NCBI GenBank assembly: GCA_032622095.1
Contig: CP136064.1
Coordinates: 2,294,001 to 2,358,000, forward strand
Origin: Siphonodentalium dalli
Lineage: Eukaryota; Mollusca; Scaphopoda; Gadilida; Siphonodentaliidae
DNA: 64,000 nucleotides
Direction: 5' to 3'
Shown here piece after piece: positions 1 to 64,000 of this stretch (position 1 is its first letter; the number at the start of each line of letters is the position of its first letter). The translations under genes and the position numbers were made by a program. The notes under the pieces are model-generated. The model did not search any database and was not told where the DNA came from. It was given only the letters and a program-made list of their open reading frames with translations.

Positions 1-1302
1 TTGTTAGGCAGGGTGGGTATAAAATGATCCCCGAAAATGACTCACATAAGCCTGCACAGTCATCGAATAAATAATGTTTAAACTAAAGTATATCTGATCA
101 AAATGGATTGCTCATAAAGTGAACATGTACATACATACAATAACCTCTCCATGACCGTTTATATTTCTGCTGAAGTTGATCTATATATGCCAATTGGTTG
201 GGGTAGATTACATGGGTGCATGAATCCAGCATGATATATACAAGTTATGGGATATAGCCAGACTGATCTGATAACTCCCAGTAGAATTAGAACAGTTAGA
301 GGCATTAGGATATAGATGGATCGGCCTGTATAATATGATCTGAAAGATGCCTCTATTATTATAGTGAACGATGGCCATCACCATAGCTACGCGGGCTTAT
401 TCAACTTCCTTAATTTCCTCATTTCCTTTGGTTCATGATAATGTTCTAAGCAGAATCAACATGGCACGCCACGAGCTTTTATTAACTCCAACTATTACTT
501 CACATTGTGTTGTAAGAAGTTAGTGGACTACTTGCCCCATTATGTCATTCAGTATTCAGAACCTAGATTCCATATTGAACATAATAAATCAAACTGATGA
601 CACGACACCAGAAGACCCATCACTACCAGTGGCTTCTTTACTCGTTTCCCATTGTGTGGTCGTACATTTCGTCAAAACGCGAGAATTAGTAATATCGCCT
701 GCCATTTTTGGCTCGTATATATACAATTCACATTCTTCCGTCATTTAAACTGCCGGGTTGGATATGCAGAGAAGTTGCGCATTCTCCCACTAAACTCTCC
801 ATACACTTAAATCATATAAATCAATATGGGATATCATTTTGCTGTATACTATCAATGGCCAATACCAGCCTACTGTGTTCATACCAAGACACCTTTCGTA
901 TGTTGGGCGAATCACTTTGTGTCACTACCACCGATTAACTGAACACCAGGAAAGTAGTGATGGATCGGTTTCGGTTTTTGTTGTTCGGTTTCGGTTTTTA
1001 AAAAAAACCGAAGAACCGAACCGATCGTAATTGAAAAAAACGGAAAAACGACGGTTCCCGATTTTAAATCCTGGCAAAATACTTTTTTCTTCTGTTTGTG
1101 GCTTTTTCCTGTTTAAAAAACTGAAACTGGTAACCAACGTGCTCGAACTTGTAAATCGAATCGCTAAACAATACCACAAAAAGGAATCGGGGGAATAAGT
1201 ATTCATATTAAAACATAACAGGTGCGCGGAGCTGAGATATAACACACGAAAATAATTTTCTACAAAATTCGCGACGGAATAAGTCTTTGAACGTTCTATG
1301 AC
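1..1302. other. Unassigned non-coding DNA
   Basis: No gene, RNA or element was recognised. Short overlapping reading frames of about 60-106 codons have no recognisable motif. The only structure is an imperfect inverted repeat at about 963-1028, built from GATCGGTT-type arms and a repeated TTCGGTTT motif around an A-rich centre. Confidence 0.5.
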
Positions 1303-1335
1303 ATGGCGGATAAATTAGATCGAATATCAGCTCAG
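1303..1335 (+). CDS. Candidate first coding exon (weak)
   Basis: An ATG in good context (GACATGG) opens a frame reading MADKLDRISAQ that ends exactly at a plausible splice donor, CAG followed by GTAATT at 1336. This is what a short 5' coding exon looks like, but 11 residues are too few to identify a protein and no partner exon could be matched. The call rests only on start context and donor. It may be chance. Confidence 0.2.
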
Positions 1336-1468
1336 GTAATTCAGGTTATAACTGGTTATAATGGAATTTTTATTTGTTTGTCAAGTGTTAAAAGCGAATT
1401 TTTATTCGTATACATCCGATTACAATGGGATGTGACTGAGAAATAGAAAACAGGGCAATTCCCCAATA

Positions 1469-1480
1469 AACCCCCCCCCC
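1469..1480. repeat. Poly-C tract
   Basis: Run of about a dozen C residues; on the minus strand a G run. Low-complexity, length-unstable sequence. Confidence 0.9.
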
Positions 1481-1609
1481 CCAACTCCGACTCAGAGCTA
1501 GACATTGGGGTCTACACATACTTTCTAATTTCACATTGAGAGTGGGATTTTCTCTTCAACTCTCTCCTCCCTTAACTCTTTAACACTCAAATAGTTTTCT
1601 AGCGTAACC

Positions 1610-1664
1610 CTCAATGACGTGATTTGACGTGGCTACCTATTCCTCAATGACGTGATTTGACGTG
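1610..1664 (+). repeat. Duplicated TGACGTGATTTGACGTG motif
   Basis: The motif TGACGTGATTTGACGTG preceded by CTCAA occurs twice (1610-1631 and 1643-1664). The same motif lies inside the long terminal sequence at 4925-5070 (inverted) and at 56305-56470. Each copy carries two TGACGTG boxes, which resemble CRE/bZIP sites; any binding is inference. Probably a remnant of the same mobile element. Confidence 0.7.
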
Positions 1665-1718
1665 TTGGTTTGCATGGCAAGTTTTTCGTTTATATAAACG
1701 GTGTATTATTCAGTTTTT

Positions 1719-2245
1719 AGCTCACCTGAGACGAAGTCTCCGGTGGAGCTATAGTCATCACTCCTCGTCCGTCGTCCGTCCATCCGTCCGTCAACAATTC
1801 TTTGAACATCTTCTTCTAAAGTTCCATTGGACCGAATTGGTTCATATTTGGTGTGGATGTTCCCTAGGTGACTCTCATTCAGATTTGTTCAAATGAGGTC
1901 ACTGGGTCAAATAGTTGCGAAAGCAGGGCCACAACTCTATTCCTTCATAGTAATTCTTATAACGACTTCTTTTCCAGAACCATAAGGCCTAATGGGTTCA
2001 TATTTGGTGTGGATGTTCCCTAGGTGACTCACATCCAGATTTGTTCAAATGAGGTCACCAGGTTGATTAGTTGAGAAACCAGGGCCATAACTCTTTCCCT
2101 CCATAGTAATTCTTTTAAACATCTTCTTCTCGAATACCATCAGGCCAAATGGGTTCATATTTGGTATGAAGGATCATTGGTTGACTGGGGTTCAGATTTG
2201 TTCAAATGAGGTCACTGGGTCAAATGTGGGTGGGGCCAGGGACAT
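1719..2245 (+). mobile_element. Core-repeat element, family with AGCTCACCTGAG head
   Basis: Starts with a palindromic head (1719-1751, AGCTCACCTGAGAC paired with a near-complement), then a pyrimidine-rich GTCCGTCC tract, then three diverged tandem units of roughly 150-170 bp (about 1800-1950, 1965-2100, 2110-2245). Each unit has TTCATATTTGGTGTGGATG, TTTGTTCAAATGAGGTCAC and CATAACTC. Related copies lie at 57604-57877 plus 58912-58990 and at 60575-60955. Such elements are common in bivalve genomes. Non-coding. Confidence 0.75.
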
Positions 2246-2736
2246 AACTCAGAAAAAAAAAATTCAGATTAAACTCTTTAACCAAAAAAGAAAAGAATAG
2301 AAAAGAAATGATATATTAAAAAATAAAAGAATATTTAAAAAAACTGTGGAATTGTTTTTTTTTATTAGAATATTTAAAAAAAAAAAAAAAAAGTGTATTT
2401 AACTCCATGGTCAATTTAATATATATATATATTGTTTAACATTTTTTGATAATTGAAAAACTAATGCCATTACATTTCTGTAGGTTGTGGCCCCTGGCCC
2501 TTCATTCAAGTGCACTGCTTCTGCCACCCTGGCCTGGTCTCAAAAATAAAATTTACTCAAATTCTTGACAGAATCATTAATAAGAAGCATTTACTTTGGC
2601 TGTAACTGTATATATGCTGGGTATGCCGACACAATCATGTCAATCTTGATATGTTTATAAACATTCCTGCAGATTTGCTAGATGTCATTAATTCCCAATC
2701 TCTCATGTATTGTTCATATCAGGACTAATGTCATTT
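2246..2736. other. A/T-rich low-complexity DNA
   Basis: Contains A-rich runs (2255-2400, including a long A tract around 2375-2392) and a short TA microsatellite near 2420-2432. No gene seen. Confidence 0.6.
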
Positions 2737-3575
2737 GCAGAATGAGGTCCCCAGAGGGTGAATTTAGTGATGCTATCCCACACAGCGGCCTAGCATCACC
2801 AAATTCACCCTCTGGTGACCTCATTCTGCTTAGGCCTCATCTTCTGGGAAGTATCTATAGTATCAAATTAACATTGTTGTTAGTTACATTTCCCTTCTAG
2901 GAAGTTTCTATATCCCCTAATTTGCAGAAGATAAATTCCTAATTGAGGTGCCCAATGGGTGAACATCACCAACTTCAACTGGGGAACTTCAATCTTATCC
3001 TAGGTCTGCCATAGCAGTTGGGGGCCCTAGCAGAATGAGGTCCCCAGAGGGTGAATTTAGTGATGCTAGCCCGCTGTGCGGGATAGCATCACTAAATTCA
3101 CCCTCTGGGGACCTCATTCTGCAAATGACAGACACACTTTCACACTATTTCAAGGCTTGATTGTATAATACATTGTGTTGCTTGAGGCCAGGCATGCACA
3201 ATGTAGGAACATACAGTAATGCTCTAATTAATCGACCTCTTAACCAAAGCAGAATTATGGGTAACTTTTCAGGATTTAGTCGGAAATATGGCTTGTTGCC
3301 ATTCATCGGAAAGCTCTCGAGGAGAGCTTTCCGATGAATGGCAACAAGCCACAGCGGGCTAGCATAACCAAATTCACCTTCTGGAGACCTCATTCTGCTT
3401 AGGCCTCATCTTCTGGGAAGTATCTACAGTATCAAATTTACATTGTTGTTAGTTAAATTTCCCTTCTAGGAAGTTTCTATATCCCCTAACTTGCAGAAGA
3501 TAAAATTCATAAATGAGGTGCCCAATGGGTGAATATCACCAACTTCAACTGGGGAACTTAAATCTTATCCTTATC
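2737..3575. repeat. Hairpin-bearing tandem duplication
   Basis: Two long hairpins share the same arms: 2737-2829 (39-bp arms, two mismatches) and 3030-3122 (39-bp arms, perfect; GCAGAATGAGGTCC at both ends on opposite strands). The roughly 215 bp after the first hairpin (2783-3003) is repeated at 3352-3570. Between them a different palindrome (3290-3350) with perfect 29-bp arms has replaced part of the second hairpin. Related hairpins occur at 59102-59195, 59510-59590 and 60965-61030. Likely a MITE-like family. Confidence 0.8.
3290..3350. repeat. Perfect 61-bp palindrome
   Basis: Arms 3290-3318 and 3322-3350 are exact reverse complements (29 bp, beginning GGCTTGTTGCC) around a three-base GAG centre. 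It sits at the broken left edge of the second copy of the duplicated segment. Confidence 0.9.
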
Positions 3576-3760
3576 AGATTTGTGAAAATGGGATCACAAA
3601 GTCAAATAAGGGCAGAGCCAGAGACTTAACTATTTCACTGCATAGTAATTCTTAAAATATGTTTTGCAAGAACTATTTGGCTTATATAGAATGGAATGTT
3701 CTTCCTTGACTGCAATTCAGATTTGTTTTTAAATGGGGGGTGATCAGTAGTGTACAGTTG
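3576..3760 (+). repeat. Decayed core-repeat unit
   Basis: Similarity to the units at 1800-2245 (CAGATTTGT, GTCAAATA, GGGCAGAGCCAG, CATAGTAATTCTTA) shows a degraded copy of the AGCTCACCTGAG family. Confidence 0.55.
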
Positions 3761-3869
3761 GCAATTTCAAGGTGGATTTTCACCAATCTACATACTCTCT
3801 AGCCACATATCCTGTTTAAATCTACTTCTTTTAAAGTGATTATGAAAAGTGCTGACTGTTTTGGTCTCC

Positions 3870-3940
3870 AGAGTCCCAGTCTTATCAGTCTTTGCAGTCT
3901 GGTGAGCGACCCCACAGTCATTGACTGTCTTGTTTTATGC
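3870..3940 (+). repeat. Dispersed repeat, copy 1
   Basis: A segment containing CAGAGTCCCAGTCTT and GTCATTGACTGTCTTG is repeated at 61745-61805. Non-coding; type unknown. Confidence 0.6.
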
Positions 3941-4030
3941 TTTATTGAATATGAATACTGCTGTGACATAACTGTTCAGATCAACACCTTGTCAATTTCT
4001 GGTCAAGTAGCGGGAAGTTTATATCGCTAA

Positions 4031-4924
4031 GTGCAGTTTAATATGGAATAATCCATTTCAATCCCGGCTGGGGGTGCAAATAATTATTCCATTTTCAATG
4101 ACATACCGGTACCCAGGTATTACAACGTACTGGTATCAGTACTGAAATTGTCTTCTAATGTTTCCAAATCCGCCTGAACAAACCAAAGATCTATTTCTTG
4201 TTGCCATTTTCTGAATAATTATATCGTTTGAACCAACTTTGCGATTCTTAATTCAACTTCGGTCGAGTGAAAACCACGTGTGTGTGTTGTGTTGCAAACC
4301 GGAAGTGGATCAATCGGGAGGTTAATGGAAGAGCCTGTATAATTGATGGAAGAGCCGGACCAATCCAGTGATGGCAGAATCAAGCCTCACCCAAATAAGG
4401 AAGTTTTATTTTTTATTTTTTATTGATATTGGGAATCGTAGGGATTATTCATATTTAAGAGACGAGTAATACCATCGCACCAGATAAATAAACAACGTGT
4501 TTTGCGAAAGCGACAAACTGAAAATGACGCAACCAACTGAAAATGACGCAACCAACAATCACGTCATAAAATGTTATGATTTACTCGATATTAAAGCTAG
4601 ATTTTTCCAGTTTTCTCCGCAAAAGTTTAAATTATAATCGGAGATGGGATGTGTATTCCCTTCATCACAAGGATTTCCCCCAAAACGAACCGTCTGTTCA
4701 ACTTTTTCTGGTGACTTTCTCAACTTTTCCGAGGAAGTTTGGCATAAATAAAAATGAAATTTTATCCATTCCTGCATGATTTAGACCGACCAGTTCCGTT
4801 GTATAGGCATGATTCTCACAATGAAAATTTAGCTGGTAATAAGTTGTAGAATAACGGATACAATTTGCATTGAAATGTAACTTTCGGTGGTGTTCAAGAA
4901 ATTTGCGGTAACAACATGTCTAAT
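4031..4924. other. Unassigned DNA
   Basis: No recognisable gene. Overlapping reading frames on both strands at 4574-4779 (67 codons each) mirror each other and show no domain. Confidence 0.5.
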
Positions 4925-5070
4925 AAAATTATCAATAAGCGAGCGCAATAAATTCGCTGCTAATTACGCCCTGTTGTCTACCTTGACGTTATATTTGAGG
5001 GCTGTCCGGGGTAACGTCACGGGTACCCGTTAGACACGTCAAATCACGTCATTGAGGGTTAAAGAGTTAA
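4925..5070 (+). repeat. Long terminal sequence with inverted partner at 56305-56470
   Basis: About 145 bp running from the TAATTACGCCC block through TTGTCTACCTTGACGTTA to the TGACGTG-type boxes and GGGTTAAAGAGTTAAT. The reverse complement of 56305-56470 matches it closely. In both places the sequence beyond GAGTTAAT is a shared body (5200-6080 and 55900-56300), so these look like the left and right ends of two copies of one TIR element. Confidence 0.65.
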
Positions 5071-6090
5071 TATCACGTAAAGACATGACGCGTATGCAGT
5101 ATATGACATATGTTAATCTGTATAAGAAATTAAAGCTATGCGCATTTACTTAAAAGTAGCCGATTAAATTAATTTCCCATGATGTTATGCCAGGACATCT
5201 GGTAGTGTAACGAACACATACTTTTGTATATTTAGTGCCATTTTGGCAGCCATCTTTGATGAAATTGAACATTTCTATTGAAATGTGATAATAATTCCGT
5301 ATGTGGCACGAATATCTCTTTCCCCTCACTGAATTTGATCATTTCGTTAAATCTATTGCTAGAATATTGGAATTGATTTTTAACAAAATATTATAATTCT
5401 GTTTTATGTTTTATAAAGTTGATTTTTGACAGACCGAGCATGTTCTGTACAATACATTTTGATGCACTGCATTGGTGAAGCAATCAGTAAGCACTGAATT
5501 TTCATAATTCGCAGTCGCTACCAAAACGGAAAGACATTTACATGAGATCCTAGAAAATCGCAAAATTGTTGATATTCTGGTGCCATTTTGGTAGCCATCT
5601 TTGACTGGAATAACATTTTTCCGTGAATTTGGGTACTGTACTTTGAGAACTACTGTTGATGAATTGCCCTTACTGAAAAAAATGTATAACAATTAAGAAA
5701 TATGCGCAGAATTTGTCAGTTCTGAGGACAACCCTACATCTGAACTGAACTGACAATGATGTCATCTTTGTGACATCATAATTCCCTCCAGTTGCGGACC
5801 CATGAAGTCTAACAAACTTTTTCCAACGAAGTAAGTAATACCCTATCATAATATCATAGTCTCTACATTTGTTCAAAAATATTTGGAACTGGTTGAGTAA
5901 TATGACTTTATTTTGTGTTATGTTTATTAACTAATCATTGGAGCAATTAAATATGCAATTATTGGGGTCCTAGCCCCTTCCAATCCCTCAAAAATTTGAT
6001 TTTACAGAACGTGGTATAAAATTTCACAAAAAATCACAATTGGGATTTTTGTCATATTTCAACAAGAAATGAAAAGAACTTTGTAATGTA
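5071..6090 (+). repeat. Dispersed element body
   Basis: Shares blocks with 55900-56300, for example TTTGGAACTGGTTGA, ATGACTTTATTTTGT and GTGGTATAAAATTTCAC (present as a variant in the other copy). It also holds several GCCATCTTTGA motifs. No coding sequence recognised. Confidence 0.5.
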
Positions 6091-6414
6091 AGTGAGGCAT
6101 ATCATTACCTATGAATGTTCCAACTCACTGGAACCAAAATTCTTACCTTGGCTCAAAATGGCTGCCAAAATGGCCTCCAAAATATGGAAAATGGTAAATA
6201 TTGCCCCAGGGTGTCCTGCAATCGTTTACAAGTTGTGGTTGATGTATACAAATGGCTATTCTGTATTCTATACATTGAATACTAGCATGTCTGATGCACC
6301 ATGGATTATTTTTACTATTGTCACCACTGACATCACCCGAAATATTGGATTTTTCTCTCACAAACTTGACATAAATATCGACAAAAATTCACCTTTCAGG
6401 GTTCGACCATTTTT

Positions 6415-9400
6415 AGCTCAACTTTACTTTGTAAAGTTTGAGCTATTGCCATGGCTTGGTATCCGTCGTCCGTGTGTGCGTGTGTGCGTGTGTGTGTGCG
6501 TGATGCGTCAACAATTTCCTTTAGCACGGGCTACAGTTCGTACCTTTGGTCCGATTATTATGAAATTTGTCATGGATGTTGACATTGACATGTAGATGGG
6601 AACGAGTCATTTTGGGGTCATTCGGAAAAAAAACATGGCCACCAGTGGCCATCTTGGATTTAAAAATTCAATCCATTAGCACGGGCTACAGGCTGTACCG
6701 TTCGTCTTATTGTCATGAAATTTGTCATGGATGTTAATATTGACATGTAGATGGGAACGAGTAATTTTGGGGTAATTTGGCCAAAAAACATGGCCGCCGG
6801 CAGCCATCTTAGATTTTACTCTTTGCATGACTAAATCCTTTGACACGGGCTACAGGTCGTACCTTTGGTTAGATCATCATAAAATTTGTCATGGATGTTA
6901 ACAATGACATGTAGATGGGAACGAGTCTTTTTTGGGTCATTCGGGCAAAAAACATGGCCGCCAGCAGCCATCTTGGATTTTACTCTTTGTATGACTAAAT
7001 CCTTTAGCACGGGCTACAGGTCGTACCTTTAGTCTGATCATCATGAAATTTGTAATGGCTGTTGAAATTAGAATGTAGATGGGAACGAGTCGTTTTGGGG
7101 TCATTCGGACAAAAAACATGGCCACCAGCAGCCATCTTTGATTTCAAAATTTAATCCATTAGCACAGGCCACAGGTCGTACTGTTCGTCTGATCATCATT
7201 AAATTTGTCATGGATGTTAACAATGACATGTAGATGGGAACGAGTAATTTTGGGGTCATTCGGCCAAAAAACATGGCCGCCAGCAGCCATCTTGGATTTT
7301 ACTCTTTGTATGACTAAATTCTTTAGCACAGGCTACAGGTCGTACCTTTAGTCTGATCATCATAAAATTTGTCATGGATGTTAACAATGACATGTAGATG
7401 GGAACGAGTCATTTTGGGGTCATTCGGCCGAAAAACATGGCCGCCTTCAGCCATCTTGGATTTTACTCTTTGTATGACTAAATCATTTAGCACGGGCTAC
7501 AGGTCGTACTTTTAGTCTGATCATCATAAAATTTGTCATGAATGTTAATAATGACATGTAGATGAGAACGAGTCATTTTGGGGTCATTCGGCCAAAAAAC
7601 ATGGCCACCAGAAGCCATCTTGGATTTTACTCTTTGTATGACTAAATCATTTAGCACGGGCTACAGGTCGTACTTTTAGTCTGATCATCATAAATTTTGT
7701 TATGGCTGTTGAAATTGTAATGTAGATGGGAACGAGTCATTTTGGGGTGATTCGGATGAAAAACATGGCCGCCAGCAGCCATCTTTGATTTCAAAATTCA
7801 ATCCATTAGCACAGGCTACAGGTCGTACCTTTATTCTGATCATCATGAAATTTGTCATGGATGATAACAATGACATGTAGATGGGAACGAGTCATTTTGA
7901 GGTCATTCGGCCAAAAAACATGGCCGCCAGCAGCCATCTTGGATTTTACTCTTTGTATGACTAGATCCTTTAGCACAGGCTACAGGTCGTACCTTTAGTC
8001 TGATCATCATAAAATTTGTCATGGATGTTAACAATGACATGTAGATGGGAACAAGTCATTTTGAGGTCATTCGGCCAAAAAACATGGCCGCCAGCAGCCA
8101 TCTTGGATTTTACTCTTTGTATGACTAAATCATTTAGCACGGGCTACATGTCGTACTTTTAGTCTGATCATCATAAAATTTGTCATGAATGTTAATAATG
8201 ACATGTAGATGGGAACGGGTCATTTTGGGGTCATTCGGCCAAAAAACATGGCCACCAGAAGCCATCTTGGATTTTACTCTTTGTATGACTAAATCCTTTA
8301 GCACGGACTACAGGTCGTACCTTGAGTCTGATCATCATGAAATTTTTCGTGGCTGTTGAAATTGGAATGTAGATGGGAACGAGTCATTTTGGGGTCATTT
8401 GGATGAAAAACATGGCCGCAAGTGGCCATCTTTGATTTCAAAATTCAATCCATTAGCACAGGCTCCAGGTCGTACTGTTCGTCTGATCATCATAAAATTT
8501 ATCATGGATGTTAATATTGACATGTAGATGGGAACGATTAATTTTGGGGTCATTCGGCCAAAAAACATGACCGCAGCAGCCATCTTGGATTTTGCTCTTT
8601 GTATGACTAAATCCTTTAGCACGGGCTACAGGTCGTACCTTTAATCTGATCATCATAAAATTTGTCATGGATGTTAGCAATGACATGTAGATTGGAACGA
8701 GTCATTTTGAGGTCATTCAGCCAAAAAACATGGCCGCCAGCAGCCATCTTGGATTTTACTCTTTGTATGACTAAATCATTTAGCACGGGCTACAGGTCGT
8801 ACTTTTAGTCTGATCATCATAAAATTTGTCCTGGATGTTAACAATGACATGTGGATGGGTACGAGTCATTTTGGGGTCATTTGTCCAAAAAACATGGCCG
8901 CCAGCAGCCATCTTGGATTTTACTCTTTGTATGACTAAATTCTTTAGCATGGGCTACTAGTGCAGCGGCCAAATCGAAAAAGAGCTCTAGTTTTCGAGAT
9001 ACCCCTACCCACGGTAGAACAAGTTAAAACTAACTTTTTTTAAATGAGAAATATATACTCTTTACGAAAATCATAGTGAAAAATAACGGAATTGGTGGTG
9101 GCTATTCTCAAATTGACGATGAACGATACCCACCAGTGACTTTCCCCAGAAATTAACGATTTTGGTAAAGTGAGCCCTGCGGCTATGTCCTAAGTTATTT
9201 GCCCACATTGTTGGTGTTAAAATGCCTACAGCATACCTTATTTGTACCTGATATGCAAGAAGTGTTGGTTAATTTTGATTTTCGTGCCATTTGGAGCCGA
9301 AACATTTATTTTTTGTTGAAAAATCGCTCTTTTTAAAACAAATTATATTTTTCGAACATTATCATTCAAACGTATATTGCAATAATATTGAAATATTTAG

Positions 9401-10635
9401 GTCATATGGTGTAGTAGTTATCTAACAAGCATATGAAGAAAGAAGTTAACAACAATTTTGAACGGTTTGCGAGATATTGGATTTTAGCTACCCCTCCCCC
9501 AAACACGTTTTTGGTCGAAAAAAATACATATTTTTGATAATGTCATTACAAACATGTTTGAATTGATCTGAATGGGACCCAATATGAATATTGTACTGAA
9601 AGTGTTGTCCAGAGATGCCGTTTAAACGATTACAGATGTGTTCAGGCTTTCAGACCCCCAGTTACAACAACAACAATTATGTTATTGATAACAGTTAATT
9701 TTGCATGCATTAACATCGATGTTAAGTACTAAAACCTTTGTTATAAACAACGTGACCAACTATATGTCCTAACAGTTCAATTCGAAAATGTTTGTAATGT
9801 CCTTATCAAAAATATGTATTTTTTTCGACCAAAAACGTGTTTGGGGGAGGGGTAGCTAAAATCCAATATCTCGCAAACCGTTCAAAATGTTTGTTAACTT
9901 CTTTCTTCATATGCTTGACAGATAACTACTACACCATATGGACTACATATTTCAATATTATTGCAATATCCGTTTGAATGATAATGTTCGAAAAATATAA
10001 TTTTGTTGAAAAAGAGAGATTTTTCAACAAAAAATAAATGTTTCGGCTCCAAATGGCACGAAAATCAAAATTAACCAACACTTCTTGCATATCAGGTATA
10101 GATATGGTATGCTGTAGTCATTTTGACGCCTACAATGTGGGCTAATAACTTAGGACATAGCCGCAGTGCTCACTTTACCAAAATCGTTAATTTCTGGGAA
10201 AAGTCACTGGTGGGTATCGTTCATCGTCGATTTGAGAATAGCCACCACCAATTCCGTTATTTTTCACTATGATTTTCGTCTAGAGTATATATTTCTCCTT
10301 CAAAGAAAGTCGGTTTTAACTTGTTCTACCGTGGGTAGGGGTACCCGACCACTTTTGGCGTTTGGCCGCTGTACTATACAGGTCGTACCTTTAGTCTGAT
10401 CGTCATAAAATTTGTCATGGATGTTAACGATGACATGTGGATGGGATACAATCATTTTGGGGTCATTCGGCCGAAGACATGGCCGTCAGCAGCCATCTTG
10501 GATTTTACTTTTCTCTTCATGTCTATAAACTAGTATTAGACATTCAACTTTCCACATTCCTAATCGCTCCATTGACTGTAATACATTAAATTATTCCCTT
10601 TCCAAGTTGAGCTACAGTGTCATTGACACTTTCAT
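6415..10635 (+). mobile_element. Satellite-bearing composite element, copy 1
   Basis: Begins with a palindromic head (6415-6444, AGCTCAACTTTAC and its near complement), then a CCGTCGTCCGTGTGTG tract, then about 16 tandem units of about 161 bp. Each unit has GGGCTACAGGTCGTACC, TCATGGATGTTAACAATGAC, GATGGGAACGAGTC and GCAGCCATCTTGG. It ends with AAGTTGAGCTACAG and the small palindrome AGTGTCATTGACACT. TAGCTCAACTT near the start and AAGTTGAGCTA near the end are inverted copies. Other copies: 43100-45406 (+) and 21578-22720 (-). The plan matches non-autonomous elements with tandem cores known in bivalves (pearl, Helentron-associated HINE); the superfamily is inferred. It is interrupted by the foldback at 8957-10376. 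Confidence 0.75.
8957..10376. mobile_element. Foldback element with ~600-bp inverted arms
   Basis: Left arm 8957-about 9572 and right arm about 9774-10376 are reverse complements with few differences; the outer ends read TAGTGCAGCGGCCAAA and, on the other strand, TAGTACAGCGGCCAAA. The spacer is about 200 bp and non-coding. It splits one unit of the surrounding satellite: left flank GGGC-TA, right flank TA-CAGGTCG. Removing the element and one TA restores GGGCTACAGGTCG, the exact unit consensus, so a TA target duplication is well supported. TA targets suggest the Tc1/mariner group; no transposase is present. Confidence 0.85.
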
Positions 10636-10905
10636 TTTCAAGTAAAAGCAACTCTCTTTGGTATTGAAAGGTGTTTATTGTTTTGGTCTATCTTAAATGT
10701 GCCACACTACGGTGTTTATAGACTAAATTGCTCAAGATGGCTTCCAAAATGGCAACCAAATTTGTAAAAAGTTAATTTTTTACACATATCCCAAACATTA
10801 TTCTCTGCGTTATCCGAAAAGGTAGAAAATTGTGACCCACTTGGTTATTATACGTGTTATAGTTAATCAACTGAAACTACGTTCTATTATGTTTGTCCCA
10901 GTTCC
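10636..10905. other. Unassigned spacer
   Basis: Short AT-rich stretch with a GGCTTCCAAAATGGCAACC block. Nothing further recognised. Confidence 0.5.
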
Positions 10906-11210
10906 GTATGGGGCATGACAAATTCATTTTAATGTTGCAGTATGGAATTTTGTGGAGAACCTCTTTTGTGATTCTGGCCATATTATTGAAAGGAAATGGG
11001 CAGAACTTTGAGACGGAACTGAGATGAACCATGATATGTGGGTATTCTGGCCCAATATGTTAAAAATTTATCAACTGGATACAGGGTGGATGCCAAGATG
11101 GCAGCCAGGGAGTTACTCTATGATCATAGATGATGATAATAGGTATACAGGGAGTTATTGTAAGGTCATGCATGATGTGTGGGTATATAGGGAGTGCCCT
11201 GTTGGTATAT

Positions 11211-11833
11211 TTATACCCCCACTTTCGAAGAAAATGGGGGGTATACTGGATTGACTGCGTATGTCCATCCGTCCGTCCGTCCATCACGGTTTCTTCGTCC
11301 GTGTGTCCGTCCGTCCGTCCGACCTCATAACTCGAACAACTATGAACCGATTTCAATAATTTTTGTATGCAATCGCCTTAGGACGGTCTCTCCGCATGAT
11401 GCTAATTGCGGTTCGGTCCGACTTGTTTTTTTCAAGTTACGCCTCAATTTCGACTTATTTTGACTTAGAAAATTCTGTCCGACTTAATAACTTTAACAAA
11501 TATGAACCGATTTCAATAATTTTTGGTATACATAGCTCTCACAATACCCTCTCTACATGATGCGGCTAGGGATCGGCTCAGACTGTTTTTCATAATATTA
11601 CACTTCATTTTCGACTTATTTTGACTTAGAAAATTCTGTCTGACTTAATAACTTTAACAAATATGAACCAATTTGAATAATTTTTCTGTACAAGCTTCTT
11701 GTGACACCATATCGATATTATTAGTCCGAATTTTTCTTTAAAGTTAAAAATCTTTTTTGTTGGGTTTACGGATAATGCGGGTTGAATTTGCCACGGTGGG
11801 GGTATGCTAGCACTCGAGTGCGCACCTCTTGTT
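11211..11833 (+). mobile_element. Core-repeat element, TATACCCCC head family
   Basis: Inserted in the left minisatellite arm. The head is palindromic (TATACCCCC and GGGGGTATA around TTTCGAAG, 11213-11245), followed by a (TCCG)n tract (11260-11322) and about 2.5 units of about 160 bp containing CTTTAACAAATATGAACC, ATTTCAATAATTTTTG and CGACTTATTTTGACTTAG. It ends at GCACCTCTTGTT. Non-coding; a 177-codon minus-strand frame across it is spurious. Confidence 0.75.
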
Positions 11834-12052
11834 ATATTTTGTGGATGTGTTATCATTGGTGGTGTATAGGGAGTAGATGTATGATCTCGGATGGCATATA
11901 TGAGTATGGCAAGCATGGAACTTATGAGTGGTCGTATGTGCGGGTATATCTGAAAGGGCTCACCATTGGTGATGTGTATATGTATAACTGGATTGACTCC
12001 ATGATCATGGGTATGGTGAAATTGAATAGGTATACATGTAGTGTCTGTAGGG

Positions 12053-12391
12053 TCCATGGTGAGGTAGGGGCCTCGGTGGCTCAATCGGTTAGGGGTACCA
12101 CTCCAAGCCGTTTCGCCCTCCAGCGCTGGCGATAAGGGTTCAAATCCACATGTTTCCATCGTGGACTTTGTAACTCGAAATCGTTATCTGGTGGAGTTGC
12201 CAGTTACTCGCCGATGGTCGGTGGTTTGCCGCACATCGTTGACGAGTTTATCAGCCATTGAAATCACTGTTAGATTAGTCGCAAGTGTGCGGATTTCCTC
12301 CACCACTAAAACTGGCAATGTCGTGATATGGCCTTAGTGGCTAAAGTGACAATAAACCCCAATCAATCAATCAATCAATCCATGGTGAGGT
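12053..12391 (+). mobile_element. tRNA-derived SINE, copy 1, with target duplication
   Basis: The SINE body 12066-12378 starts with a tRNA-like head holding an A-box-like TGGCTCAATCGG and a B-box-like GGTTCAAATCC. A central domain includes TCGGTGGTTTGCCG and GGATTTCCTCCACCA, and the tail is (CAAT)n. It is flanked by 13-bp direct repeats TCCATGGTGAGGT at 12053-12065 and 12379-12391. The central domain resembles the Nin-type domain of invertebrate SINEs (inference). A second copy is at 46150-46460. Confidence 0.88.
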
Positions 12392-14621
12392 GAATAGGTA
12401 TACAATGAGTGACTGTATGATCATGAATGTGGTGAATATGTATACATAGAGTGACTATATGGTCAGGTGTAGGTGTATACCTGGTGTTCATTCATGGTGA
12501 CTCATGGCTGTATTGTCATTTGTGGTATGTACGGGGAATAACCAAGTATGGCTGTATGATCAGGTGTATGTGTATAAAGTGGGTGACTATGTTGTCATTT
12601 GTGTGGCGTTTATGTACATATGGTGTGACCGAGGTAATGGGTGGGTTGTACATGTGTACCTTGGGTGACTATCGCTTTCCACAGTCAATAACTCAGGATA
12701 GGTTAATCAATAGAGAGGTCATGTCATAGAGTTCTCCATCTTGATGGTGTTTATGTACATGGGGGAAACGTTAAGCGTGGAAAGCGATAACCAGACATTA
12801 TCACACAGTCATTCCATATATACATAAACACCAAAGGCATAACAATATAGTGACCCACTGTATACATGTATACCTGACCCATGACCACGGATGACCATAC
12901 AGCCACGCGTCACAATGCAGGCACACCAGGTATACTCCTAAACATGATCCATAACCATATAGTCACTCCTTGTATACCCATTCATCTCACCATTGGCCAT
13001 AAGGTCATCCCCTGTATACCTATTCTCCACTCACATGGTCAAATAGACAATCGATGTATACATCAACACCACATCAATGACCATAAAGTCACTACGGTTA
13101 TACATATGCACCTCACAAATGGCCATATAGCCACTCGCTTCATACACATACCCTCACCCATGACACCCCGTGTGTACCTATTCAAAACATTCATACATGA
13201 TCATGGTCAATGATCAATCCTTGTATACATATTCACCCCAACATTGGCCATGTCACTCTGTATCCCTATTTGTCACACCATAGCCGAATAGCCACTCAAG
13301 ATATGCTAATACACCCCAGCCATGTCAGTATAGTCACTCCATGTATGCATATGCACCTCATCCATAGCCATAATAAGCCACTCACTATATACCCGTATAA
13401 CCTACACATGACAATACCGCCACGAGTCACCAAACAGGAACACCAAGTATACTCATACGCCTGACACATGACCATTTAGTCACCCCCTGTATAGATATGC
13501 ATTACATTTATGATAATACAGTCACTACTTGTATACCTACATGTACTCATCTCACCATTGACCATACAGTCACTACCTGTATACCTATTCGACACGCATA
13601 GTCATATAACCACTCGATATACATATGCAGCCCATAGATTCACTCCATGTATACATGTAAACCTCATCAATGGCCATTCAGCCCTTCCAGATATACAAAA
13701 AAACTTGCACACACGACCACTCATACCATCCATACTTGCATATACACATCACACATGACAATTCACTGTATAATCATGCACGCCATCCATGATAATACAG
13801 CTAATCCCTATACACCCACTAATGATAATACATCCACAAGATATTTAAATATACATCCCACCCGTTACCACAAGGACACTCCCTATATACGCACACACTC
13901 GATACCGTCCACCAGCTTACTCCAGGTATTCATATTCAATCATGACCGTACAGTCATTCCATGTATACCTATACACATTACCCGTAACCATAAAATCACT
14001 CCCTATTTATCCACACACCCCATCCATAATCATACAGACAACACATGTACATCCCACCCATGACCTTACAGTCACTCCATATATACATAATTAGCACATA
14101 GATGACCATGTAGCTGTATCCATACACCTCACTAATGCCCATTCAGGCACACCGGGTGCACCCGTACTGGATATACACAACCATACACCATATAGTCACT
14201 CCGTGCATACCGATTCACCTCACACCTGACCATGTATGACCTCTCCCTGTATACCTATGCATCTGACCATGGACAACCCACTTATAACCATAAAGTCACT
14301 CCTTGTATACCTACTCACATCAGTCATGACATACAATAACTCCCTGTATAGTGTATACCTATTCACCTCACCTATGATCATAGAGTAACTCCCTGGCTAT
14401 GATCTTGGCATCCACACTGTATCCAGTTGACATATTTTTATCCTAATGGATCAGAATAGCCACATATTATGATCCATCTCAGTTCCGTCTCAAAGTTCTG
14501 CCCATTTCCTTTCAATATATCCAAAATCACAAAAGAGGTTCTCGGCAAAATTATATACTTTAAAATGAATTTGTCATGCCCCATACTTAGGTCGCTGGTT
14601 GAAGTCCTTAACACTTGTCAC

Positions 14622-15983
14622 TTAGTCGGCCCCTGGCATATCCAAATCTTCCGCTTTTTTGGAAGAACCTTTATACTTTTTGGATTTTTTGAACATTTGT
14701 AGTTTCTCAGTGCATGTCTCCTCAGTTCGAACTAATCCATTCGAAGAGAAATCTATGAGGCCTAGCAGTAAAACCACAACATGCTTGCAATGTGCATGTG
14801 GGCCCATACCAGCCGCGCACTCACACTGGGCTTTGACCACCATTCCATGAACATCGAAAGACGCATCTATTTGGTACACGACTGATTTAATCATCTCTGC
14901 ATGGCAAGTACTCCGAACGAAGCACAGACAATCAGAATCATCGCTATTCTCAGATACCATTTTAAGGAACTTCAGATATCTTTCGTGGTACATCGCCGTG
15001 GCTTTGTCGTTGAGTCATTTGTCAAATTATTCCCAGAACAACCGAGAATTTTGAACTGCTGTTTAAATCCTTATATGTCTTACCGTCGGGTAAGTTCATG
15101 ACATATTCAGGTTCTAACGCTTCAGTCAAACCGACGTTGTCGTTTCTCTTGTAAAACTCCAACCTGCCAACAAAATAATCGCGTAAGTTTATTGAGTACA
15201 TTATAAACCACAAGTAAATTGTGATTTACCGTAAGTCAAACAAATCAGTTCATATTTTGTCACAACAGTTTATAAGTGTATAGAAATACACCAGGTGGGC
15301 TTCCCAGTTAATCCTATAATGACACGCGCAACTAGGTGTCATAACTCTTTAATGACATAAGCCAATAAAATTACTTTCAGACACGTGTCCAAAAATAGAT
15401 CAACGAATGGGTGGACAATTTGGTGACACCATTAAGCAAACATTCCACCCACCGGCAAGCGTACTTCTGGCGTCTGTATTGTTATTTATGTAGCCCACGC
15501 TCATTGAGAATGTGCAAATTTTCACTCCCCTATACAAGTGTAGAATATATATATCTTTATTATATTATCTAATATAAGTACATTGTATATCATATTATTA
15601 GATAAACGAAATTCTTTTCTCATGTTCTGATGTCTGATATTTGTATAGTCATGCATGTCTCGTAATGTCTTAATAGTATATAACTCTTCAATTTTTGAGG
15701 TAATAACAAATTAAATTGATGAAGTAATCGTGCCATTAATTAAATAATTAACTAATTATTTAGAAATTAAATAAAAACATGAGAAATGACCCCTTTTTGG
15801 AAATGGGCCGAACAGGCACTACACTTGATGTAGGGACATTCCGTCCAAATATTATAGACCTTATATTTACATATATTAAATGATTTATTTTATACACATA
15901 CCTGTCTTCTAACTCTTTTTTTTTCTCCCAGACACTTTAGCTCCCCTCTTTCGAAGTTCTTCTTTTAATTCGGACAAATTCAT
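14622..15983 (-). pseudogene. SAP plus SWIM zinc-finger gene, disabled
   Basis: Two exons on the minus strand. Exon 1 (15902-15983) starts MNLSELKEELRKRGAKVSG, a SAP (nucleic-acid-binding) motif; a 9-base homopolymer (15916-15924) shifts the frame, and one base more would give KKELEDR up to a GTATGT donor. After a 738-bp intron, an acceptor at 15164-15165 opens exon 2 at 15163, whose first codons (RLEFYKRNDN) join in phase and complete the SAP fold. Exon 2 then loses frame near 15040 and has in-frame TAA (15027-15029) and TGA (15015-15017). From 14993 a clean frame holds a SWIM finger, CEC-x9-CKH (residues 57, 59, 69, 71), followed by TEETCTEKLQ. SAP and SWIM point to DNA-associated function, as in expanded invertebrate families that often also carry YqaJ. 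The 3' end lies 36 bp from the foldback at 14586, so the gene may also be truncated. Confidence 0.75.
15164..15901 (-). other. Intron of the SAP/SWIM pseudogene
   Basis: Bounded by donor GTATGT (minus strand) and acceptor TTGGCAG. AT-rich, including TATATATCTTTATTATATT near 15545. No embedded gene seen. Confidence 0.6.
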
Positions 15984-16126
15984 TTCTGCTTTTACTTATA
16001 CAAATATTGATGTCTATTGCAACAACTGACATACTACTGTTATATACCCATGGCAATTAGCTCTCAGGCGCTAATATCGCGGCTTCGGCAGGCTGTAGTT
16101 AATTTGGACCGGATTACCTACAGCTA

Positions 16127-18261
16127 AGCGACCTGTTTAACGAGGTTATGGGCCGGTACTTACAGCGGTGTTACCACCAAAATACCGCGGTTATCATTCT
16201 GTACCGCGACAGAGGGCGGTTGACCCGCGGTACTGGTACGGTATTTTTACCGTTGGTTACCGCAGGTCACCGCGTTATTTGTATTCGTTACCGCCGTACA
16301 CCGCGGTATTTTTTTCGTAACCGCGTTCAAATTACCGCTAACGGCCCTCCACCGCGGAGAGAACATGACTGAAACAAGGCGTCACACGGTAGGTAAATGA
16401 TTATGAATAACTTTTGTATTGAATGAATACCTATAAGCTGCACGTAATTATGTATACGTAATGAATATAAATGAATAATAATGCAATCGGATTACATATG
16501 AACATGTCTGGTTTACATGTAACATATTACAAATGTACACGTACATCATGTCGGCGGTTTTGAACTCAGCTATAATTGCTTACGGCGACTGGATTACGCA
16601 AAACACCGTGGAGTAATAGTTTTGTTTTTAGCATCTATCTTACATATCGTCAAAATGATTTACGCACCCGATTCCTATATCGGTTTCCACTCATGCGGAA
16701 TATTTTGTTTTTTGTTTGTTTCCGAAATCTAAATTTCTTATAAAAATGGGAAAAGTAAATCCTCCATTTATCTGAATTTGGTCGAAACCAGCGGGGACGG
16801 TGCATTAGTAACACTGAGTCCGAGTTTAGTCTTGGAGGCCAGGGCGGCGATCGTTGCAGAAATATTCATATTCGTTCAAATCTATAGTTGTGTTCATATG
16901 CCAAACATAATCGGCGCGTAAATAGTATATTATCGCCAAGACGTATGATTGTACGCATTCGTGAAATAGTAAAGCAATTTACAAACATTTGCGCCTGAAG
17001 ATTTCTTGTCGGTGGGAATAAAATGTATAACTAAGAAAGCGTGGCACATGTCATGCAGCAAAGTAAAGTTGTTATCATAGCTATTACGTGCACAACATTT
17101 TAAAGATCGAATGAGACTTGTCTGTTTAAAGCCACGTGGTGGTTCGCACATAATATTATTCGCAATACCAAAATAGATCGATAAATATCTGAACTACCTT
17201 CTGCGAGCATTATGTAAGCCAAACGGACGCATTGGAGTAATGGAAATACAAGTGTCCAAAACAGCCATTCGCGCGTGCGTCACGTGTGTAGTTTTACTAT
17301 ATAATAGCACCATCAACAAAACACAAATATTTATTTCACCCATTGAGGCCAGTTATAAAAAGACATGACGACATCTTAATTTAAGTGCCCCATGACCTAT
17401 ATTAACAAAGTCTGCCAGCTGCAGTATGACGCAATCAGTGACACGTGCTTTTGCCAGAATGTGTTTTTTTTTTCCTGGATATACGGGAGTTCCACGTTGT
17501 GTCTTTTATTGCTAAGACAATAATTCCCGTTATACGAAAAAATGGTGTTTGTGATTTGCAGTTAATGAATGTTAATAAAGTTAATAACGATATTTATTCT
17601 GGGGACTATTTAAATAGTGGTCGTTATCATTCAATTTAGGGATCACGTACATCTGAACATTGATATAAACTGTAGATACGGGATTTATCGAGCTGTCTAA
17701 AATGGCCAAAATCATTTGTTCCCTTCCCGATAACCAACACTGATTACAAATAGTGTCATTTATGGGAATTTTAGGCAATAAAACGAGACTAGAAATGTTA
17801 TTGTAATATTTTAATATTCACATTAATTGAAAAATGACTTTCTCAAAGTAACTTATACTTACCTTTACTTAATCTGGAAGCCCGTTATAATGGGCATATT
17901 TCCCGATACTCGGCTTTCATCTATTTCAATATTTTAATAATACACTTCACGGTACACAAACATGGACGGAGATCGTGAGAACGGCCGACCTATTTTGGAA
18001 GATTGACGGTCAGCCATCGAATCCCGTCATTAACCTCGTTACAAAAATGCTACCGCGTAGCGGTAATGTCACCGCGTTTGTGCGGTGCATTACCGCGTGC
18101 CACCGCGCTACCAACATTCGTTACCGCTGGTAGTGCGGTGGTACCGTGAATGTTGCGGTGGTACCGCGGTACGCGCGTGGTAGTGCAACCGCAAATCGGC
18201 GGTATGTCGCGGTATTGCACTGCGGTATTAACGCATGTACACCTCGTTAAAACAGGTCGCT
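16127..18261. mobile_element. TIR element with CCGCGG-rich subterminal clusters
   Basis: Left end AGCGACCTGTTTAACGAGGT and right end its complement with one inserted T (18241-18261), flanked by TA at 16125-16126 and 18262-18263. About 230 bp inside each end is crowded with variants of ACCGCGGT, TACCGC and GCGGTA (16150-16365 and 18050-18235), strikingly GC-rich against AT-rich surroundings. The centre (16380-17990) has no recognisable coding capacity, so this is non-autonomous. Clustered subterminal motifs are the usual binding sites of several transposase families (Ac/Ds, En/Spm), but the superfamily here is not assigned. Confidence 0.75.
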
Positions 18262-18263
18262 TA

Positions 18264-18840
18264 ATTTGAGCAGTGCTGTAGCTAGCACGCCCCCTGTTAA
18301 CGCCAAGGGCAATTGATTCTCTCGCTTCCCTCATTGATCTAGAATATATTTGTGAAAAAATGTCATATTTTCAACTTCCAGTGGCCATTTTAGCGGCCAT
18401 CTTGGATGTTGAGTTTCAATTTTGGCTAAAAAAAGTTTTATTATGTTTTAGATTCACGAAAATATATACATTGGTATACATTTTACTAGATTTTCCCGCT
18501 ATAATTTGCATAAAACTGACTTAGGGTCTGAAAAATGGCGGCCATGATGGACGCCATCTTGTCTGGAGTCTACACGGCAACTTTTTTTTCTTGTTAACAT
18601 TGCTTAAAAGTTGACGGACATAATAAGGAACAAAATGAGTGGGGTGAAGTTAAGTCCCAGGGGGGTGCAAGGGTATCCCTATAAGCTCCCGGACTAGGTG
18701 GCAATAGCTGAGCTGTCAAGTTGAGCTACATGTAATTAATCAACTTTCAACGAACTTGCATTATTAATTGTATTATTTAGTCTACCAGACAAACCATGTT
18801 CTTTATTTTTGTTTCAATTGGGATCACACGTTTATTTTAG
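18264..18840. other. Unassigned DNA upstream of the MULE pseudogene
   Basis: Includes GGCCATCTTGG-type motifs at about 18380-18410 and 18540-18565. No gene recognised. Confidence 0.5.
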
Positions 18841-20478
18841 GTATGCTGCTGTATGCTGTGCCCTTGTTCTTTCTTGTTGTGAGGACCGGTATCAACTACA
18901 TGGTGGTTGCTGAGTTTGTCATCAAGGATGAAAAACGAGTTGATAGTCAAGGCATTGAAATTAATTCAAGACTGGAATCCAGAGTGGAAACCAAAGGCAT
19001 TCATGACTGACTGTTGCGACGAGGGTGCAATACAATAAGTATTTCCAGGTTAATTTCACTTAACATTGTTTTTAACAGGGTCCGTGCTGGCCCGAAAGCT
19101 CTCCTCGACAAATGGAAATATTGGTTTGCCAAAAATTTTATTTTATCATTATCTTGTCTTCCATTTTTTCAATAGACTCAATAGTTTTTGTTGTTTTATA
19201 ATATTCTATTGTTCTATCATACTGGTGTCTGTACATAGAGAAATCACTCCGAAATTAGACATTTTACAAACAGGCATATAATTATCAGAGCTTCACAGCT
19301 GGCTATTTGAAAACTCAATGCGTCCTTTATGTTTTGGAGTAAACTAGTCTCATCTGAATGAATTTGACTGTCCTGCATTTCTACCATTTAAAGGCTAACT
19401 TAATTTTCGAGTCACCGATTATTTTTTTTATAGTATACGGTTTGAATAACAATCCATCACATAAAATATGATTAAAATACTATAATTCATCACAACTTGA
19501 AACATCTGTGTCTCAGACGATGCCCATAGAGAAATAGAAAACTGCTGACTTCCCCCTTTGGCTCCCAGAATGCAAACTAATGATTAGTTTTCTATATTTA
19601 ACCCTTTGGCAAGTAGAACGACTTATATGTCGCCGTACCGTTCACGAGTGGAATGACATATATGTTGTTTCAGGAAGTGTCATTTTTATGTAGACATAAC
19701 TTCAATTAATTATCTGATTTATAAATGATTTGTATTGGAGATATTTTGATTAATATAATGTCCCAAATGTATAAGTGCAATCGATTATGATAACACACTT
19801 TAACAGAAATGGCACATAAATTAAAACGAATTATTGGACCCTTTTGACCCGAACTTGTTAATAAGTATTGCTATGACATTGACGTTAAATTTACTCATGA
19901 CCTCATGTATATGACATTACAAATACTCTCCAAAGGGTTAATGTATAGAGTTAGTCCCCTGCATTGAAAATAATACACCTTTTACTGCTATATTGATGAC
20001 AAAACATGTTGGTAACTCAACAAAAACTAAATGTTTACAGTTTATTGCACCGGATAAATTGATAATACAATGTTTTGGAGATTCCTCTTTCAAATGGCAT
20101 ATATTTTATATATGTGATCTGGGGGTTCAAAATTAAGTGGTCCTTTAAATACACAGACATTTTGATAATGTCCACCTGTAAAACTGCTAAATAATTAAAT
20201 CAATGCTTTTCATAAATCATTTTGTTTTCAGACAGCAAACGATTACTATGTGCATTCCACCACGAGCAATGCTGGGAACAATGGCTCAACAAAAAAGATC
20301 ACAATGCCGTAGCCTGCAAAGATGACCTATTGATAATATTTCGAGCCATCGCTGCAAGTGCCACTAACGAGGAAGCAGATTGCACAATAGAACAATTGAG
20401 AACAAAAGTGTATTACATACAAAATTACAAAATGGAGCGCTGATAAATTGGTTTGAGAATACCTGGCTGAGCAAGGAG
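18841..20478 (+). pseudogene. MULE-type (Mutator-like) transposase gene, disabled
   Basis: Exon A (18841-19048) follows an acceptor TTTATTTTAG and reads AVPLFFLVVRTGINYMVVAEF, then after a frameshift continues IQDWNPEWKPKAFMTD, then DEG, a TAA stop and VFP. The MVVAEF..WNPEW..FMTD order is that of MULE transposase domains; the D of FMTD is probably a catalytic Asp (inference). The donor after CCAG (19049) joins in phase to an acceptor TTTTCAG, and exon B (20232-20478) reads SKRLLCAFHHEQCWEQWL, the typical CxFHxEQxWxxW block. A second frameshift near 20425 precedes INWFENTWLSKE and a GTATTT donor. Upstream and downstream exons were not found. Disabled by two frameshifts and one stop. Such domains occur both in transposons and in domesticated genes. 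Confidence 0.75.
19049..20231 (+). other. Intron of the MULE pseudogene
   Basis: Between a weak GTTAAT donor and a good TTTGTTTTCAG acceptor. No embedded element or gene recognised. Confidence 0.55.
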
Positions 20479-21176
20479 GTATTTTAATTCATTCATACTT
20501 CGGATGAAAGGGGTGGTCTGTAGGGTATGCCAAAGGATTTAGTCATGGTTCTGGAGATGTTTAAATGAGTCTCAGTAATTTCATTGGAGAAATATTTCTA
20601 TTTAAATTTATTTTTTGTTATTACTAGTAAGGTAAAAAAAAAAATATAACTTTGTTGGGGGGGGGGGGGGGGGCGGGGGGGTTTGAAAAAGCGACATAAT
20701 TTGCAGAGTAGTGTAACATTATATTATATATATTTTTGTGTTGATTTTTTAACTGATACATAATTATGCAATGAGTCAATTTCTCAACAGCAACATCTTA
20801 CTTTCAAATCTTAAAAAAGTTTACCCTCTCCCTGTAGCTTCAGTCAAATGAGTTTATGAGAATGTGACAGGATACATTGTATTGCTTCCAATTTTGAAAG
20901 GTTTACTGTTGGCCAATTGTAAAAAAAACCAAAAACATCCTGGTCTAATACCTATGTTATGATGTCTTTATATAACAAAGCACATATGCATGTATGAATG
21001 CGAGAATCAAACTTCAATCTCATATTTCACAAATTTTAAACCCTGTTGAGCCATTTCGGATTGTACTACCGCAAAATAAAATAATATTATTATTTTGTTG
21101 TTTTTTAGTTCGGGCTTAAAATTTCAATTGGAAGGCCAAAAAAAAAACTGGAGTCTTCGGTCGGAAACCATAAATG
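20479..21176. other. Unassigned DNA with A and G homopolymers
   Basis: An A run near 20634-20644 and a G run at 20657-20681 interrupted by one C. No gene recognised; the rest is AT-rich. Confidence 0.6.
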
Positions 21177-21576
21177 TTAAAGATGCATAATCCAAATTAA
21201 CGCTCACGTATTACTATATCCTTGGGTTTGGGGGTAAAAAAATATTTGATTTGTGTCGAGGAACCCATGCACCCATCAAAGCTCAGAGTGATCAGATATC
21301 GATTTTTTAAATCTATTATTTTTCACCACCAATATTAAATTTTTAGTGGCCCAGTAAAAGTCGACGAGAAGACGGTCTCGGACCAAATTGCGGATGAAGA
21401 TGGATAACTCTAAAATCAAGAGGCTTTTTGTGTCAGATATTTGACAAGCAGCAAAATTTCGTTGAACAAAATGTTGATAATTATGAGGTTTTGGGTAAAT
21501 TTATACAATATAGTTGATTGTGGTTAGCATTATTTTTGGGCAATTAATCGATTCTGATAACTGAAGCGGTATTTCA
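21177..21576 (-). mobile_element. TTAA-flanked MITE, truncated copy
   Basis: Starts TTAA-AGATGCATAATCC and is homologous in reverse to 38934-39305 and 57084-57518. The other end is missing at about 21576, where the inverted composite element begins. TTAA targets fit the piggyBac or Kolobok groups. Confidence 0.7.
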
Positions 21577-21577
21577 A

Positions 21578-22720
21578 ATGAAAGTCAATGACACTGTTGC
21601 TCAACTTGGAAAGGGAAAACTTTCATCAGTTACAGTCAATGGACCGATTAGGAATGCAGAAAGTTGAAAGGTCTAAGTAATACTAGATTATCAACATGAA
21701 GAGATATATATAAAGTAAAAAAAAGGATGGTTGCTGGCGGCAATGTTTTTCAATGAAATTCAAAAATATTTGATAGCTTCCATCAAGTAGATCAAGATTA
21801 ATAACAAGTTTGTTGATGATCGGATGAGGGAAGTGGACTGTAGTGTTGCCAAAGGATTTAGTCATGCAAAGAGCAAAATCTAAGATAGCTGCCAGCTGAA
21901 TGACCCCAAAATGACTCATTCTCATCTATATGTCAACAGCCATGACAAATTTCACGATGATCCGACCAAAGGTACAACCTGTAGCCCGTGCCAAAGAATT
22001 TAATTATGCAAAGAGTAAAATCCAAGATGGTGTTTTATGGCCGAATATCCCAAAATGAAAAGTTTCCATCTACTTGTCAATATTAACATTCATGACAAAT
22101 TTCATGTGATCAGACGAAAACTCTGGTCTGTGAGCCCCTGCGAATGGATTGAATTTTGAAATACAAGATGGCTGCTGGCAGCCATGTTTATTTACCGAAT
22201 GACGCCAAAATGACTCGTTCCCATCTACATGTACATGTCAAAGGATTTAGTAATGAAAGAGAGATGGCTGCCAGCGGCCATGTTTTATGGCCGAATGACC
22301 CCAAAAAGACTCAAAAAAGACCCCAAAAAGACTCGTTCACATCTATATATCCACAGCAAATTTCATGATCCGACCAAAGGTACAACCTGTAGCCTGTGTC
22401 AAAGGATTTAGTCATGCAAAGAGTAAAATCCAAGATGGCTGCTGGTGGCCATGTTTTTTGGCCAAATGACTCCTTCCTATCTAGACGTCAATAATAACAT
22501 AAATGACAAATTTCATGATGATTAGACAAACAGTACGGCCAGTAGCCCGTGCTGATGGATTGAATTTTGAAATCCAAAATGGCCACTGGCAGCCATGATT
22601 TTTTGCCGAATGACCCCAAAATGACTCGTTCCCATTTCCATGTCAATATTAACATCCATGACAAATTTCATGATCCGACCAAAGGTACAACCTGTAGCCT
22701 GTGTCATAGGATTTAGTCAT
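21578..22720 (-). mobile_element. Satellite-bearing composite element, copy 3 (inverted, truncated)
   Basis: Begins with the reverse complement of the terminal AGTGTCATTGACACT and AAGTTGAGC blocks of copy 1, followed by about six or seven diverged units (AAGATGGCTGC, CCAAAATGACTCGTTCCCATC, CATGACAAATTTCATGAT). It lacks the palindromic head and stops at about 22720 against another element. Confidence 0.75.
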
Positions 22721-23654
22721 ACAAATGAAGTTGTGGTGGGGTATACTGGAATCAGCTTGTCCGTCGTCTGTCCATTCATGCGAGTTTTTCCTCAGTCGTT
22801 TATCGATCATTTTCCGTGAAACTTGGCATAGACATCAATCAATCACCATGGGAGCCTGTGCACATGCTATTATGACGTCTGGCAGACTTTTTTTGATGGA
22901 GTTATCCCCCTTTTTCGACTTAGAAATTGTTTTGCAACATGCCTAATTCTGTACGAGCTTTTATTCCTACATTGTTAGGTCAGTGTATTCCTGTCAAAGA
23001 TACATTACACACTGAACTACATGTTATATTCATTTTTATTCACAAAGAGAGGATCTATGAGATCCGTTTAAAATTTATTATTTGGTACGAAATAGCTTAA
23101 GTACCTTTTTGAATCATTATTATGACATAGCAAGTCACAGGTCACATGTCCACTAGCTGTATATAAGGCAGTGGACATCCACAGGTAAGTTCTCTTTTCA
23201 TCTTTGTGATTCAAGATCGAGGGAAGTAACGCTATGAGAAAATGAACCACACATTATTGTCGTGTTCATTTTTTAGTTTAACCTAATCCGTTCCAAGTTT
23301 TTACTTGTTGTGTGACTTCGTTTCAATTTGGGAAACGACACATAAGAATTTATTTGTCTTACGTAAAATAAAATTAAAAATCTCTTTGTTCGGTTGAGAA
23401 TTGTGGGAAATTTCCCAACTTCCGGTAACGACGCATGTGGTTTACAATTCCGAATTGAATTCGTCTTTTCCGGTTCGCGTGTCGAACTCTCTTCTGGAAC
23501 AATGTTTACACAGCTAGTCCACTTGCTATGTTATCTCTGTTCATTTGGTTTTATAATGTAAGTATTATTTCGAACCTTCGATCAGTGAGCCAACATTGGA
23601 TTTGTAACTTGTCACTCACAAATATGTTTCATGTTGACAAATGTAGCGAATGCG

Positions 23655-23810
23655 TAGGGAGCAAATTACCTGGCATCGCATCGCAAATTGCTACCCATAA
23701 TTGTATGGATTATAGCTATGTAATTTGTCATGACTTTGCTATGAGTTTAGCACAATGATATCTAATTAACTTCTTTGCTAATCCAAATTTCAATAGTAAT
23801 TTGCTCCCTG
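23655..23810 (-). mobile_element. AGGGAGCAAATTAC MITE, copy in element B
   Basis: Ends TAGGGAGCAAATTAC and GTAATTTGCTCCCTG form terminal inverted repeats; length 156 bp. Internal GGATTAGCAAAG matches the copy at 32459-32616. Target duplication is not evident, so it may be old. Confidence 0.65.
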
Positions 23811-24689
23811 CAAACACTAGTGGAGTGTATCGTTATCTGTATCGTTTCATTGGTCGGTTATCTGGATTTGTATCATGTCGTGACCGAGTGTGTCGCCGCT
23901 GCCCTAATGGCTGCACAGCATGATTCTGCTTCTCGTCCGATTTTAAGCTGCTCTGGGTTAAGGGGAAACGGTCTGCACATTAATCATACCTCGATGCCTC
24001 TTTCGAGGCTTTACCCAGCCCTGTTTATTCAGTTTTTACTATACAGAAAAAAACCCATTGGTTGGGTATGATGATCTGACATTTAGTTACAATTCTAATT
24101 AACAGGGCTGATTGCCATCCGACGAGAATTACGTTTCTCACTTGGGATTTCGGAAAACGCTTGCTGCTACATGTATTTCTTGTGTCTGGTCTGTATGGAA
24201 AAAATAAATAGAGACAATTACAGGGCATCGAGGGAAATCAGACGCAGTTTCTCTCCTCCGGTATGTGTCCTGGGGGGATTCGAGGGGGAACTGAGCGTTG
24301 GGCCATCAGACAGCGTGCCGTCTCATACCGGGTTTTCTCGGGTGCTGTACATAACAGTTAACATAGCGCAGTTATCGGCCTGGGCAGAGACTTTTAACAG
24401 ACACTCAATTTGTTGTGTAAACCATGGAGTTACCAGGGCTCAAACTTATTACCTTTCAATTGTCCCTGATTGGCATTGTACTTTGTTTATGGGCAACCAA
24501 TCGATTCTTCTGAATGTAAATTCTCCTCTTTACACAGATCATCTTTCACCCTTACTAAAGGTTCCGTGTGCGGAATCCTTCCAACAAATTTGCGAAGGTC
24601 AATCTGGTTTTCTACAGCGATCAGCTGCTTTTCCGCAAACCAAGCTGGGAATCACATTTCTAATTGCGTAGAGCATTCATTCTTTCAAC

Positions 24690-25015
24690 CCAGTTTATTA
24701 ACTCAGACCCGAGGACATTGTTTCAATTTACAAAAAACACCATTCATCGAAGGATGTCGGGAAGTATTTCTTCACCAATCGCGTGCCAGAAATGTGGAAT
24801 AAACTTCCAGAATCTATTGTGATCGCAGAGACGCTGGAACAATTCAAACCTCTAATCGACTATCACTTTTACAGCGAAAAAATTCACGTATGACGAGTAG
24901 CTGCATGCACGTCCATGTGACGAACACAAATAATTTTTCAAGTTCTTGTATCAGCATTAGCGGAACTAAAGGTCGGATAACCTGTTCCGAGATTAAATGA
25001 TTTGATTAACATTTG
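24690..25015 (+). pseudogene. LINE ORF2 C-terminal remnant
   Basis: Frame 24741-24893 reads KYFFTNRVPEMWNKLPESIV, then LEQFKPLIDYHF, ending at TGA. The F-x-N-R-V-x-x-x-W-N-x-L-P block is the common C-terminal signature of non-LTR retrotransposon ORF2 proteins. The preceding part (TRGHCFNLQKTPF) is in another frame, so there is a frameshift near 24750. The stretch to about 25015 is probably LINE 3' UTR. Only the tail is present; the RT domain is absent. It lies inside DIRS-like element B. Confidence 0.7.
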
Positions 25016-27544
25016 GCTCTCCAGCAGGGCTCAAAATATTTTTAATTTTGCGAGAATCAAATGCTGAATCAAGTCAGTCATAAAGCACTGAAAATTGAAA
25101 TGTTTTGTGAGAATCATTACGAGAATTGATTCTGTGATTCTTGTCGAATCTTAGGGCCTGCTCCAGCCTTAGAAAATTCCCAATGATTGTTCACCTGTAG
25201 TACCAGGCTTAGATCTATTCTCTGATGATATCGTGGCTTTTATAGTTGGGTTAGCTTATCGGGTTCAGATATAGACAATTGAACTCATGCAATCTTCTGA
25301 GGTGGCTGGTAAGAAATAAATAACCTGTTCCATGGGAACAGGCGTATTTCAGAATGTTGAGCCTGCGTCATGCCAAATGATGCCCTGAATGATTGAGTCC
25401 TTCGCCGCCGGGTTGTTTAGGGCATTGCTGTACTCAGTGTTCCTTTTTGACACGCTGTCTTGAATAACTCAAACAGGCAGGCAATCCTTCTAACGGCACA
25501 CATGAGGCAATCACCGTTGGTGACAGATGAGTCTCTGCCCACGGGGAGGAACTAGGGTCCGGGTCCTCGCTGTATGAGCGGCAGACAACCGTCAGACCAT
25601 ACCCACATGTGACTGGTCTTCCATAACATGACTACTCTCGACCAACTGTCGGAACAAGAATATGCCTTCACCTTAGTGGCTACGGTGGGCTGGAAACACG
25701 AACAGCTCATGGACCCGGGCCCTTCATCTGTTAAGAACAATCAGTGAATAACAAGAAGACACTTTCTTGTTGTTTTTAGACCTTCATCCTCCACAGCCTG
25801 TTCATCCTTTCCGACCGTTTGAAGTTGTTCCATCTCGATGGGCTTCCTCCTTCCAAACATTTTCTAATATATTACATACAGGCCTCCAAGTGTCCCTTTC
25901 CATCAAGGTAACTGAATACACTCGATTGGATCGACAGGCTGTGGAGGCAGTTACAACTCGGGACTCTCCGGACTTTTTTCTTCTCGATTGTTTCGATACG
26001 AGAGAACATTTTAGGAATTTCAAAATCCTATCACGCTCGTGTTGAACTTCGTTTACCAGGGGTTTTTCCAACCAGTTTCATGGCTCATTGTCCGATGGAA
26101 ATGGCTTATGTCCGGTGTATTTCTTACTCGAAGTAAAGTGTTTGCACTTTTGAAACCAATAACATGGGTTTTCCTGGGTTGCAATTGGACGCTCACTACA
26201 CTGTGAAGCCTCATATTAATACATCGATTGGACATTTAACTACTGTCATTTTGAAGTCAGTTACAAAATAATTATTTTGAGCCTTGACCGGTTGTTAACA
26301 AAATTGGGTTTGCACCTTTACTGACAGTATGTCGCAAAACTCACAATCATGGTTATGCGGCTATTGAGATCTAGGTTTTCTTCGCCAGAAATGAGGTTTG
26401 GTATGTTTCTAATTGTATTTACATTCACCTCTTCCTCATTTTACATCCAGATTGACTATTCAGGTAGCAATAGATTTCCTTCCTCTGGTGTCGAAACGTC
26501 GGGATATCTTGGTTCGTTCAGTCACAAGCATCGATCAGAGTGGTCTATGCTTTCTGCATATGAACAGCTTGCTCCATGGAGGAGACGGCACCTGCATGTA
26601 CATGCATATGACCTTTGGTCGATTTCTACCTAATGAGTTTTCAAAATTATTGGTTTGCCTGACTTCAGGAATAAAAGGGGGGTGGGGGGCTACGATTCAG
26701 CCATTGGGCTCATTCATCTACTTTCTCCACTTTACCGTGTATCATCAATCAAATCTGCGAATCAGTACCTTTTGGATCCATTTATTGCTACTCAGCAGGT
26801 TCAAAAGAATTGCTCTTAACCAAAATACAATAGTATCTCATTCCTCGCAGCCTCCTCCTATGAGTTGATTCTAACATGTAGTTCAGTGTGTAACATATCT
26901 TTGACGGGAATATAACATTTTCAATAGAAAATACATATTCCCTAATAAGATACTTACACACTGAACTCACATGTCCCTCCCAAATTGGGATTTCCCCTCC
27001 CCGCTGCTCGGTCACACCTCTCGAATCTTGTAAGAGGATGAAAAGAGAACTTACCTGTGGATGTCCACTGCCTTATATACAGCTAGTGGACACGTGACCT
27101 GAGACTTGCTACGTCATAATAATGATTCAAAAAGGTACTTAAGCTATTTCGTACCAAAATAATAAATTTTAAACTGATCTCATAGATCCTCTCTTTGTGA
27201 ATAAAAATGAATATAACATGTAGTTCAGTGTGTAAGTATCTTATTAGGGAATATGTATTTTCTATTGAAACTGTTATTTTTGATACTGGGCACATATATT
27301 TAGTACCACGGGAATCAGTGCACCTGCGATTATGACATTTGTACAACTTTTTTTGTGTGGAATTATTCCCCTTTTTCAACATGCATAATTTTGTCCGAGT
27401 TTTTATTCCTACATTTTTCGGTCAATAGGTTTTAGGATTAGTGTTAGAGGTTAGGGTTGTGCACCTGCAATGGGAATCTGTTATTTTATTATTTTAACTA
27501 AATCTTTACTGACAAGTGAAACATCTTTGTGTTTTAAAAACACC

Positions 27545-27565
27545 GGGGGGGGGGGGGGGGGGGGG
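27545..27565 (+). repeat. G21 homopolymer
   Basis: Uninterrupted G run followed by TGGGG. Could form quadruplex structures; length is likely polymorphic or uncertain. Confidence 0.9.
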
Positions 27566-27605
27566 TGGGGTATCCTTAGTCCCATTGGGACAGTCACACT
27601 CTAGT

Positions 27606-27930
27606 TATTTTTTTAAATATATAATTTTTATATCTCCTTACAAAGGGTGTATAACATTTATCAGCTTGGAACCTTCGATATGCATAGTAACAAGTAATTG
27701 TTTCTAGTTTACAGATATTACCACCCACCCCCCTGGGTACCACATTAAAACATGAGCAGGACCGAAAAGAAAATTTAAATAAAACAAGGATTATATAACT
27801 CTAGAATGGAAGGCTCGTTTGAAAGCAGTCATGATGGCAAACATCCATACCAAATTTCATTCAGATCCTACAAATTGTCTGCATTTTTAAACTCCCTTAC
27901 AGCTTTGTTGCAGAGTATAAATAATTTTTA
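27606..27930. other. Unassigned spacer between two core-repeat elements
   Basis: No gene. Contains a CCACCCACCCCCCTGGG block and an AAATTTCATTCAGATC motif like those in core-repeat units. Confidence 0.5.
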
Positions 27931-28360
27931 TACGCCCTTCTGAAAAAAGGTTGTATTATGTTATCAGTCTGTCTGTCCGTCCGTTAACATTTTTGGTTTC
28001 CGATCGATAACTCCAGTTTGGATTATTTGATCTGAACCAAAGTTGGTATGTGTATTTCCCAGCTAAAGATACAGGCCATGTTCAAATATGGGTTCCGTCC
28101 ATTTATTTTTACATGAGTTACGGCCCTTTTTCAACTTAGAATTTGACCATCTGTTAAAATTTTTGATTTCCGACTGATAACTCCAGTTTGGATCATTTGA
28201 TCTGAACCAAAGCTGGTATGTGTATTTCCCAGCTACTGATACAGGCCAAGTTCAAATATGGAGTCCGGTCAATTATTTTTACATGAGTTACGGCCCTTTT
28301 TCGACTTAGAATTTGACCAATTTCATAACATTTCGGTTTCCGACCGATAACTCCAGTTTT

Positions 28361-29812
28361 TAGTCGAGTTTTTTTCCAAAACTCGACTTATAGTTTGATG
28401 AGGGGCGACGGATGGGCGGGCGGCGTGTTTTGCTTATAACTCAACCGTTTATTGACGGATTAAAATTTCTTTTGGTGTGTGAGTACATATCCATGCACAT
28501 AAGCTGCAGACAAAAAATCGGGTTCGTCCGCACATTTATTACAGAGTTATGGCCCTTTGCCATTTTTCACTGATTTTAGGCTCGTTAGCACAACAACTTC
28601 AACAAACGTTATCTGATTCGATTGAAATTTGGCATATAGGTGTCTCCCAAGAATATCTCGGACGAGTTCGAAAACCGGCCTGGTCCGATAAAATTTGATA
28701 GAGTTATGGCCCTTAATTAGTCATTTTTCACGAATTTTCAGTTCGTTAGCGCGATAACTTCAACAAACGTTATCCGATTTGATTGAAATTTGGTATATAG
28801 GTGTCTCCCAAGAATATCTCGGACGAGTTTGAAAACCGGCAGGTCCGATAAAATTCGATAGAGTTATGGCCCTTAATTAGTCATTTTTCACGAATTTTCA
28901 GCTCGTTAGCGCGATAACTTCAACAAACGTTATCCGATTTGATTGAAATTTGGTATATAGGTGTCTCCCAAGAATATCTCGGTCAAGTTCGAAAACCGGC
29001 CAGGTCCGATAAAATTTGATAGAGTTATGGCCCTTAATTAGTCATTTTTCACGAATTTTCAGCGCGATAACTTCAACAAACGTTATCCGATATGATTGAA
29101 ATTTGGTATATATATAGGTGTCTCCCAAGAATATCTTGGTCGAGTTCGAAAACCGGCCAGGTCCGATAAAATTCGATAGAGTTATGGCCCTTAATTAGTC
29201 ATTTTTCACGAATTTTCAGTTCGTTAGCGCGATAACTTCAACAAACGTTATCCGATTTGATTGAAATTTGGTATATAGGTGTCTCCCAAGAATATCTCGG
29301 ACGAGTTCGAAAACCGGCGAGGTCCGATAAAATTCGATAGAGTTATGGCCCTTAATTAGTCATTTTTCACGAATTTTCAGCTCGTTAGCGCGATAACTTC
29401 AACAAACGTTATCCGATTTGATTGAAATTTGGTATATAGGTGTCTCCCAAGAATATCTCGGTCGAGTTCGAAAACCGGCCAGGTCCGATAAAATTTGATA
29501 GAGTTATGGCCCTTAATTAGTAATTTTTTCACAAATTTTCAGCTCGTGAGCGCGATAACTTCAACAAACGTCCTCCGATTTGTTTAAAATTTGGAATAGA
29601 CATACTTGCCAAGAATATTTCGGACGAGTTCGAAAACCAGCCTGGCCCGATAAAATTTGATAGAGTTATGGCCCTTAATTAGTCATTTTCGATTTTACCT
29701 ATTAATTAGTCTACCGATACTGATGCACACCAATTGGCGGTAGCCACTGGCGGTAGCCATCGGCGGTAAGCCACCGAAAACGAGACACAGCATCTCTGAT
29801 GCCACCTCTTGT
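28361..29812 (+). mobile_element. Nested core-repeat element (GTCGAGTTTTTTT head)
   Basis: Palindromic head with GTCGAG and CTCGAC ends (28363-28388), a purine-rich GGGGCGACGGATGGGCGGGCGG tract split as GGGGCGACGG plus ATGGGCGGGCGG, then seven units of about 155-160 bp with AACTTCAACAAACGTTATCC, GAAATTTGGTATATAGG, TCCCAAGAATATCTCGG and GAGTTATGGCCCTTAATTAG. It ends ATGCCACCTCTTGT. Units are very alike, suggesting recent amplification. Confidence 0.75.
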
Positions 29813-32450
29813 GATTACTTGATCTGAATCAAAGCTGGTATGTGTATTTCCCAGCTAAAACTACAGGCCAAGTTCGAATATAGGTTCTGTCTAATTATTT
29901 TTACATGAGTTGTTTTACACGGCCATTTTTCCGCCAAGGAAAGCCCTCAACTGAACTATGGATTACGTCTCCGGTCTTGTCTTGTGTCAATCAGGAGGGT
30001 TAAAATTTTATTGCTGTGCCGACCCCACTCACACCCGTGTTCAGATTAGTCGCGCATGAATACACTCGCATTCTATCTATTTTCTAGTCAGTTTTTAATT
30101 CCTCCTCGCCAGGACAGGATCGTTTCTATTTCTCAAGGTTGTATCTTTCTGTGTTGCGAGTTTATCAACTCAATATTTATTGTTGATATTACAAACTTGC
30201 AATTTATTGTACCCGATAGTTAATTAATATTTCTCACATCCGAAACGGGAACTTTTTCGTTTCATTGTATCCGTAATTTGTTTCCGGCTTTATCTTCAAA
30301 CAATTGGAATTAAGATTGCCATCTTGACAATGACTAAAGAAGCACATAGCTTACTTGTGACGAAACCACATATTGCATTTTGTGCCACATATACGGCGTG
30401 ATGACTATCATGAGTTACAATTGAGGACGCAATGTAGTACGGTATGCGATATCTCCTAATTTTGTGCTACACGTGTTCACTTTACATAAGTTTCCGTCGA
30501 CTCGCTTCGGTTATTTAGTAAGTTCCGTTGCTTTGTATCAGAACGTATACTGCCAAATCATACATGGAACTGCTCTGTTAATTCGCAGAAAGTTGCACAG
30601 GACAGCAATATCCTCCTTTGTAATAATTTACATGAATAAATACGAAAGATAGTCCTTGTTATCAGATGACAATTCACATTTCTTTCGACTGAGCGATCTG
30701 TAACTTTGTTTTAACGATCAATACCTGCGAATCTACGCCCGCCAGTATGTATGAACGTGTGGTCTTGTATCAGACACACGGCAAATACAATAAAACATTA
30801 CAGCGACTTCGTTATCACATATATAACCACACTTCAAATCTAAATATCGTGTTGCATTCTTTACATTCATGTATGTACAGTTTGGGTTACTACGAAATAT
30901 CGATCACCGACTGCAATGAAGTGAAAACGTTGTAACCTGACACTCCAGCTACACTTGGCTCACTTTACTTAAACAATGGTGATTCTACCCATGGTAAGAA
31001 CATTTTGGAGCCATCTTGGATGTTGGCCTTGAAGCGAGACCACTGGCATACTTGTGGAGAGTAACCATCCCCAATGGGAACTTGGCAAATACGGGAAAGC
31101 TTTGTCTTCAATATGGAACACCTCGTTCATCAGGGCATGGTCAGGGTGTTGCAATGATTTATTGGGTTGCCAGCGTCGCACTGAATTTTAATTAGATCGT
31201 TGTTTCTCCTTCTTATCATCCGCCAGATGATTTAAGATTTACGCCGCACATGGGTTGGCAATTAGAATTGTCAATCTTTGTGATATAACGACTGTGATCA
31301 GAAGATGTCACCAACTTGAAACATCTGACATCTTATCCTCAGACATTAGTGTTTGTCGATACATTCAATTTTTCGGTCCCATTGACATATTATGGTTTAA
31401 GTGCCTCAATGCCATCTTACTGTAGGACCTAATATTCCTCGGCATTGGCGAGCTTGCAATATGTATTGCACGCCGTAATAGTTCCATACATTGTACATGA
31501 CAATCATATGGTATCAGGGCCTCATGTATGCTGTCAGAACTGACTATGCTTACATATGGTGAACAGTTTTCATCCCAATACTGACATACTTTGCGGTTTC
31601 ATCAGTGAATAATAACGGCAAACAGCGAAATAGAAAGAATAAATATTGTCACATGCTCCAGATTCACTGCCAATAGTCTTTCCAATAGAGCCCATCACTT
31701 GGCTCATTAACTTCTATTTCCACATATATCGAAACGATAATCTGCCAAATATCTTTCACTCATGTATGACGCGCAGTTACATGCATCACATTTATATTGC
31801 GCAGAATATCAGAAAGGACTGCATTTGTATTGTTACATGTCTAAAGCGAGATTACATGCGCAGCGTTTATATTGCGCACATCTACTGCCAATATATTTCC
31901 GAAGAGGCCAAGACATGGCTCTTCGTCTATTGTCACATATCCAATGATTATCTGGCAAAACGATTCGATACAATCATAACGAAAATGAAGGCATTTGTAT
32001 CGTCGCGTCCGCTGTCAGCGCACTTTCCTAACGGAAACCGCCTAGTTCTTGCCCATGTGCATTCGGAACTCATCGTCCTCATATACGAGAAAAGACAGTA
32101 TCTTACCTGTCATAGCAGGTAAGATCACGTGGCCAGGGGTATAACGTGATTTTATATTAACCTTACTTTCTACTCTAAAACCTACAGATTGTATTGTATT
32201 ATGTATATTAACCTTGCTTTGTTAAAACTAACAGCATGTCTTGCAGTCGAAAGTGATTCAAATTTGATGGCCACACACCGTGCGTGTTGCTCATTCACGG
32301 GTGTATTACTTGTTATAGTTGGGTGAGGGCATATTAGTCAATGATTACCTACCAGTCTTTACCTCGGGCAGGACCAGTTCTGTGGCATGATATAATGAAA
32401 CATCATACCTTGCTATGATATCTGCAGCATATCATTTTTATATCTGGTTT

Positions 32451-32624
32451 GTGTATCACAGGGAGCAAATTACTTTCGAAATTTTGATTAGCAAATAATC
32501 TCACATTGACATGATTAGATAGCATTTTTATAACATCATATAAAAATTCCTCGCTATTACCTGTATCCACATTTCAGTAGCAAATCGCGATGCGATTCAA
32601 GTTAATTTGCTCCCTGGTGTATCA
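32451..32624 (+). mobile_element. AGGGAGCAAATTAC MITE with 8-bp target duplication
   Basis: Element 32459-32616 (158 bp) has ends CAGGGAGCAAATTAC and TTAATTTGCTCCCTG, flanked by GTGTATCA at 32451-32458 and 32617-32624. Eight-base duplications and CAGGG-type ends fit the hAT superfamily. Inserted in DIRS-like element A. Confidence 0.88.
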
Positions 32625-32838
32625 TAAGCATTCTGATATCTTATGGCATACCCAATGGCTGCATGTGACATCAGTTCATAATGTGAACTGTCGAGAGAGC
32701 GAAGCAGATGACAAAGAGAATAGGATGAAGCGACGGAAGAAGTGAAGGAAAAGAAGTCTCTTCAAAAGTTATACTTGCTCGGTTGTCTTGCTAGCATGAA
32801 TTATATGGCACTACCTGGGATGGTTCTTCCAAAAACAA

Positions 32839-32855
32839 GGGGGGGGGGGGGGGGG
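32839..32855 (+). repeat. G17 homopolymer
   Basis: Uninterrupted G run inside DIRS-like element A. Confidence 0.9.
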
Positions 32856-33012
32856 CGGTACACATTTGAGCAATGTTGGAATCTGAATTGGGAGCTCTTT
32901 CAAGTAACTTTTTCATGACTAAATCACATTTACATGAAACTTGTTTCGGAAGAGTACATTCCCATCGAATTTGGATATTAATTGCTCGTGCCTCCTCCTG
33001 GGCTTGCATTCT

Positions 33013-33110
33013 AATCCATATAGTTCAGTTGAGGGCTTTCCTTGGCGGAAAAATAATTTTTTTTAAATTAAAATTACTTGTTCCTTAAGGGAAGCCCGAA
33101 ACTGAACTAT
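33013..33110. repeat. Internal complementary region of element A
   Basis: Left half is the reverse complement of the left outer end of the element; right half is the reverse complement of the right outer end. Located about 80 bp before the right ITR, the position expected for a DIRS ICR. Confidence 0.65.
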
Positions 33111-33756
33111 CATAGATCCCTCCCATGGTGGTGCCATTCCCAACCCCGCGACTCGCAAATCTCATGATTAAGTCGGAAATAAAAAACTGACTAGAAAATA
33201 GATAGAATGCGGGTGTATTCATGCACGACTAATCTGAACACGGGTGTGAGTGGGGTCGGCACAGCAATAAAATTTTAACCCTCTTGATTGACACAAGGCC
33301 GGAGACGTAATCCATATCGTTCAGTTTCGGGCTTCCCTTAAGGAAAAAGTAATTTTAATTTTAAAAATTATATTTTTCGACTTAGAATTTGACTGCATTT
33401 TGGCATTGAAATTAGGGGTATATCAGATTTTCTTCAAATGTAAGCTCAAAGTATTTTTTTATTTTGCGGTAGTACAATTCGAAATGGCTAAAGGGTGTAT
33501 TTTGCCACGCCCTAGCGGTGCTCTTGTTTAGAACAGTGATTGCATCTTAAAAACATTGTTTATTGAAAGTCATTAATTATCCTATGCAACTTACAGAACC
33601 AGATGGTGAAATATAAATGCAGTTGTTAATATGAAAATGGAGCGAACAGAAGTGATGGAATCACTCTCCAGGAAGATCCTGATGGAAGGTACCAGTATAC
33701 TTGAAGTACTATGTTTCTCACATAAATAGCCCCTAAATACAGTCTCATATCTTTAG

Positions 33757-34485
33757 TAAGGCCTGTTTTATACGTCGCGCCAAACACGGGTCTGGCTCGT
33801 GTTACATTTGTTTGATTTATACGTCGAGCCAGCTGGCACGTGCTGTAATCGTATATTTCGAACAATTTTAGCATTTCTGATTCAAAATTCCATCTGCTAT
33901 AATCATTTCCGTCATAGTGTCATCTGACAATGCACTATAACCTGGCCCTCGTTGTGTCTTTATTTACACTTCTATACAGTTGGTTTCAAAATCAGGATCT
34001 TGTGATTCATTTCCCTCAAACCTTCAAATATATTTCTCTGCAATATATTTATTCCCAAATTTCGCGAAACGTCCTTTGTCAGTCGATACATGCATGTCCC
34101 TGTAGTACCGTACAATGATCCAGAGTTAGCACATCTGTGGCCCGACGCTGTTTTATACGACGTGCCAGACACGGGTCGCGCTGGGATGACTCGAGAGATA
34201 ACATAATGACGTGAAAAACTTCAAATTGCGCATGCTCTCCGCCAAAGGGGTCCTAAGTGAGGAATGGTTTTCTATGAATCATCTTAGCACGACCCGTGTT
34301 TAGCACGTTGTATAAAACAGCGTCGAGCCCCAGACGTGTAGCACGTCTGTTCGTGCCAGAGAAATTCTGACGAGCCAGTTGGTTTTATACGTCATGCTCC
34401 AGTCGCGCTATCTTGGACTTTGTCATTTTCATACTAATTAGGCTGACGCGACCCGTTTCTGGCTCGACGTATAAAACGGGCCTAA
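33757..34485. mobile_element. Harbinger-like TIR element with nested related element
   Basis: Element 33760-34482 (723 bp) has ends GGCCTGTTTTATACGTCG and, on the other strand, GGCCCGTTTTATACGTCG, with TAA on both sides (33757-33759, 34483-34485). A three-base TWA duplication fits PIF/Harbinger. Inside, 34143-34325 is a second inverted-repeat unit with CGACGCTGTTTTATACGACG type arms sharing the TGTTTTATACG core. No transposase. Confidence 0.75.
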
Positions 34486-35003
34486 GACACACGTGTGTTA
34501 TCACAACGCGATGTGACATCAGAGTTCAGTGCAATGATATCGATGTCAATGCTGGAACTTTATTATTATGTTAATTAGAAAAAAATTATGATATTCGACT
34601 TGTGTTGTATTATTTTGTGTTGACTGTGAGACAAAAAATCGGTGATAAGGTGGCTGAAAAATGTTGTCAGCACGAAAAGACATATTTGAAATGGAACTGT
34701 ATTTTTTCTTAAAGGTGTCTTTACTTCCTCTTTGGTTGTGATAAGGAAATCAATATTAGTTTGTTTTACTTCCAGCCGTTACGAGATCATTTTTCCTTGA
34801 TAAAATGTGATTATGTGATAAAATGAATCTCATATTCGTCGCAATTATAAACAAAATTTATTAACCTCGTCCATAGTGCACTCGGTTAATAAATTTTGTA
34901 TAGAATTGTGACTCATTAGAGATCCTCTATTTATGGAATCCCAACAGTATGAACTCTGCCAATAACATGTATTTAAATTCTCATATCTCTCCAAGTTATA
35001 TTG
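34486..35003. other. Unassigned AT-rich DNA
   Basis: No gene or element recognised apart from a small inverted motif around AATAAATTTTGTAT (about 34855-34900). Confidence 0.5.
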
Positions 35004-35550
35004 GCCTTATACAGTGTTCGCGCTGTCGGTAGCCAAATTAGCCAATGGCTAATCTTTTTCGAATTTGGCTAATAAAAATTTCATTTGGCTAAACTTTTTT
35101 TGAACCCAAATGGAGACTGAAAGCATGGGGCCAGAAAGTTATTAGTTTCCAGATGTCACTTAGATATTTTCGCAAGGATAATCATTTAAAAAAAGATATT
35201 GATATAAAACAAAAAAATAATGACATTAAGGACAATCCCGGGTTACCCCTCCCCAGTCACTCTTTCACATAAAGATTAATAAATTTTTAATAAATGATAT
35301 ATATAAAAATACTTCTAGTTCATCAAAATTATTTAAATTATTGTGTATTTTACCTGTGTCTGTTAGATCTTACGTTTTAGTCATTAATTGTGAACCGACC
35401 AGAAAACGATGATTTAATTTGGCCAAAGTTTTTTTTAATTTGGCCAAAAAACATTTGGCTAAAGTTTTTTTGATTTGGCTAATAAAATTTTCATTTGGCT
35501 AAACTTTTGGCTAAAGTTTTTTTCGGTCCAGCGCAAACACTGGCCTTATA
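35004..35550 (+). mobile_element. hAT-like non-autonomous element, copy 1
   Basis: Element 35012-35542 (531 bp) starts CAGTGTTCGCGCTG and ends CAGCGCAAACACTG, flanked by perfect 8-bp duplications GCCTTATA (35004-35011, 35543-35550). The ends contain repeated TTTGGCTAA and GGCTAATAAAA motifs. The second copy, 57886-58903, is in opposite orientation and longer. No transposase. Confidence 0.9.
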
Positions 35551-36409
35551 TTGAATCTTTCATTTGCTAGAGACCTAAGTTGAAATTTAAGAAACACATA
35601 GTCACATCTATACTAATAAAACTCAATTTTGTTTGTCGATTGCTAAAAAATGCTAATGATATGGAACAGATGGCAACATAGTTGGTATGCTGCACATGAT
35701 GCGATATCGGATAGTACGATCAGTTTCTGTATTATTAACATGGTATATAGGGTGTAGGTAAAGGTCTATATTTGTATTTATCGCAGATATTAAATACGAA
35801 TTTCCAATAAATATTAATATTACAAGTGTTTGTAGTTCTATAGACTAGTAGGCCCTATACCTGATTTAATTCCCCACACAAATTCACAATCAGATATTAT
35901 TTTGATACAAATTTGCTGGTGTCAAGTCCACCAGTTTCAATTGTAGTCATATTGTAGAGGCATGAATATATTCCGCCGTCCAAAATATCACACTACTCTG
36001 ACTTTGAAGGACACTGCATCATGGACGCCATATTGTTGTGAAATAAAACATGTGATAGCCGCGTGATCATATTAATAGTTGAATCTAATTGGCTACTTCG
36101 AATAAATCATACGACTCGATCGTAGAAAATAATAATTATTTGATTTCTTGCGGGGCCGATCGTGCGACAAAATGTCCTGCGATTTTCCACCGCACACGCT
36201 ACGATTTGACCCGTAACCTGTGCCCGATATTTGTCGTACGATATATATCGCATCGTGTGCGGCGCGCTTTAGGCGAGTATAAATTAATTACTAGATTCTC
36301 ATCCAACTTTTTGGGGGGAAATTGGGCGGGTAGGCGAATTATATATTATATTTTATCCTTACTAACATTGATGGTCACAGTCTGTTATAAAAAATAATTT
36401 ATAATTGCC
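35551..36409. other. Unassigned DNA
   Basis: A GC-richer patch at 36150-36260 has several CGATCGTGCG, GCACACG and GTCGTACGA motifs that may be a decayed small element. A 102-codon frame at 36089 has no recognisable domain. Confidence 0.45.
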
Positions 36410-37099
36410 TTAGTGTCGGCGCACATGATCCCGATTGTGCCCAGTTAAATCCGGCTGACGGATAAATCGGGCCCGATAAAATCAGGTGGTTAGCGCACAC
36501 AAGTCAGATTTTCACTCTGGTCATATATGCATGCTATGGTCACTGTAGTCTATAGTATATAGCCAACTGGTGTGGTCAGCCTATCTAGTCAGTTACTATA
36601 GCTAGTCATGGTGGTTTATATCCATATGCATTTCTAAAGACTAATATTTATTAATAATAAATTAAATAATATTAATAATATATTGAGGTCACGAGCAATA
36701 GCCGTAAATTGGCATAATAGACCTTTCCACAGCTGCCGCCCTCTTGTTGCGATTATTATACAGGCACTCATGTTCTGCCCACATGTCTACCAGCCATTGT
36801 TCCTTGTCGATCGATCAGAATTCTTGATTTAATTTCGAATAGCGGTCCCACAAACTATTCCGACATTTTGAATGAGGTTTTGGTCATCTGACGATCGGTC
36901 ATGTGACAGCAAAACACGCACGTTGCCATCGTCACGAGCCGGATTCTCCTGATGAAATCCAACTCAGTTTGATCCGTCCAATTAAATCGGATCCAACAAA
37001 ATCCGCTCCGTTGTTAGGTGCACACGGTCCTGATTGTCCCTGATTTATCCTGCAGCTGGATTATTCGGGGGCAATCGGGATGGTGTGCGCCGACACTTA
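36410..37099. mobile_element. Harbinger-like TIR element, GTGTCGGCGCACA ends
   Basis: Element 36413-37096 (684 bp) with GTGTCGGCGCACA at the left and its complement at the right, flanked by TTA on both sides. Subterminal blocks (ATCCCGATTG, GGATAAATC) are also mirrored. Three-base TTA duplication fits PIF/Harbinger. Non-coding. Confidence 0.8.
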
Positions 37100-37207
37100 A
37101 TATCACAAAAAATAGTGAAAACCCAGTAGTCTTTAATCAATGATTCATTGATTATTGTGATATTTAGACAGATTTCCATTTTTCAATACTATGTTTTTCT
37201 TTGCCAG

Positions 37208-37305
37208 CAACTCGAAAAGAAACTATGCTAAAATAGCTGTACCAAACAGAAGAAAACATCCCCACAGTTGGGGAGAAGGCAAAGATCACGAGGGAGCAGT
37301 ATAAG
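37208..37305 (+). CDS. Candidate internal exon (weak)
   Basis: Preceded by a good acceptor (TTTTTCTTTGCCAG) and followed by a GTGAGA donor at 37306. One frame reads LYQTEENIPTVGEKAKITRE and on to the donor, open from 37237 but with a TAG just before, so either the acceptor is TAG at 37234-37236 or the exon is dead. Composition looks coding, but I do not recognise a family. Confidence 0.25.
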
Positions 37306-37676
37306 GTGAGAGAATGTCATTTGGAAACTTATATTTGGAAACCTCTACTAGTACTTGCTACCTACTCTCCAGTGCCTAATAGCAGTACAGGTCAGAATAA
37401 TAGTACAGGTGGGAATTCTCAATATTACAGGGTGTACCATGCAGTACAAATATATAAAAGTACCATATATCTGCTATACTAGTATATATAGAGATTAATA
37501 TTATTCACCATAAGGTTTCTGACTTGTTCGTGCCCTATTAGTCTGGTCGATAAAAGGTTTGGCCTATGACCTAGAAACAAATTGTCCCAAGTTGGTTTGT
37601 ATACCATTTTGAAGAGGAATATATTCTCTATATTAACATATCCAAAATCTGCTAAAGTCTACTTTGAGCATTTTTT

Positions 37677-37721
37677 AAGGACGACCAGCTGTGCGCAGCC
37701 ACACATTCGCTGGTCGTCCTT
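37677..37721. repeat. 13-bp-arm hairpin
   Basis: AAGGACGACCAGC and its exact complement flank a 19-base loop, immediately outside the giant inverted-repeat structure that starts at 37726. Confidence 0.75.
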
Positions 37722-37725
37722 ATTA

Positions 37726-38815
37726 GAGGAGCGGTCTTGGCCCCAACGTGGCTTATTTTTCGAGTTTAATTTTTGTTTTTACACACCGAAAAATTATAGA
37801 TCATATGAAAGTAGAAGTAGAAAGTGGTGCCGTTGTCATGGAAACGGCATGTAAACAATGCAGACACATTTTGAGATAAAACTCTTCAGCAGACGGTTAA
37901 AAAAAGAATTGAAGCACATTCCAGAACAGAAACATATGTTGAAGATAATTTCTTGATGTTATTTTTCCACGATAACCATTTCCCAACTACTCCAGTAGTT
38001 AATAGGATGCCCATATAGGTTATGAAGGTTTTATTGCCATTTCGGGGTAAAAACTGTTGATTTTTGCAAAAAATGCGATAATTTTGGAATTGGAACATTT
38101 ATTAGATACTACATTGGTTACAGTAATAATTTATGTATATTGTGATAGTTTCATACGGGTACTTCAAACTAATTTGGATAAAACTGTCGAAAAGGCACAA
38201 TACCCTGAGAAATAACTGTTACCATGGAAACGATATTAAAAAATACAAAAAAAAGTCCAATAACCCTTGCAACACAATATAACTTTTTGAAATTTGTTTT
38301 CTATGACATGCACTATTAATCCAGACTTCTTCATAGGGTCACTGTTGAGGTTTATTAAGCTGTTGTCATGGAAACGGACCAAATTTCGTCAAATAATCAG
38401 AAATAATGAAATTTTGTCCATAAACCGGACATTTAAAGCGTGTAATGAAGCAAAATAGATGTCTCAAACCCTTTTTCAACCATAACTATGTTCCAACCAG
38501 TATTAAACAGGATGCACATATAGGTTTATAAGGGTTTTTTTTTGCCATTTTGTGATGAAAATGGTGATTTTTACCAAAAATGCGATCATTTTGTAATTGG
38601 AACATTTATTAGGTACATGTACTACATTGGTAACAGTAATAATTTATGCGTACTGAAACAGCTGCAACCGTCTACTTAAAATGCATTTGATTAAACTGCC
38701 GAAAATGCCCAATACCGTGAGAAATACCTGTTACCATGGAAACAATATTGAAAAATATACTAATAAATGGCATTATTGGATAGAAAAGTCCTATAATCCT
38801 TGCGACACAATATAA
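37726..38815 (+). repeat. Left arm with X-box-like palindromes
   Basis: Two diverged units of about 500 bp (37960-38470, 38480-38815). They carry four copies of a GTTNYCATGGAAAC palindrome at 37832, 38218, 38362 and 38730. GTTRCCATGGYAAC is the known RFX X-box consensus; function here is inference. The right arm mirrors these sites. Confidence 0.7.
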
Positions 38816-38905
38816 ACATCAGCATCATCATCATCACCGCCATCATTACCACACTAACAGCAGCATTATTGTCATCATCACCGCCATCAGAACATCATCA
38901 TAGCA
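38816..38905 (+). repeat. CAT/ATC trinucleotide microsatellite
   Basis: Imperfect runs of CATCATCAT, CACCGCCATCA and CATCATCATAG. Confidence 0.8.
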
Positions 38906-38929
38906 ATGGAAAGCCACAGCTGCATTATG

Positions 38930-39309
38930 TTAAAGGCACACAATCCGATTGAAGTGTCCCCATATCATCAAATTCCAACAACAACTTTCTTGAAATGCCG
39001 CTTCAGTTATCAGAATCGACTAATTGACAAAACATAATGCCAACTACAGTATAACATTGCCCCAAAAGCAGCAAAAAGTGTTATATATCAACATTTTGTT
39101 CTGAAGCAATTTGGTGTCAGTCGGCATTCGTCGAATATTTGCCAGGCCTTAAATATACCAGGTGGTGAAAAATAACAGATTTCAAAAATCGATATCTGTT
39201 AACTCTGAGCTTTGATGGGTGGGTTCCTCGACTCGAATCAAATATTTTTCACCCCTGAAGCCAAAGAAATAGTAATTTAGGAACGTTAATTCGGATTGTG
39301 CATCTTTAA
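38930..39309 (+). mobile_element. TTAA-flanked MITE
   Basis: Element 38934-39305 (372 bp) with AGGCACACAATCCGA at the left and TCGGATTGTGCATCT at the right, flanked by TTAA on both sides. Homologous to 57084-57518 and 21181-21576. TTAA targets fit piggyBac or Kolobok. Confidence 0.85.
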
Positions 39310-39315
39310 GCTCAT

Positions 39316-39500
39316 GCAATATATCTTATTAATATATCAATATATAGCTCATTTGCCATTGTATGCAGCTACTTTGTCAATATATGTGGTTAGTTGGTCA
39401 ATATATGCAGCTAATTTGTGTCAATACATGTATATGCAGTTAGTTAGTCAATAAATGCTGTTAGTTCTTCATTATATGCAGCGCATTGTTCCTTTCAATA
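39316..39500 (-). repeat. 21-23 bp minisatellite, inverted segment
   Basis: Reverse complement of the TTGACTAACTAACCACATAT / TTGACAAATTAGCTGCATAT units found at 45485-47004 and 52005-52720. Confidence 0.75.
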
Positions 39501-39507
39501 TTATAAG

Positions 39508-39643
39508 TTACACGGCTTGTTGATGGGGGATACGGTGTGGTATGCCCCGGTAGATGCTCGTATCCCCCGAGGCGATAGCCGAGGGGGATACGAGAGTCGA
39601 CTGGGGCATACCACACCGTATCCCCCATCAACAAGCCGTGTAA
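39508..39643. repeat. Long nested hairpin
   Basis: Perfect 41-bp arms 39508-39548 and 39603-39643 (TTACACGGCTTGTTGATGGG at the outer left). The 54-base interior contains a second stem (CTCGTATCCCC with GGGGATACGAG). The words TTACACGG and GGGGCATAC are shared with the 88-bp satellite monomer that follows. Confidence 0.9.
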
Positions 39644-39983
39644 TGTATTTATCCCCGGTCAAAATTAACAAGATATTCCCACAGACATAAAGCGCGGAAA
39701 CGAGCCACGAACAGTAACTCTATTTGATTACGATGAATATATTTAAATAGCTGTTTCCACAATTTGTCCATAAAAACTTGCTGGCCTCGCTTACTTTTGG
39801 AATCTATATGTTAGAAGATATAAAAGAGAGCAATACACTTCAAAAATAGTAATGGTAAATGAGTCAGACAACCTAAATAAATGAAGCAAGAGTAGCAAGA
39901 TAACATCACACCAGGAATCATCGTGGCTTTGAAAGATGTACATTAGACCTTCAAACTTTTGCTGGGTCATAAAAATTCTACTA

Positions 39984-41905
39984 GGGGCATACGAGATTGT
40001 TATGACCTTGTAAAATCTGTCTTCTCTATATAGCGACGACAATTTTTGCGGGGTAATATCACTTTTACACGGGGCATACGAGATTGTTATGACCCGTGTA
40101 AAATCTGTCTTCTCTATATAGCGACGACAATTTTTGCGGGGTAATATCACTTTTACACGGGGCATACGAGATTGTTATGACCCGTGTAAAATCTGTCTTC
40201 TCTATATAGCGACGACAATTTTTGCGGGGTAATATCAGTTTTACACGGGGCATACGAGATTGTTATGACCCGTGTAAAATCTGTCTTCTCTATACAGTGA
40301 CGACAATTTTTGCGGGGTAATATCAGTTTTACACGGGGCATACGAGATTGTTATGACCCGTGTAAAATCTGTCTTCTCTATATAGCGACGACAATTTTTG
40401 CGGGGTAATATCATTTTTACACGGGGCATACGTGATTCTTATGACCCGTGTAAAATCTGTCTTCTCTATATAGCGACGACAATTTTTGCGGGGTAATATC
40501 AGTTTTACACGGGGCATACGAGATTGTTATGACCCGTGTAAAATCTGTCTTCTCTATATAGCGACGACAATTTTTGCGGGGTAATATCAGTTTTACACGG
40601 GGCATACGAGATTGTTATGACCCGTGTAAAATCTGTCTTCTCTATATAGCGACGACAATTTTTGCGGGGTAATATCAGTTTTACACGGGGCATACGAGAT
40701 TGTTATGACCCGTGTAAAATCTGTCTTCTCTATATAGCGACGACAATTTTTGCGGGGTAATATCAGTTTTACACGGGGCATACGAGATTGTTATGACCCG
40801 TGTCAAATCTGTCTTCTCTATATAGCGACGACAATTTTTGTGGGGTAATATCAGTTTTACACGGGGCATACGAGATTGTTATGACCCGTGTAAAATCTGT
40901 CTTCTCTATATAGCGACGACAATTTTTGCGGGGTAATATCAGTTTTACACGGGGCATACGAGATTGTTATGACCCGTGTCAAATCTGTCTTCTCTATATA
41001 GCGACGACAATTTTTGCGGGGTAATATCACTTTTACACGGGGCATACGAGATTGTTATGACCCGTGTAAAATCTGTCTTCTCTATATAGCGACGATAATT
41101 TTTGCAGGGTAATATCAGTTTTACACGGGGCATACGAGATTGTTATGTCCCGTGTAAAATCTGTCTTCTCTATATAGCGACGACAATTTTTGCGGGGTAA
41201 TATCAGTTTTACACGGGGCATACGAGATTGTTATGTCCCGTGTAAAATCTGTCTTCTCTATATAGCGACGACAATTTTTGCCGGGTAATATCAGTTTTAC
41301 AAGGGGCATACGAGATTGTTATGACCCGTGTAAAATCTGTCTTCTCTATATAGCGACGACAATTTTTGCGGGGTAATATCAGTTTTATACGGGGCATACG
41401 AGATTGTTATGACCCGTGTAAAATCTGTCTTCTCTATATAGCGACGATAATTTTTGCAGGGTAATATCATTTTTACACGGGGCATACGAGATTGTTATGA
41501 CCCGTGTAAAATCTGTCTTCTCTATATAGCGACGACAATTTTTGCGGGGTAATATAAGTTTTACACGGGGCATACAAGATTGTTATGACCTTGTAAAATC
41601 TGTCTTCTCTATATAGCGACGACAATTTTTGCGGGGTAATATCACTTTTACACGGGGCATACGAGATTGTTATGACCCGGGTAAAATCTGTCTTCTCTAT
41701 ATAGCGACGACAATTTTTGCGGGGTAATATCACTTTTACACGGGGCATACGAGATTGTTATGACCCGTGTAAAATCTGTCTTCTCTATATAGCGACGACA
41801 ATTTTTGCGGGGTAATATCAGTTTTACACGGGGCATACGAGATTGTTATGACCCGTGTAAAATCTGTCTTCTCTATATAGCGACGACAATTTTTGCGGGG
41901 TAATA
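39984..41905. repeat. 88-bp satellite array, 22 units
   Basis: About 22 head-to-tail units of 88 bp (a few 87), nearly identical. Each contains TTTTACACGGG and CCCGTGTAAAA as inverted arms around ATACGAGATTGTTATG, plus CTCTATATAGCGACGAC. Because 88 is not a multiple of three, every unit opens a 62-codon minus-strand frame that stops two units later; these are not genes. Flanked by GATACGGTGTGGTATGCCCC (39527) and GATACGGCGTGGTATGGCCC (41956), and by ATTTATCCCC / GGGGATAAAT. Confidence 0.95.
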
Positions 41906-42085
41906 CGAAATAAGTGTTTCCTGTTTAGTTAACATATATCGAACAAGAACACCGGGATACGGCGTGGTATGGCCCTAGAAGAACAATGGTGCCTAAGAAG
42001 GCTTACAATTCTACAGAGGGGATAAATGTTGTTAGTTCATCATTATTCACGGCTCGTGATGTTCCATTAAACATGTATAATATAA

Positions 42086-42545
42086 TTGTCCCCTAAAAAA
42101 AATTTCGGGGGACTATTAAAATAGCCGGTGTCTGTCCGTCGTACCGCCCGTCTAGCCGTCCGTCTGTGTGTGCGTCCGGAAATGGTTTCCGGATGATAAC
42201 TTTAGTTTCGTTTATTAGATCATAAGCTAATTTTATAGTTGAGTTTATCAGACCAAAATACAGGTCAAGTTCGAATATGGCCCATTTGTGCGAGAGTTAT
42301 GGAGCTTTTTTTTACTTAGAATCTTGTAATTTTCCGGTTTCCGGATGATAACTTCAGTTTGTGTGATCATATCTGAATCAAATTTAGTATGATAGTTTAT
42401 CAGCCGAAAATACAGGTCAGATTCGAATATGGGTTTTCTCTGCCAATTTTTTTGAGAGTTATGGCCCTTTTACGACTTAGAATCCTGTCAATTTCTGGTT
42501 TCCGGATGATAACTTTAGTTTGTGTGATCATATCTGAATCAAATT
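42086..42545 (+). mobile_element. Core-repeat element (GTCCCC head)
   Basis: Head GTCCCC...GGGGGAC (42090-42115), then GTCCGTCGTACCGCCCG, then about three units of about 155 bp with GGATGATAACTTTAGTTT, TACAGGTCAAGTTCGAATAT and GAGAGTTATGG. It may extend to about 42735, since TGTCCTCCGAAAAAATT and GGGGGTCTATATA recur there, after an insertion of minisatellite-like sequence. Confidence 0.65.
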
Positions 42546-42599
42546 GATGCCCCAAATGAAGCCACTTTTTCGGAGGACACTGGTCGGACGGCCTTTTAT

Positions 42600-43099
42600 T
42601 ATATATTGTCAAGAGCAATGAGCTGCATATATTCTCTTGTGAGTGTATCATTATAAAGAACAGGACATCGCGAGTTGCATATATATATCTTCCTCATATT
42701 TCTGACTGTCCTCCGAAAAAATTGTTGGGGGTCTATATAATGATGAATTAACTGCATATATTGACAAATTGTTTACACATATTGGCAAGAGCAATGCACT
42801 GCTGATATTGGCGAAGTAACAGCATATATTGACGAAGTAACCTCATGTATTGAGCAAGTCTTCTCGGTCCACAACAGTTGGGATATCGGTTGAGTTGATG
42901 CTGTTTGGGACAGAGTCCCGTCCCGTTACTAGACTATAACAGACTTTCATTTAAGAGACGTACTACATTTACATGTGGAGCCCCTGAATGTGATTAATCA
43001 TCTAACATGTCCGCGATTAATCTGTCTTCAAAATGCTATATAATTTACCGTGATACAAAAAGATAAAGTGATGATACAATCGTTTAATATACTGTTATT
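42600..43099 (+). other. Minisatellite fragments and unassigned DNA
   Basis: 42740-42860 holds plus-strand fragments of the TTGAC..GCATATA minisatellite. 42861-43099 is unassigned. Confidence 0.5.
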
Positions 43100-45406
43100 A
43101 GCTCAACTTTACTTTGTAAAGTTTGAGCTATTGCCATGGCTTGGTATCCGTCGTCCGTGTGTGTGTGCGTGTGTGCGTGATGCGTCAACAATTTCCTTTA
43201 GCACGGGCTACAGTTCGTACCTTTGGTCCGATTATTATGAAATTTGTCATGGATGTTGACATTGACATGTAGATGGGAACGAGTCATTTTGGGGTCATTC
43301 GGAAAAAAAACATGGCTGCCAGTGGCCATCTTGGATTTCAAAATTCAATCCATTAGCACGGGCTACAGGCCGTACCGTTTGTCTTATTGTCATGAAATTT
43401 GTCATGGATGTTAATATTGACATGTAGATGGGAACGAGTAATTTTGGGATCATTTGGCCAAAAAACATGGCCGTCGGCAGCCATCTTAGATTTTACTCTT
43501 TGCATGACTAAATCCTTTAGCACGGGCTTCAGGTTGTACCTTTGGTCAGATCATCATAAAATTTGTCATGGATGTTAACAATGACATGTAGATGGGAACG
43601 AGTCATTTTGGGGTCATTCGGCCAAAAAACATGGCCGCCAGCAGCCATCTTGGATTTTACTCTTTGTATGACTAAATCCTTTAGCACGGGCTACAGTTCG
43701 TACCTTTAGTCTGATCATCATGAAATTTGTCATGGATGTTAACAATGGCATGTAGATGGGAACGAGTCATTTTGGGGTCATTCCGACAAAAAACATGGCC
43801 GCCAGCAGCCATCTTTGGTTTCAAAATTTAATTCATTAGCACGGGCCACAGGTCGTACTGTTCGTCTGATCATCATGAAATTTGTCATGGATGTTAATAT
43901 TGACATGCAGATGGGAACGAGTGATTTTGGGGTCATTCGGCCAAAAAACATGGCCGGCAGCAGCCATCTTGGATTTTACTCTTTGTATGACTAAATTCTT
44001 TAGCACGGGCTACAGGTCATACCTTTAGTCTGATCATCATAAAATTTGTCAGAATGTTAACAATGACATGTAAATGGGAAACGAGTTATTTTGGGGTCAT
44101 TCGGCCGAAAAACATGGCCACCAGCAGCCATCTTGAATTTTACTCTTTGTATCACTAAATTCTTTAGCACGGGCTACAGGTCGTACCTTTAGTCTGATCA
44201 TCATAAAAATTTTCATGAATGTTAACAATGATATGTAGATGGGAACGAGTCATTTTAGGGTCATTTGGCCGAAAAACATGGCCGCCAGCAGCCATCTTGG
44301 ATTTTACTCTTTGTATGACTAAATCCTTTAGCACGGGCTACAGTTCGTACCTTTAGTCTGATAATTATAAAATTTGTCATGGATGTTAAAAATGGCATGT
44401 AGATGGGAACGAGTTATTTTGGGGTCATTCCGACAAAAAACATGGCCGCCAGCAGCCATCTTTGATTTCAAAATTCAATCCATTAGCACAGGCTGCAGGT
44501 CATACTGTTAGTCTGATCATCATGAAATTTGTCATGGATGTTAATATTGACATGTAGATGAGAACGAGTGATTTTGGGGTCGTTCGGCCAAAAAACATAG
44601 CCACCAGCAGCCATCTTGGATTTTACTCTTTGCATGACTAAATCCTTTCCCGCTGGCTACAGGTCGTAGCTTTGATCAGAACTTCATGAAATTTGTCATG
44701 GATGTTAACAATGACATGTAGATGGGAACGAGTCATTTTGTGGTTGTTCAGCCAAAAAACATGGCCACCAGCAGCCATCTTGGATTTTACTCTTTGCATG
44801 ACTAAATCCTTTGGTGGGGCTGCAGGTCATACCTTTAGTAGGATCTTCATGAAATTTGTCATGGCTGTTGACATTGACATGTAGATGGGAACGAGTCATT
44901 TTGGGGTCATTCGACCAAAAAACATGGCCACTGGTGGCCCATCTTGCATTTCAAAATTAAATCCATTGGCGCGGGCGGGCTACATGTAGTACTATTCGTC
45001 TGATAATCATGAAATTTGTCATGGATGTTAATATTGACATGTAGATCGGAACGAGTCATTTTGGTGTCGTTCGGCCAAAAATCATGGCCGCCAGCAATCA
45101 TCTTGGATTTTACTCTTTGCATGACTAAATCCTTTGGTGCAGGCTACAGGTTGTAGCTTTGGTCGGATCTTCATAAAATTTGTCATGGATGTTAATAATG
45201 ACATGTAGATGGGAACGAGTTCTTATGGGGTCATTCGGCCAAAAATCATGGCCACCAGCAGCCATCTTGGATTTGACTCTTTGCATAACTAAATCCTTTG
45301 GCACAGGTAAGACATTTCAATCAGCATCTTTACTATTTCTCCATTTACTGTAAACCATTAAATTATTCCCCTACCTAAGTTGAGCTACAGTGTCATTGAC
45401 ACTTTC
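43100..45406 (+). mobile_element. Satellite-bearing composite element, copy 2
   Basis: Same plan as 6415-10635: palindromic head at 43100-43129, CCGTCGTCCGTGTGTG tract, 13 units of about 161 bp, and the terminal AAGTTGAGCTACAG plus AGTGTCATTGACACT ending at 45406. Complete and uninterrupted, so it is the better reference copy. Confidence 0.8.
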
Positions 45407-45484
45407 ATATATTATATATTTTATGATAGCGCGACAAATCAAAATTCTCCGGAAAACAAGGCTTTGTTCAGCGGACCTCTGGTA

Positions 45485-47004
45485 TGTTTGATATTATTGA
45501 TTAACTAACCGCATATACATGTATTGATAAATTAGCTGCATATAGTGGCAAAGTAGCTGCATATATTGATAAATGACCACATATATTGACAAAGAAGCTG
45601 CATATATTGACTAACTAACCAAATTTAATGGACGATGTAGCTGCATAAATTTACTAATTAACCACATATATTTATAACATGCATAGCTGCATATATTGAC
45701 AAATTAGATGAATATATTGACAAATTAGCTGCATATAATCGCAAATGAGCTACATATATTGACTAACTAACCACATATGTTGACAAATGAGCTACATATA
45801 TTGACTAACTAACCACATATGTTGACAAATGAGCTACATATATTGACTAACTAACCACAACTATTGACAAATTAGCTGCATATATTGACTAACTAACCAC
45901 AAACATTGATAAAGTAGCTGCATATATTGTCAACGCAATTTCGTATTTTGACAAAGTAGATGTATATATTGACCATCAAACCACATATATTGACTAAGTA
46001 GCTGCACATAATGACTAACTAACCACATATATTGACTAAGTAGATGTATATATTGACCAACTAACCGCATATATTGACTAAGTAGATGTATATATTGACC
46101 AACTAACCGCATATATTGACTAAGTAACTGCATTTAATGACTAACTAACAGGGGGCCTCAGTGGCTCAATCGGTTAGGGGTACAACTCCAAGCCGTTTCA
46201 CCTTCCAGCGCTGGTGATAAGGGTTCAAATCCACATGTTTCCATCGTGGACTTTGTAACTCAAAATCATTATCTGGGAAAGTTGCCAGTTACTTGCCGAT
46301 GGCCGGTGGTTTGCCGCACATGGTCGACGAGTTTATCAGCCATTGAAATCACTGTTAGATTAGCCGTAAGTGTGCGGATTTCCTCCACCATTAAAACTGG
46401 CAATGTCGTGATATGGCCTTAGTGGCTAAAGCGACATAAAACCCCAATCAATCAATCAATCATTTAATGACTAACTAACCACATATATTTATAACGTATC
46501 TGCATATAATTAAATAGCTGCATATATTGACAAATTAGATGAATATATTGACAAATTTAGCTGCATATAATGGCAAATGAGCTACATATATTGACTAACT
46601 AACCACATATATTGACAAATTATCTGCATATATTGACTAACCACAAATTGACAAATTAGCTGCATATATTGACTAACTAACCACATATATTAACTAAGTA
46701 GCTGCATATAATGACTAACTAACCGCATATATTGACTAAGTAGCTGCATATAATGACTAACTAACCGCATATATTGACTAAGTAGCAGCATATAATGACT
46801 AACTAACCACATATATTAACTAAGTAGCTGCATATAATGACTAACTAACCACATATATTAACTAAGTAGCTGCATATAATGACTAACTAACCACATATAT
46901 TGACTAAGTAGCAGCATATAATGACTAACTAACCACATATATTGATATAAAGTAGCTGCACATAATGACTAACTTACCATATATATTGATAACGTAGTTG
47001 CATA
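45485..47004 (+). repeat. 21-23 bp minisatellite array
   Basis: Alternating units of the types TTGACTAACTAACCACATAT and TTGACAAATTAGCTGCATAT, giving dimers of about 44 bp. Interrupted by the SINE at 46150-46460. Confidence 0.9.
46131..46479 (+). mobile_element. tRNA-derived SINE, copy 2, with 19-bp target duplication
   Basis: The SINE body 46150-46460 is nearly identical to the copy at 12066-12378, with A-box TGGCTCAATCGG, B-box GGTTCAAATCC and CAAT tail. It is flanked by CATTTAATGACTAACTAAC at 46131-46149 and 46461-46479. The CATTTAATGA variant is distinctive within the array, supporting a real target duplication. Confidence 0.92.
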
Positions 47005-49429
47005 TATTGCATATCTCCGTCAAAGGTATCTTGCCCACTGAACTATATGGTATATTATCCCAAGTAGGAGGGGTTAACTCTCCGAGTTGAAAAAAAAACG
47101 TACGAAAATTCTATGGTACATATCTTCTGTCATGTTCATGACCCGTGTAATCACGTGGTTTCTGACCCGTATTGAGAGAACAGCCATATTTTTTCTCCTC
47201 CTAGTCGAGGACGGGTGCTAAAAGAAAATCTCTCACAAAGAATACGAAGCTAAGTTGCAGTTTGTATAGCAAAAACAGTTTTGTTTTTGTTTTACACAAA
47301 CAACATTATTTCTTTGCTTATAGTTGAAAATTATGTAACGATTCACATAAAGATTACGACGGTTTGTTCCGAATATAATAATTTCGGAATCGGATGACTT
47401 GTTTCGTTTTACCGACTTTGTCTTCCATAATTTTAATCGGTCAATGATTTAATATCCGTTTCTGTGCAGAATGCAACGTTTCCAGCCTATTAAAGGCAGA
47501 ACATTCGCGGCACCATTGGATATGACTAAAGACGCTGGTCGTTTTCTTTATACAAAATCTATGGCATACAGGTGACGTGTTATTTAAGTTACCACGTGCG
47601 TTGACGGTGGTTAAAGGTATCACGAAATTAGGTGACTTCTTTTCGAGTTCATTTTTTCGTTTGACGGCTTTCTTTATACGTTAACAATCATCGTCTGGTG
47701 TACAACTGACGGATACAGCAGTGTTTAAATAGGCTGATAGGATTGTAAAATCCCGAATGTCACTTTGAACATTTTTCACCCTGGATGATTAACAATGTGG
47801 CCGTTACTGCCTTGGTTGCCACATGGTAACATAACACAACAGGTGTATTTGTGATGGTTCGCACTCACATTCATTACTTTCACAGGACTGCTAATCAAGG
47901 TAAGACCAGGTTCATGAATCGCCTTCCCCGTAGCTCCCCTTGCAGTCGCTTCCCTCGTTTCGAGGTCCCAAGAGTTGAGAACGAAAGTCGATATATAGGG
48001 TTCCTCTAATTGGCGTAATTAGCACTCGGAGCGATAGTCACACCACATAGGACGCGGGTTGGTGCTACCTATAAAACCCGTAGCTCCCACGAGTTGCTTC
48101 CCCTAGAACCCGGACAAACTCGCGGGGAAGGATCCAGGGATTTTTTGTTTGGGAACACCTGTTCTGTATTTGAGTATGTGCCCATATAAATTTGGATGTT
48201 AAAATATTCAGTACTGGATACTTGATTGTGCAAATAAAGGCTCCATATTATAGACTATATATCATCTGCGGGCTGCTGATTTGCATTACGAGGACATTTT
48301 GTTGAATTGTAGAAAAACTCCTTGACAATATGGAAGATCCAACTGGAATAAATACTATCTACATGGAATTTGGGGACATTTGGGTCTCTATAGTTTGGGC
48401 ACCCAAACTTTTAACAGGTATCAAAACATCCCTGTATCCTTCTCTGACTTGCCGATATATCGTGTTCCTCTAATGGCGTAATTAGGACTTGGGGCGATAG
48501 TCACACCAAACAGGCGCGGGTTGGGAATCCCCATTGAACCCATGAGACACCCTGGTGCGCACCTGGACTATCGAATGGGACGTCAATCTGCTTCTGCGGG
48601 TCGTCCGTTGGCTGTTGGCGTGCCCCGGACGACGGTGACCACTGAGCTCTACTAACACACTCGACACACGCCGTCCATCGCTACAAGTCGTCATCTCGGG
48701 GTCAGCGCGGCTGGGGGATACACCCTCGGTGATCCTTGACCATGCTCTCCGGTGCCTTATGATCATGGTGTGTGGGGATTTGGGCTAAAATTACTGGTCG
48801 AATGGCCATTTTACTATTGTCTCACTTCAAATTAAGAGAATTTTTTTTTTTCTCAAATTGTTACATTTACGCGATTATTTGGCGCCTGAAAGTTTATCCT
48901 CCTTGCCATCTGTCCCAGCTGGGCTTGGAATGGGTTCACAGTTCACAGACTTGTTTCCTCCTTATTATAAGTCCCCACTTCTGGGGGCTTGGCTGACAGG
49001 TTACTGGCCGCATTCTGGCCAACAGCTGCCAGTAACTTCAGGTTTGATTTTAAATGAAAACAAAAGATCTTATTCCCTGACGCCATTATAGCAGGAAGCT
49101 TGCTTGGGAATTGGTACCTACTAACCTCCCATCGCCAGTTCGGTCGGTTGGATATCGGGATTGGTCCTGCTGCTGCTCCACCCCGAGATGTACAGGCTCT
49201 GGACATTCCTCCGGGGTCCCCAATGACCAGACCTCACATGCATTTAGAAATGCAGCTTGTCGTGGTGTATTGTGCTGTTAACACTCCATCGACAGATGGA
49301 GATCAGGATCAGATAGAGCAGTCGCTCCAGCACGAGGTGAAAGGGCTTTCGACATTCCTTTCGGGTCACCTTTACATGCGCTTACGAGGGAGCTCAGTTA
49401 GTTGTTCAGGGTTCTTTGATGCAGCCAAG

Positions 49430-49520
49430 CGCAGGAAGAAAATTAATGTCGAATTTTGTTTAGCAAATAACCTCAGATTGACATGATTTGATAGCATTGT
49501 TCTACAATCATTTACAATTT
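49430..49520 (+). repeat. Fragment of the AGGGAGCAAATTAC MITE in element C
   Basis: CAGGAAGAAAATTAATG followed by TTTAGCAAATAACCTCAG and TTGACATGATTTGATAGC matches the first part of the MITE at 32459-32616. The 3' end is absent. Confidence 0.55.
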
Positions 49521-49884
49521 CACAGAACATCAGAGTGCTTTCCCTTGTTTCGAGGGTCCCAAGGAAGCGATAGAAACCTTTACGACCAGTACACTGTCAC
49601 TTGTCGATGTATAGTGTTCCTTCATTGGCGTAATTAGCACTCGGGATGATAGTCCCACCAAAACAGGTCGCGGGTTGGGGCTACCCATCAAACCCATTGG
49701 CCGCATTTGGTGGGCTTTCTGGACTATTGACAGGGACTCCAAGTCGGTTACTACGGGCCGGCTGTTGGCTTACCCTGGGACAGTCAAATGAGAAAATAGG
49801 ATACAAGTTGCAGGGCTTTTGTTAGCATTTGGGTAGCAACTTGCCCTGTGTTGCCGGCCAGTTTGTACCCTGCTTAACGTCGTC

Positions 49885-49965
49885 AGAGATGGGTGGTTAT
49901 ACCATCGGCCTGCACACTTGGTGACCTGGGTTCGACCATCCTCAGAGGTATTCCACCATTTTACT
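49885..49965 (+). repeat. Possible tRNA-like SINE head
   Basis: GGGTGGTTATACCATCGG, CTTGGTGACCTGGGTTCGAC resembles the A-box to B-box portion of a tRNA-derived SINE. No tail or target duplication seen. Confidence 0.3.
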
Positions 49966-51638
49966 GTTCTCGGGTTGGGTTGTGTTCAACTTCTTGCTTT
50001 ATAAGTGGTTGCTTCTTTCCATGTTCCATCCAGCTCTTTCATGATCACGGGCTTTGCTGGAGAATGTCTGTAGTCATTCATATCACTAGATTAGTATATG
50101 ACTCTCGCCTTTTCATTTTCCTGACTTTTTTAAGATTTGTTCTGGACTGGGTCGGGTGCTCGAGAGGGTAAATATTTACATCTCGATTTGGGACGCAAGA
50201 ATTAGAGATAAACAAGCATACATGCTTTCTCTCCGACCGCGCTGTGTTTCCGTAATAGATACGAATGACATATATTTTGTCTTCAGGTTGCTTACAGTGC
50301 TAACTCAACATGGATTTCACTTTTGTTGTCCAGTCATACATCTATGAGTCCATTATCCATGGTTTGACATATGCTCATTTTCAGACCACTGTTGACATGA
50401 GGTCTCGTTCAGCACACCACTCGGTCCTTTGCTGCCCTCAGCGATTGCCAATGCAGGATAATGTTGCACCGGTGGGGCAGCATATGAATCGTGTTGGGCA
50501 CAATTCATAAAGTTTCATTACATACCTGCCATTGGTTTCTGCTGGGTTTGGGCTTGTGCCACAATCCTGATGCCTCGTTCGTCCAATTTTTGTTTTTATG
50601 GATTTCCACCTTAACGATGTTGGAATTTCGATTCCTGGCTGCCTTTCTGTCATGGATTCAGTAGCCTGTGATTGGTCAGTTGGGTTTCACTGTGTGGGTG
50701 GGCATTTCCATATTTGGGAACGTCATCAGGGAAACAATGTCATGACTTATTACATCTTAGTCGGTCATATCTCGAACTTCAGGCTTCAAACTAAGTTTTC
50801 TGCTGTGAAACTCCAATTCTGAGCCCTGTTCTTCATCCGGCCTGAGCCTTGCAACATATGTCTGTGTAATATCCATTCCCTTCCTGGTCAGGCTATTGGT
50901 CAATGATACCTCCTCCTTATCGACAATGGCGTGTCTCCAAGCAGTTGGTGTCTGGCCCTTTCTTGGGAGCTTGCAGCTGGTTTTTCATCGTGCTCTCATT
51001 GGGTACTGGGACACGGCCCAACCCACTCCATATTTGGGTCGGGGGTGGGTTCTATTGTTTTTAAGGGGGGTCTTCGTTATTACTTGCAGCTTTTAGCTGC
51101 TGCCTGGGTTAGCCTGTTAGGTGCGGTATTAGTATTTAGCCATACCTGGGTTTATAATACCAGGCTGGGGATTTATTGTCAACAGGTCTTTTTCTATTTC
51201 CATTTCCTTGGAACATGGAGGCTTCTCCCCTTTCGGGGAGGGGGGGGGGGTGTGTTACCCGTACCTTTCCCGGTAAGTACTCGGCTGATACATTATTCCC
51301 TAAGTTCCGATGGGAATGTCGTTTCCGACTATCCGTCTCCAGGTCTTCTGAAGCTATTTACTTTACTTGCAGGGGTCTTAAACTCTTAAGTGGCCACTTT
51401 TTGTTCGTTTGTGAGTGCTGACCGGTATTAGTTTAGGATGGAATGTAACATTGGCTTATGGTCCTATTGTGCATGTGTGTATATATATATATATATGTAT
51501 ATACATATATCTCTATATGTCTGTGCATGTGTATGTATATATTGTAGGTTCTCAGGTCAATCCAGTTCTTTGATTCAGATGCATAGCAGTGTTTTTGTTT
51601 CCTCGTGGCCTCCACCTGTTAGAAAATTCTATGTTTTA

Positions 51639-51735
51639 CCATATAGTTCAGTGGGCAAGATACCTTTGACGGAGATACAATATTTTCCTTAAAAAGTAAA
51701 ATATATATCTCCTAGAGGTATCTTGCCCACTGAAC
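51639..51735. repeat. Internal complementary region of element C
   Basis: Fused reverse complements of the two outer ends of element C, about 50 bp before the right ITR; see the entry for the whole element. Confidence 0.7.
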
Positions 51736-52004
51736 GCTGAGCTCCCTCCCAGGGTTTCGCACCCACCCCGCTCACGAGGAATGTCCTACTGGGGATAAAA
51801 AATATGGCTGTTCTCTCAATACGGGTCAGAAACCACGTGATTACACGGGTCATGAACATGACAGAAGATATGTACCATAGAATTTTCGTACGTTTTTTTT
51901 CAACTCGGAGAGTTAACCCCTCCTACTTGGGATAATATACCATATAGTTCAGTGGGCAAGATACCTCTAGGAGATATATATTTTACTTTTTAAGGAAAAT
52001 ATTG

Positions 52005-52720
52005 TATTTTGACAAAGTAAATGTATATATTGACAAACTAACCACATATATTGACAAAAAAACTGCATATATTGACTAACTAACAAAATTAGTCGACAAA
52101 GTAGCTGCATATATCAACTAAGTAACTACAAATATTGACAAATTAACTGAATATATTGACTAACTAACCACATATATTGACTAACTAACCACATATATTG
52201 ACTAACTAACCACATATATTGACTAATTCACCAAATATCTTCATAAAGTAGTTGCATATATTGACAATGTAGATGTATATATTGACTAACTAACCGAATA
52301 TATTGACAAAGAAGTTGCATCTATTGAGTAACTAACCAAATTAGTGGACAAAGTAGCTGCATATATTGACTACCTAACCACATATATTGATAACGTAGCT
52401 GCATATAATTGCAAAGTAGCTGCATATATTGACAAATTAGCTGCATATAATGGCAAAGGAGCTATACATATTGACTAACTAACCACAAATATTGAGCATA
52501 TATTGACTAACGAACCACATATATTGACAAATATTGCATATAATTGCAAATTAGCTGCATATATTGACTTAACTAACAATATATATTGACAAAGTAGCTG
52601 CATATATTGACTAACTAACCTATTATATTGACTAAGTAGCTCCATATACTAGTAATTGCAAGGAAGCTGCATCTATTGACTAACTAACCACATATTGATA
52701 TATTAACCGGATATATTACC
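52005..52720 (+). repeat. Minisatellite array, continuation after element C
   Basis: Same 21-23 bp units as 45485-47004, resumed on the other side of DIRS-like element C. Confidence 0.85.
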
Positions 52721-52849
52721 TGAGAATCTTTTGAAATCCTATTATTGCATTTTCCTGATACGTGATGTTGGTTTTTAAATATACCCTTAATTTTTCACAC
52801 AATTTCATATAAAATAAACAAAAATTGTGCAAAACATATCACTATTTAG

Positions 52850-54236
52850 ACAATTTTTGTCCAAATCCAAAGAAACACCCGAGAAATTGGGAATAAAATG
52901 ATGAGTATTATATGTCAGGGTGCATTCACATAATGGTAAATTTATTTTGCTTTATAAAATTGAACACTTTAAATGTCTGGTTTATAGGAGAAAATATCAT
53001 TATTTGGCAAAATTTGGTCCATTTTCATGACAACTGAATAAACCGCAACAGTGATCCGACAAAGAAGTATGGATTAATTGTGCATGTCATAGAACAAAAC
53101 ATTCAAAAAGTTAATTTGTGTCGCATTTCTTTCCAATAATGACATTTTTTGGTATTTTTCAATATCGTTTCCATGGTAATAGGTATTTCTCAGGGTATTG
53201 AACTTTTTTGGCAGTTTTATCAAAATTAGATTGAAGCAAACATAAGAAACCATCATAATATGTATAAATTATTCCTGTAACCAATGTAGTATCTAATAAA
53301 TGCTTTCAATTCCAAATTTATCACATTTTTGGGGAAAAATCATCATTTTTCACATCAAAATGACATTAAAACCCTCAGAACTTATATGTGTTTCATATTT
53401 ACTTCTTAAATAATTGGAACATAGTTATCGTTGAAACAGGTTTTGAGACATCTATTACGGGTTGTCACAATACGCTTTGCTTCATAAAATTACATGCTTT
53501 AAATTTAAATGTCAGCTTTATTGAAAAAAACATCATTATTTGACGAAATTTGTTCCGTTTCCATGACAACAGCTGAATAAACTGCAACAATTACACAACC
53601 CAGAAGTCTGAATTAAAATTGCATGTCATAGAAAACAAATTTCAAAAAGTTATATTGTGTCGCAAGGGTTATAGGACTTCATTTCTTTCCAATAACGGCA
53701 TTTTTTGTATTTTTAAATATCGTTTCCATGGTAACAGGTATTTCTCAGGATATTGGGCCTTTTTAGCAGTTTTATCAAGATTTATTTTAAGTACACATAT
53801 GATGCCATCATATTATGATTAAATTATCACGGTAACCAATGTAGTATCCAATAAATGCTCCAATTCCAAAATTATCGCATTTTTTACAAAAATCACCAAT
53901 TTTCACCCCAAAATGGCAATAAAGACCCTTATAACCTACATGTGCATCTTATTTAATAATGGAATAGTTGGAACATAGTTATAGTGGACAAATAATCAAC
54001 AAATGATCTTCAACGTCTGTTCCTGTCCTAGAATGGGATTAAATTAGTTTTTTCCATTTGCTGAAAAGGTTTTATCTCAAAATGTGTCTACATTGTTTAC
54101 ATTCCGTTTCCATGGCAACGGCACCGATTTCACATTTTACAGCAGGGCGGAACATGAAGCCGACATCTTCTACTTTCATATGATATATAATTTTCCCGTG
54201 TGTAAAAAAAAAATATTCTGGTCAAGACCGCTCCTC
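52850..54236 (-). repeat. Right arm with mirrored X-box-like palindromes
   Basis: Inverted homologue of 37726-38815. Palindromes GTTTCCATGGTAAT, GTTTCCATGACAAC, GTTTCCATGGTAAC and GTTTCCATGGCAAC lie at 53167, 53557, 53722 and 54106, mirroring the spacing of the left arm. The outer edge ends CGCTCCTC. Confidence 0.75.
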
Positions 54237-54239
54237 TAT

Positions 54240-54945
54240 ATACTGAGTTTGCCATCTTGAATTAGGGGCGCCGCCATCTTGAATTTGAGGGGCGCCATCT
54301 TGAAACGTCATTGCAATTAAATTAAAACTACAAAATGTTACTTTTCATATAGCTAACATAACAGTATTCATTACGTGAAGACATTACATGGTTTATACTT
54401 TAAACATAAATGTTGCCGATTTGACTCGGGTTGCTATGCCATTCCGAAAATGACAGAAATTACGTAAAGCTGCACATTTTCGTTAGCCACATCGTGAAAA
54501 CAACATGACTCATCTCGTAAATGTCTAAAATGTTTGTCATATCAGTAAATAAACTTTTCTTTAGTTTATTAAATTAGTAAAAGCACGTTCACGTAAACTG
54601 TTAGGTTACGTCATATGTTGTATCCAAAGCGACGTCATATTGGTACGCGCATTTCCCCGCGAAAGTTATTGACGTTTTGACAGCGACATAGCACACAAAG
54701 CAGGCATAATGTTGGCACGGTTGGCATTAGGTTTGGTTCGGTTGACGTTGTTTCATAGTGCGTGGCTCAGAGTACGTGCTGGTATAAATGTAGCTCTATG
54801 CAATTCATCTGCCCTTTCTGTTAGCTGTTGTCTGCTTATATTTCCTTAACATCCCTCCAGATAAATAATAGACCATTCCAATGTATACTTTTATAACTGA
54901 ATGGAAGAATCCATTTAGTATAGAAAGGGTTAACTTAATAAGTCC
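54240..54945. other. Unassigned DNA with GCCATCTTGAA triplet
   Basis: Three GCCATCTTGAA motifs separated by GGGGCGCC (54250-54306). The rest shows no gene. Confidence 0.55.
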
Positions 54946-55351
54946 TTAACCCTTTACCCAACAGAAGGGCCCTGTGCCAATGCATTCTCTTATATATGCG
55001 AGTCGACCATAGGTCGCCTCGCATATATAAGAGAATGCATTGGCTTAACACATTACAAATTATAAAATTGTTAAAGAATGTAAGAAAAAATGGTAAAAAG
55101 TGTAAAAAAAAAGGTTTTTTGTTAGGCCAATGCATTCTCTTATATATGCGAGGCGACCTATGGTCGACTCGCATATATAAGAGAATGCATTGGCACAGGG
55201 CATAACTGTAACTATAACAATGTTGTCAAGGAGCCGGTTCCAATGATATCCATATTTGTATGGTTCTATTGAGACAGACCGAAGATATTTTAGGCTGTTG
55301 AAGCTTTATTTGGCCGGTTTGTTGGGTAAAGGGTTATGGGTAAAGGGTTAA
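54946..55351. mobile_element. piggyBac-like MITE with internal mirror hairpins
   Basis: Element 54950-55347 starts CCCTTTACCCAACA and ends with GTTGGGTAAAGGG duplicated at the last step, flanked by TTAA (54946-54949, 55348-55351). CCCTTT-type ends and TTAA targets are typical of piggyBac. Inside are two hairpins of about 69 bp (54977-55045, 55127-55195; GCCAATGCATTCTC arms) that are mirror images, so the whole unit is a palindrome of palindromes. TTAACTTAATAAGTCCTTAA occurs on both sides (from 54931 and 55348), suggesting tandem neighbouring copies. Confidence 0.75.
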
Positions 55352-55899
55352 CTTAATAAGTCCTTAACCCTTCCATGATGGGAGCTTCCTGAAATTTTGC
55401 AAAAACCCTGTGCCAGTGCATTCTCTTATATATGCAAGCATCCCACTGTACGCACTATAGGATTTGTACAGGTACAAACAAATCCTGTTCTTGGAAATTG
55501 AATGTTCTTCCTTACTTATATTCTAATGATTTGTGTTGTGATTTGAAACAAGCAAACAGCCCAAATTATGAGGGGGGCAAACCCAAGTTCTCACTCATAA
55601 GAACTCCCATTTCCAACCAAGGCCAAGTGTTGTGGAGGCGAGTACAACTAATATTTCATCCAATTGAGAATTGGCATAAAGGCCAGTCGAAACAAATGGC
55701 ACTGGGGAGCCACGAAAGGGTGAAAGATGCGAGTGCAATATGATAATTTTGAGGTAGACCCAATCCCCCACCACAAGCAACCAACTTCGTGTACGTAATT
55801 GGTTATAAGAAATATTTACAGTTAATTAAATCTTGATGTTCATATAAGTCAACACATTGTAGTCTGAGTAGTGCAGGTCGTGACTGCACGATCGTCCTT
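55352..55899. other. Possible neighbouring MITE fragment, then unassigned DNA
   Basis: 55364-55435 repeats the inner start of the preceding element (CCCTGTGCCAGTGCATTCTC), then diverges. No gene recognised beyond. Confidence 0.45.
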
Positions 55900-56470
55900 T
55901 TTTACATGGATTTCAATGCCATAATTTCTTGTTATAATTCAAGATGGCATCTAAGATTGTTCCCATTTTCCTATAAGTCAGCTTGATGCAATTATAGTGA
56001 GAAATTCTTGTCATACACGTGTATACATTTTTGTGAACTCCCCGTCCAAGATGGCTGCCAAAATGGCAACCGAAAGTGGAACATTTCACGTTTTTTACTA
56101 ATATATTTAAGATAAGTTTCGGCTGTTTGGAACTGGTTGAAAGTTATGACTTTATTTTGTATTTGGCATGTTAACTGCCCATTGTTAACTGCCCATTGGA
56201 ACAATGACATATGCTATGGATGGGGTCCATACCCTTCCTATCACTAAAAAATACGGATTTACAAAAAGCGGTATAACATTTCACGAAAGAAAGAAATCGA
56301 TCATTAACTCTTTAACCCTCAATGACGTGATTTGACGTGTCTAACAGGCACCTGTAACGTTACTCATGACAGCCCTCACCTGTAACGTCAAGGTAGACAA
56401 CCGGGCGTAATTAGAAGTGAATTTGTGGCACTTAATTATTGATTATGTGAAATTATTCTCATAGATTTTC
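55900..56470. repeat. Dispersed element with right terminal sequence
   Basis: Body homologous to 5200-6080 and end (56305-56470) homologous in inverted orientation to 4925-5070, including TGACGTGATTTGACGTG. The internal CCAAGATGGCTGCC at 56047 is a YY1-like motif. Confidence 0.6.
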
Positions 56471-56882
56471 AACCAGTATTTAGTGGGGAATTTATTGTTT
56501 TTAGACTGGCGGTGGCTTACTTTCCTACGTTTGCTAAACAAAATAGGACACACATGGTGACATGGCCATCAGGAGGTCATTTAAATAGTTTTCTGGTCAG
56601 AAAGTATCTACCAGACTCTGTTTCATACAAACGCTCATTTGTGTTATCTAATTGGGAGAACCAGTTATTTTGTTTTGTCCAGTACCGATATAATTTATGC
56701 AGGTAGTTTCGCGTTGTTTCTCGTTGTAAAACATATTTGGTAATCTTACACAACTTCCCTGTCGAGTAAATTTTTGGCTAAAGTTTGTTAGAATGTACCG
56801 ACATCCTCCATCCTACCCTCCCACCCTGCCAGGTGTATTTCTATAGTGTTCTCGACAGACTTAAAATGTGTCTCCCTGCCAG
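56471..56882. other. Unassigned DNA
   Basis: A 64-codon frame at 56512 has no recognisable motif. Confidence 0.4.
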
Positions 56883-56987
56883 TGTGGTGTACTGTTACTA
56901 GAGTTATATTTCTTTGAAAAACTCAAAACATTGGGCGACGACGGGGAAGTTCCAACCAAAGTGAAGTGTAGAGTAGTCACTTATCAG
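56883..56987 (+). CDS. Candidate 105-bp internal exon
   Basis: An acceptor CCCTGCCAG precedes an open 35-codon stretch (CGVLLLELYFFEKLKTL, then GDDGEVPTKVKCRVVTYQ) that ends at a CAG-GTCAGG donor. Both borders are acceptable and the length is a multiple of three, which together suggest a real exon. I do not recognise the protein. Confidence 0.35.
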
Positions 56988-57079
56988 GTCAGGCACATCC
57001 TGAATTCAACTCTTATTAATTACACACATTTGCTCAATGTCTATTGTATATTGCCATTATTTCCAAAAAGCTGATGTAT

Positions 57080-57522
57080 TTAAAGGTACTCAATCCGATT
57101 TGATGGTCCCAATATCATCAAATTTCAATAATACAAATTTTTCAAATGCTGCCTCAGTTATCAGAATCAGTTAATTGCCCAAAAATAATGCTAACCACTG
57201 TCAACTATAGTATAAAATTCCCAAAACCTGTTATTTATCAACATTTTGTTCAACAAAATTTGGCCGGTTTTTCAAATATCTGACATACAAAAGCCAACTG
57301 ATTTTCGAGTGATCCCTCTTCATCCGCAATTTGGTCCAAGACCGTCTTCTTGTTACTTCTTACCAGATCACTAAAAGTACCAATGGTGAAAAATAATAGA
57401 TTTCAGAAATTGATATCTGATCACTGATCTTTGTTGGGTGGGTTTCTCGACTCATATTTGTTTTCCCCTGAAGCCAAAGAAATGGTAATTTGTGAGCGTT
57501 AATTTGGATTATATATCTTTAA
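57080..57522 (+). mobile_element. TTAA-flanked MITE, third copy
   Basis: Element 57084-57518 with AGGTACTCAATCC at the left and GGATTATATATCT at the right, flanked by TTAA. Homologous to 38934-39305. Confidence 0.82.
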
Positions 57523-57603
57523 ATAGGATAATCACATTAGAGCCAAAATGAGGAAATGAATAAATAAATAAATGTATACAAAGTGGAATAAAACATTGCT
57601 TTT

Positions 57604-58990
57604 TAGCACACCTGAGACAAAGTCTCCTGTGGAGCTATAGTCATCACTCCTCGTCTTTCCGTCAACCCGTCAAGAATCATCTTCTCCTCCCGAATCGTAA
57701 GACCGAATGGGTTCATATTTGGTGTGGATGTTCCCTAGGTGAATCACATTCAGTTTTGTTCAAATGAGGTCACCCAGTCAAATATTTGCGAAGCTAGGAC
57801 CATAACTCTTTCCCGCCATAGTAATTAATTGCAACGACTTCTTCTAAAATTTCATTGGCCGAATGGGTTCATATTTGTTACAAAGCAGTGTTCGCGCTGG
57901 ACCGAAAAAACTTTAGCCAAATGAAAATTTTATTAGCCAAATGGAAAAAACTTTAGCCAAATGTTTTTTGGCCAAATTAAATCATCGTTTTCTGGTCGGT
58001 TCACAATTAATGATTAAAATATTTGTTTTAAACTTTATTTGTTATACTCAAAATGAAAACATAATTAAAACAACTTTAAAAACAATATTATACGAACATA
58101 TCACACAGGCATTCGCAAACATGAAACTAACATTCTATATAATTATAATCTGCTAAACTAATTGTAATTACTCTATGTCGTTAACACTATTGACACCATG
58201 GCACGACGACCGCTAATGATGGCTTATTATACTGTAGTAAGGTGTTAACTGATGAATATCTATTGTATTCAAATCTTTTATGATGTGATGCCCGGATAAT
58301 AGACGGGATGCATTTTATAACACCCATTACGTAACCGTTGAGTTAAGAACCGCTCTTTTATAACGAACAAAGCATTTAGGTATTTTATCTTACAGACGGC
58401 TTAATCAATTACATAACCAATATACAGCTGTATACGATTAGGCTGGTTAGGATCTTAACGGAAAGCCCAATGTCTGAACATCAGAAGTCTTTTAGGTGTC
58501 AGTAAACTAATGTCTTTCGGTCTCGTCGTATTCAGTAGTGCTTCGTCAGGTTCGTTCGTCTGTTCAGTAACTTCCTCTCATCTACTATCGTCATTTCGTA
58601 ATTCCGTTAGAGAACACTCAATCTGTGGTATAGAAGGCAATGTCTGTCTTTGTCCGAAAAAGTCAGTCAGTTAAAACAACAGCGGAACGATATTTCATAA
58701 GTACGAAAATAACGAAATACTTTCGTTACCTAACTTCATCCTGAATGTCGATCTATTGAGCGCTTTTATTAATTAGCTTTTTGACGCCATGCTTTCCGTC
58801 TCCATTTGTGGTAAAAAAAAGTTTAGCCAAATGAAATTTTTATTAGCCAAATTCGAAAAAGATTAGCCATTGGCTAATTTGGCTACCGACAGCACGAACA
58901 CTGGTACAAAGGGTCCTGGGGTGACTGTGGTTCAGATTTGTTCAAATGAGGTCACTGTGTCGAATGTGGGCGGAGCCAGTGACATAACTC
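57604..58990 (+). mobile_element. Core-repeat element (AGCTCACCTGAG family) split by a hAT-like element
   Basis: Left part 57604-57877 has an AGCACACCTGAGAC head and units like those at 1719-2245. It breaks at TTCATATTTG and resumes at 58912 with GGTCCTGGGGTGACTGTGG. The uninterrupted copy at 2155-2200 (TTCATATTTGGTATGAAGG) shows the empty site. Confidence 0.75.
57878..58911 (-). mobile_element. hAT-like non-autonomous element, copy 2
   Basis: Element 57886-58903 (1018 bp) starts CAGTGTTCGCGCTGG and ends CAGCACGAACACTG. The flanks TTACAAAG and GTACAAAG are an 8-bp duplication with one change. Orientation is opposite to 35012-35542, and an additional middle (about 58030-58800) is absent from that copy. 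It may retain decayed sequence of the parent element; no transposase recognised. Confidence 0.85.
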
Positions 58991-59094
58991 CTTGCTCAAT
59001 TGTACAAAAACAAAATGTGATCACCCTACCTGAGTGTTTCACATCACTTTAATAACAAATTAAAACAAAATTATGTTGCCAATTTAGTGTGTCT

Positions 59095-59600
59095 GACATT
59101 TGCAGAATGAGGTCCCCAGAGGGTGAATTTAGTGTTGCTACCCCGTACAGCAGGCTAGCATCACCAAATACACCCTCCATGAACCTCATTCTTCTTAGGC
59201 CTCATTTTCTGGTAAGTATCTTCAGTATCAAACTGAAATTTTGTTTTAGTTACTTTTTCCCTTCTGTTCAGTTTCTATGTCTCCATATTTGCAGAAGATA
59301 AAATGCATAATTGAGCACAGGTCCCCAAAACAAAAATTGACCCCACCCGCAATAGAATCCTATAGAACTAAGTACTATTGGGGGTGGGGTCAATGTTTGT
59401 TCTGAGGACCTGTGTAATTGAGGTGCTCAATGGGTGTGCATCACCAATTTCAACTGTAGAACTTCAATCTGTTTCTAGGTTTCCCATGGCAGTTGAGGCC
59501 TAATCAGACTGAGGGTGAATTCGGTGATGCTAGCCCGCCTTGTGGAATAGTGTCATTAAATTAACCTTTTGGGGACCTCATTCTGCAAATGTCAGACACA
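59095..59600. repeat. Hairpin repeat family, copies at the right side
   Basis: 59102-59195 and 59510-59590 match the GCAGAATGAGGTCC hairpins at 2737-3122, with the intervening segment homologous to 2830-3003. Interrupted by the 99-bp MITE at 59316-59414. Confidence 0.7.
59308..59422. mobile_element. 99-bp MITE with 8-bp target duplication
   Basis: Element 59316-59414 has ends CACAGGTCC and GGACCTGTG; inverted similarity extends about 40 bp with few mismatches, so it is nearly all TIR. TAATTGAG flanks it at 59308-59315 and 59415-59422. The related uninterrupted site at 2940-2955 (CTAATTGAGGTGCCC) is the empty site. Eight-base duplications fit hAT. Confidence 0.92.
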
Positions 59601-60011
59601 ATAAATTCAGGTTTGGCTGTTTCATATTATTTTCTTAACCACCAGTTATGGTTACACTGGTATATTGACACACTAAGTGTTGTCATCACTAAATCCAGCA
59701 TTCTGATTGGTCGGCACCCACGTGGCTAGTTGCAGTTATTTCTCGGTGAATGCGCAACGCCTCATAACACCAAGCTAATAACACCATCGATACGTCATTA
59801 GGTTTGGAAAGACGAACACGTAATGTTTTGGGCGCATTTGGACTCGCGCAGGATTGACTAAATACATCATCGGGTTTCAATATGAAGATAAATTGTTCCT
59901 ATTAACTTTTGGCAAGGGTGCTATTGGGTATTTTGGGCTGATCTTGTCACGATACACTTTTCGATTTAAATGTATTTACAAAAGTGGCTTTCTCGCTAAA
60001 TGTATATAAAT
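59601..60011. other. Unassigned DNA
   Basis: No gene or repeat recognised. Confidence 0.4.
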
Positions 60012-60172
60012 ATAAGGATTAACTGTCATGTGGACTATTTTTATGGAGATGTAACGGTGAGGTAAGTGGTCATAACTTGTATGTAAAACCCTTCGGGTTT
60101 TACACAAGTTATGTCCACTTACCTCACCGTTACATCTCCATAAAAACAGTCCACATGACAGTTAATCCTTAT
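60012..60172. repeat. Near-perfect 161-bp palindrome
   Basis: ATAAGGATTAACTGTCATG at the left edge and its exact complement at the right edge; arms match with few differences to the centre GTAAAACCCTTCGGGTTTTAC-type core (split as GTAAAACCC TTC GGGTTTTAC). Could be a fold-back MITE without spacer. Confidence 0.9.
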
Positions 60173-60574
60173 GTAAATAAGGTTCCGAGTGACTAAAATA
60201 GACACTGGGCCCTGATTGGTCAATAGCCTTGTGTGCTTTTTACATAAAAAAAATCATCACACCTCTTCCCTATGATTTCCCATAGGTAAAATAACCATTG
60301 GCACAGGAATTAACCCTTTGTAGTGAAGTTTGAATTTTTTGGTGTGGTCTAAAATATGACTATTGTTTTATGCAGTTCTGACACTAGTTACGAAAACATA
60401 AGATTTAAAGGCGAATTCCCTGCTAGACAGACATGATTTTTTTGTGTAAAAAGTTTCCCAAAATGTAAATTTTTCAGATTTAAAGAAAATTTTGCACCCA
60501 ACATTTATATTGCCAACACTATACACTAAAACGTTAGCACTGAGGCCTATGGAAAACATTTACACCAGTGTAAC
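60173..60574. other. Unassigned DNA
   Basis: No gene or repeat recognised. Confidence 0.4.
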
Positions 60575-61060
60575 CTTATCCAGGTGAAGAAACATTGGGG
60601 GGTAAATTGGATTGAATTTGTCTTCTGTCTTTTAGGCGGTCCTTCTATCCATCTGTCTGTTGGTATGTCTATCCATCCATCTATCAACAATTGTTTTCTT
60701 CTCCATATTAAAGACCGGATGTGTTTATATATTTTGGTGTGCATGTTCCCTAGGTGACTCACGATCAGATTTGTTCAAATAAGTTCATCAGATCAAATAG
60801 GTGCGAAGCCAGGCCCATAACTCTTTCCCTCCATAGTAAATCTAAAAACTATATCTTCTCAATAACCATTGGGTCTCTATATAGCTTATATTTTATATGG
60901 AGGGGCCTTGGGTGACCAGGGTTCAGATTTGTTCAAATGGTGTCATTTTTAGGAAAAGAGGCTCACAGAGGGTGAATTCAGTGATGCATAGCATCAGTAA
61001 ATTCCCCTTTTGGGGACCTCATTCTGCAAAGGTCAGACACACTAAATACAGTCTTGGCTG
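60575..61060 (+). mobile_element. Core-repeat element and hairpin remnant
   Basis: GGGGGGTAAATTGGATTG and a CTATCCATCTGTCTG tract precede units with GTGTGCATGTTCCCTAGG, AGATTTGTTCAAAT and CATAACTCTTTCCCTCC. Immediately after (60965-61030) is a decayed GAGGGTGAATTCAGTGATGC hairpin, the same order as at 1719-3122. Confidence 0.65.
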
Positions 61061-62207
61061 TTCCAATATTATTTTCTTAACCACCACTTATCCAGGTGAA
61101 TCATACCCTGATTTTCCAAAGAAAAAAAAAGGGGGGGGTATATTGATATTACTAGATGAATGGATCTCATAGATGGGGAATCACATTTGTTCTAATACTG
61201 GTATAATAATATTGATTTCAAGGCAGCCTGGTGGGGGCAATATATGAGGGAGTGGGAGTGTAGAGGGGTGGAGTTTTGACCCCCTGCTTTGATAAAAATT
61301 TAAACAGTTGAAAATTTCATGCCTGATACAACATTAGTTGTAAATTAGATATTCACACCAATAATAGGTTAGAATTGTTCTCATAGTTTGGTTTGATTTT
61401 CCAACATGTATGTTTTTAAATCAACAGTCCATATGTTCCTACTTCAGGTTAAACTGGTGGAAAGAATTGGCCACAAATTTTAACTTTATGGGGGGTGTCA
61501 GGTTGGTAATTTTCAAAAGTTTGAGAGCTTTAATTAAGTACTGGTACCAGTTGTCAAATTCAACCTAAGAGGGGTGTGCAAAAGGAATTTTGTGAACTTA
61601 GTACTGTGGTATGGTTGGAGATTTGACAGTGTTGTGCATTAGAAAGTTCAAGGTGAAGAGCCCTGCTCATCTGAGAACCTCCAGCTATGTCCATGTTTTG
61701 AACTACTTAAGTGATTTTGTCAAGTACTGACCTGTAGTCATCAGAGTCCCAGTCTTCTCAGTCTTTACAGTCTAATGAGCGACCCAGTCATTGACTGTCT
61801 TGTTGTTTGAGAATATTGCCATTTGATTGAAAGAATTTCAGATTTTTGAACATTGATGAATGTTTATCAGGACTTATATTTTGTTTATTATTGACTAATC
61901 ACACCGTGTTCCATAAATCAACGACCTCATTACATCTACTTATTTTGTGTCTGGGCACAGAGGAAAGTCCTGTTAAAAATAACGAAAATTGTAGGTGATT
62001 TCATTTTTAAAATGACATAAATTTGCCCAAAAATTATCTTATTTGGTGGACATAAGATAATATAACAATACCATTTGTTGTGAGGTGTGTGTTATTCAAC
62101 TCGTTATGATTTTTCGCGAGGTAGAGACTTGTTAGAATCAGGTCTGTTAGACTGTATGTTACACTAACATGTATAATTATTACAGTGTTTTATTTTCTAT
62201 TTTTCAG
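61061..62207. other. Unassigned DNA with dispersed repeat copy 2
   Basis: 61745-61805 repeats the block at 3870-3940. Otherwise no gene recognised; GGGGGGG at about 61132 follows an A run. Confidence 0.5.
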
Positions 62208-62760
62208 GGATACTTGGGATCTATATCATGTTCATCACATGCACTATCAGAAGTTCAATTCTGTGATCTGAGATCTGTCATGTACTGGTTTCTGAATAAA
62301 TTAGCAAATGTTGTCAGACAACTTCCTTGAACAGGTGTAAAATTCACATTCACAAGCAGTGTCGTCAGTGATTAAATTGGACTAAAAAGCCAATATGTTT
62401 TGTGTGACCCTGTGAGCTCTCATGATGGAAAGACAAAATCTACAATAAGCACGCTTTTCAATACTAGAATGACGTGTTGGGGAAATTCAAACTATTTGAG
62501 TTTGTCAAGAATGCAATAGATGTCTTTGGGGGAGAATCCATTTGTACACTCTATAGTGATTCTTGTGTCTGCTGATGCAGATTTCTTTGTCCTGTGCAAC
62601 AAACTTATCATGGCATAGGGAACATCTTGTTGTTTATTTTTGGAAAGTGCCATAATTTACACTTGAAGGTGAACGGAAAACGGTGCACCGGTGATCAAAG
62701 AAGACCTGAAGACTCCACCATGATGTGATTGCCTTCTGATTAATAAAATATTGGTGCCAA
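62208..62760 (+). CDS. Candidate terminal exon with polyadenylation signal
   Basis: A good acceptor (TTTTCTATTTTTCAG, ending 62207) is followed by two open frames: one gives ILGIYIMFITCTIRSSIL then TGA at 62264-62266, a hydrophobic tail compatible with a membrane segment; the other stays open for 40 codons to TGA at 62328-62330. An AATAAA signal is at 62742-62747. This fits a last coding exon with a 3' UTR of about 400-480 bp. The protein is not recognised and the reading frame is undecided. Confidence 0.35.
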
Positions 62761-64000
62761 CAATAAGAACATATTATTTTTAACTAAATCCAAATTCACC
62801 AACAACCCATAATATCACATTGGGTTATATTAGAATGACATGCCGGGTGGTATCATTTAAAACAAAGTTAACCTGGTAATTTCTTGCTATGCTTGTCATG
62901 TTCCAGAGTGTGCTAAAATACCAATAGGCCAAATTGATTGTGGCTGGTCCTCGCTACCAAAACCAATTATACCACACGCATTAAAATGGACTGATTTCTG
63001 TCAAACTTTTGTGTTGATTGAAGGTTATACAAACTTGCAGATAAAATATAAGACTTGAAAAATCATAACAATGTAAAAATAAATAAATATCATTATGCCT
63101 ACTTACTGACCCGTAAATAAATTTCTATCGGAACCAATGTCATATGTATCAATTACGAGGGTTCCTTTTAGCTCCTTCCTTATATGACAAAAGTGAGTGA
63201 CTCACTTTGGTGTAGAAAGTTAGTTGAAAAGAGAAAATTAAATTAATATTTATTACTTGTACATATATATATCAATTGTGAATTTGTGAGTCTCTTTAGA
63301 GTGGATAATGTTATACAAATCATTTATTGTGACCTTGATGTACTACTATCTATATTCCTGAAACATGACTGCAAAAAGCAATCATTAGGTTCAATTAGAT
63401 ATTCAAAGAAAGAACATACACCACTGAAGGATTGCAGTCAATTCCTGCTTCCAGTTAGATGTTATATTTTATGCAAAGTAATTTGTATGCGATATTTGAA
63501 TGGCAATAAGTTTGCCCATGTGATTGCCAGATGATGGCTATTTCACAATATGTCCCAGAGTCAGGTATGTGGATATTCTGAGAAGTGTGTCTATACGCTT
63601 GCGACATGTAATATTGTTTTGTACTGTCAAACTACTGATGGTGTGTAGTGTCATTTAAAGCATATATGGAAATTATCCGAAGGCAAATAATATCACTAAA
63701 ATTTCCAGTTTTGTGGTTAAGTATATGAGTTTCTAAATAGAAATTTTGCGATTCCATTGAATTTGAAGTCAAATTGTTAGGCAACAGATGTAGATGCAGG
63801 GGGTGGGGGGGGGGGGGGGGGGGGGGTGTCGTGTCAGTTGGGGGATGGTGATCGATTGTGTGATAAACTGCTCATTTATGTTACTGTTGACACTCCTGCT
63901 GTATTGGAAGGACATTTGACATTTATCTTGCAAAGCTTGAGGTCACTTCATACCAAGCATGTGATATTGATATAGTGGCAAGTGCGTCCATATGCTTGTG
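62761..64000. other. Unassigned DNA with G22 homopolymer
   Basis: 63799-63826 is a G-rich tract broken by one T, with 22 uninterrupted Gs at 63805-63826. An 82-codon frame at 63286 has no known motif. No other feature seen. Confidence 0.6.

Follow-up and report, generated by a model that had tools for sequence, protein, structure and literature searches.

How can three insertions that look unrelated in sequence carry the same full set of DIRS-type ends, and what are they if none has a recognisable recombinase or reverse transcriptase (RT)? This question is raised by elements A, B and C, which lie in the window, the 64,000-nucleotide stretch of the Siphonodentalium dalli genome analysed here. 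Our analysis points to an answer that we hold with high confidence: each of A, B and C is very probably a copy from a non-coding (non-autonomous) family of DIRS1-like retrotransposons, a rare type of mobile element.

A common end architecture

Each of the three elements has inverted terminal repeats (ITRs) with divergent outer tips, and ahead of the right ITR lies an internal complementary region (ICR), a junction made of the reverse complement of the left tip followed by that of the right tip. This layout, proposed in a preliminary description, was borne out by local alignment of all tip, ICR and ITR pairings, whose scores lie far above the best of 200 mononucleotide shuffles. The junction, previously put at about 98 bp, measures 99-109 bp, and the coordinates of left and right ICR overlap in A, B and C. 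Two boundaries moved: B starts at about 22986 rather than 22974, several relatives aligning only from query base 13, and the right boundary of A lies, by eye, at about 33374 rather than 33378.

22986..27280, + strand: element B, member of a probable non-coding DIRS family
22986..23230, + strand: B left terminus, tip plus left ITR (local alignment)
26866..26974, + strand: B internal circle junction (left ICR 26866-26912, right ICR 26909-26974)
26975..26982, + strand: CCCTCCCA motif of B, 3' of the right ICR
27011..27280, + strand: B right end (right ITR 27011-27242, right tip 27216-27280)
about 29926..33374, + strand: element A, ~3.45 kb, internally deleted copy of a probable non-coding DIRS family
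29926..30105, + strand: A left terminus, tip plus left ITR (local alignment)
33012..33117, + strand: A internal circle junction (left ICR 33012-33054, right ICR 33050-33117)
33118..33125, + strand: CCCTCCCA motif of A, directly 3' of the right ICR
33175..33376, + strand: A right end (right ITR 33175-33334, right tip/extension 33310-33376)
47004..52007, + strand: element C, full-length copy of a probable 5.0 kb non-coding DIRS family
47004..47212, + strand: C left terminus, tip plus left ITR (local alignment)
51637..51735, + strand: C internal circle junction (left ICR 51637-51683, right ICR 51675-51735)
51744..51751, + strand: CCCTCCCA motif of C, 3' of the right ICR
51783..52007, + strand: C right end (right ITR 51783-51966, right tip 51947-52007)

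In A, the left tip (29925-29965) matches 33012-33054 at 41/43 positions (score 38.5, shuffled best 13.5), the right tip (33310-33376) matches 33050-33117 at 60/68 (51, shuffled best 17) and the ITRs agree at 152/167 (135.5, shuffled best 24). The corresponding values for B are 42/47 for 22986-23032 against 26866-26912 (37, shuffled best 15.5), 63/66 for 27216-27280 against 26909-26974 (59, shuffled best 18.5) and 219/236 for the ITRs (197.5, shuffled best 35.5). C is the best preserved, with 47/49 for 47004-47052 against 51637-51683 (44.5, shuffled best 16), 61/61 for 51947-52007 against 51675-51735 (61, shuffled best 17.5) and 183/189 for the ITRs (173.5, shuffled best 21).

The earlier impression that the elements have little sequence in common holds for their interiors but fails for their ends, which are homologous: the junction blocks align with scores of 43 (A-B), 37 (A-C) and 57 (B-C), where shuffled sequences reach at most 17, 15 and 18. 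Judged by these ends, the three insertions are related, as members of families with one tip and junction class in common. All nine exact TAGTTCAGT/ACTGAACTA sites in the window fall within A, B or C, and no TAGTTCAGT-class junction occurs in the inverted repeats located elsewhere in the window (2724-3134, 9423-9919, 34128-34339 and 54964-55205). An Rfam scan of the window returned nothing at gathering scores, and ARAGORN found no tRNA in it.

Dispersed families in the host genome

A search of the host genome (2.23 Gb, 9 contigs) found 785 circle-junction matches for A and 519 for C, while reversed controls gave 0; a wider right-end signature is common to 2,163 right ends, again with 0 in the reversed control. 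A, B and C each have dispersed relatives in their own genome, which shows them to belong to mobile families there. Most A-family copies measure about 4.9-5.4 kb, compared with ~3.45 kb for A. Four segments present in most A relatives are missing from the window copy, and by eye all four gaps carry 2-3 bp of microhomology. An intron was considered for the 107-bp gap and dropped, given the microhomology at the gaps and boundaries that do not conform to GT-AG on either strand.

Insertion sites and termini

When the flanks of each element are joined, they align across the joint to uninserted paralogues at 8 places for A, 3 for B and 69 for C, whose insertion site is a 21/42-bp minisatellite. Identity is 68-85% among the spanning alignments listed, with one B match at 67%; these alignments are gapped, also at or near the joint, so changes of 1-2 bp may have occurred. 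In 15 copies of the A family, no more than 3 bp are common to the two 15-bp flanks; the exceptions are L019 (5) and L022 (7). No target-site duplication is seen at the insertions.

Of the A-family left ends listed, 15/17 start with TTTTTCCGCC and the other two with GTTTTCC and ATTTTCC, giving a left core of TTT, with GTT or ATT in two copies; by eye, the left core is ATT in both B and C. At the right ends the cores are harder to make out by eye than at the left, and L010 differs. As read here, A, B and C have the NTT termini that serve as a criterion for DIRS1-like elements.

Tips vary with their own internal junction

Fifteen usable copies of 19 allowed each tip to be compared with the ICR of its own and of other copies, using 5,000 permutations. 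The mean edit distance within a copy is 1.4 for the left tip and 1.7 for the right, versus 2.2 and 3.5 between copies, and 0/5,000 permutations were as good. The tips of a copy therefore vary in concert with the junction inside it. A tip has its own ICR as nearest match in only 11/15 copies, on the left as on the right (counting ties), and its own opposite ITR in 6/15, so that gene conversion, drift or relatedness must also play a part; over ~53 positions, the right tip differs from the right ICR by 5 edits in the window copy of A and by 8 in L019.

Coding content

Profile and tblastn searches agree with the first impression that A, B and C contain no recognisable recombinase or RT, revealing no coding remnant in the segments scanned. 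Pfam gave one marginal match only across 73 of 105 stop-free segments (the 32 outside this set are short), and no match to RT-RNase H-methyltransferase among those 73; tblastn with two host DIRS recombinases, run at E up to 10, hit nothing in the window. RT traces degraded beyond what Pfam recognises may remain in A, B or C. Since neither RT nor recombinase was seen, we file the three elements as DIRS-like non-autonomous derivatives and not as autonomous members.

Could A, B and C instead be decayed relics of ordinary coding DIRS that lost their frames after insertion? Copy A is indeed diverged, with ITRs matching at 152/167 and four of its relatives' segments gone, and degenerate DIRS families are common in other genomes: 36/75 of those of X. 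tropicalis are degenerate to some degree (PMC9210276). We nevertheless regard this as quite unlikely. Across 4,969 aligned bases C is 96.5% identical to its relative L053, and of its 198 forward stops, 183 are also stops in L053 (the one relative compared, out of 27 other scored candidates); the stops hence predate the split of both copies. In 14 A relatives, the longest stop-free frame spans 120-209 aa each, and three frames of the A relative L009 gave no Pfam match. Finally, a scored tyrosine recombinase (YR) lies beside 0/100 listed A junctions and 0/100 listed C junctions, as against 27 of the 28 junctions of the coding family L034.

Coding DIRS of the host and the search for a partner

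The host genome does contain coding DIRS: 123 matches to the DIRS-type YR were found, and 131 to the DIRS-type methyltransferase at E up to 0.1, 28 of them above the curated cut-off. The right ends read belong to L034 (with L047 and L051), L037, L046, L048 and L049. These DIRS1-like families have the right-end order of A, B and C, their right ICR and right tip likewise form inverted repeats (75-87 bp), and CCCTCCC occurs near the right ICR, as it does 3' of the right ICR of A. They differ in having a AATTCAAAATGAAC-class boundary motif and a recombinase gene; this other tip class makes A, B and C unlike simple deletion derivatives of those elements.

Of 20 YR loci, 12 were set aside as probably PAT/Ngaro-type. 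L033, L035 and L036 have a YR and no ICR-type inverted repeat, and L038-L044, L050 and L052 showed no such repeat within the 0.8 kb read. PF00589 recombinases were also rejected as direct DIRS partners, as the six loci read have neither an RT ORF nor an ITR-plus-ICR arrangement; the two that were scanned match DUF3504, which we take to be a Crypton-type domain.

These loci bear on a second alternative, in which A, B and C derive from a TIR DNA transposon, a Helitron or a Crypton and the junction arose by nested insertion or end inversion. TIR elements too can have long inverted repeats and no genes, and the genome holds many recombinase ORFs without RT, Crypton-like where scanned. Against this stand the 2,163-fold recurrence of the right-end signature, the identical right-end order in host elements with a DIRS-type recombinase, and the inverted repeats of the six RT-less loci, among which no ITR-plus-ICR layout was found. 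TIR DNA transposons and MITEs are moreover flanked by the target-site duplication that A, B and C lack, and a Crypton is a lone tyrosine recombinase gene with no RT, ITR or ICR, whereas A, B and C have ITR and ICR and no recombinase was found in them. We give this alternative hardly any weight.

A third possibility is that a low-copy, intact autonomous partner with TAGTTCAGT tips was missed and that we are looking at an ordinary autonomous/non-autonomous pair. No such element is among the coding DIRS1-like right ends read, and no scored YR lies just upstream of the junction at 0/100 listed shared-signature junctions, matching the A and C lists. Coverage amounts to 100 places per junction list and 122/967 YR candidates scored; because the query YR, that of L037, belongs to the other tip class, distant recombinases would score low in the ranking. 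YR families 30-45% identical to this query were located, many with intact frames of ~400 aa. On balance we lean slightly towards a missed partner, which is compatible with the preferred reading of A, B and C as non-coding DIRS1-like families and would complete it.

Discussion

The earlier view of a population of non-autonomous DIRS derivatives is supported by the structure, the internal circle junction, the lack of target duplication, the NTT cores, the spread and the lack of detected coding remnants. For such non-coding families, we suggest that the element RNA would most likely be reverse-transcribed in trans. The ICR would then serve as the template that completes both tips and joins them at the 3-bp NTT overlap into a circle, which the tyrosine recombinase of another element could put into an NTT site without target duplication.

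Several known element types share single features with A, B and C. LARDs are large LTR-type elements with a non-coding interior between conserved cis-acting ends, and follow the logic of LTRs and a DDE integrase. The large non-coding interior is alike; A, B and C by contrast have ITRs, an ICR and a tyrosine-recombinase logic. PAT/Ngaro-type elements have split direct repeats (A1-B1-A2-B2), in place of which A, B and C have inverted repeats and an ICR.

The closest likeness is to the mollusc DIRS1-like elements LgDIRS1/2/3 and AcaDIRS1/2, as portrayed in the sections used of PMC3266345 (Piednoel 2011). As in A, B and C, their ITRs diverge in the outer parts, the left ICR overlaps the right one at a 3-bp junction, a right extension is present, a short motif is kept in each ITR and each ICR, the termini are mostly NTT, the target is not duplicated and the length is ~5 kb; in contrast, they encode gag, RT-RNase H-methyltransferase and a tyrosine recombinase, none of which was seen in A, B or C. 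Across that survey, 23/28 elements begin and end with NTT, and most are without a left extension. Compared by description, the nearest in geometry is LgDIRS2 of Lottia gigantea, with 34 bp of divergent and 141 bp of conserved ITR and with ICRs that measure 46 and 67, though it has AAT, not NTT, at both ends (PMC3266345).

Within the literature searched, with subscription papers and Repbase outside its range, the only non-coding precedent is SIRE/VIPER. In Trypanosoma cruzi, VIPER has a short non-autonomous form, SIRE, which is likewise a non-coding derivative of a tyrosine-recombinase retrotransposon; SIRE is ~0.43 kb long by the parts given and consists of the ends of VIPER, with split direct repeats, whereas A, B and C are 3.5-5 kb long with a DIRS1-type ITR/ICR, and the mobility of SIRE is left open in its description (PMC6681497).

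One further interpretation, which we consider doubtful, is that non-coding DIRS shells of the TAGTTCAGT class have persisted over a long time as a guild: the ~100-bp junction block and the ITRs would be the conserved unit that replicates and the 3-4.5 kb interior would be freely replaced, the shells far outnumbering the host's coding DIRS and being mobilised by elements of another tip class, with any autonomous partner of their own gone from the genome.

As described in PMC3266345, the genome-wide ReDoSt survey accepts a DIRS element only if domains for RT, methyltransferase and recombinase lie within 10 kb of sequence, a design that would overlook DIRS families lacking genes. The A and C families yield 1,304 junction matches versus 28 for the one coding family counted, that of L034, which suggests an ICR scan as a cheap, gene-free test for DIRS. 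Gene-less DIRS families also offer natural minimal substrates, and the concerted change of tip and junction makes the templating model of DIRS replication testable from sequence alone.

Ends of the elements

The window carries three non-coding DIRS-type elements:
Element A, 29926-33374
Element B, 22986-27280
Element C, 47004-52007

Each opens with a left tip and an inverted terminal repeat (ITR) and closes with the opposite ITR and a different tip; directly before the right ITR lies an internal complementary region (ICR), in which the reverse complement of the left tip is followed by that of the right tip. Alignment against shuffled sequence bears out the DIRS layout proposed in the preliminary description, ICR included: for the six tip/ICR pairs the ratio of the score to the shuffled maximum is 2.4 to 3.5, and for the ITR pairs it is higher. 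The position, tip-to-tip composition and size (99-109 bp) of the junction stand as first described. The start of B, initially placed at 22974, is moved to about 22986 because several relatives match from query base 13. All nine exact TAGTTCAGT or ACTGAACTA sites in the 64 kb lie inside A, B or C, and CCCTCCCA stands immediately 3' of the right ICR in all three.

The elements had been called unrelated-looking, with little sequence in common, which is true of their interiors and not of their ends. The ICR blocks align with scores of 43 (A-B), 37 (A-C) and 57 (B-C) against shuffled maxima of 17, 15 and 18. Interiors show no similarity above shuffles (A-B 24 versus 24, B-C 21 versus 25), except for an A-C score of 58 that reflects a single 90-bp repeat common to both. 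Since the ICR blocks can be aligned and CCCTCCCA is common to all, while the interiors cannot be aligned, the ends of all three form a single class around differing interiors. A palindromic module of about 165 bp (GGGAGCAAATTA...TAATTTGCTCCC) occurs in A (32451-32615), inverted in B (about 23643-23805) and as a half in C (49432-49522).

Coding content

A recombinase or reverse transcriptase (RT) had not been recognised in the elements, and the searches agree. Among 105 stop-free segments of at least 50 aa in A, B and C, the 73 scanned against Pfam at E 0.01 gave nothing beyond one marginal MOZ_SAS match (E 0.0035), and a first set of nine segments gave no match. Two DIRS recombinases of the S. 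dalli genome matched nothing in the window at E up to 10, and among 18 fetched relatives of A (L009-L026) they matched only L012 (E 3.0) and L021 (E 4.1). C and the one relative compared with it, L053, share 96.5% identity across 4,969 alignment columns, and 183 of the 198 forward stops of C are also stops in L053; judged from this pair, C was therefore most likely non-coding before the two parted. B contains a 63-aa frame without a Pfam match (24702-24890) that is similar to the C-terminal part of reverse transcriptases of LINEs, possibly a nested LINE scrap.

Families in the genome

The window sits in contig 4 of a 2.23 Gb, nine-contig genome, and the search for relatives elsewhere that the preliminary description had suggested found matches to A (at least 127; 40 of 4,909 candidates scored), B (at least 257; 39 of 3,346) and C (at least 157; 28 of 3,531). 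As a proxy for copy number we used the circle junction of A and C, expected about once per element: that of A (21 nt, one mismatch allowed) has 785 genome matches and that of C (43 nt, two mismatches allowed) 519. A wider right-end signature, TAGTTCAGT-N50-78-ACTGAAC-N4-18-CCTCCC, has 2,163, and reversed-sequence controls gave no match for either junction or the signature. With DIRS ends and no enzyme detected, these families fit the population of non-autonomous DIRS derivatives first envisaged. The 17 signature matches listed with their letters, typed by eye, comprised seven of C, five of a fourth tip type, three of B, one of A and one of a fifth type. In the A relative L013, the A right end abuts, from oriented position ~6958 onwards, the left tip of a fourth-type TAGTTCAGT-class element (no frame above 97 aa in the 3 kb fetched), an arrangement that suggests insertion at the end of another element.

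The A relatives measure 3.5-6.9 kb where both ends are seen, mostly 4.9-5.4 kb. Compared with L009, the window copy lacks about 107, 19, 15 and 1,611 bp, with 2-3 bp of microhomology at each of the four joints. The piece missing at the first gap is kept in 17 of 18 loci (L019 is uninformative), and at least 1.2 kb of the last in 15 of 18, L017 and L018 having deletions of their own and L015 being uninformative. C is a full-length copy of 5.0 kb, matched essentially end to end by 11 relatives at 94-96%. It holds three copies of a 41-bp repeat (48011-48051, 48474-48514, 49626-49666), two of them within a 69-bp repeat; we see in it a faint likeness to tRNA A and B boxes, and ARAGORN found no tRNA.

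Concerted variation of tips and ICRs

Both ends could be read in 15 of 19 A copies, a set made up of the window copy and the 18 fetched relatives; L012, L015, L021 and L025 were not used. The edits separating left tip from left ICR average 1.4 within a copy versus 2.2 between copies, and in each mean one edit is due to the way the ICR was cut; the corresponding values are 1.7 versus 3.5 for right tip and right ICR, and 3.4 versus 5.5 for the two ITRs. None of 5,000 permutations reaches the observed sums. With ties allowed, the own partner is closest in 11 of 15 (left), 11 of 15 (right) and 6 of 15 (ITR). Variants also appear together in tip and junction: seven copies have a GAGAAGCCC left tip and junction, four have right tip and junction in the TAATATTATTTATAAATATTA form, and in L019 one private variant is present in each tip and each half of the ICR. 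Two observations run counter to the concerted pattern: right tip and right ICR of L019 are set apart by 8 further edits, and L024 has differences between its left tip and left ICR at the variant and next to it. The simplest reading of these sequence comparisons is that tips would be templated from their own ICR. Gene conversion could also homogenise tips and ICRs, and relatedness of the A copies, which is still present in the permutation test, would be another source of agreement.

Integration sites

Joined left and right flanks were aligned to uninserted paralogues. Those of A aligned through the joint at 8 places (six listed, 68-73% identical), those of B at 3 (67-85%, best L021), and those of C at 69, the six listed all in C's own minisatellite (best 81%). 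Given gaps at or near the joint, these alignments exclude a long duplication or deletion, though not a change of 1-2 bases. The 15-bp flanks of 15 A-family insertions have at most 3 bp in common, except in L019 (5) and L022 (7), the latter situated in duplicated flanking sequence. The left core of the A family reads TTT except in two copies, which have GTT/ATT, matching the NTT core of most known DIRS1-like elements (Piednoel 2011, PMC3266345).

Proposed mechanism

In the established model, tips pair with their ICRs, joined tips form a circle, and the circle is integrated by recombination at a 3-bp core without duplication (Piednoel 2011, PMC3266345). Since A, B and C carry the cis-acting parts that this model calls for, and since no enzyme was detected in them, a course with enzymes supplied in trans is likely. 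The element would be transcribed and reverse transcribed by a trans-supplied enzyme, its tips would be completed and joined on the ICR, and a trans-supplied tyrosine recombinase would integrate it. The CCCTCCCA run beside the ICR may, at a guess, be a site of purine-tract priming or of recognition on the other strand. One precedent for non-coding tyrosine-recombinase retroelements came to light, SIRE/VIPER (PMC6681497). Phrase searches returned no paper dealing with non-autonomous elements of the DIRS1 type; Repbase and most subscription literature lay outside them, so any claim of novelty is limited.

Coding DIRS of the same genome

The DIRS-type methyltransferase PF05869 has 131 genome matches at E up to 0.1, 28 above the curated cut-off, in frames of up to 1,321 aa. 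Downstream of these matches, seven of 20 loci (L034, L037, L046, L047, L048, L049, L051) carry a right ICR/right tip inverted repeat and CCCTCCC; L045 has CCCTCCC and the L034 junction, and the 0.8 kb read there holds no ICR/tip inverted repeat; the other 12 have neither repeat nor CCCTCCC. Recombinase frames of the L034 family measure 372-400 aa. The tips of the seven loci form another class than those of A, B and C (AATTCAAAATGAAC...CTTCCCAAGG and close variants), whereas the CCCTCCCA run beside the ICR is kept in both.

The L034 circle junction has 28 genome matches, 27 of them with a scored recombinase up to 2.5 kb upstream, versus none of 100 A junctions listed (contigs 1-2) and none of 100 C junctions listed (contigs 1-3). 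Likewise, none of the 100 wider-signature ends listed, all on contig 1, lies within 5 kb of a scored match to recombinase or methyltransferase. Because the query recombinase came from an element with coding-class tips and scores cover 122 of 967 candidates, the contrast favours the coding family, and a partner that is distant or rare may still exist. Recombinase families with 30-45% identity to L037 were located, many of them intact.

At six further loci (L027-L032) a tyrosine recombinase ORF of 539-659 aa has no RT ORF beside it, and five of the six have a downstream palindrome about 160-195 bp long. The two scanned, L027 and L028, match DUF3504, which we take to mark Crypton-like elements.

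Other repeats of the window

Three inverted-repeat elements without a DIRS-type junction are probably TIR-type MITEs:
2724-3134
9423-9919
54964-55205

An 88-bp satellite occupies 39984-41905, with about 22 copies and 97% matches.

Follow-up and report, generated by a model that had tools for sequence, protein, structure and literature searches.

Three diverged elements with DIRS-type terminal architecture and no recognisable coding domains

Introduction

The anatomy of DIRS1-like retrotransposons, as given in the accessible text of a published survey, comprises inverted terminal repeats (ITRs), a right extension, and a left and a right internal complementary region (ICR) that meet at a circular junction of 3 bp (PMC3266345). 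Reported sizes are 66-316 bp for the ITR, 9-75 bp for the right extension, 24-110 bp for the left ICR and 36-89 bp for the right ICR, and the circular junction is often AAT (PMC3266345). The part played by the ICR in DIRS replication is a model, which the available portion of its source calls not fully proven (PMC5633606). A further DIRS survey includes, according to its accessible text, only elements in which one or more protein domains could be detected (PMC3783388). The closest described case to the elements reported here, in the accessible parts of the literature searched, is SIRE of Trypanosoma cruzi, a truncated form of VIPER that is non-autonomous (PMC6681497). In those same parts of the literature, no description of a gene-less element that combines ITRs with an ICR was found, and Repbase or subscription papers may well list non-autonomous DIRS families.

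Here we describe three elements (A, B and C) in a window of 64 kb, the whole stretch of DNA that was analysed. Each has the complete DIRS terminal architecture and lacks any recognisable domain, and all three were probably copied via a DNA circle by a reverse transcriptase (RT) and a tyrosine recombinase acting in trans, with full-length DIRS elements at other sites of the genome as their source.

Results

A structure finder that required an ITR pair and two inverted matches joining at a single internal point was applied to all 552 inverted match rows of the window, and A, B and C were the only three loci to pass. The same finder returned 0 matches in each of 50 dinucleotide shuffles, in which satellite structure is not preserved; chance or low complexity as a source of the three elements is ruled out by this comparison, which confirms the DIRS architecture claimed for them in the original prediction. 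An earlier version of the finder with looser scoring had recovered no locus, either from the real window or from 20 shuffles, probably because matches merged, and the stricter scoring was adopted after that. One copy of each element was seen, all within 30 kb of the window. The borders listed in Table 1, in which the 3-bp core is counted at each end, are refined from A 29926-33378, B 22974-27277 and C 47005-52004.

Self-comparison of each element revealed ITRs with non-identical outer tips (three of three elements) and an ICR just inside the right repeat. Within the ICR, the left half reads as the left tip in reverse complement, and the right half likewise as the right tip, again in all three, so that the internal junctions match both tips, as had been predicted. 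The two halves measure about 41-47 bp (left) and 61-66 bp (right) and join on approximately 3 bp in each element. This core is in register in all three: A has ATT at the left end, ATT at the right end and AAT in the ICR, C has TAT, TAT and ATA, respectively, and B has ATT on the left, AAT in the ICR and, on the right, TTT, one mismatch from ATT. The circular junction thus reads AAT in A and in B, and ATA in C. A right extension of 26 bp (A), 38 bp (B) or 31 bp (C) follows the local ITR alignment and is matched by the right ICR. The sequence common to both ITRs and both ICRs amounts to 14 nt in B, 20 nt in C and 8 nt (exact) in A, so that the length of at least 10 nt expected of DIRS1-like elements is reached in two of the three. 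At the inner end of the left ITR of B (23160-23190), a TATATAA stretch at 23160 is followed by an CAGGTAAGT string at 23182, and both are mirrored in the right ITR; judged by their letters, they are a possible candidate promoter and splice donor.

Table 1. Positions of the three elements, their repeats and associated features within the window
Feature	Position	Strand	Remarks
Element A	29925..33374	+	3450 bp; core ATT left (29925-29927) and right (33372-33374)
A left ITR	29926..30100	+	90.4% to right ITR, 160/177 columns
A right ITR	33178..33348	-	33349-33374, past the ITR alignment, is the right extension, matched by right ICR
A left ICR, reverse complement of left tip	33012..33054	-	0.93 to own left tip; core AAT 33052-33054
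A right ICR, reverse complement of right tip	33048..33110	-	0.90 to own right tip
Element B	22987..27280	+	4294 bp; left core ATT, right core TTT (one mismatch)
B left ITR	22997..23202	+	97.1% to right ITR, 201/207 columns
B right ITR	27037..27242	-	27243-27280, past the ITR alignment, is the right extension
B left ICR	26866..26912	-	0.89 to own left tip; core AAT 26909-26911
B right ICR	26909..26974	-	0.95 to own right tip
Element C	47012..52007	+	4996 bp; core TAT at both ends; within a 21/42-bp minisatellite
C left ITR	47012..47198	+	97.3% to right ITR, 182/187 columns
C right ITR	51793..51976	-	51977-52007, past the ITR alignment, is the right extension
C left ICR	51637..51677	-	local match to 51683; core ATA 51675-51677; 0.95 to own left tip when taken as 51637-51679
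C right ICR	51675..51735	-	61/61 to own right tip
Pyrimidine box GCCTCCTCCT, upstream of A ICR	32990..32999	+	B copy 26850-26859
Pyrimidine box, C copy (GCCTCCACCT)	51608-51617		upstream of C ICR
TCCCTCCCA box, downstream of A ICR	33117..33125	+	identical letters in B (26974-26982) and C (51743-51751)
Presumed hAT-like MITE nested in A	32459..32616	.	region 32451-32624; perfect 8-bp flanking repeats GTGTATCA
Unfilled counterpart of A target site	28290..28317	+	unit of a ~170-bp tandem repeat, 27983-28359

Each ICR half is 89-100% identical to its own tip across the three elements and 0.60-0.77 identical to the tips of the other two, about the level found between tips of different elements (64-70%). 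Within each element, the ICR and the tips have thus remained matched despite the divergence between elements, which is what rebuilding of the tips from the ICR in every round would be expected to produce. The original prediction that the elements have little sequence in common holds for the interiors, which are mostly unlike apart from a 90-158-bp MITE-like repeat, the only further similarity between them. It does not hold for the tips or for the cassette around the ICR, which is alignable across A, B and C and approximately 70% identical between B and C over 181 columns, with motifs beside the ICR that are common to all three elements. In a translated comparison, the matches between elements were confined to the termini, the ICR and the MITE-like repeat, and the DNA comparison also gave one weak match, between B (25317-25364) and a stretch outside the elements (53714-53760).

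Outside its tip-complementary part, the cassette retains GCCTCC[TA]CCT upstream and TCCCTCCCA downstream of the ICR in A, B and C. Pairwise local scores of the upstream flanks were reached by 1 (A-B), 6 (A-C) and 2 (B-C) of 2000 shuffles, and those of the downstream flanks by 29, 3 and 2 of 2000, in the same order. Folded as single-stranded RNA, the ICR of each element forms a long hairpin (z -8.8, -11.2 and -12.8) that none of 200 shuffles equalled in stability. This hairpin arises because both ICR halves contain ITR boundary sequence, and its letters differ from element to element. The boxes and the hairpin are candidate cis signals for replication.

The interiors (A 30100-33180, B 23203-27036 and C 47205-51785) were translated in six frames, with stops read as X, and compared with Pfam at E<=1. 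None of the 18 translations matched any family, leaving no Pfam trace of RT, RNase H, methyltransferase, recombinase or gag; this bears out the original observation that a recombinase or RT is not recognisable, and coding remnants of another element class were likewise absent from the Pfam comparison. Five other stretches of the window (30 translations; 10906-14586 at E<=1, the remaining four at E<=0.1) also gave nothing above the curated cut-off, with weak matches to DYN_lid and TEX19 below it, so that the sensitivity of the scan is without a positive control in this window. The longest open reading frames comprise 159 (A), 190 (B) and 160 (C) codons; of 200 shuffles, 4, 5 and 31, respectively, contained a frame at least as long. 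Against a large protein set, the longest frame of A had 2 word-sharing candidates and that of B had 39, none of them at E<=1e-3.

These interiors could in principle belong to old full-length DIRS1-like retrotransposons whose genes for gag, pol and recombinase eroded at the present sites once the elements had inserted. The lengths of C and B fall within the range of 3974-6283 bp (mean 5160) given for autonomous DIRS elements in the accessible part of the survey (PMC3266345), the interior of C has a GC content of 44.7%, above most 2-kb bins of the window, and the longest reading frames of A and B exceed those of most shuffles. In-place decay is nevertheless improbable, since ITRs and ICR-tip pairs that are 89-100% alike point to modest neutral decay, yet no frame matches Pfam even at the permissive threshold; moreover, none of the 28 elements in the accessible table is as short as A (PMC3266345). 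With ICR-tip pairs this similar, any genes that the elements still had when they last inserted should be recognisable today, and their absence suggests that they were probably lost before that insertion. The enzymes would then have been supplied from elsewhere.

A stretch shared by the interiors was considered as a DIRS coding remnant and rejected. The copy in A is instead a MITE-like insertion, recognised by its inverted ends (CAGGGAGC...GCTCCCTG) and 8-bp flanking repeats, which we take to be of the hAT type. Its relatives lie in B (23656-23810, reverse), where a clean duplication was not seen, and in C (49432-49521, partial). Element C also harbours three copies of a repeat of approximately 90 bp (47987-48079, 48447-48543 and 49603-49695), the letters of which look tRNA-like by eye, yet ARAGORN detects no tRNA in them. 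At default thresholds, neither tRNA nor Rfam content was found in the whole window. The 19-base tip of C had no match in viral contigs, a result of little weight when the element is eukaryotic.

The sequence flanking A has a homologue in one unit of the ~170-bp tandem repeat, which lies 1.6 kb upstream. When the flanks are joined on the core, the result is ACGGCC-ATTTTTCGACTTAGAATTTGAC, and the repeat unit reads ACGGCC-CTTTTTCGACTTAGAATTTGAC; the alignment has no gap at the joint, and a single mismatch falls within the next 22 columns. There are small gaps farther out on the left, and the similarity on the right stops after those 22 columns. DIRS1-like elements are expected to insert at a core identical to their circular junction and to make no separate target duplication. 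This unfilled unit is evidence for insertion on the 3-bp core in A only. The two ends of A have 7 bases in common (ATTTTTC), so that A taken alone is compatible with a longer target duplication. The joined flanks of C align to many stretches of its minisatellite array. With the joint on the TAT core, the best alignments are gapped, the array having 12 additional bases in two of the stretches and lacking 9 in the third; with the joint a few bases away (TTG near both ends), there is only a 1-base gap, in one stretch. The joint is therefore ambiguous by about 12 bp within the minisatellite, and with a gap at the joint the flanks give no clean unfilled site on the core for C. The array around C is irregular, making an old indel possible, and a short target duplication is another possible reading of the site. 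For B there is no unfilled counterpart, as the flanking repeat stops short of crossing the insertion site.

Such short duplications would be expected if A, B and C were ordinary terminal-inverted-repeat or foldback DNA transposons, a reading with which the inverted repeats of about 175-210 bp, the few bases that recur at both ends (TAT for C, ATTTTTC for A) and the readability of the C site all agree. We regard it as very improbable, because DNA transposons have no use for an internal copy in which both tips are joined in circle order and the core occurs once. PAT-like, Ngaro or VIPER elements, although assigned to the same order of tyrosine-recombinase retroelements (PMC3266345), have split direct repeats in their accessible descriptions (PMC3266345, PMC9210276, PMC6681497) against the inverted repeats and ICR found here, and can be dismissed almost entirely.

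Other repeats are present in the window. A large near-palindrome at 9000-10343 has 571-nt arms that are 94% complementary and 202 nt apart, and is either a foldback element or an inverted duplication. A second inverted repeat, of about 300 columns (84%; 10906-11196 and 14297-14586), bounds a 3.7-kb segment without a confident Pfam match in six frames; the ICR finder did not recover it, so it is not counted as a fourth element, and it is possibly a different transposon. An 88-bp satellite occupies 39984-41905 (about 22 copies, 97% matches), and a 164-bp satellite family, assigned by consensus, forms two separate arrays at 6517-8957 and 43194-45304.

Discussion

With ITRs, an ICR on a 3-bp junction and a right extension in each element, and no Pfam trace of the enzymes, the original reading of A, B and C as non-autonomous DIRS derivatives is supported. 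Their replication may be pictured along the lines of the DIRS-1 model, as far as it is set out in the accessible text of its sources (PMC5633606, PMC3266345). A transcript would run from the left ITR toward the right ITR and lack the outermost tips. While the cDNA is being made, both ends would pair with the ICR, which would template the missing tips, and the rebuilt ends would meet on the 3-bp core to yield a circular DNA. A tyrosine recombinase, presumably provided in trans like the RT, would then recombine the circle at the core with a short matching target, a step that we infer for B and C.

Gene-less elements that are mutually diverged, each with an ITR and ICR matched to its own tips, amount to a natural experiment on which cis sequences are sufficient, and the comparison of A, B and C points to two candidate motifs beside the ICR. 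It is possible, and we put this forward tentatively as the more speculative proposal, that DIRS replication needs in cis only the two termini and an ICR cassette of approximately 200 bp (pyrimidine box, ICR hairpin and second pyrimidine box), with any DNA between them being carried along. The genome might thus host diverse gene-less DIRS shuttles that regenerate their tips from the ICR and escape protein-based annotation. Surveys built on protein domains, as the accessible descriptions of two of them indicate (PMC3266345, PMC3783388), would miss elements of this kind, and non-autonomous DIRS elements may therefore be under-counted.

Compared with DIRS1-like elements such as Dictyostelium DIRS-1, AcaDIRS, LgDIRS, BmDIRS1 and others, the repeat sizes of A, B and C lie within the ranges given in the accessible part of the published survey (PMC3266345). 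Autonomous DIRS1-like elements encode gag, RT/RNase H, usually a methyltransferase, and a tyrosine recombinase, whereas none of these is detectable with Pfam in the three elements. SIRE resembles them as a gene-less derivative of a tyrosine-recombinase retroelement that has retained terminal sequences, and differs in its size (about 435 bp by the parts given), its split direct repeats and its VIPER-derived ends, according to the available text (PMC6681497). Unlike SIRE, A, B and C are 3.4-5.0 kb long, combine ITRs with an ICR, and have interiors that are mostly dissimilar to one another.

LARDs and TRIMs are non-autonomous LTR elements that retain their termini and cis signals and have lost their genes, with a long non-coding interior in the case of LARDs. 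A, B and C are similar to them in keeping the termini around a non-coding interior from which the genes are gone (for the names, see the accessible text of PMC8498967). The difference lies in the ends and the route of integration, as LARDs and TRIMs have direct LTRs and depend on an integrase, whereas A, B and C have inverted repeats with an ICR.
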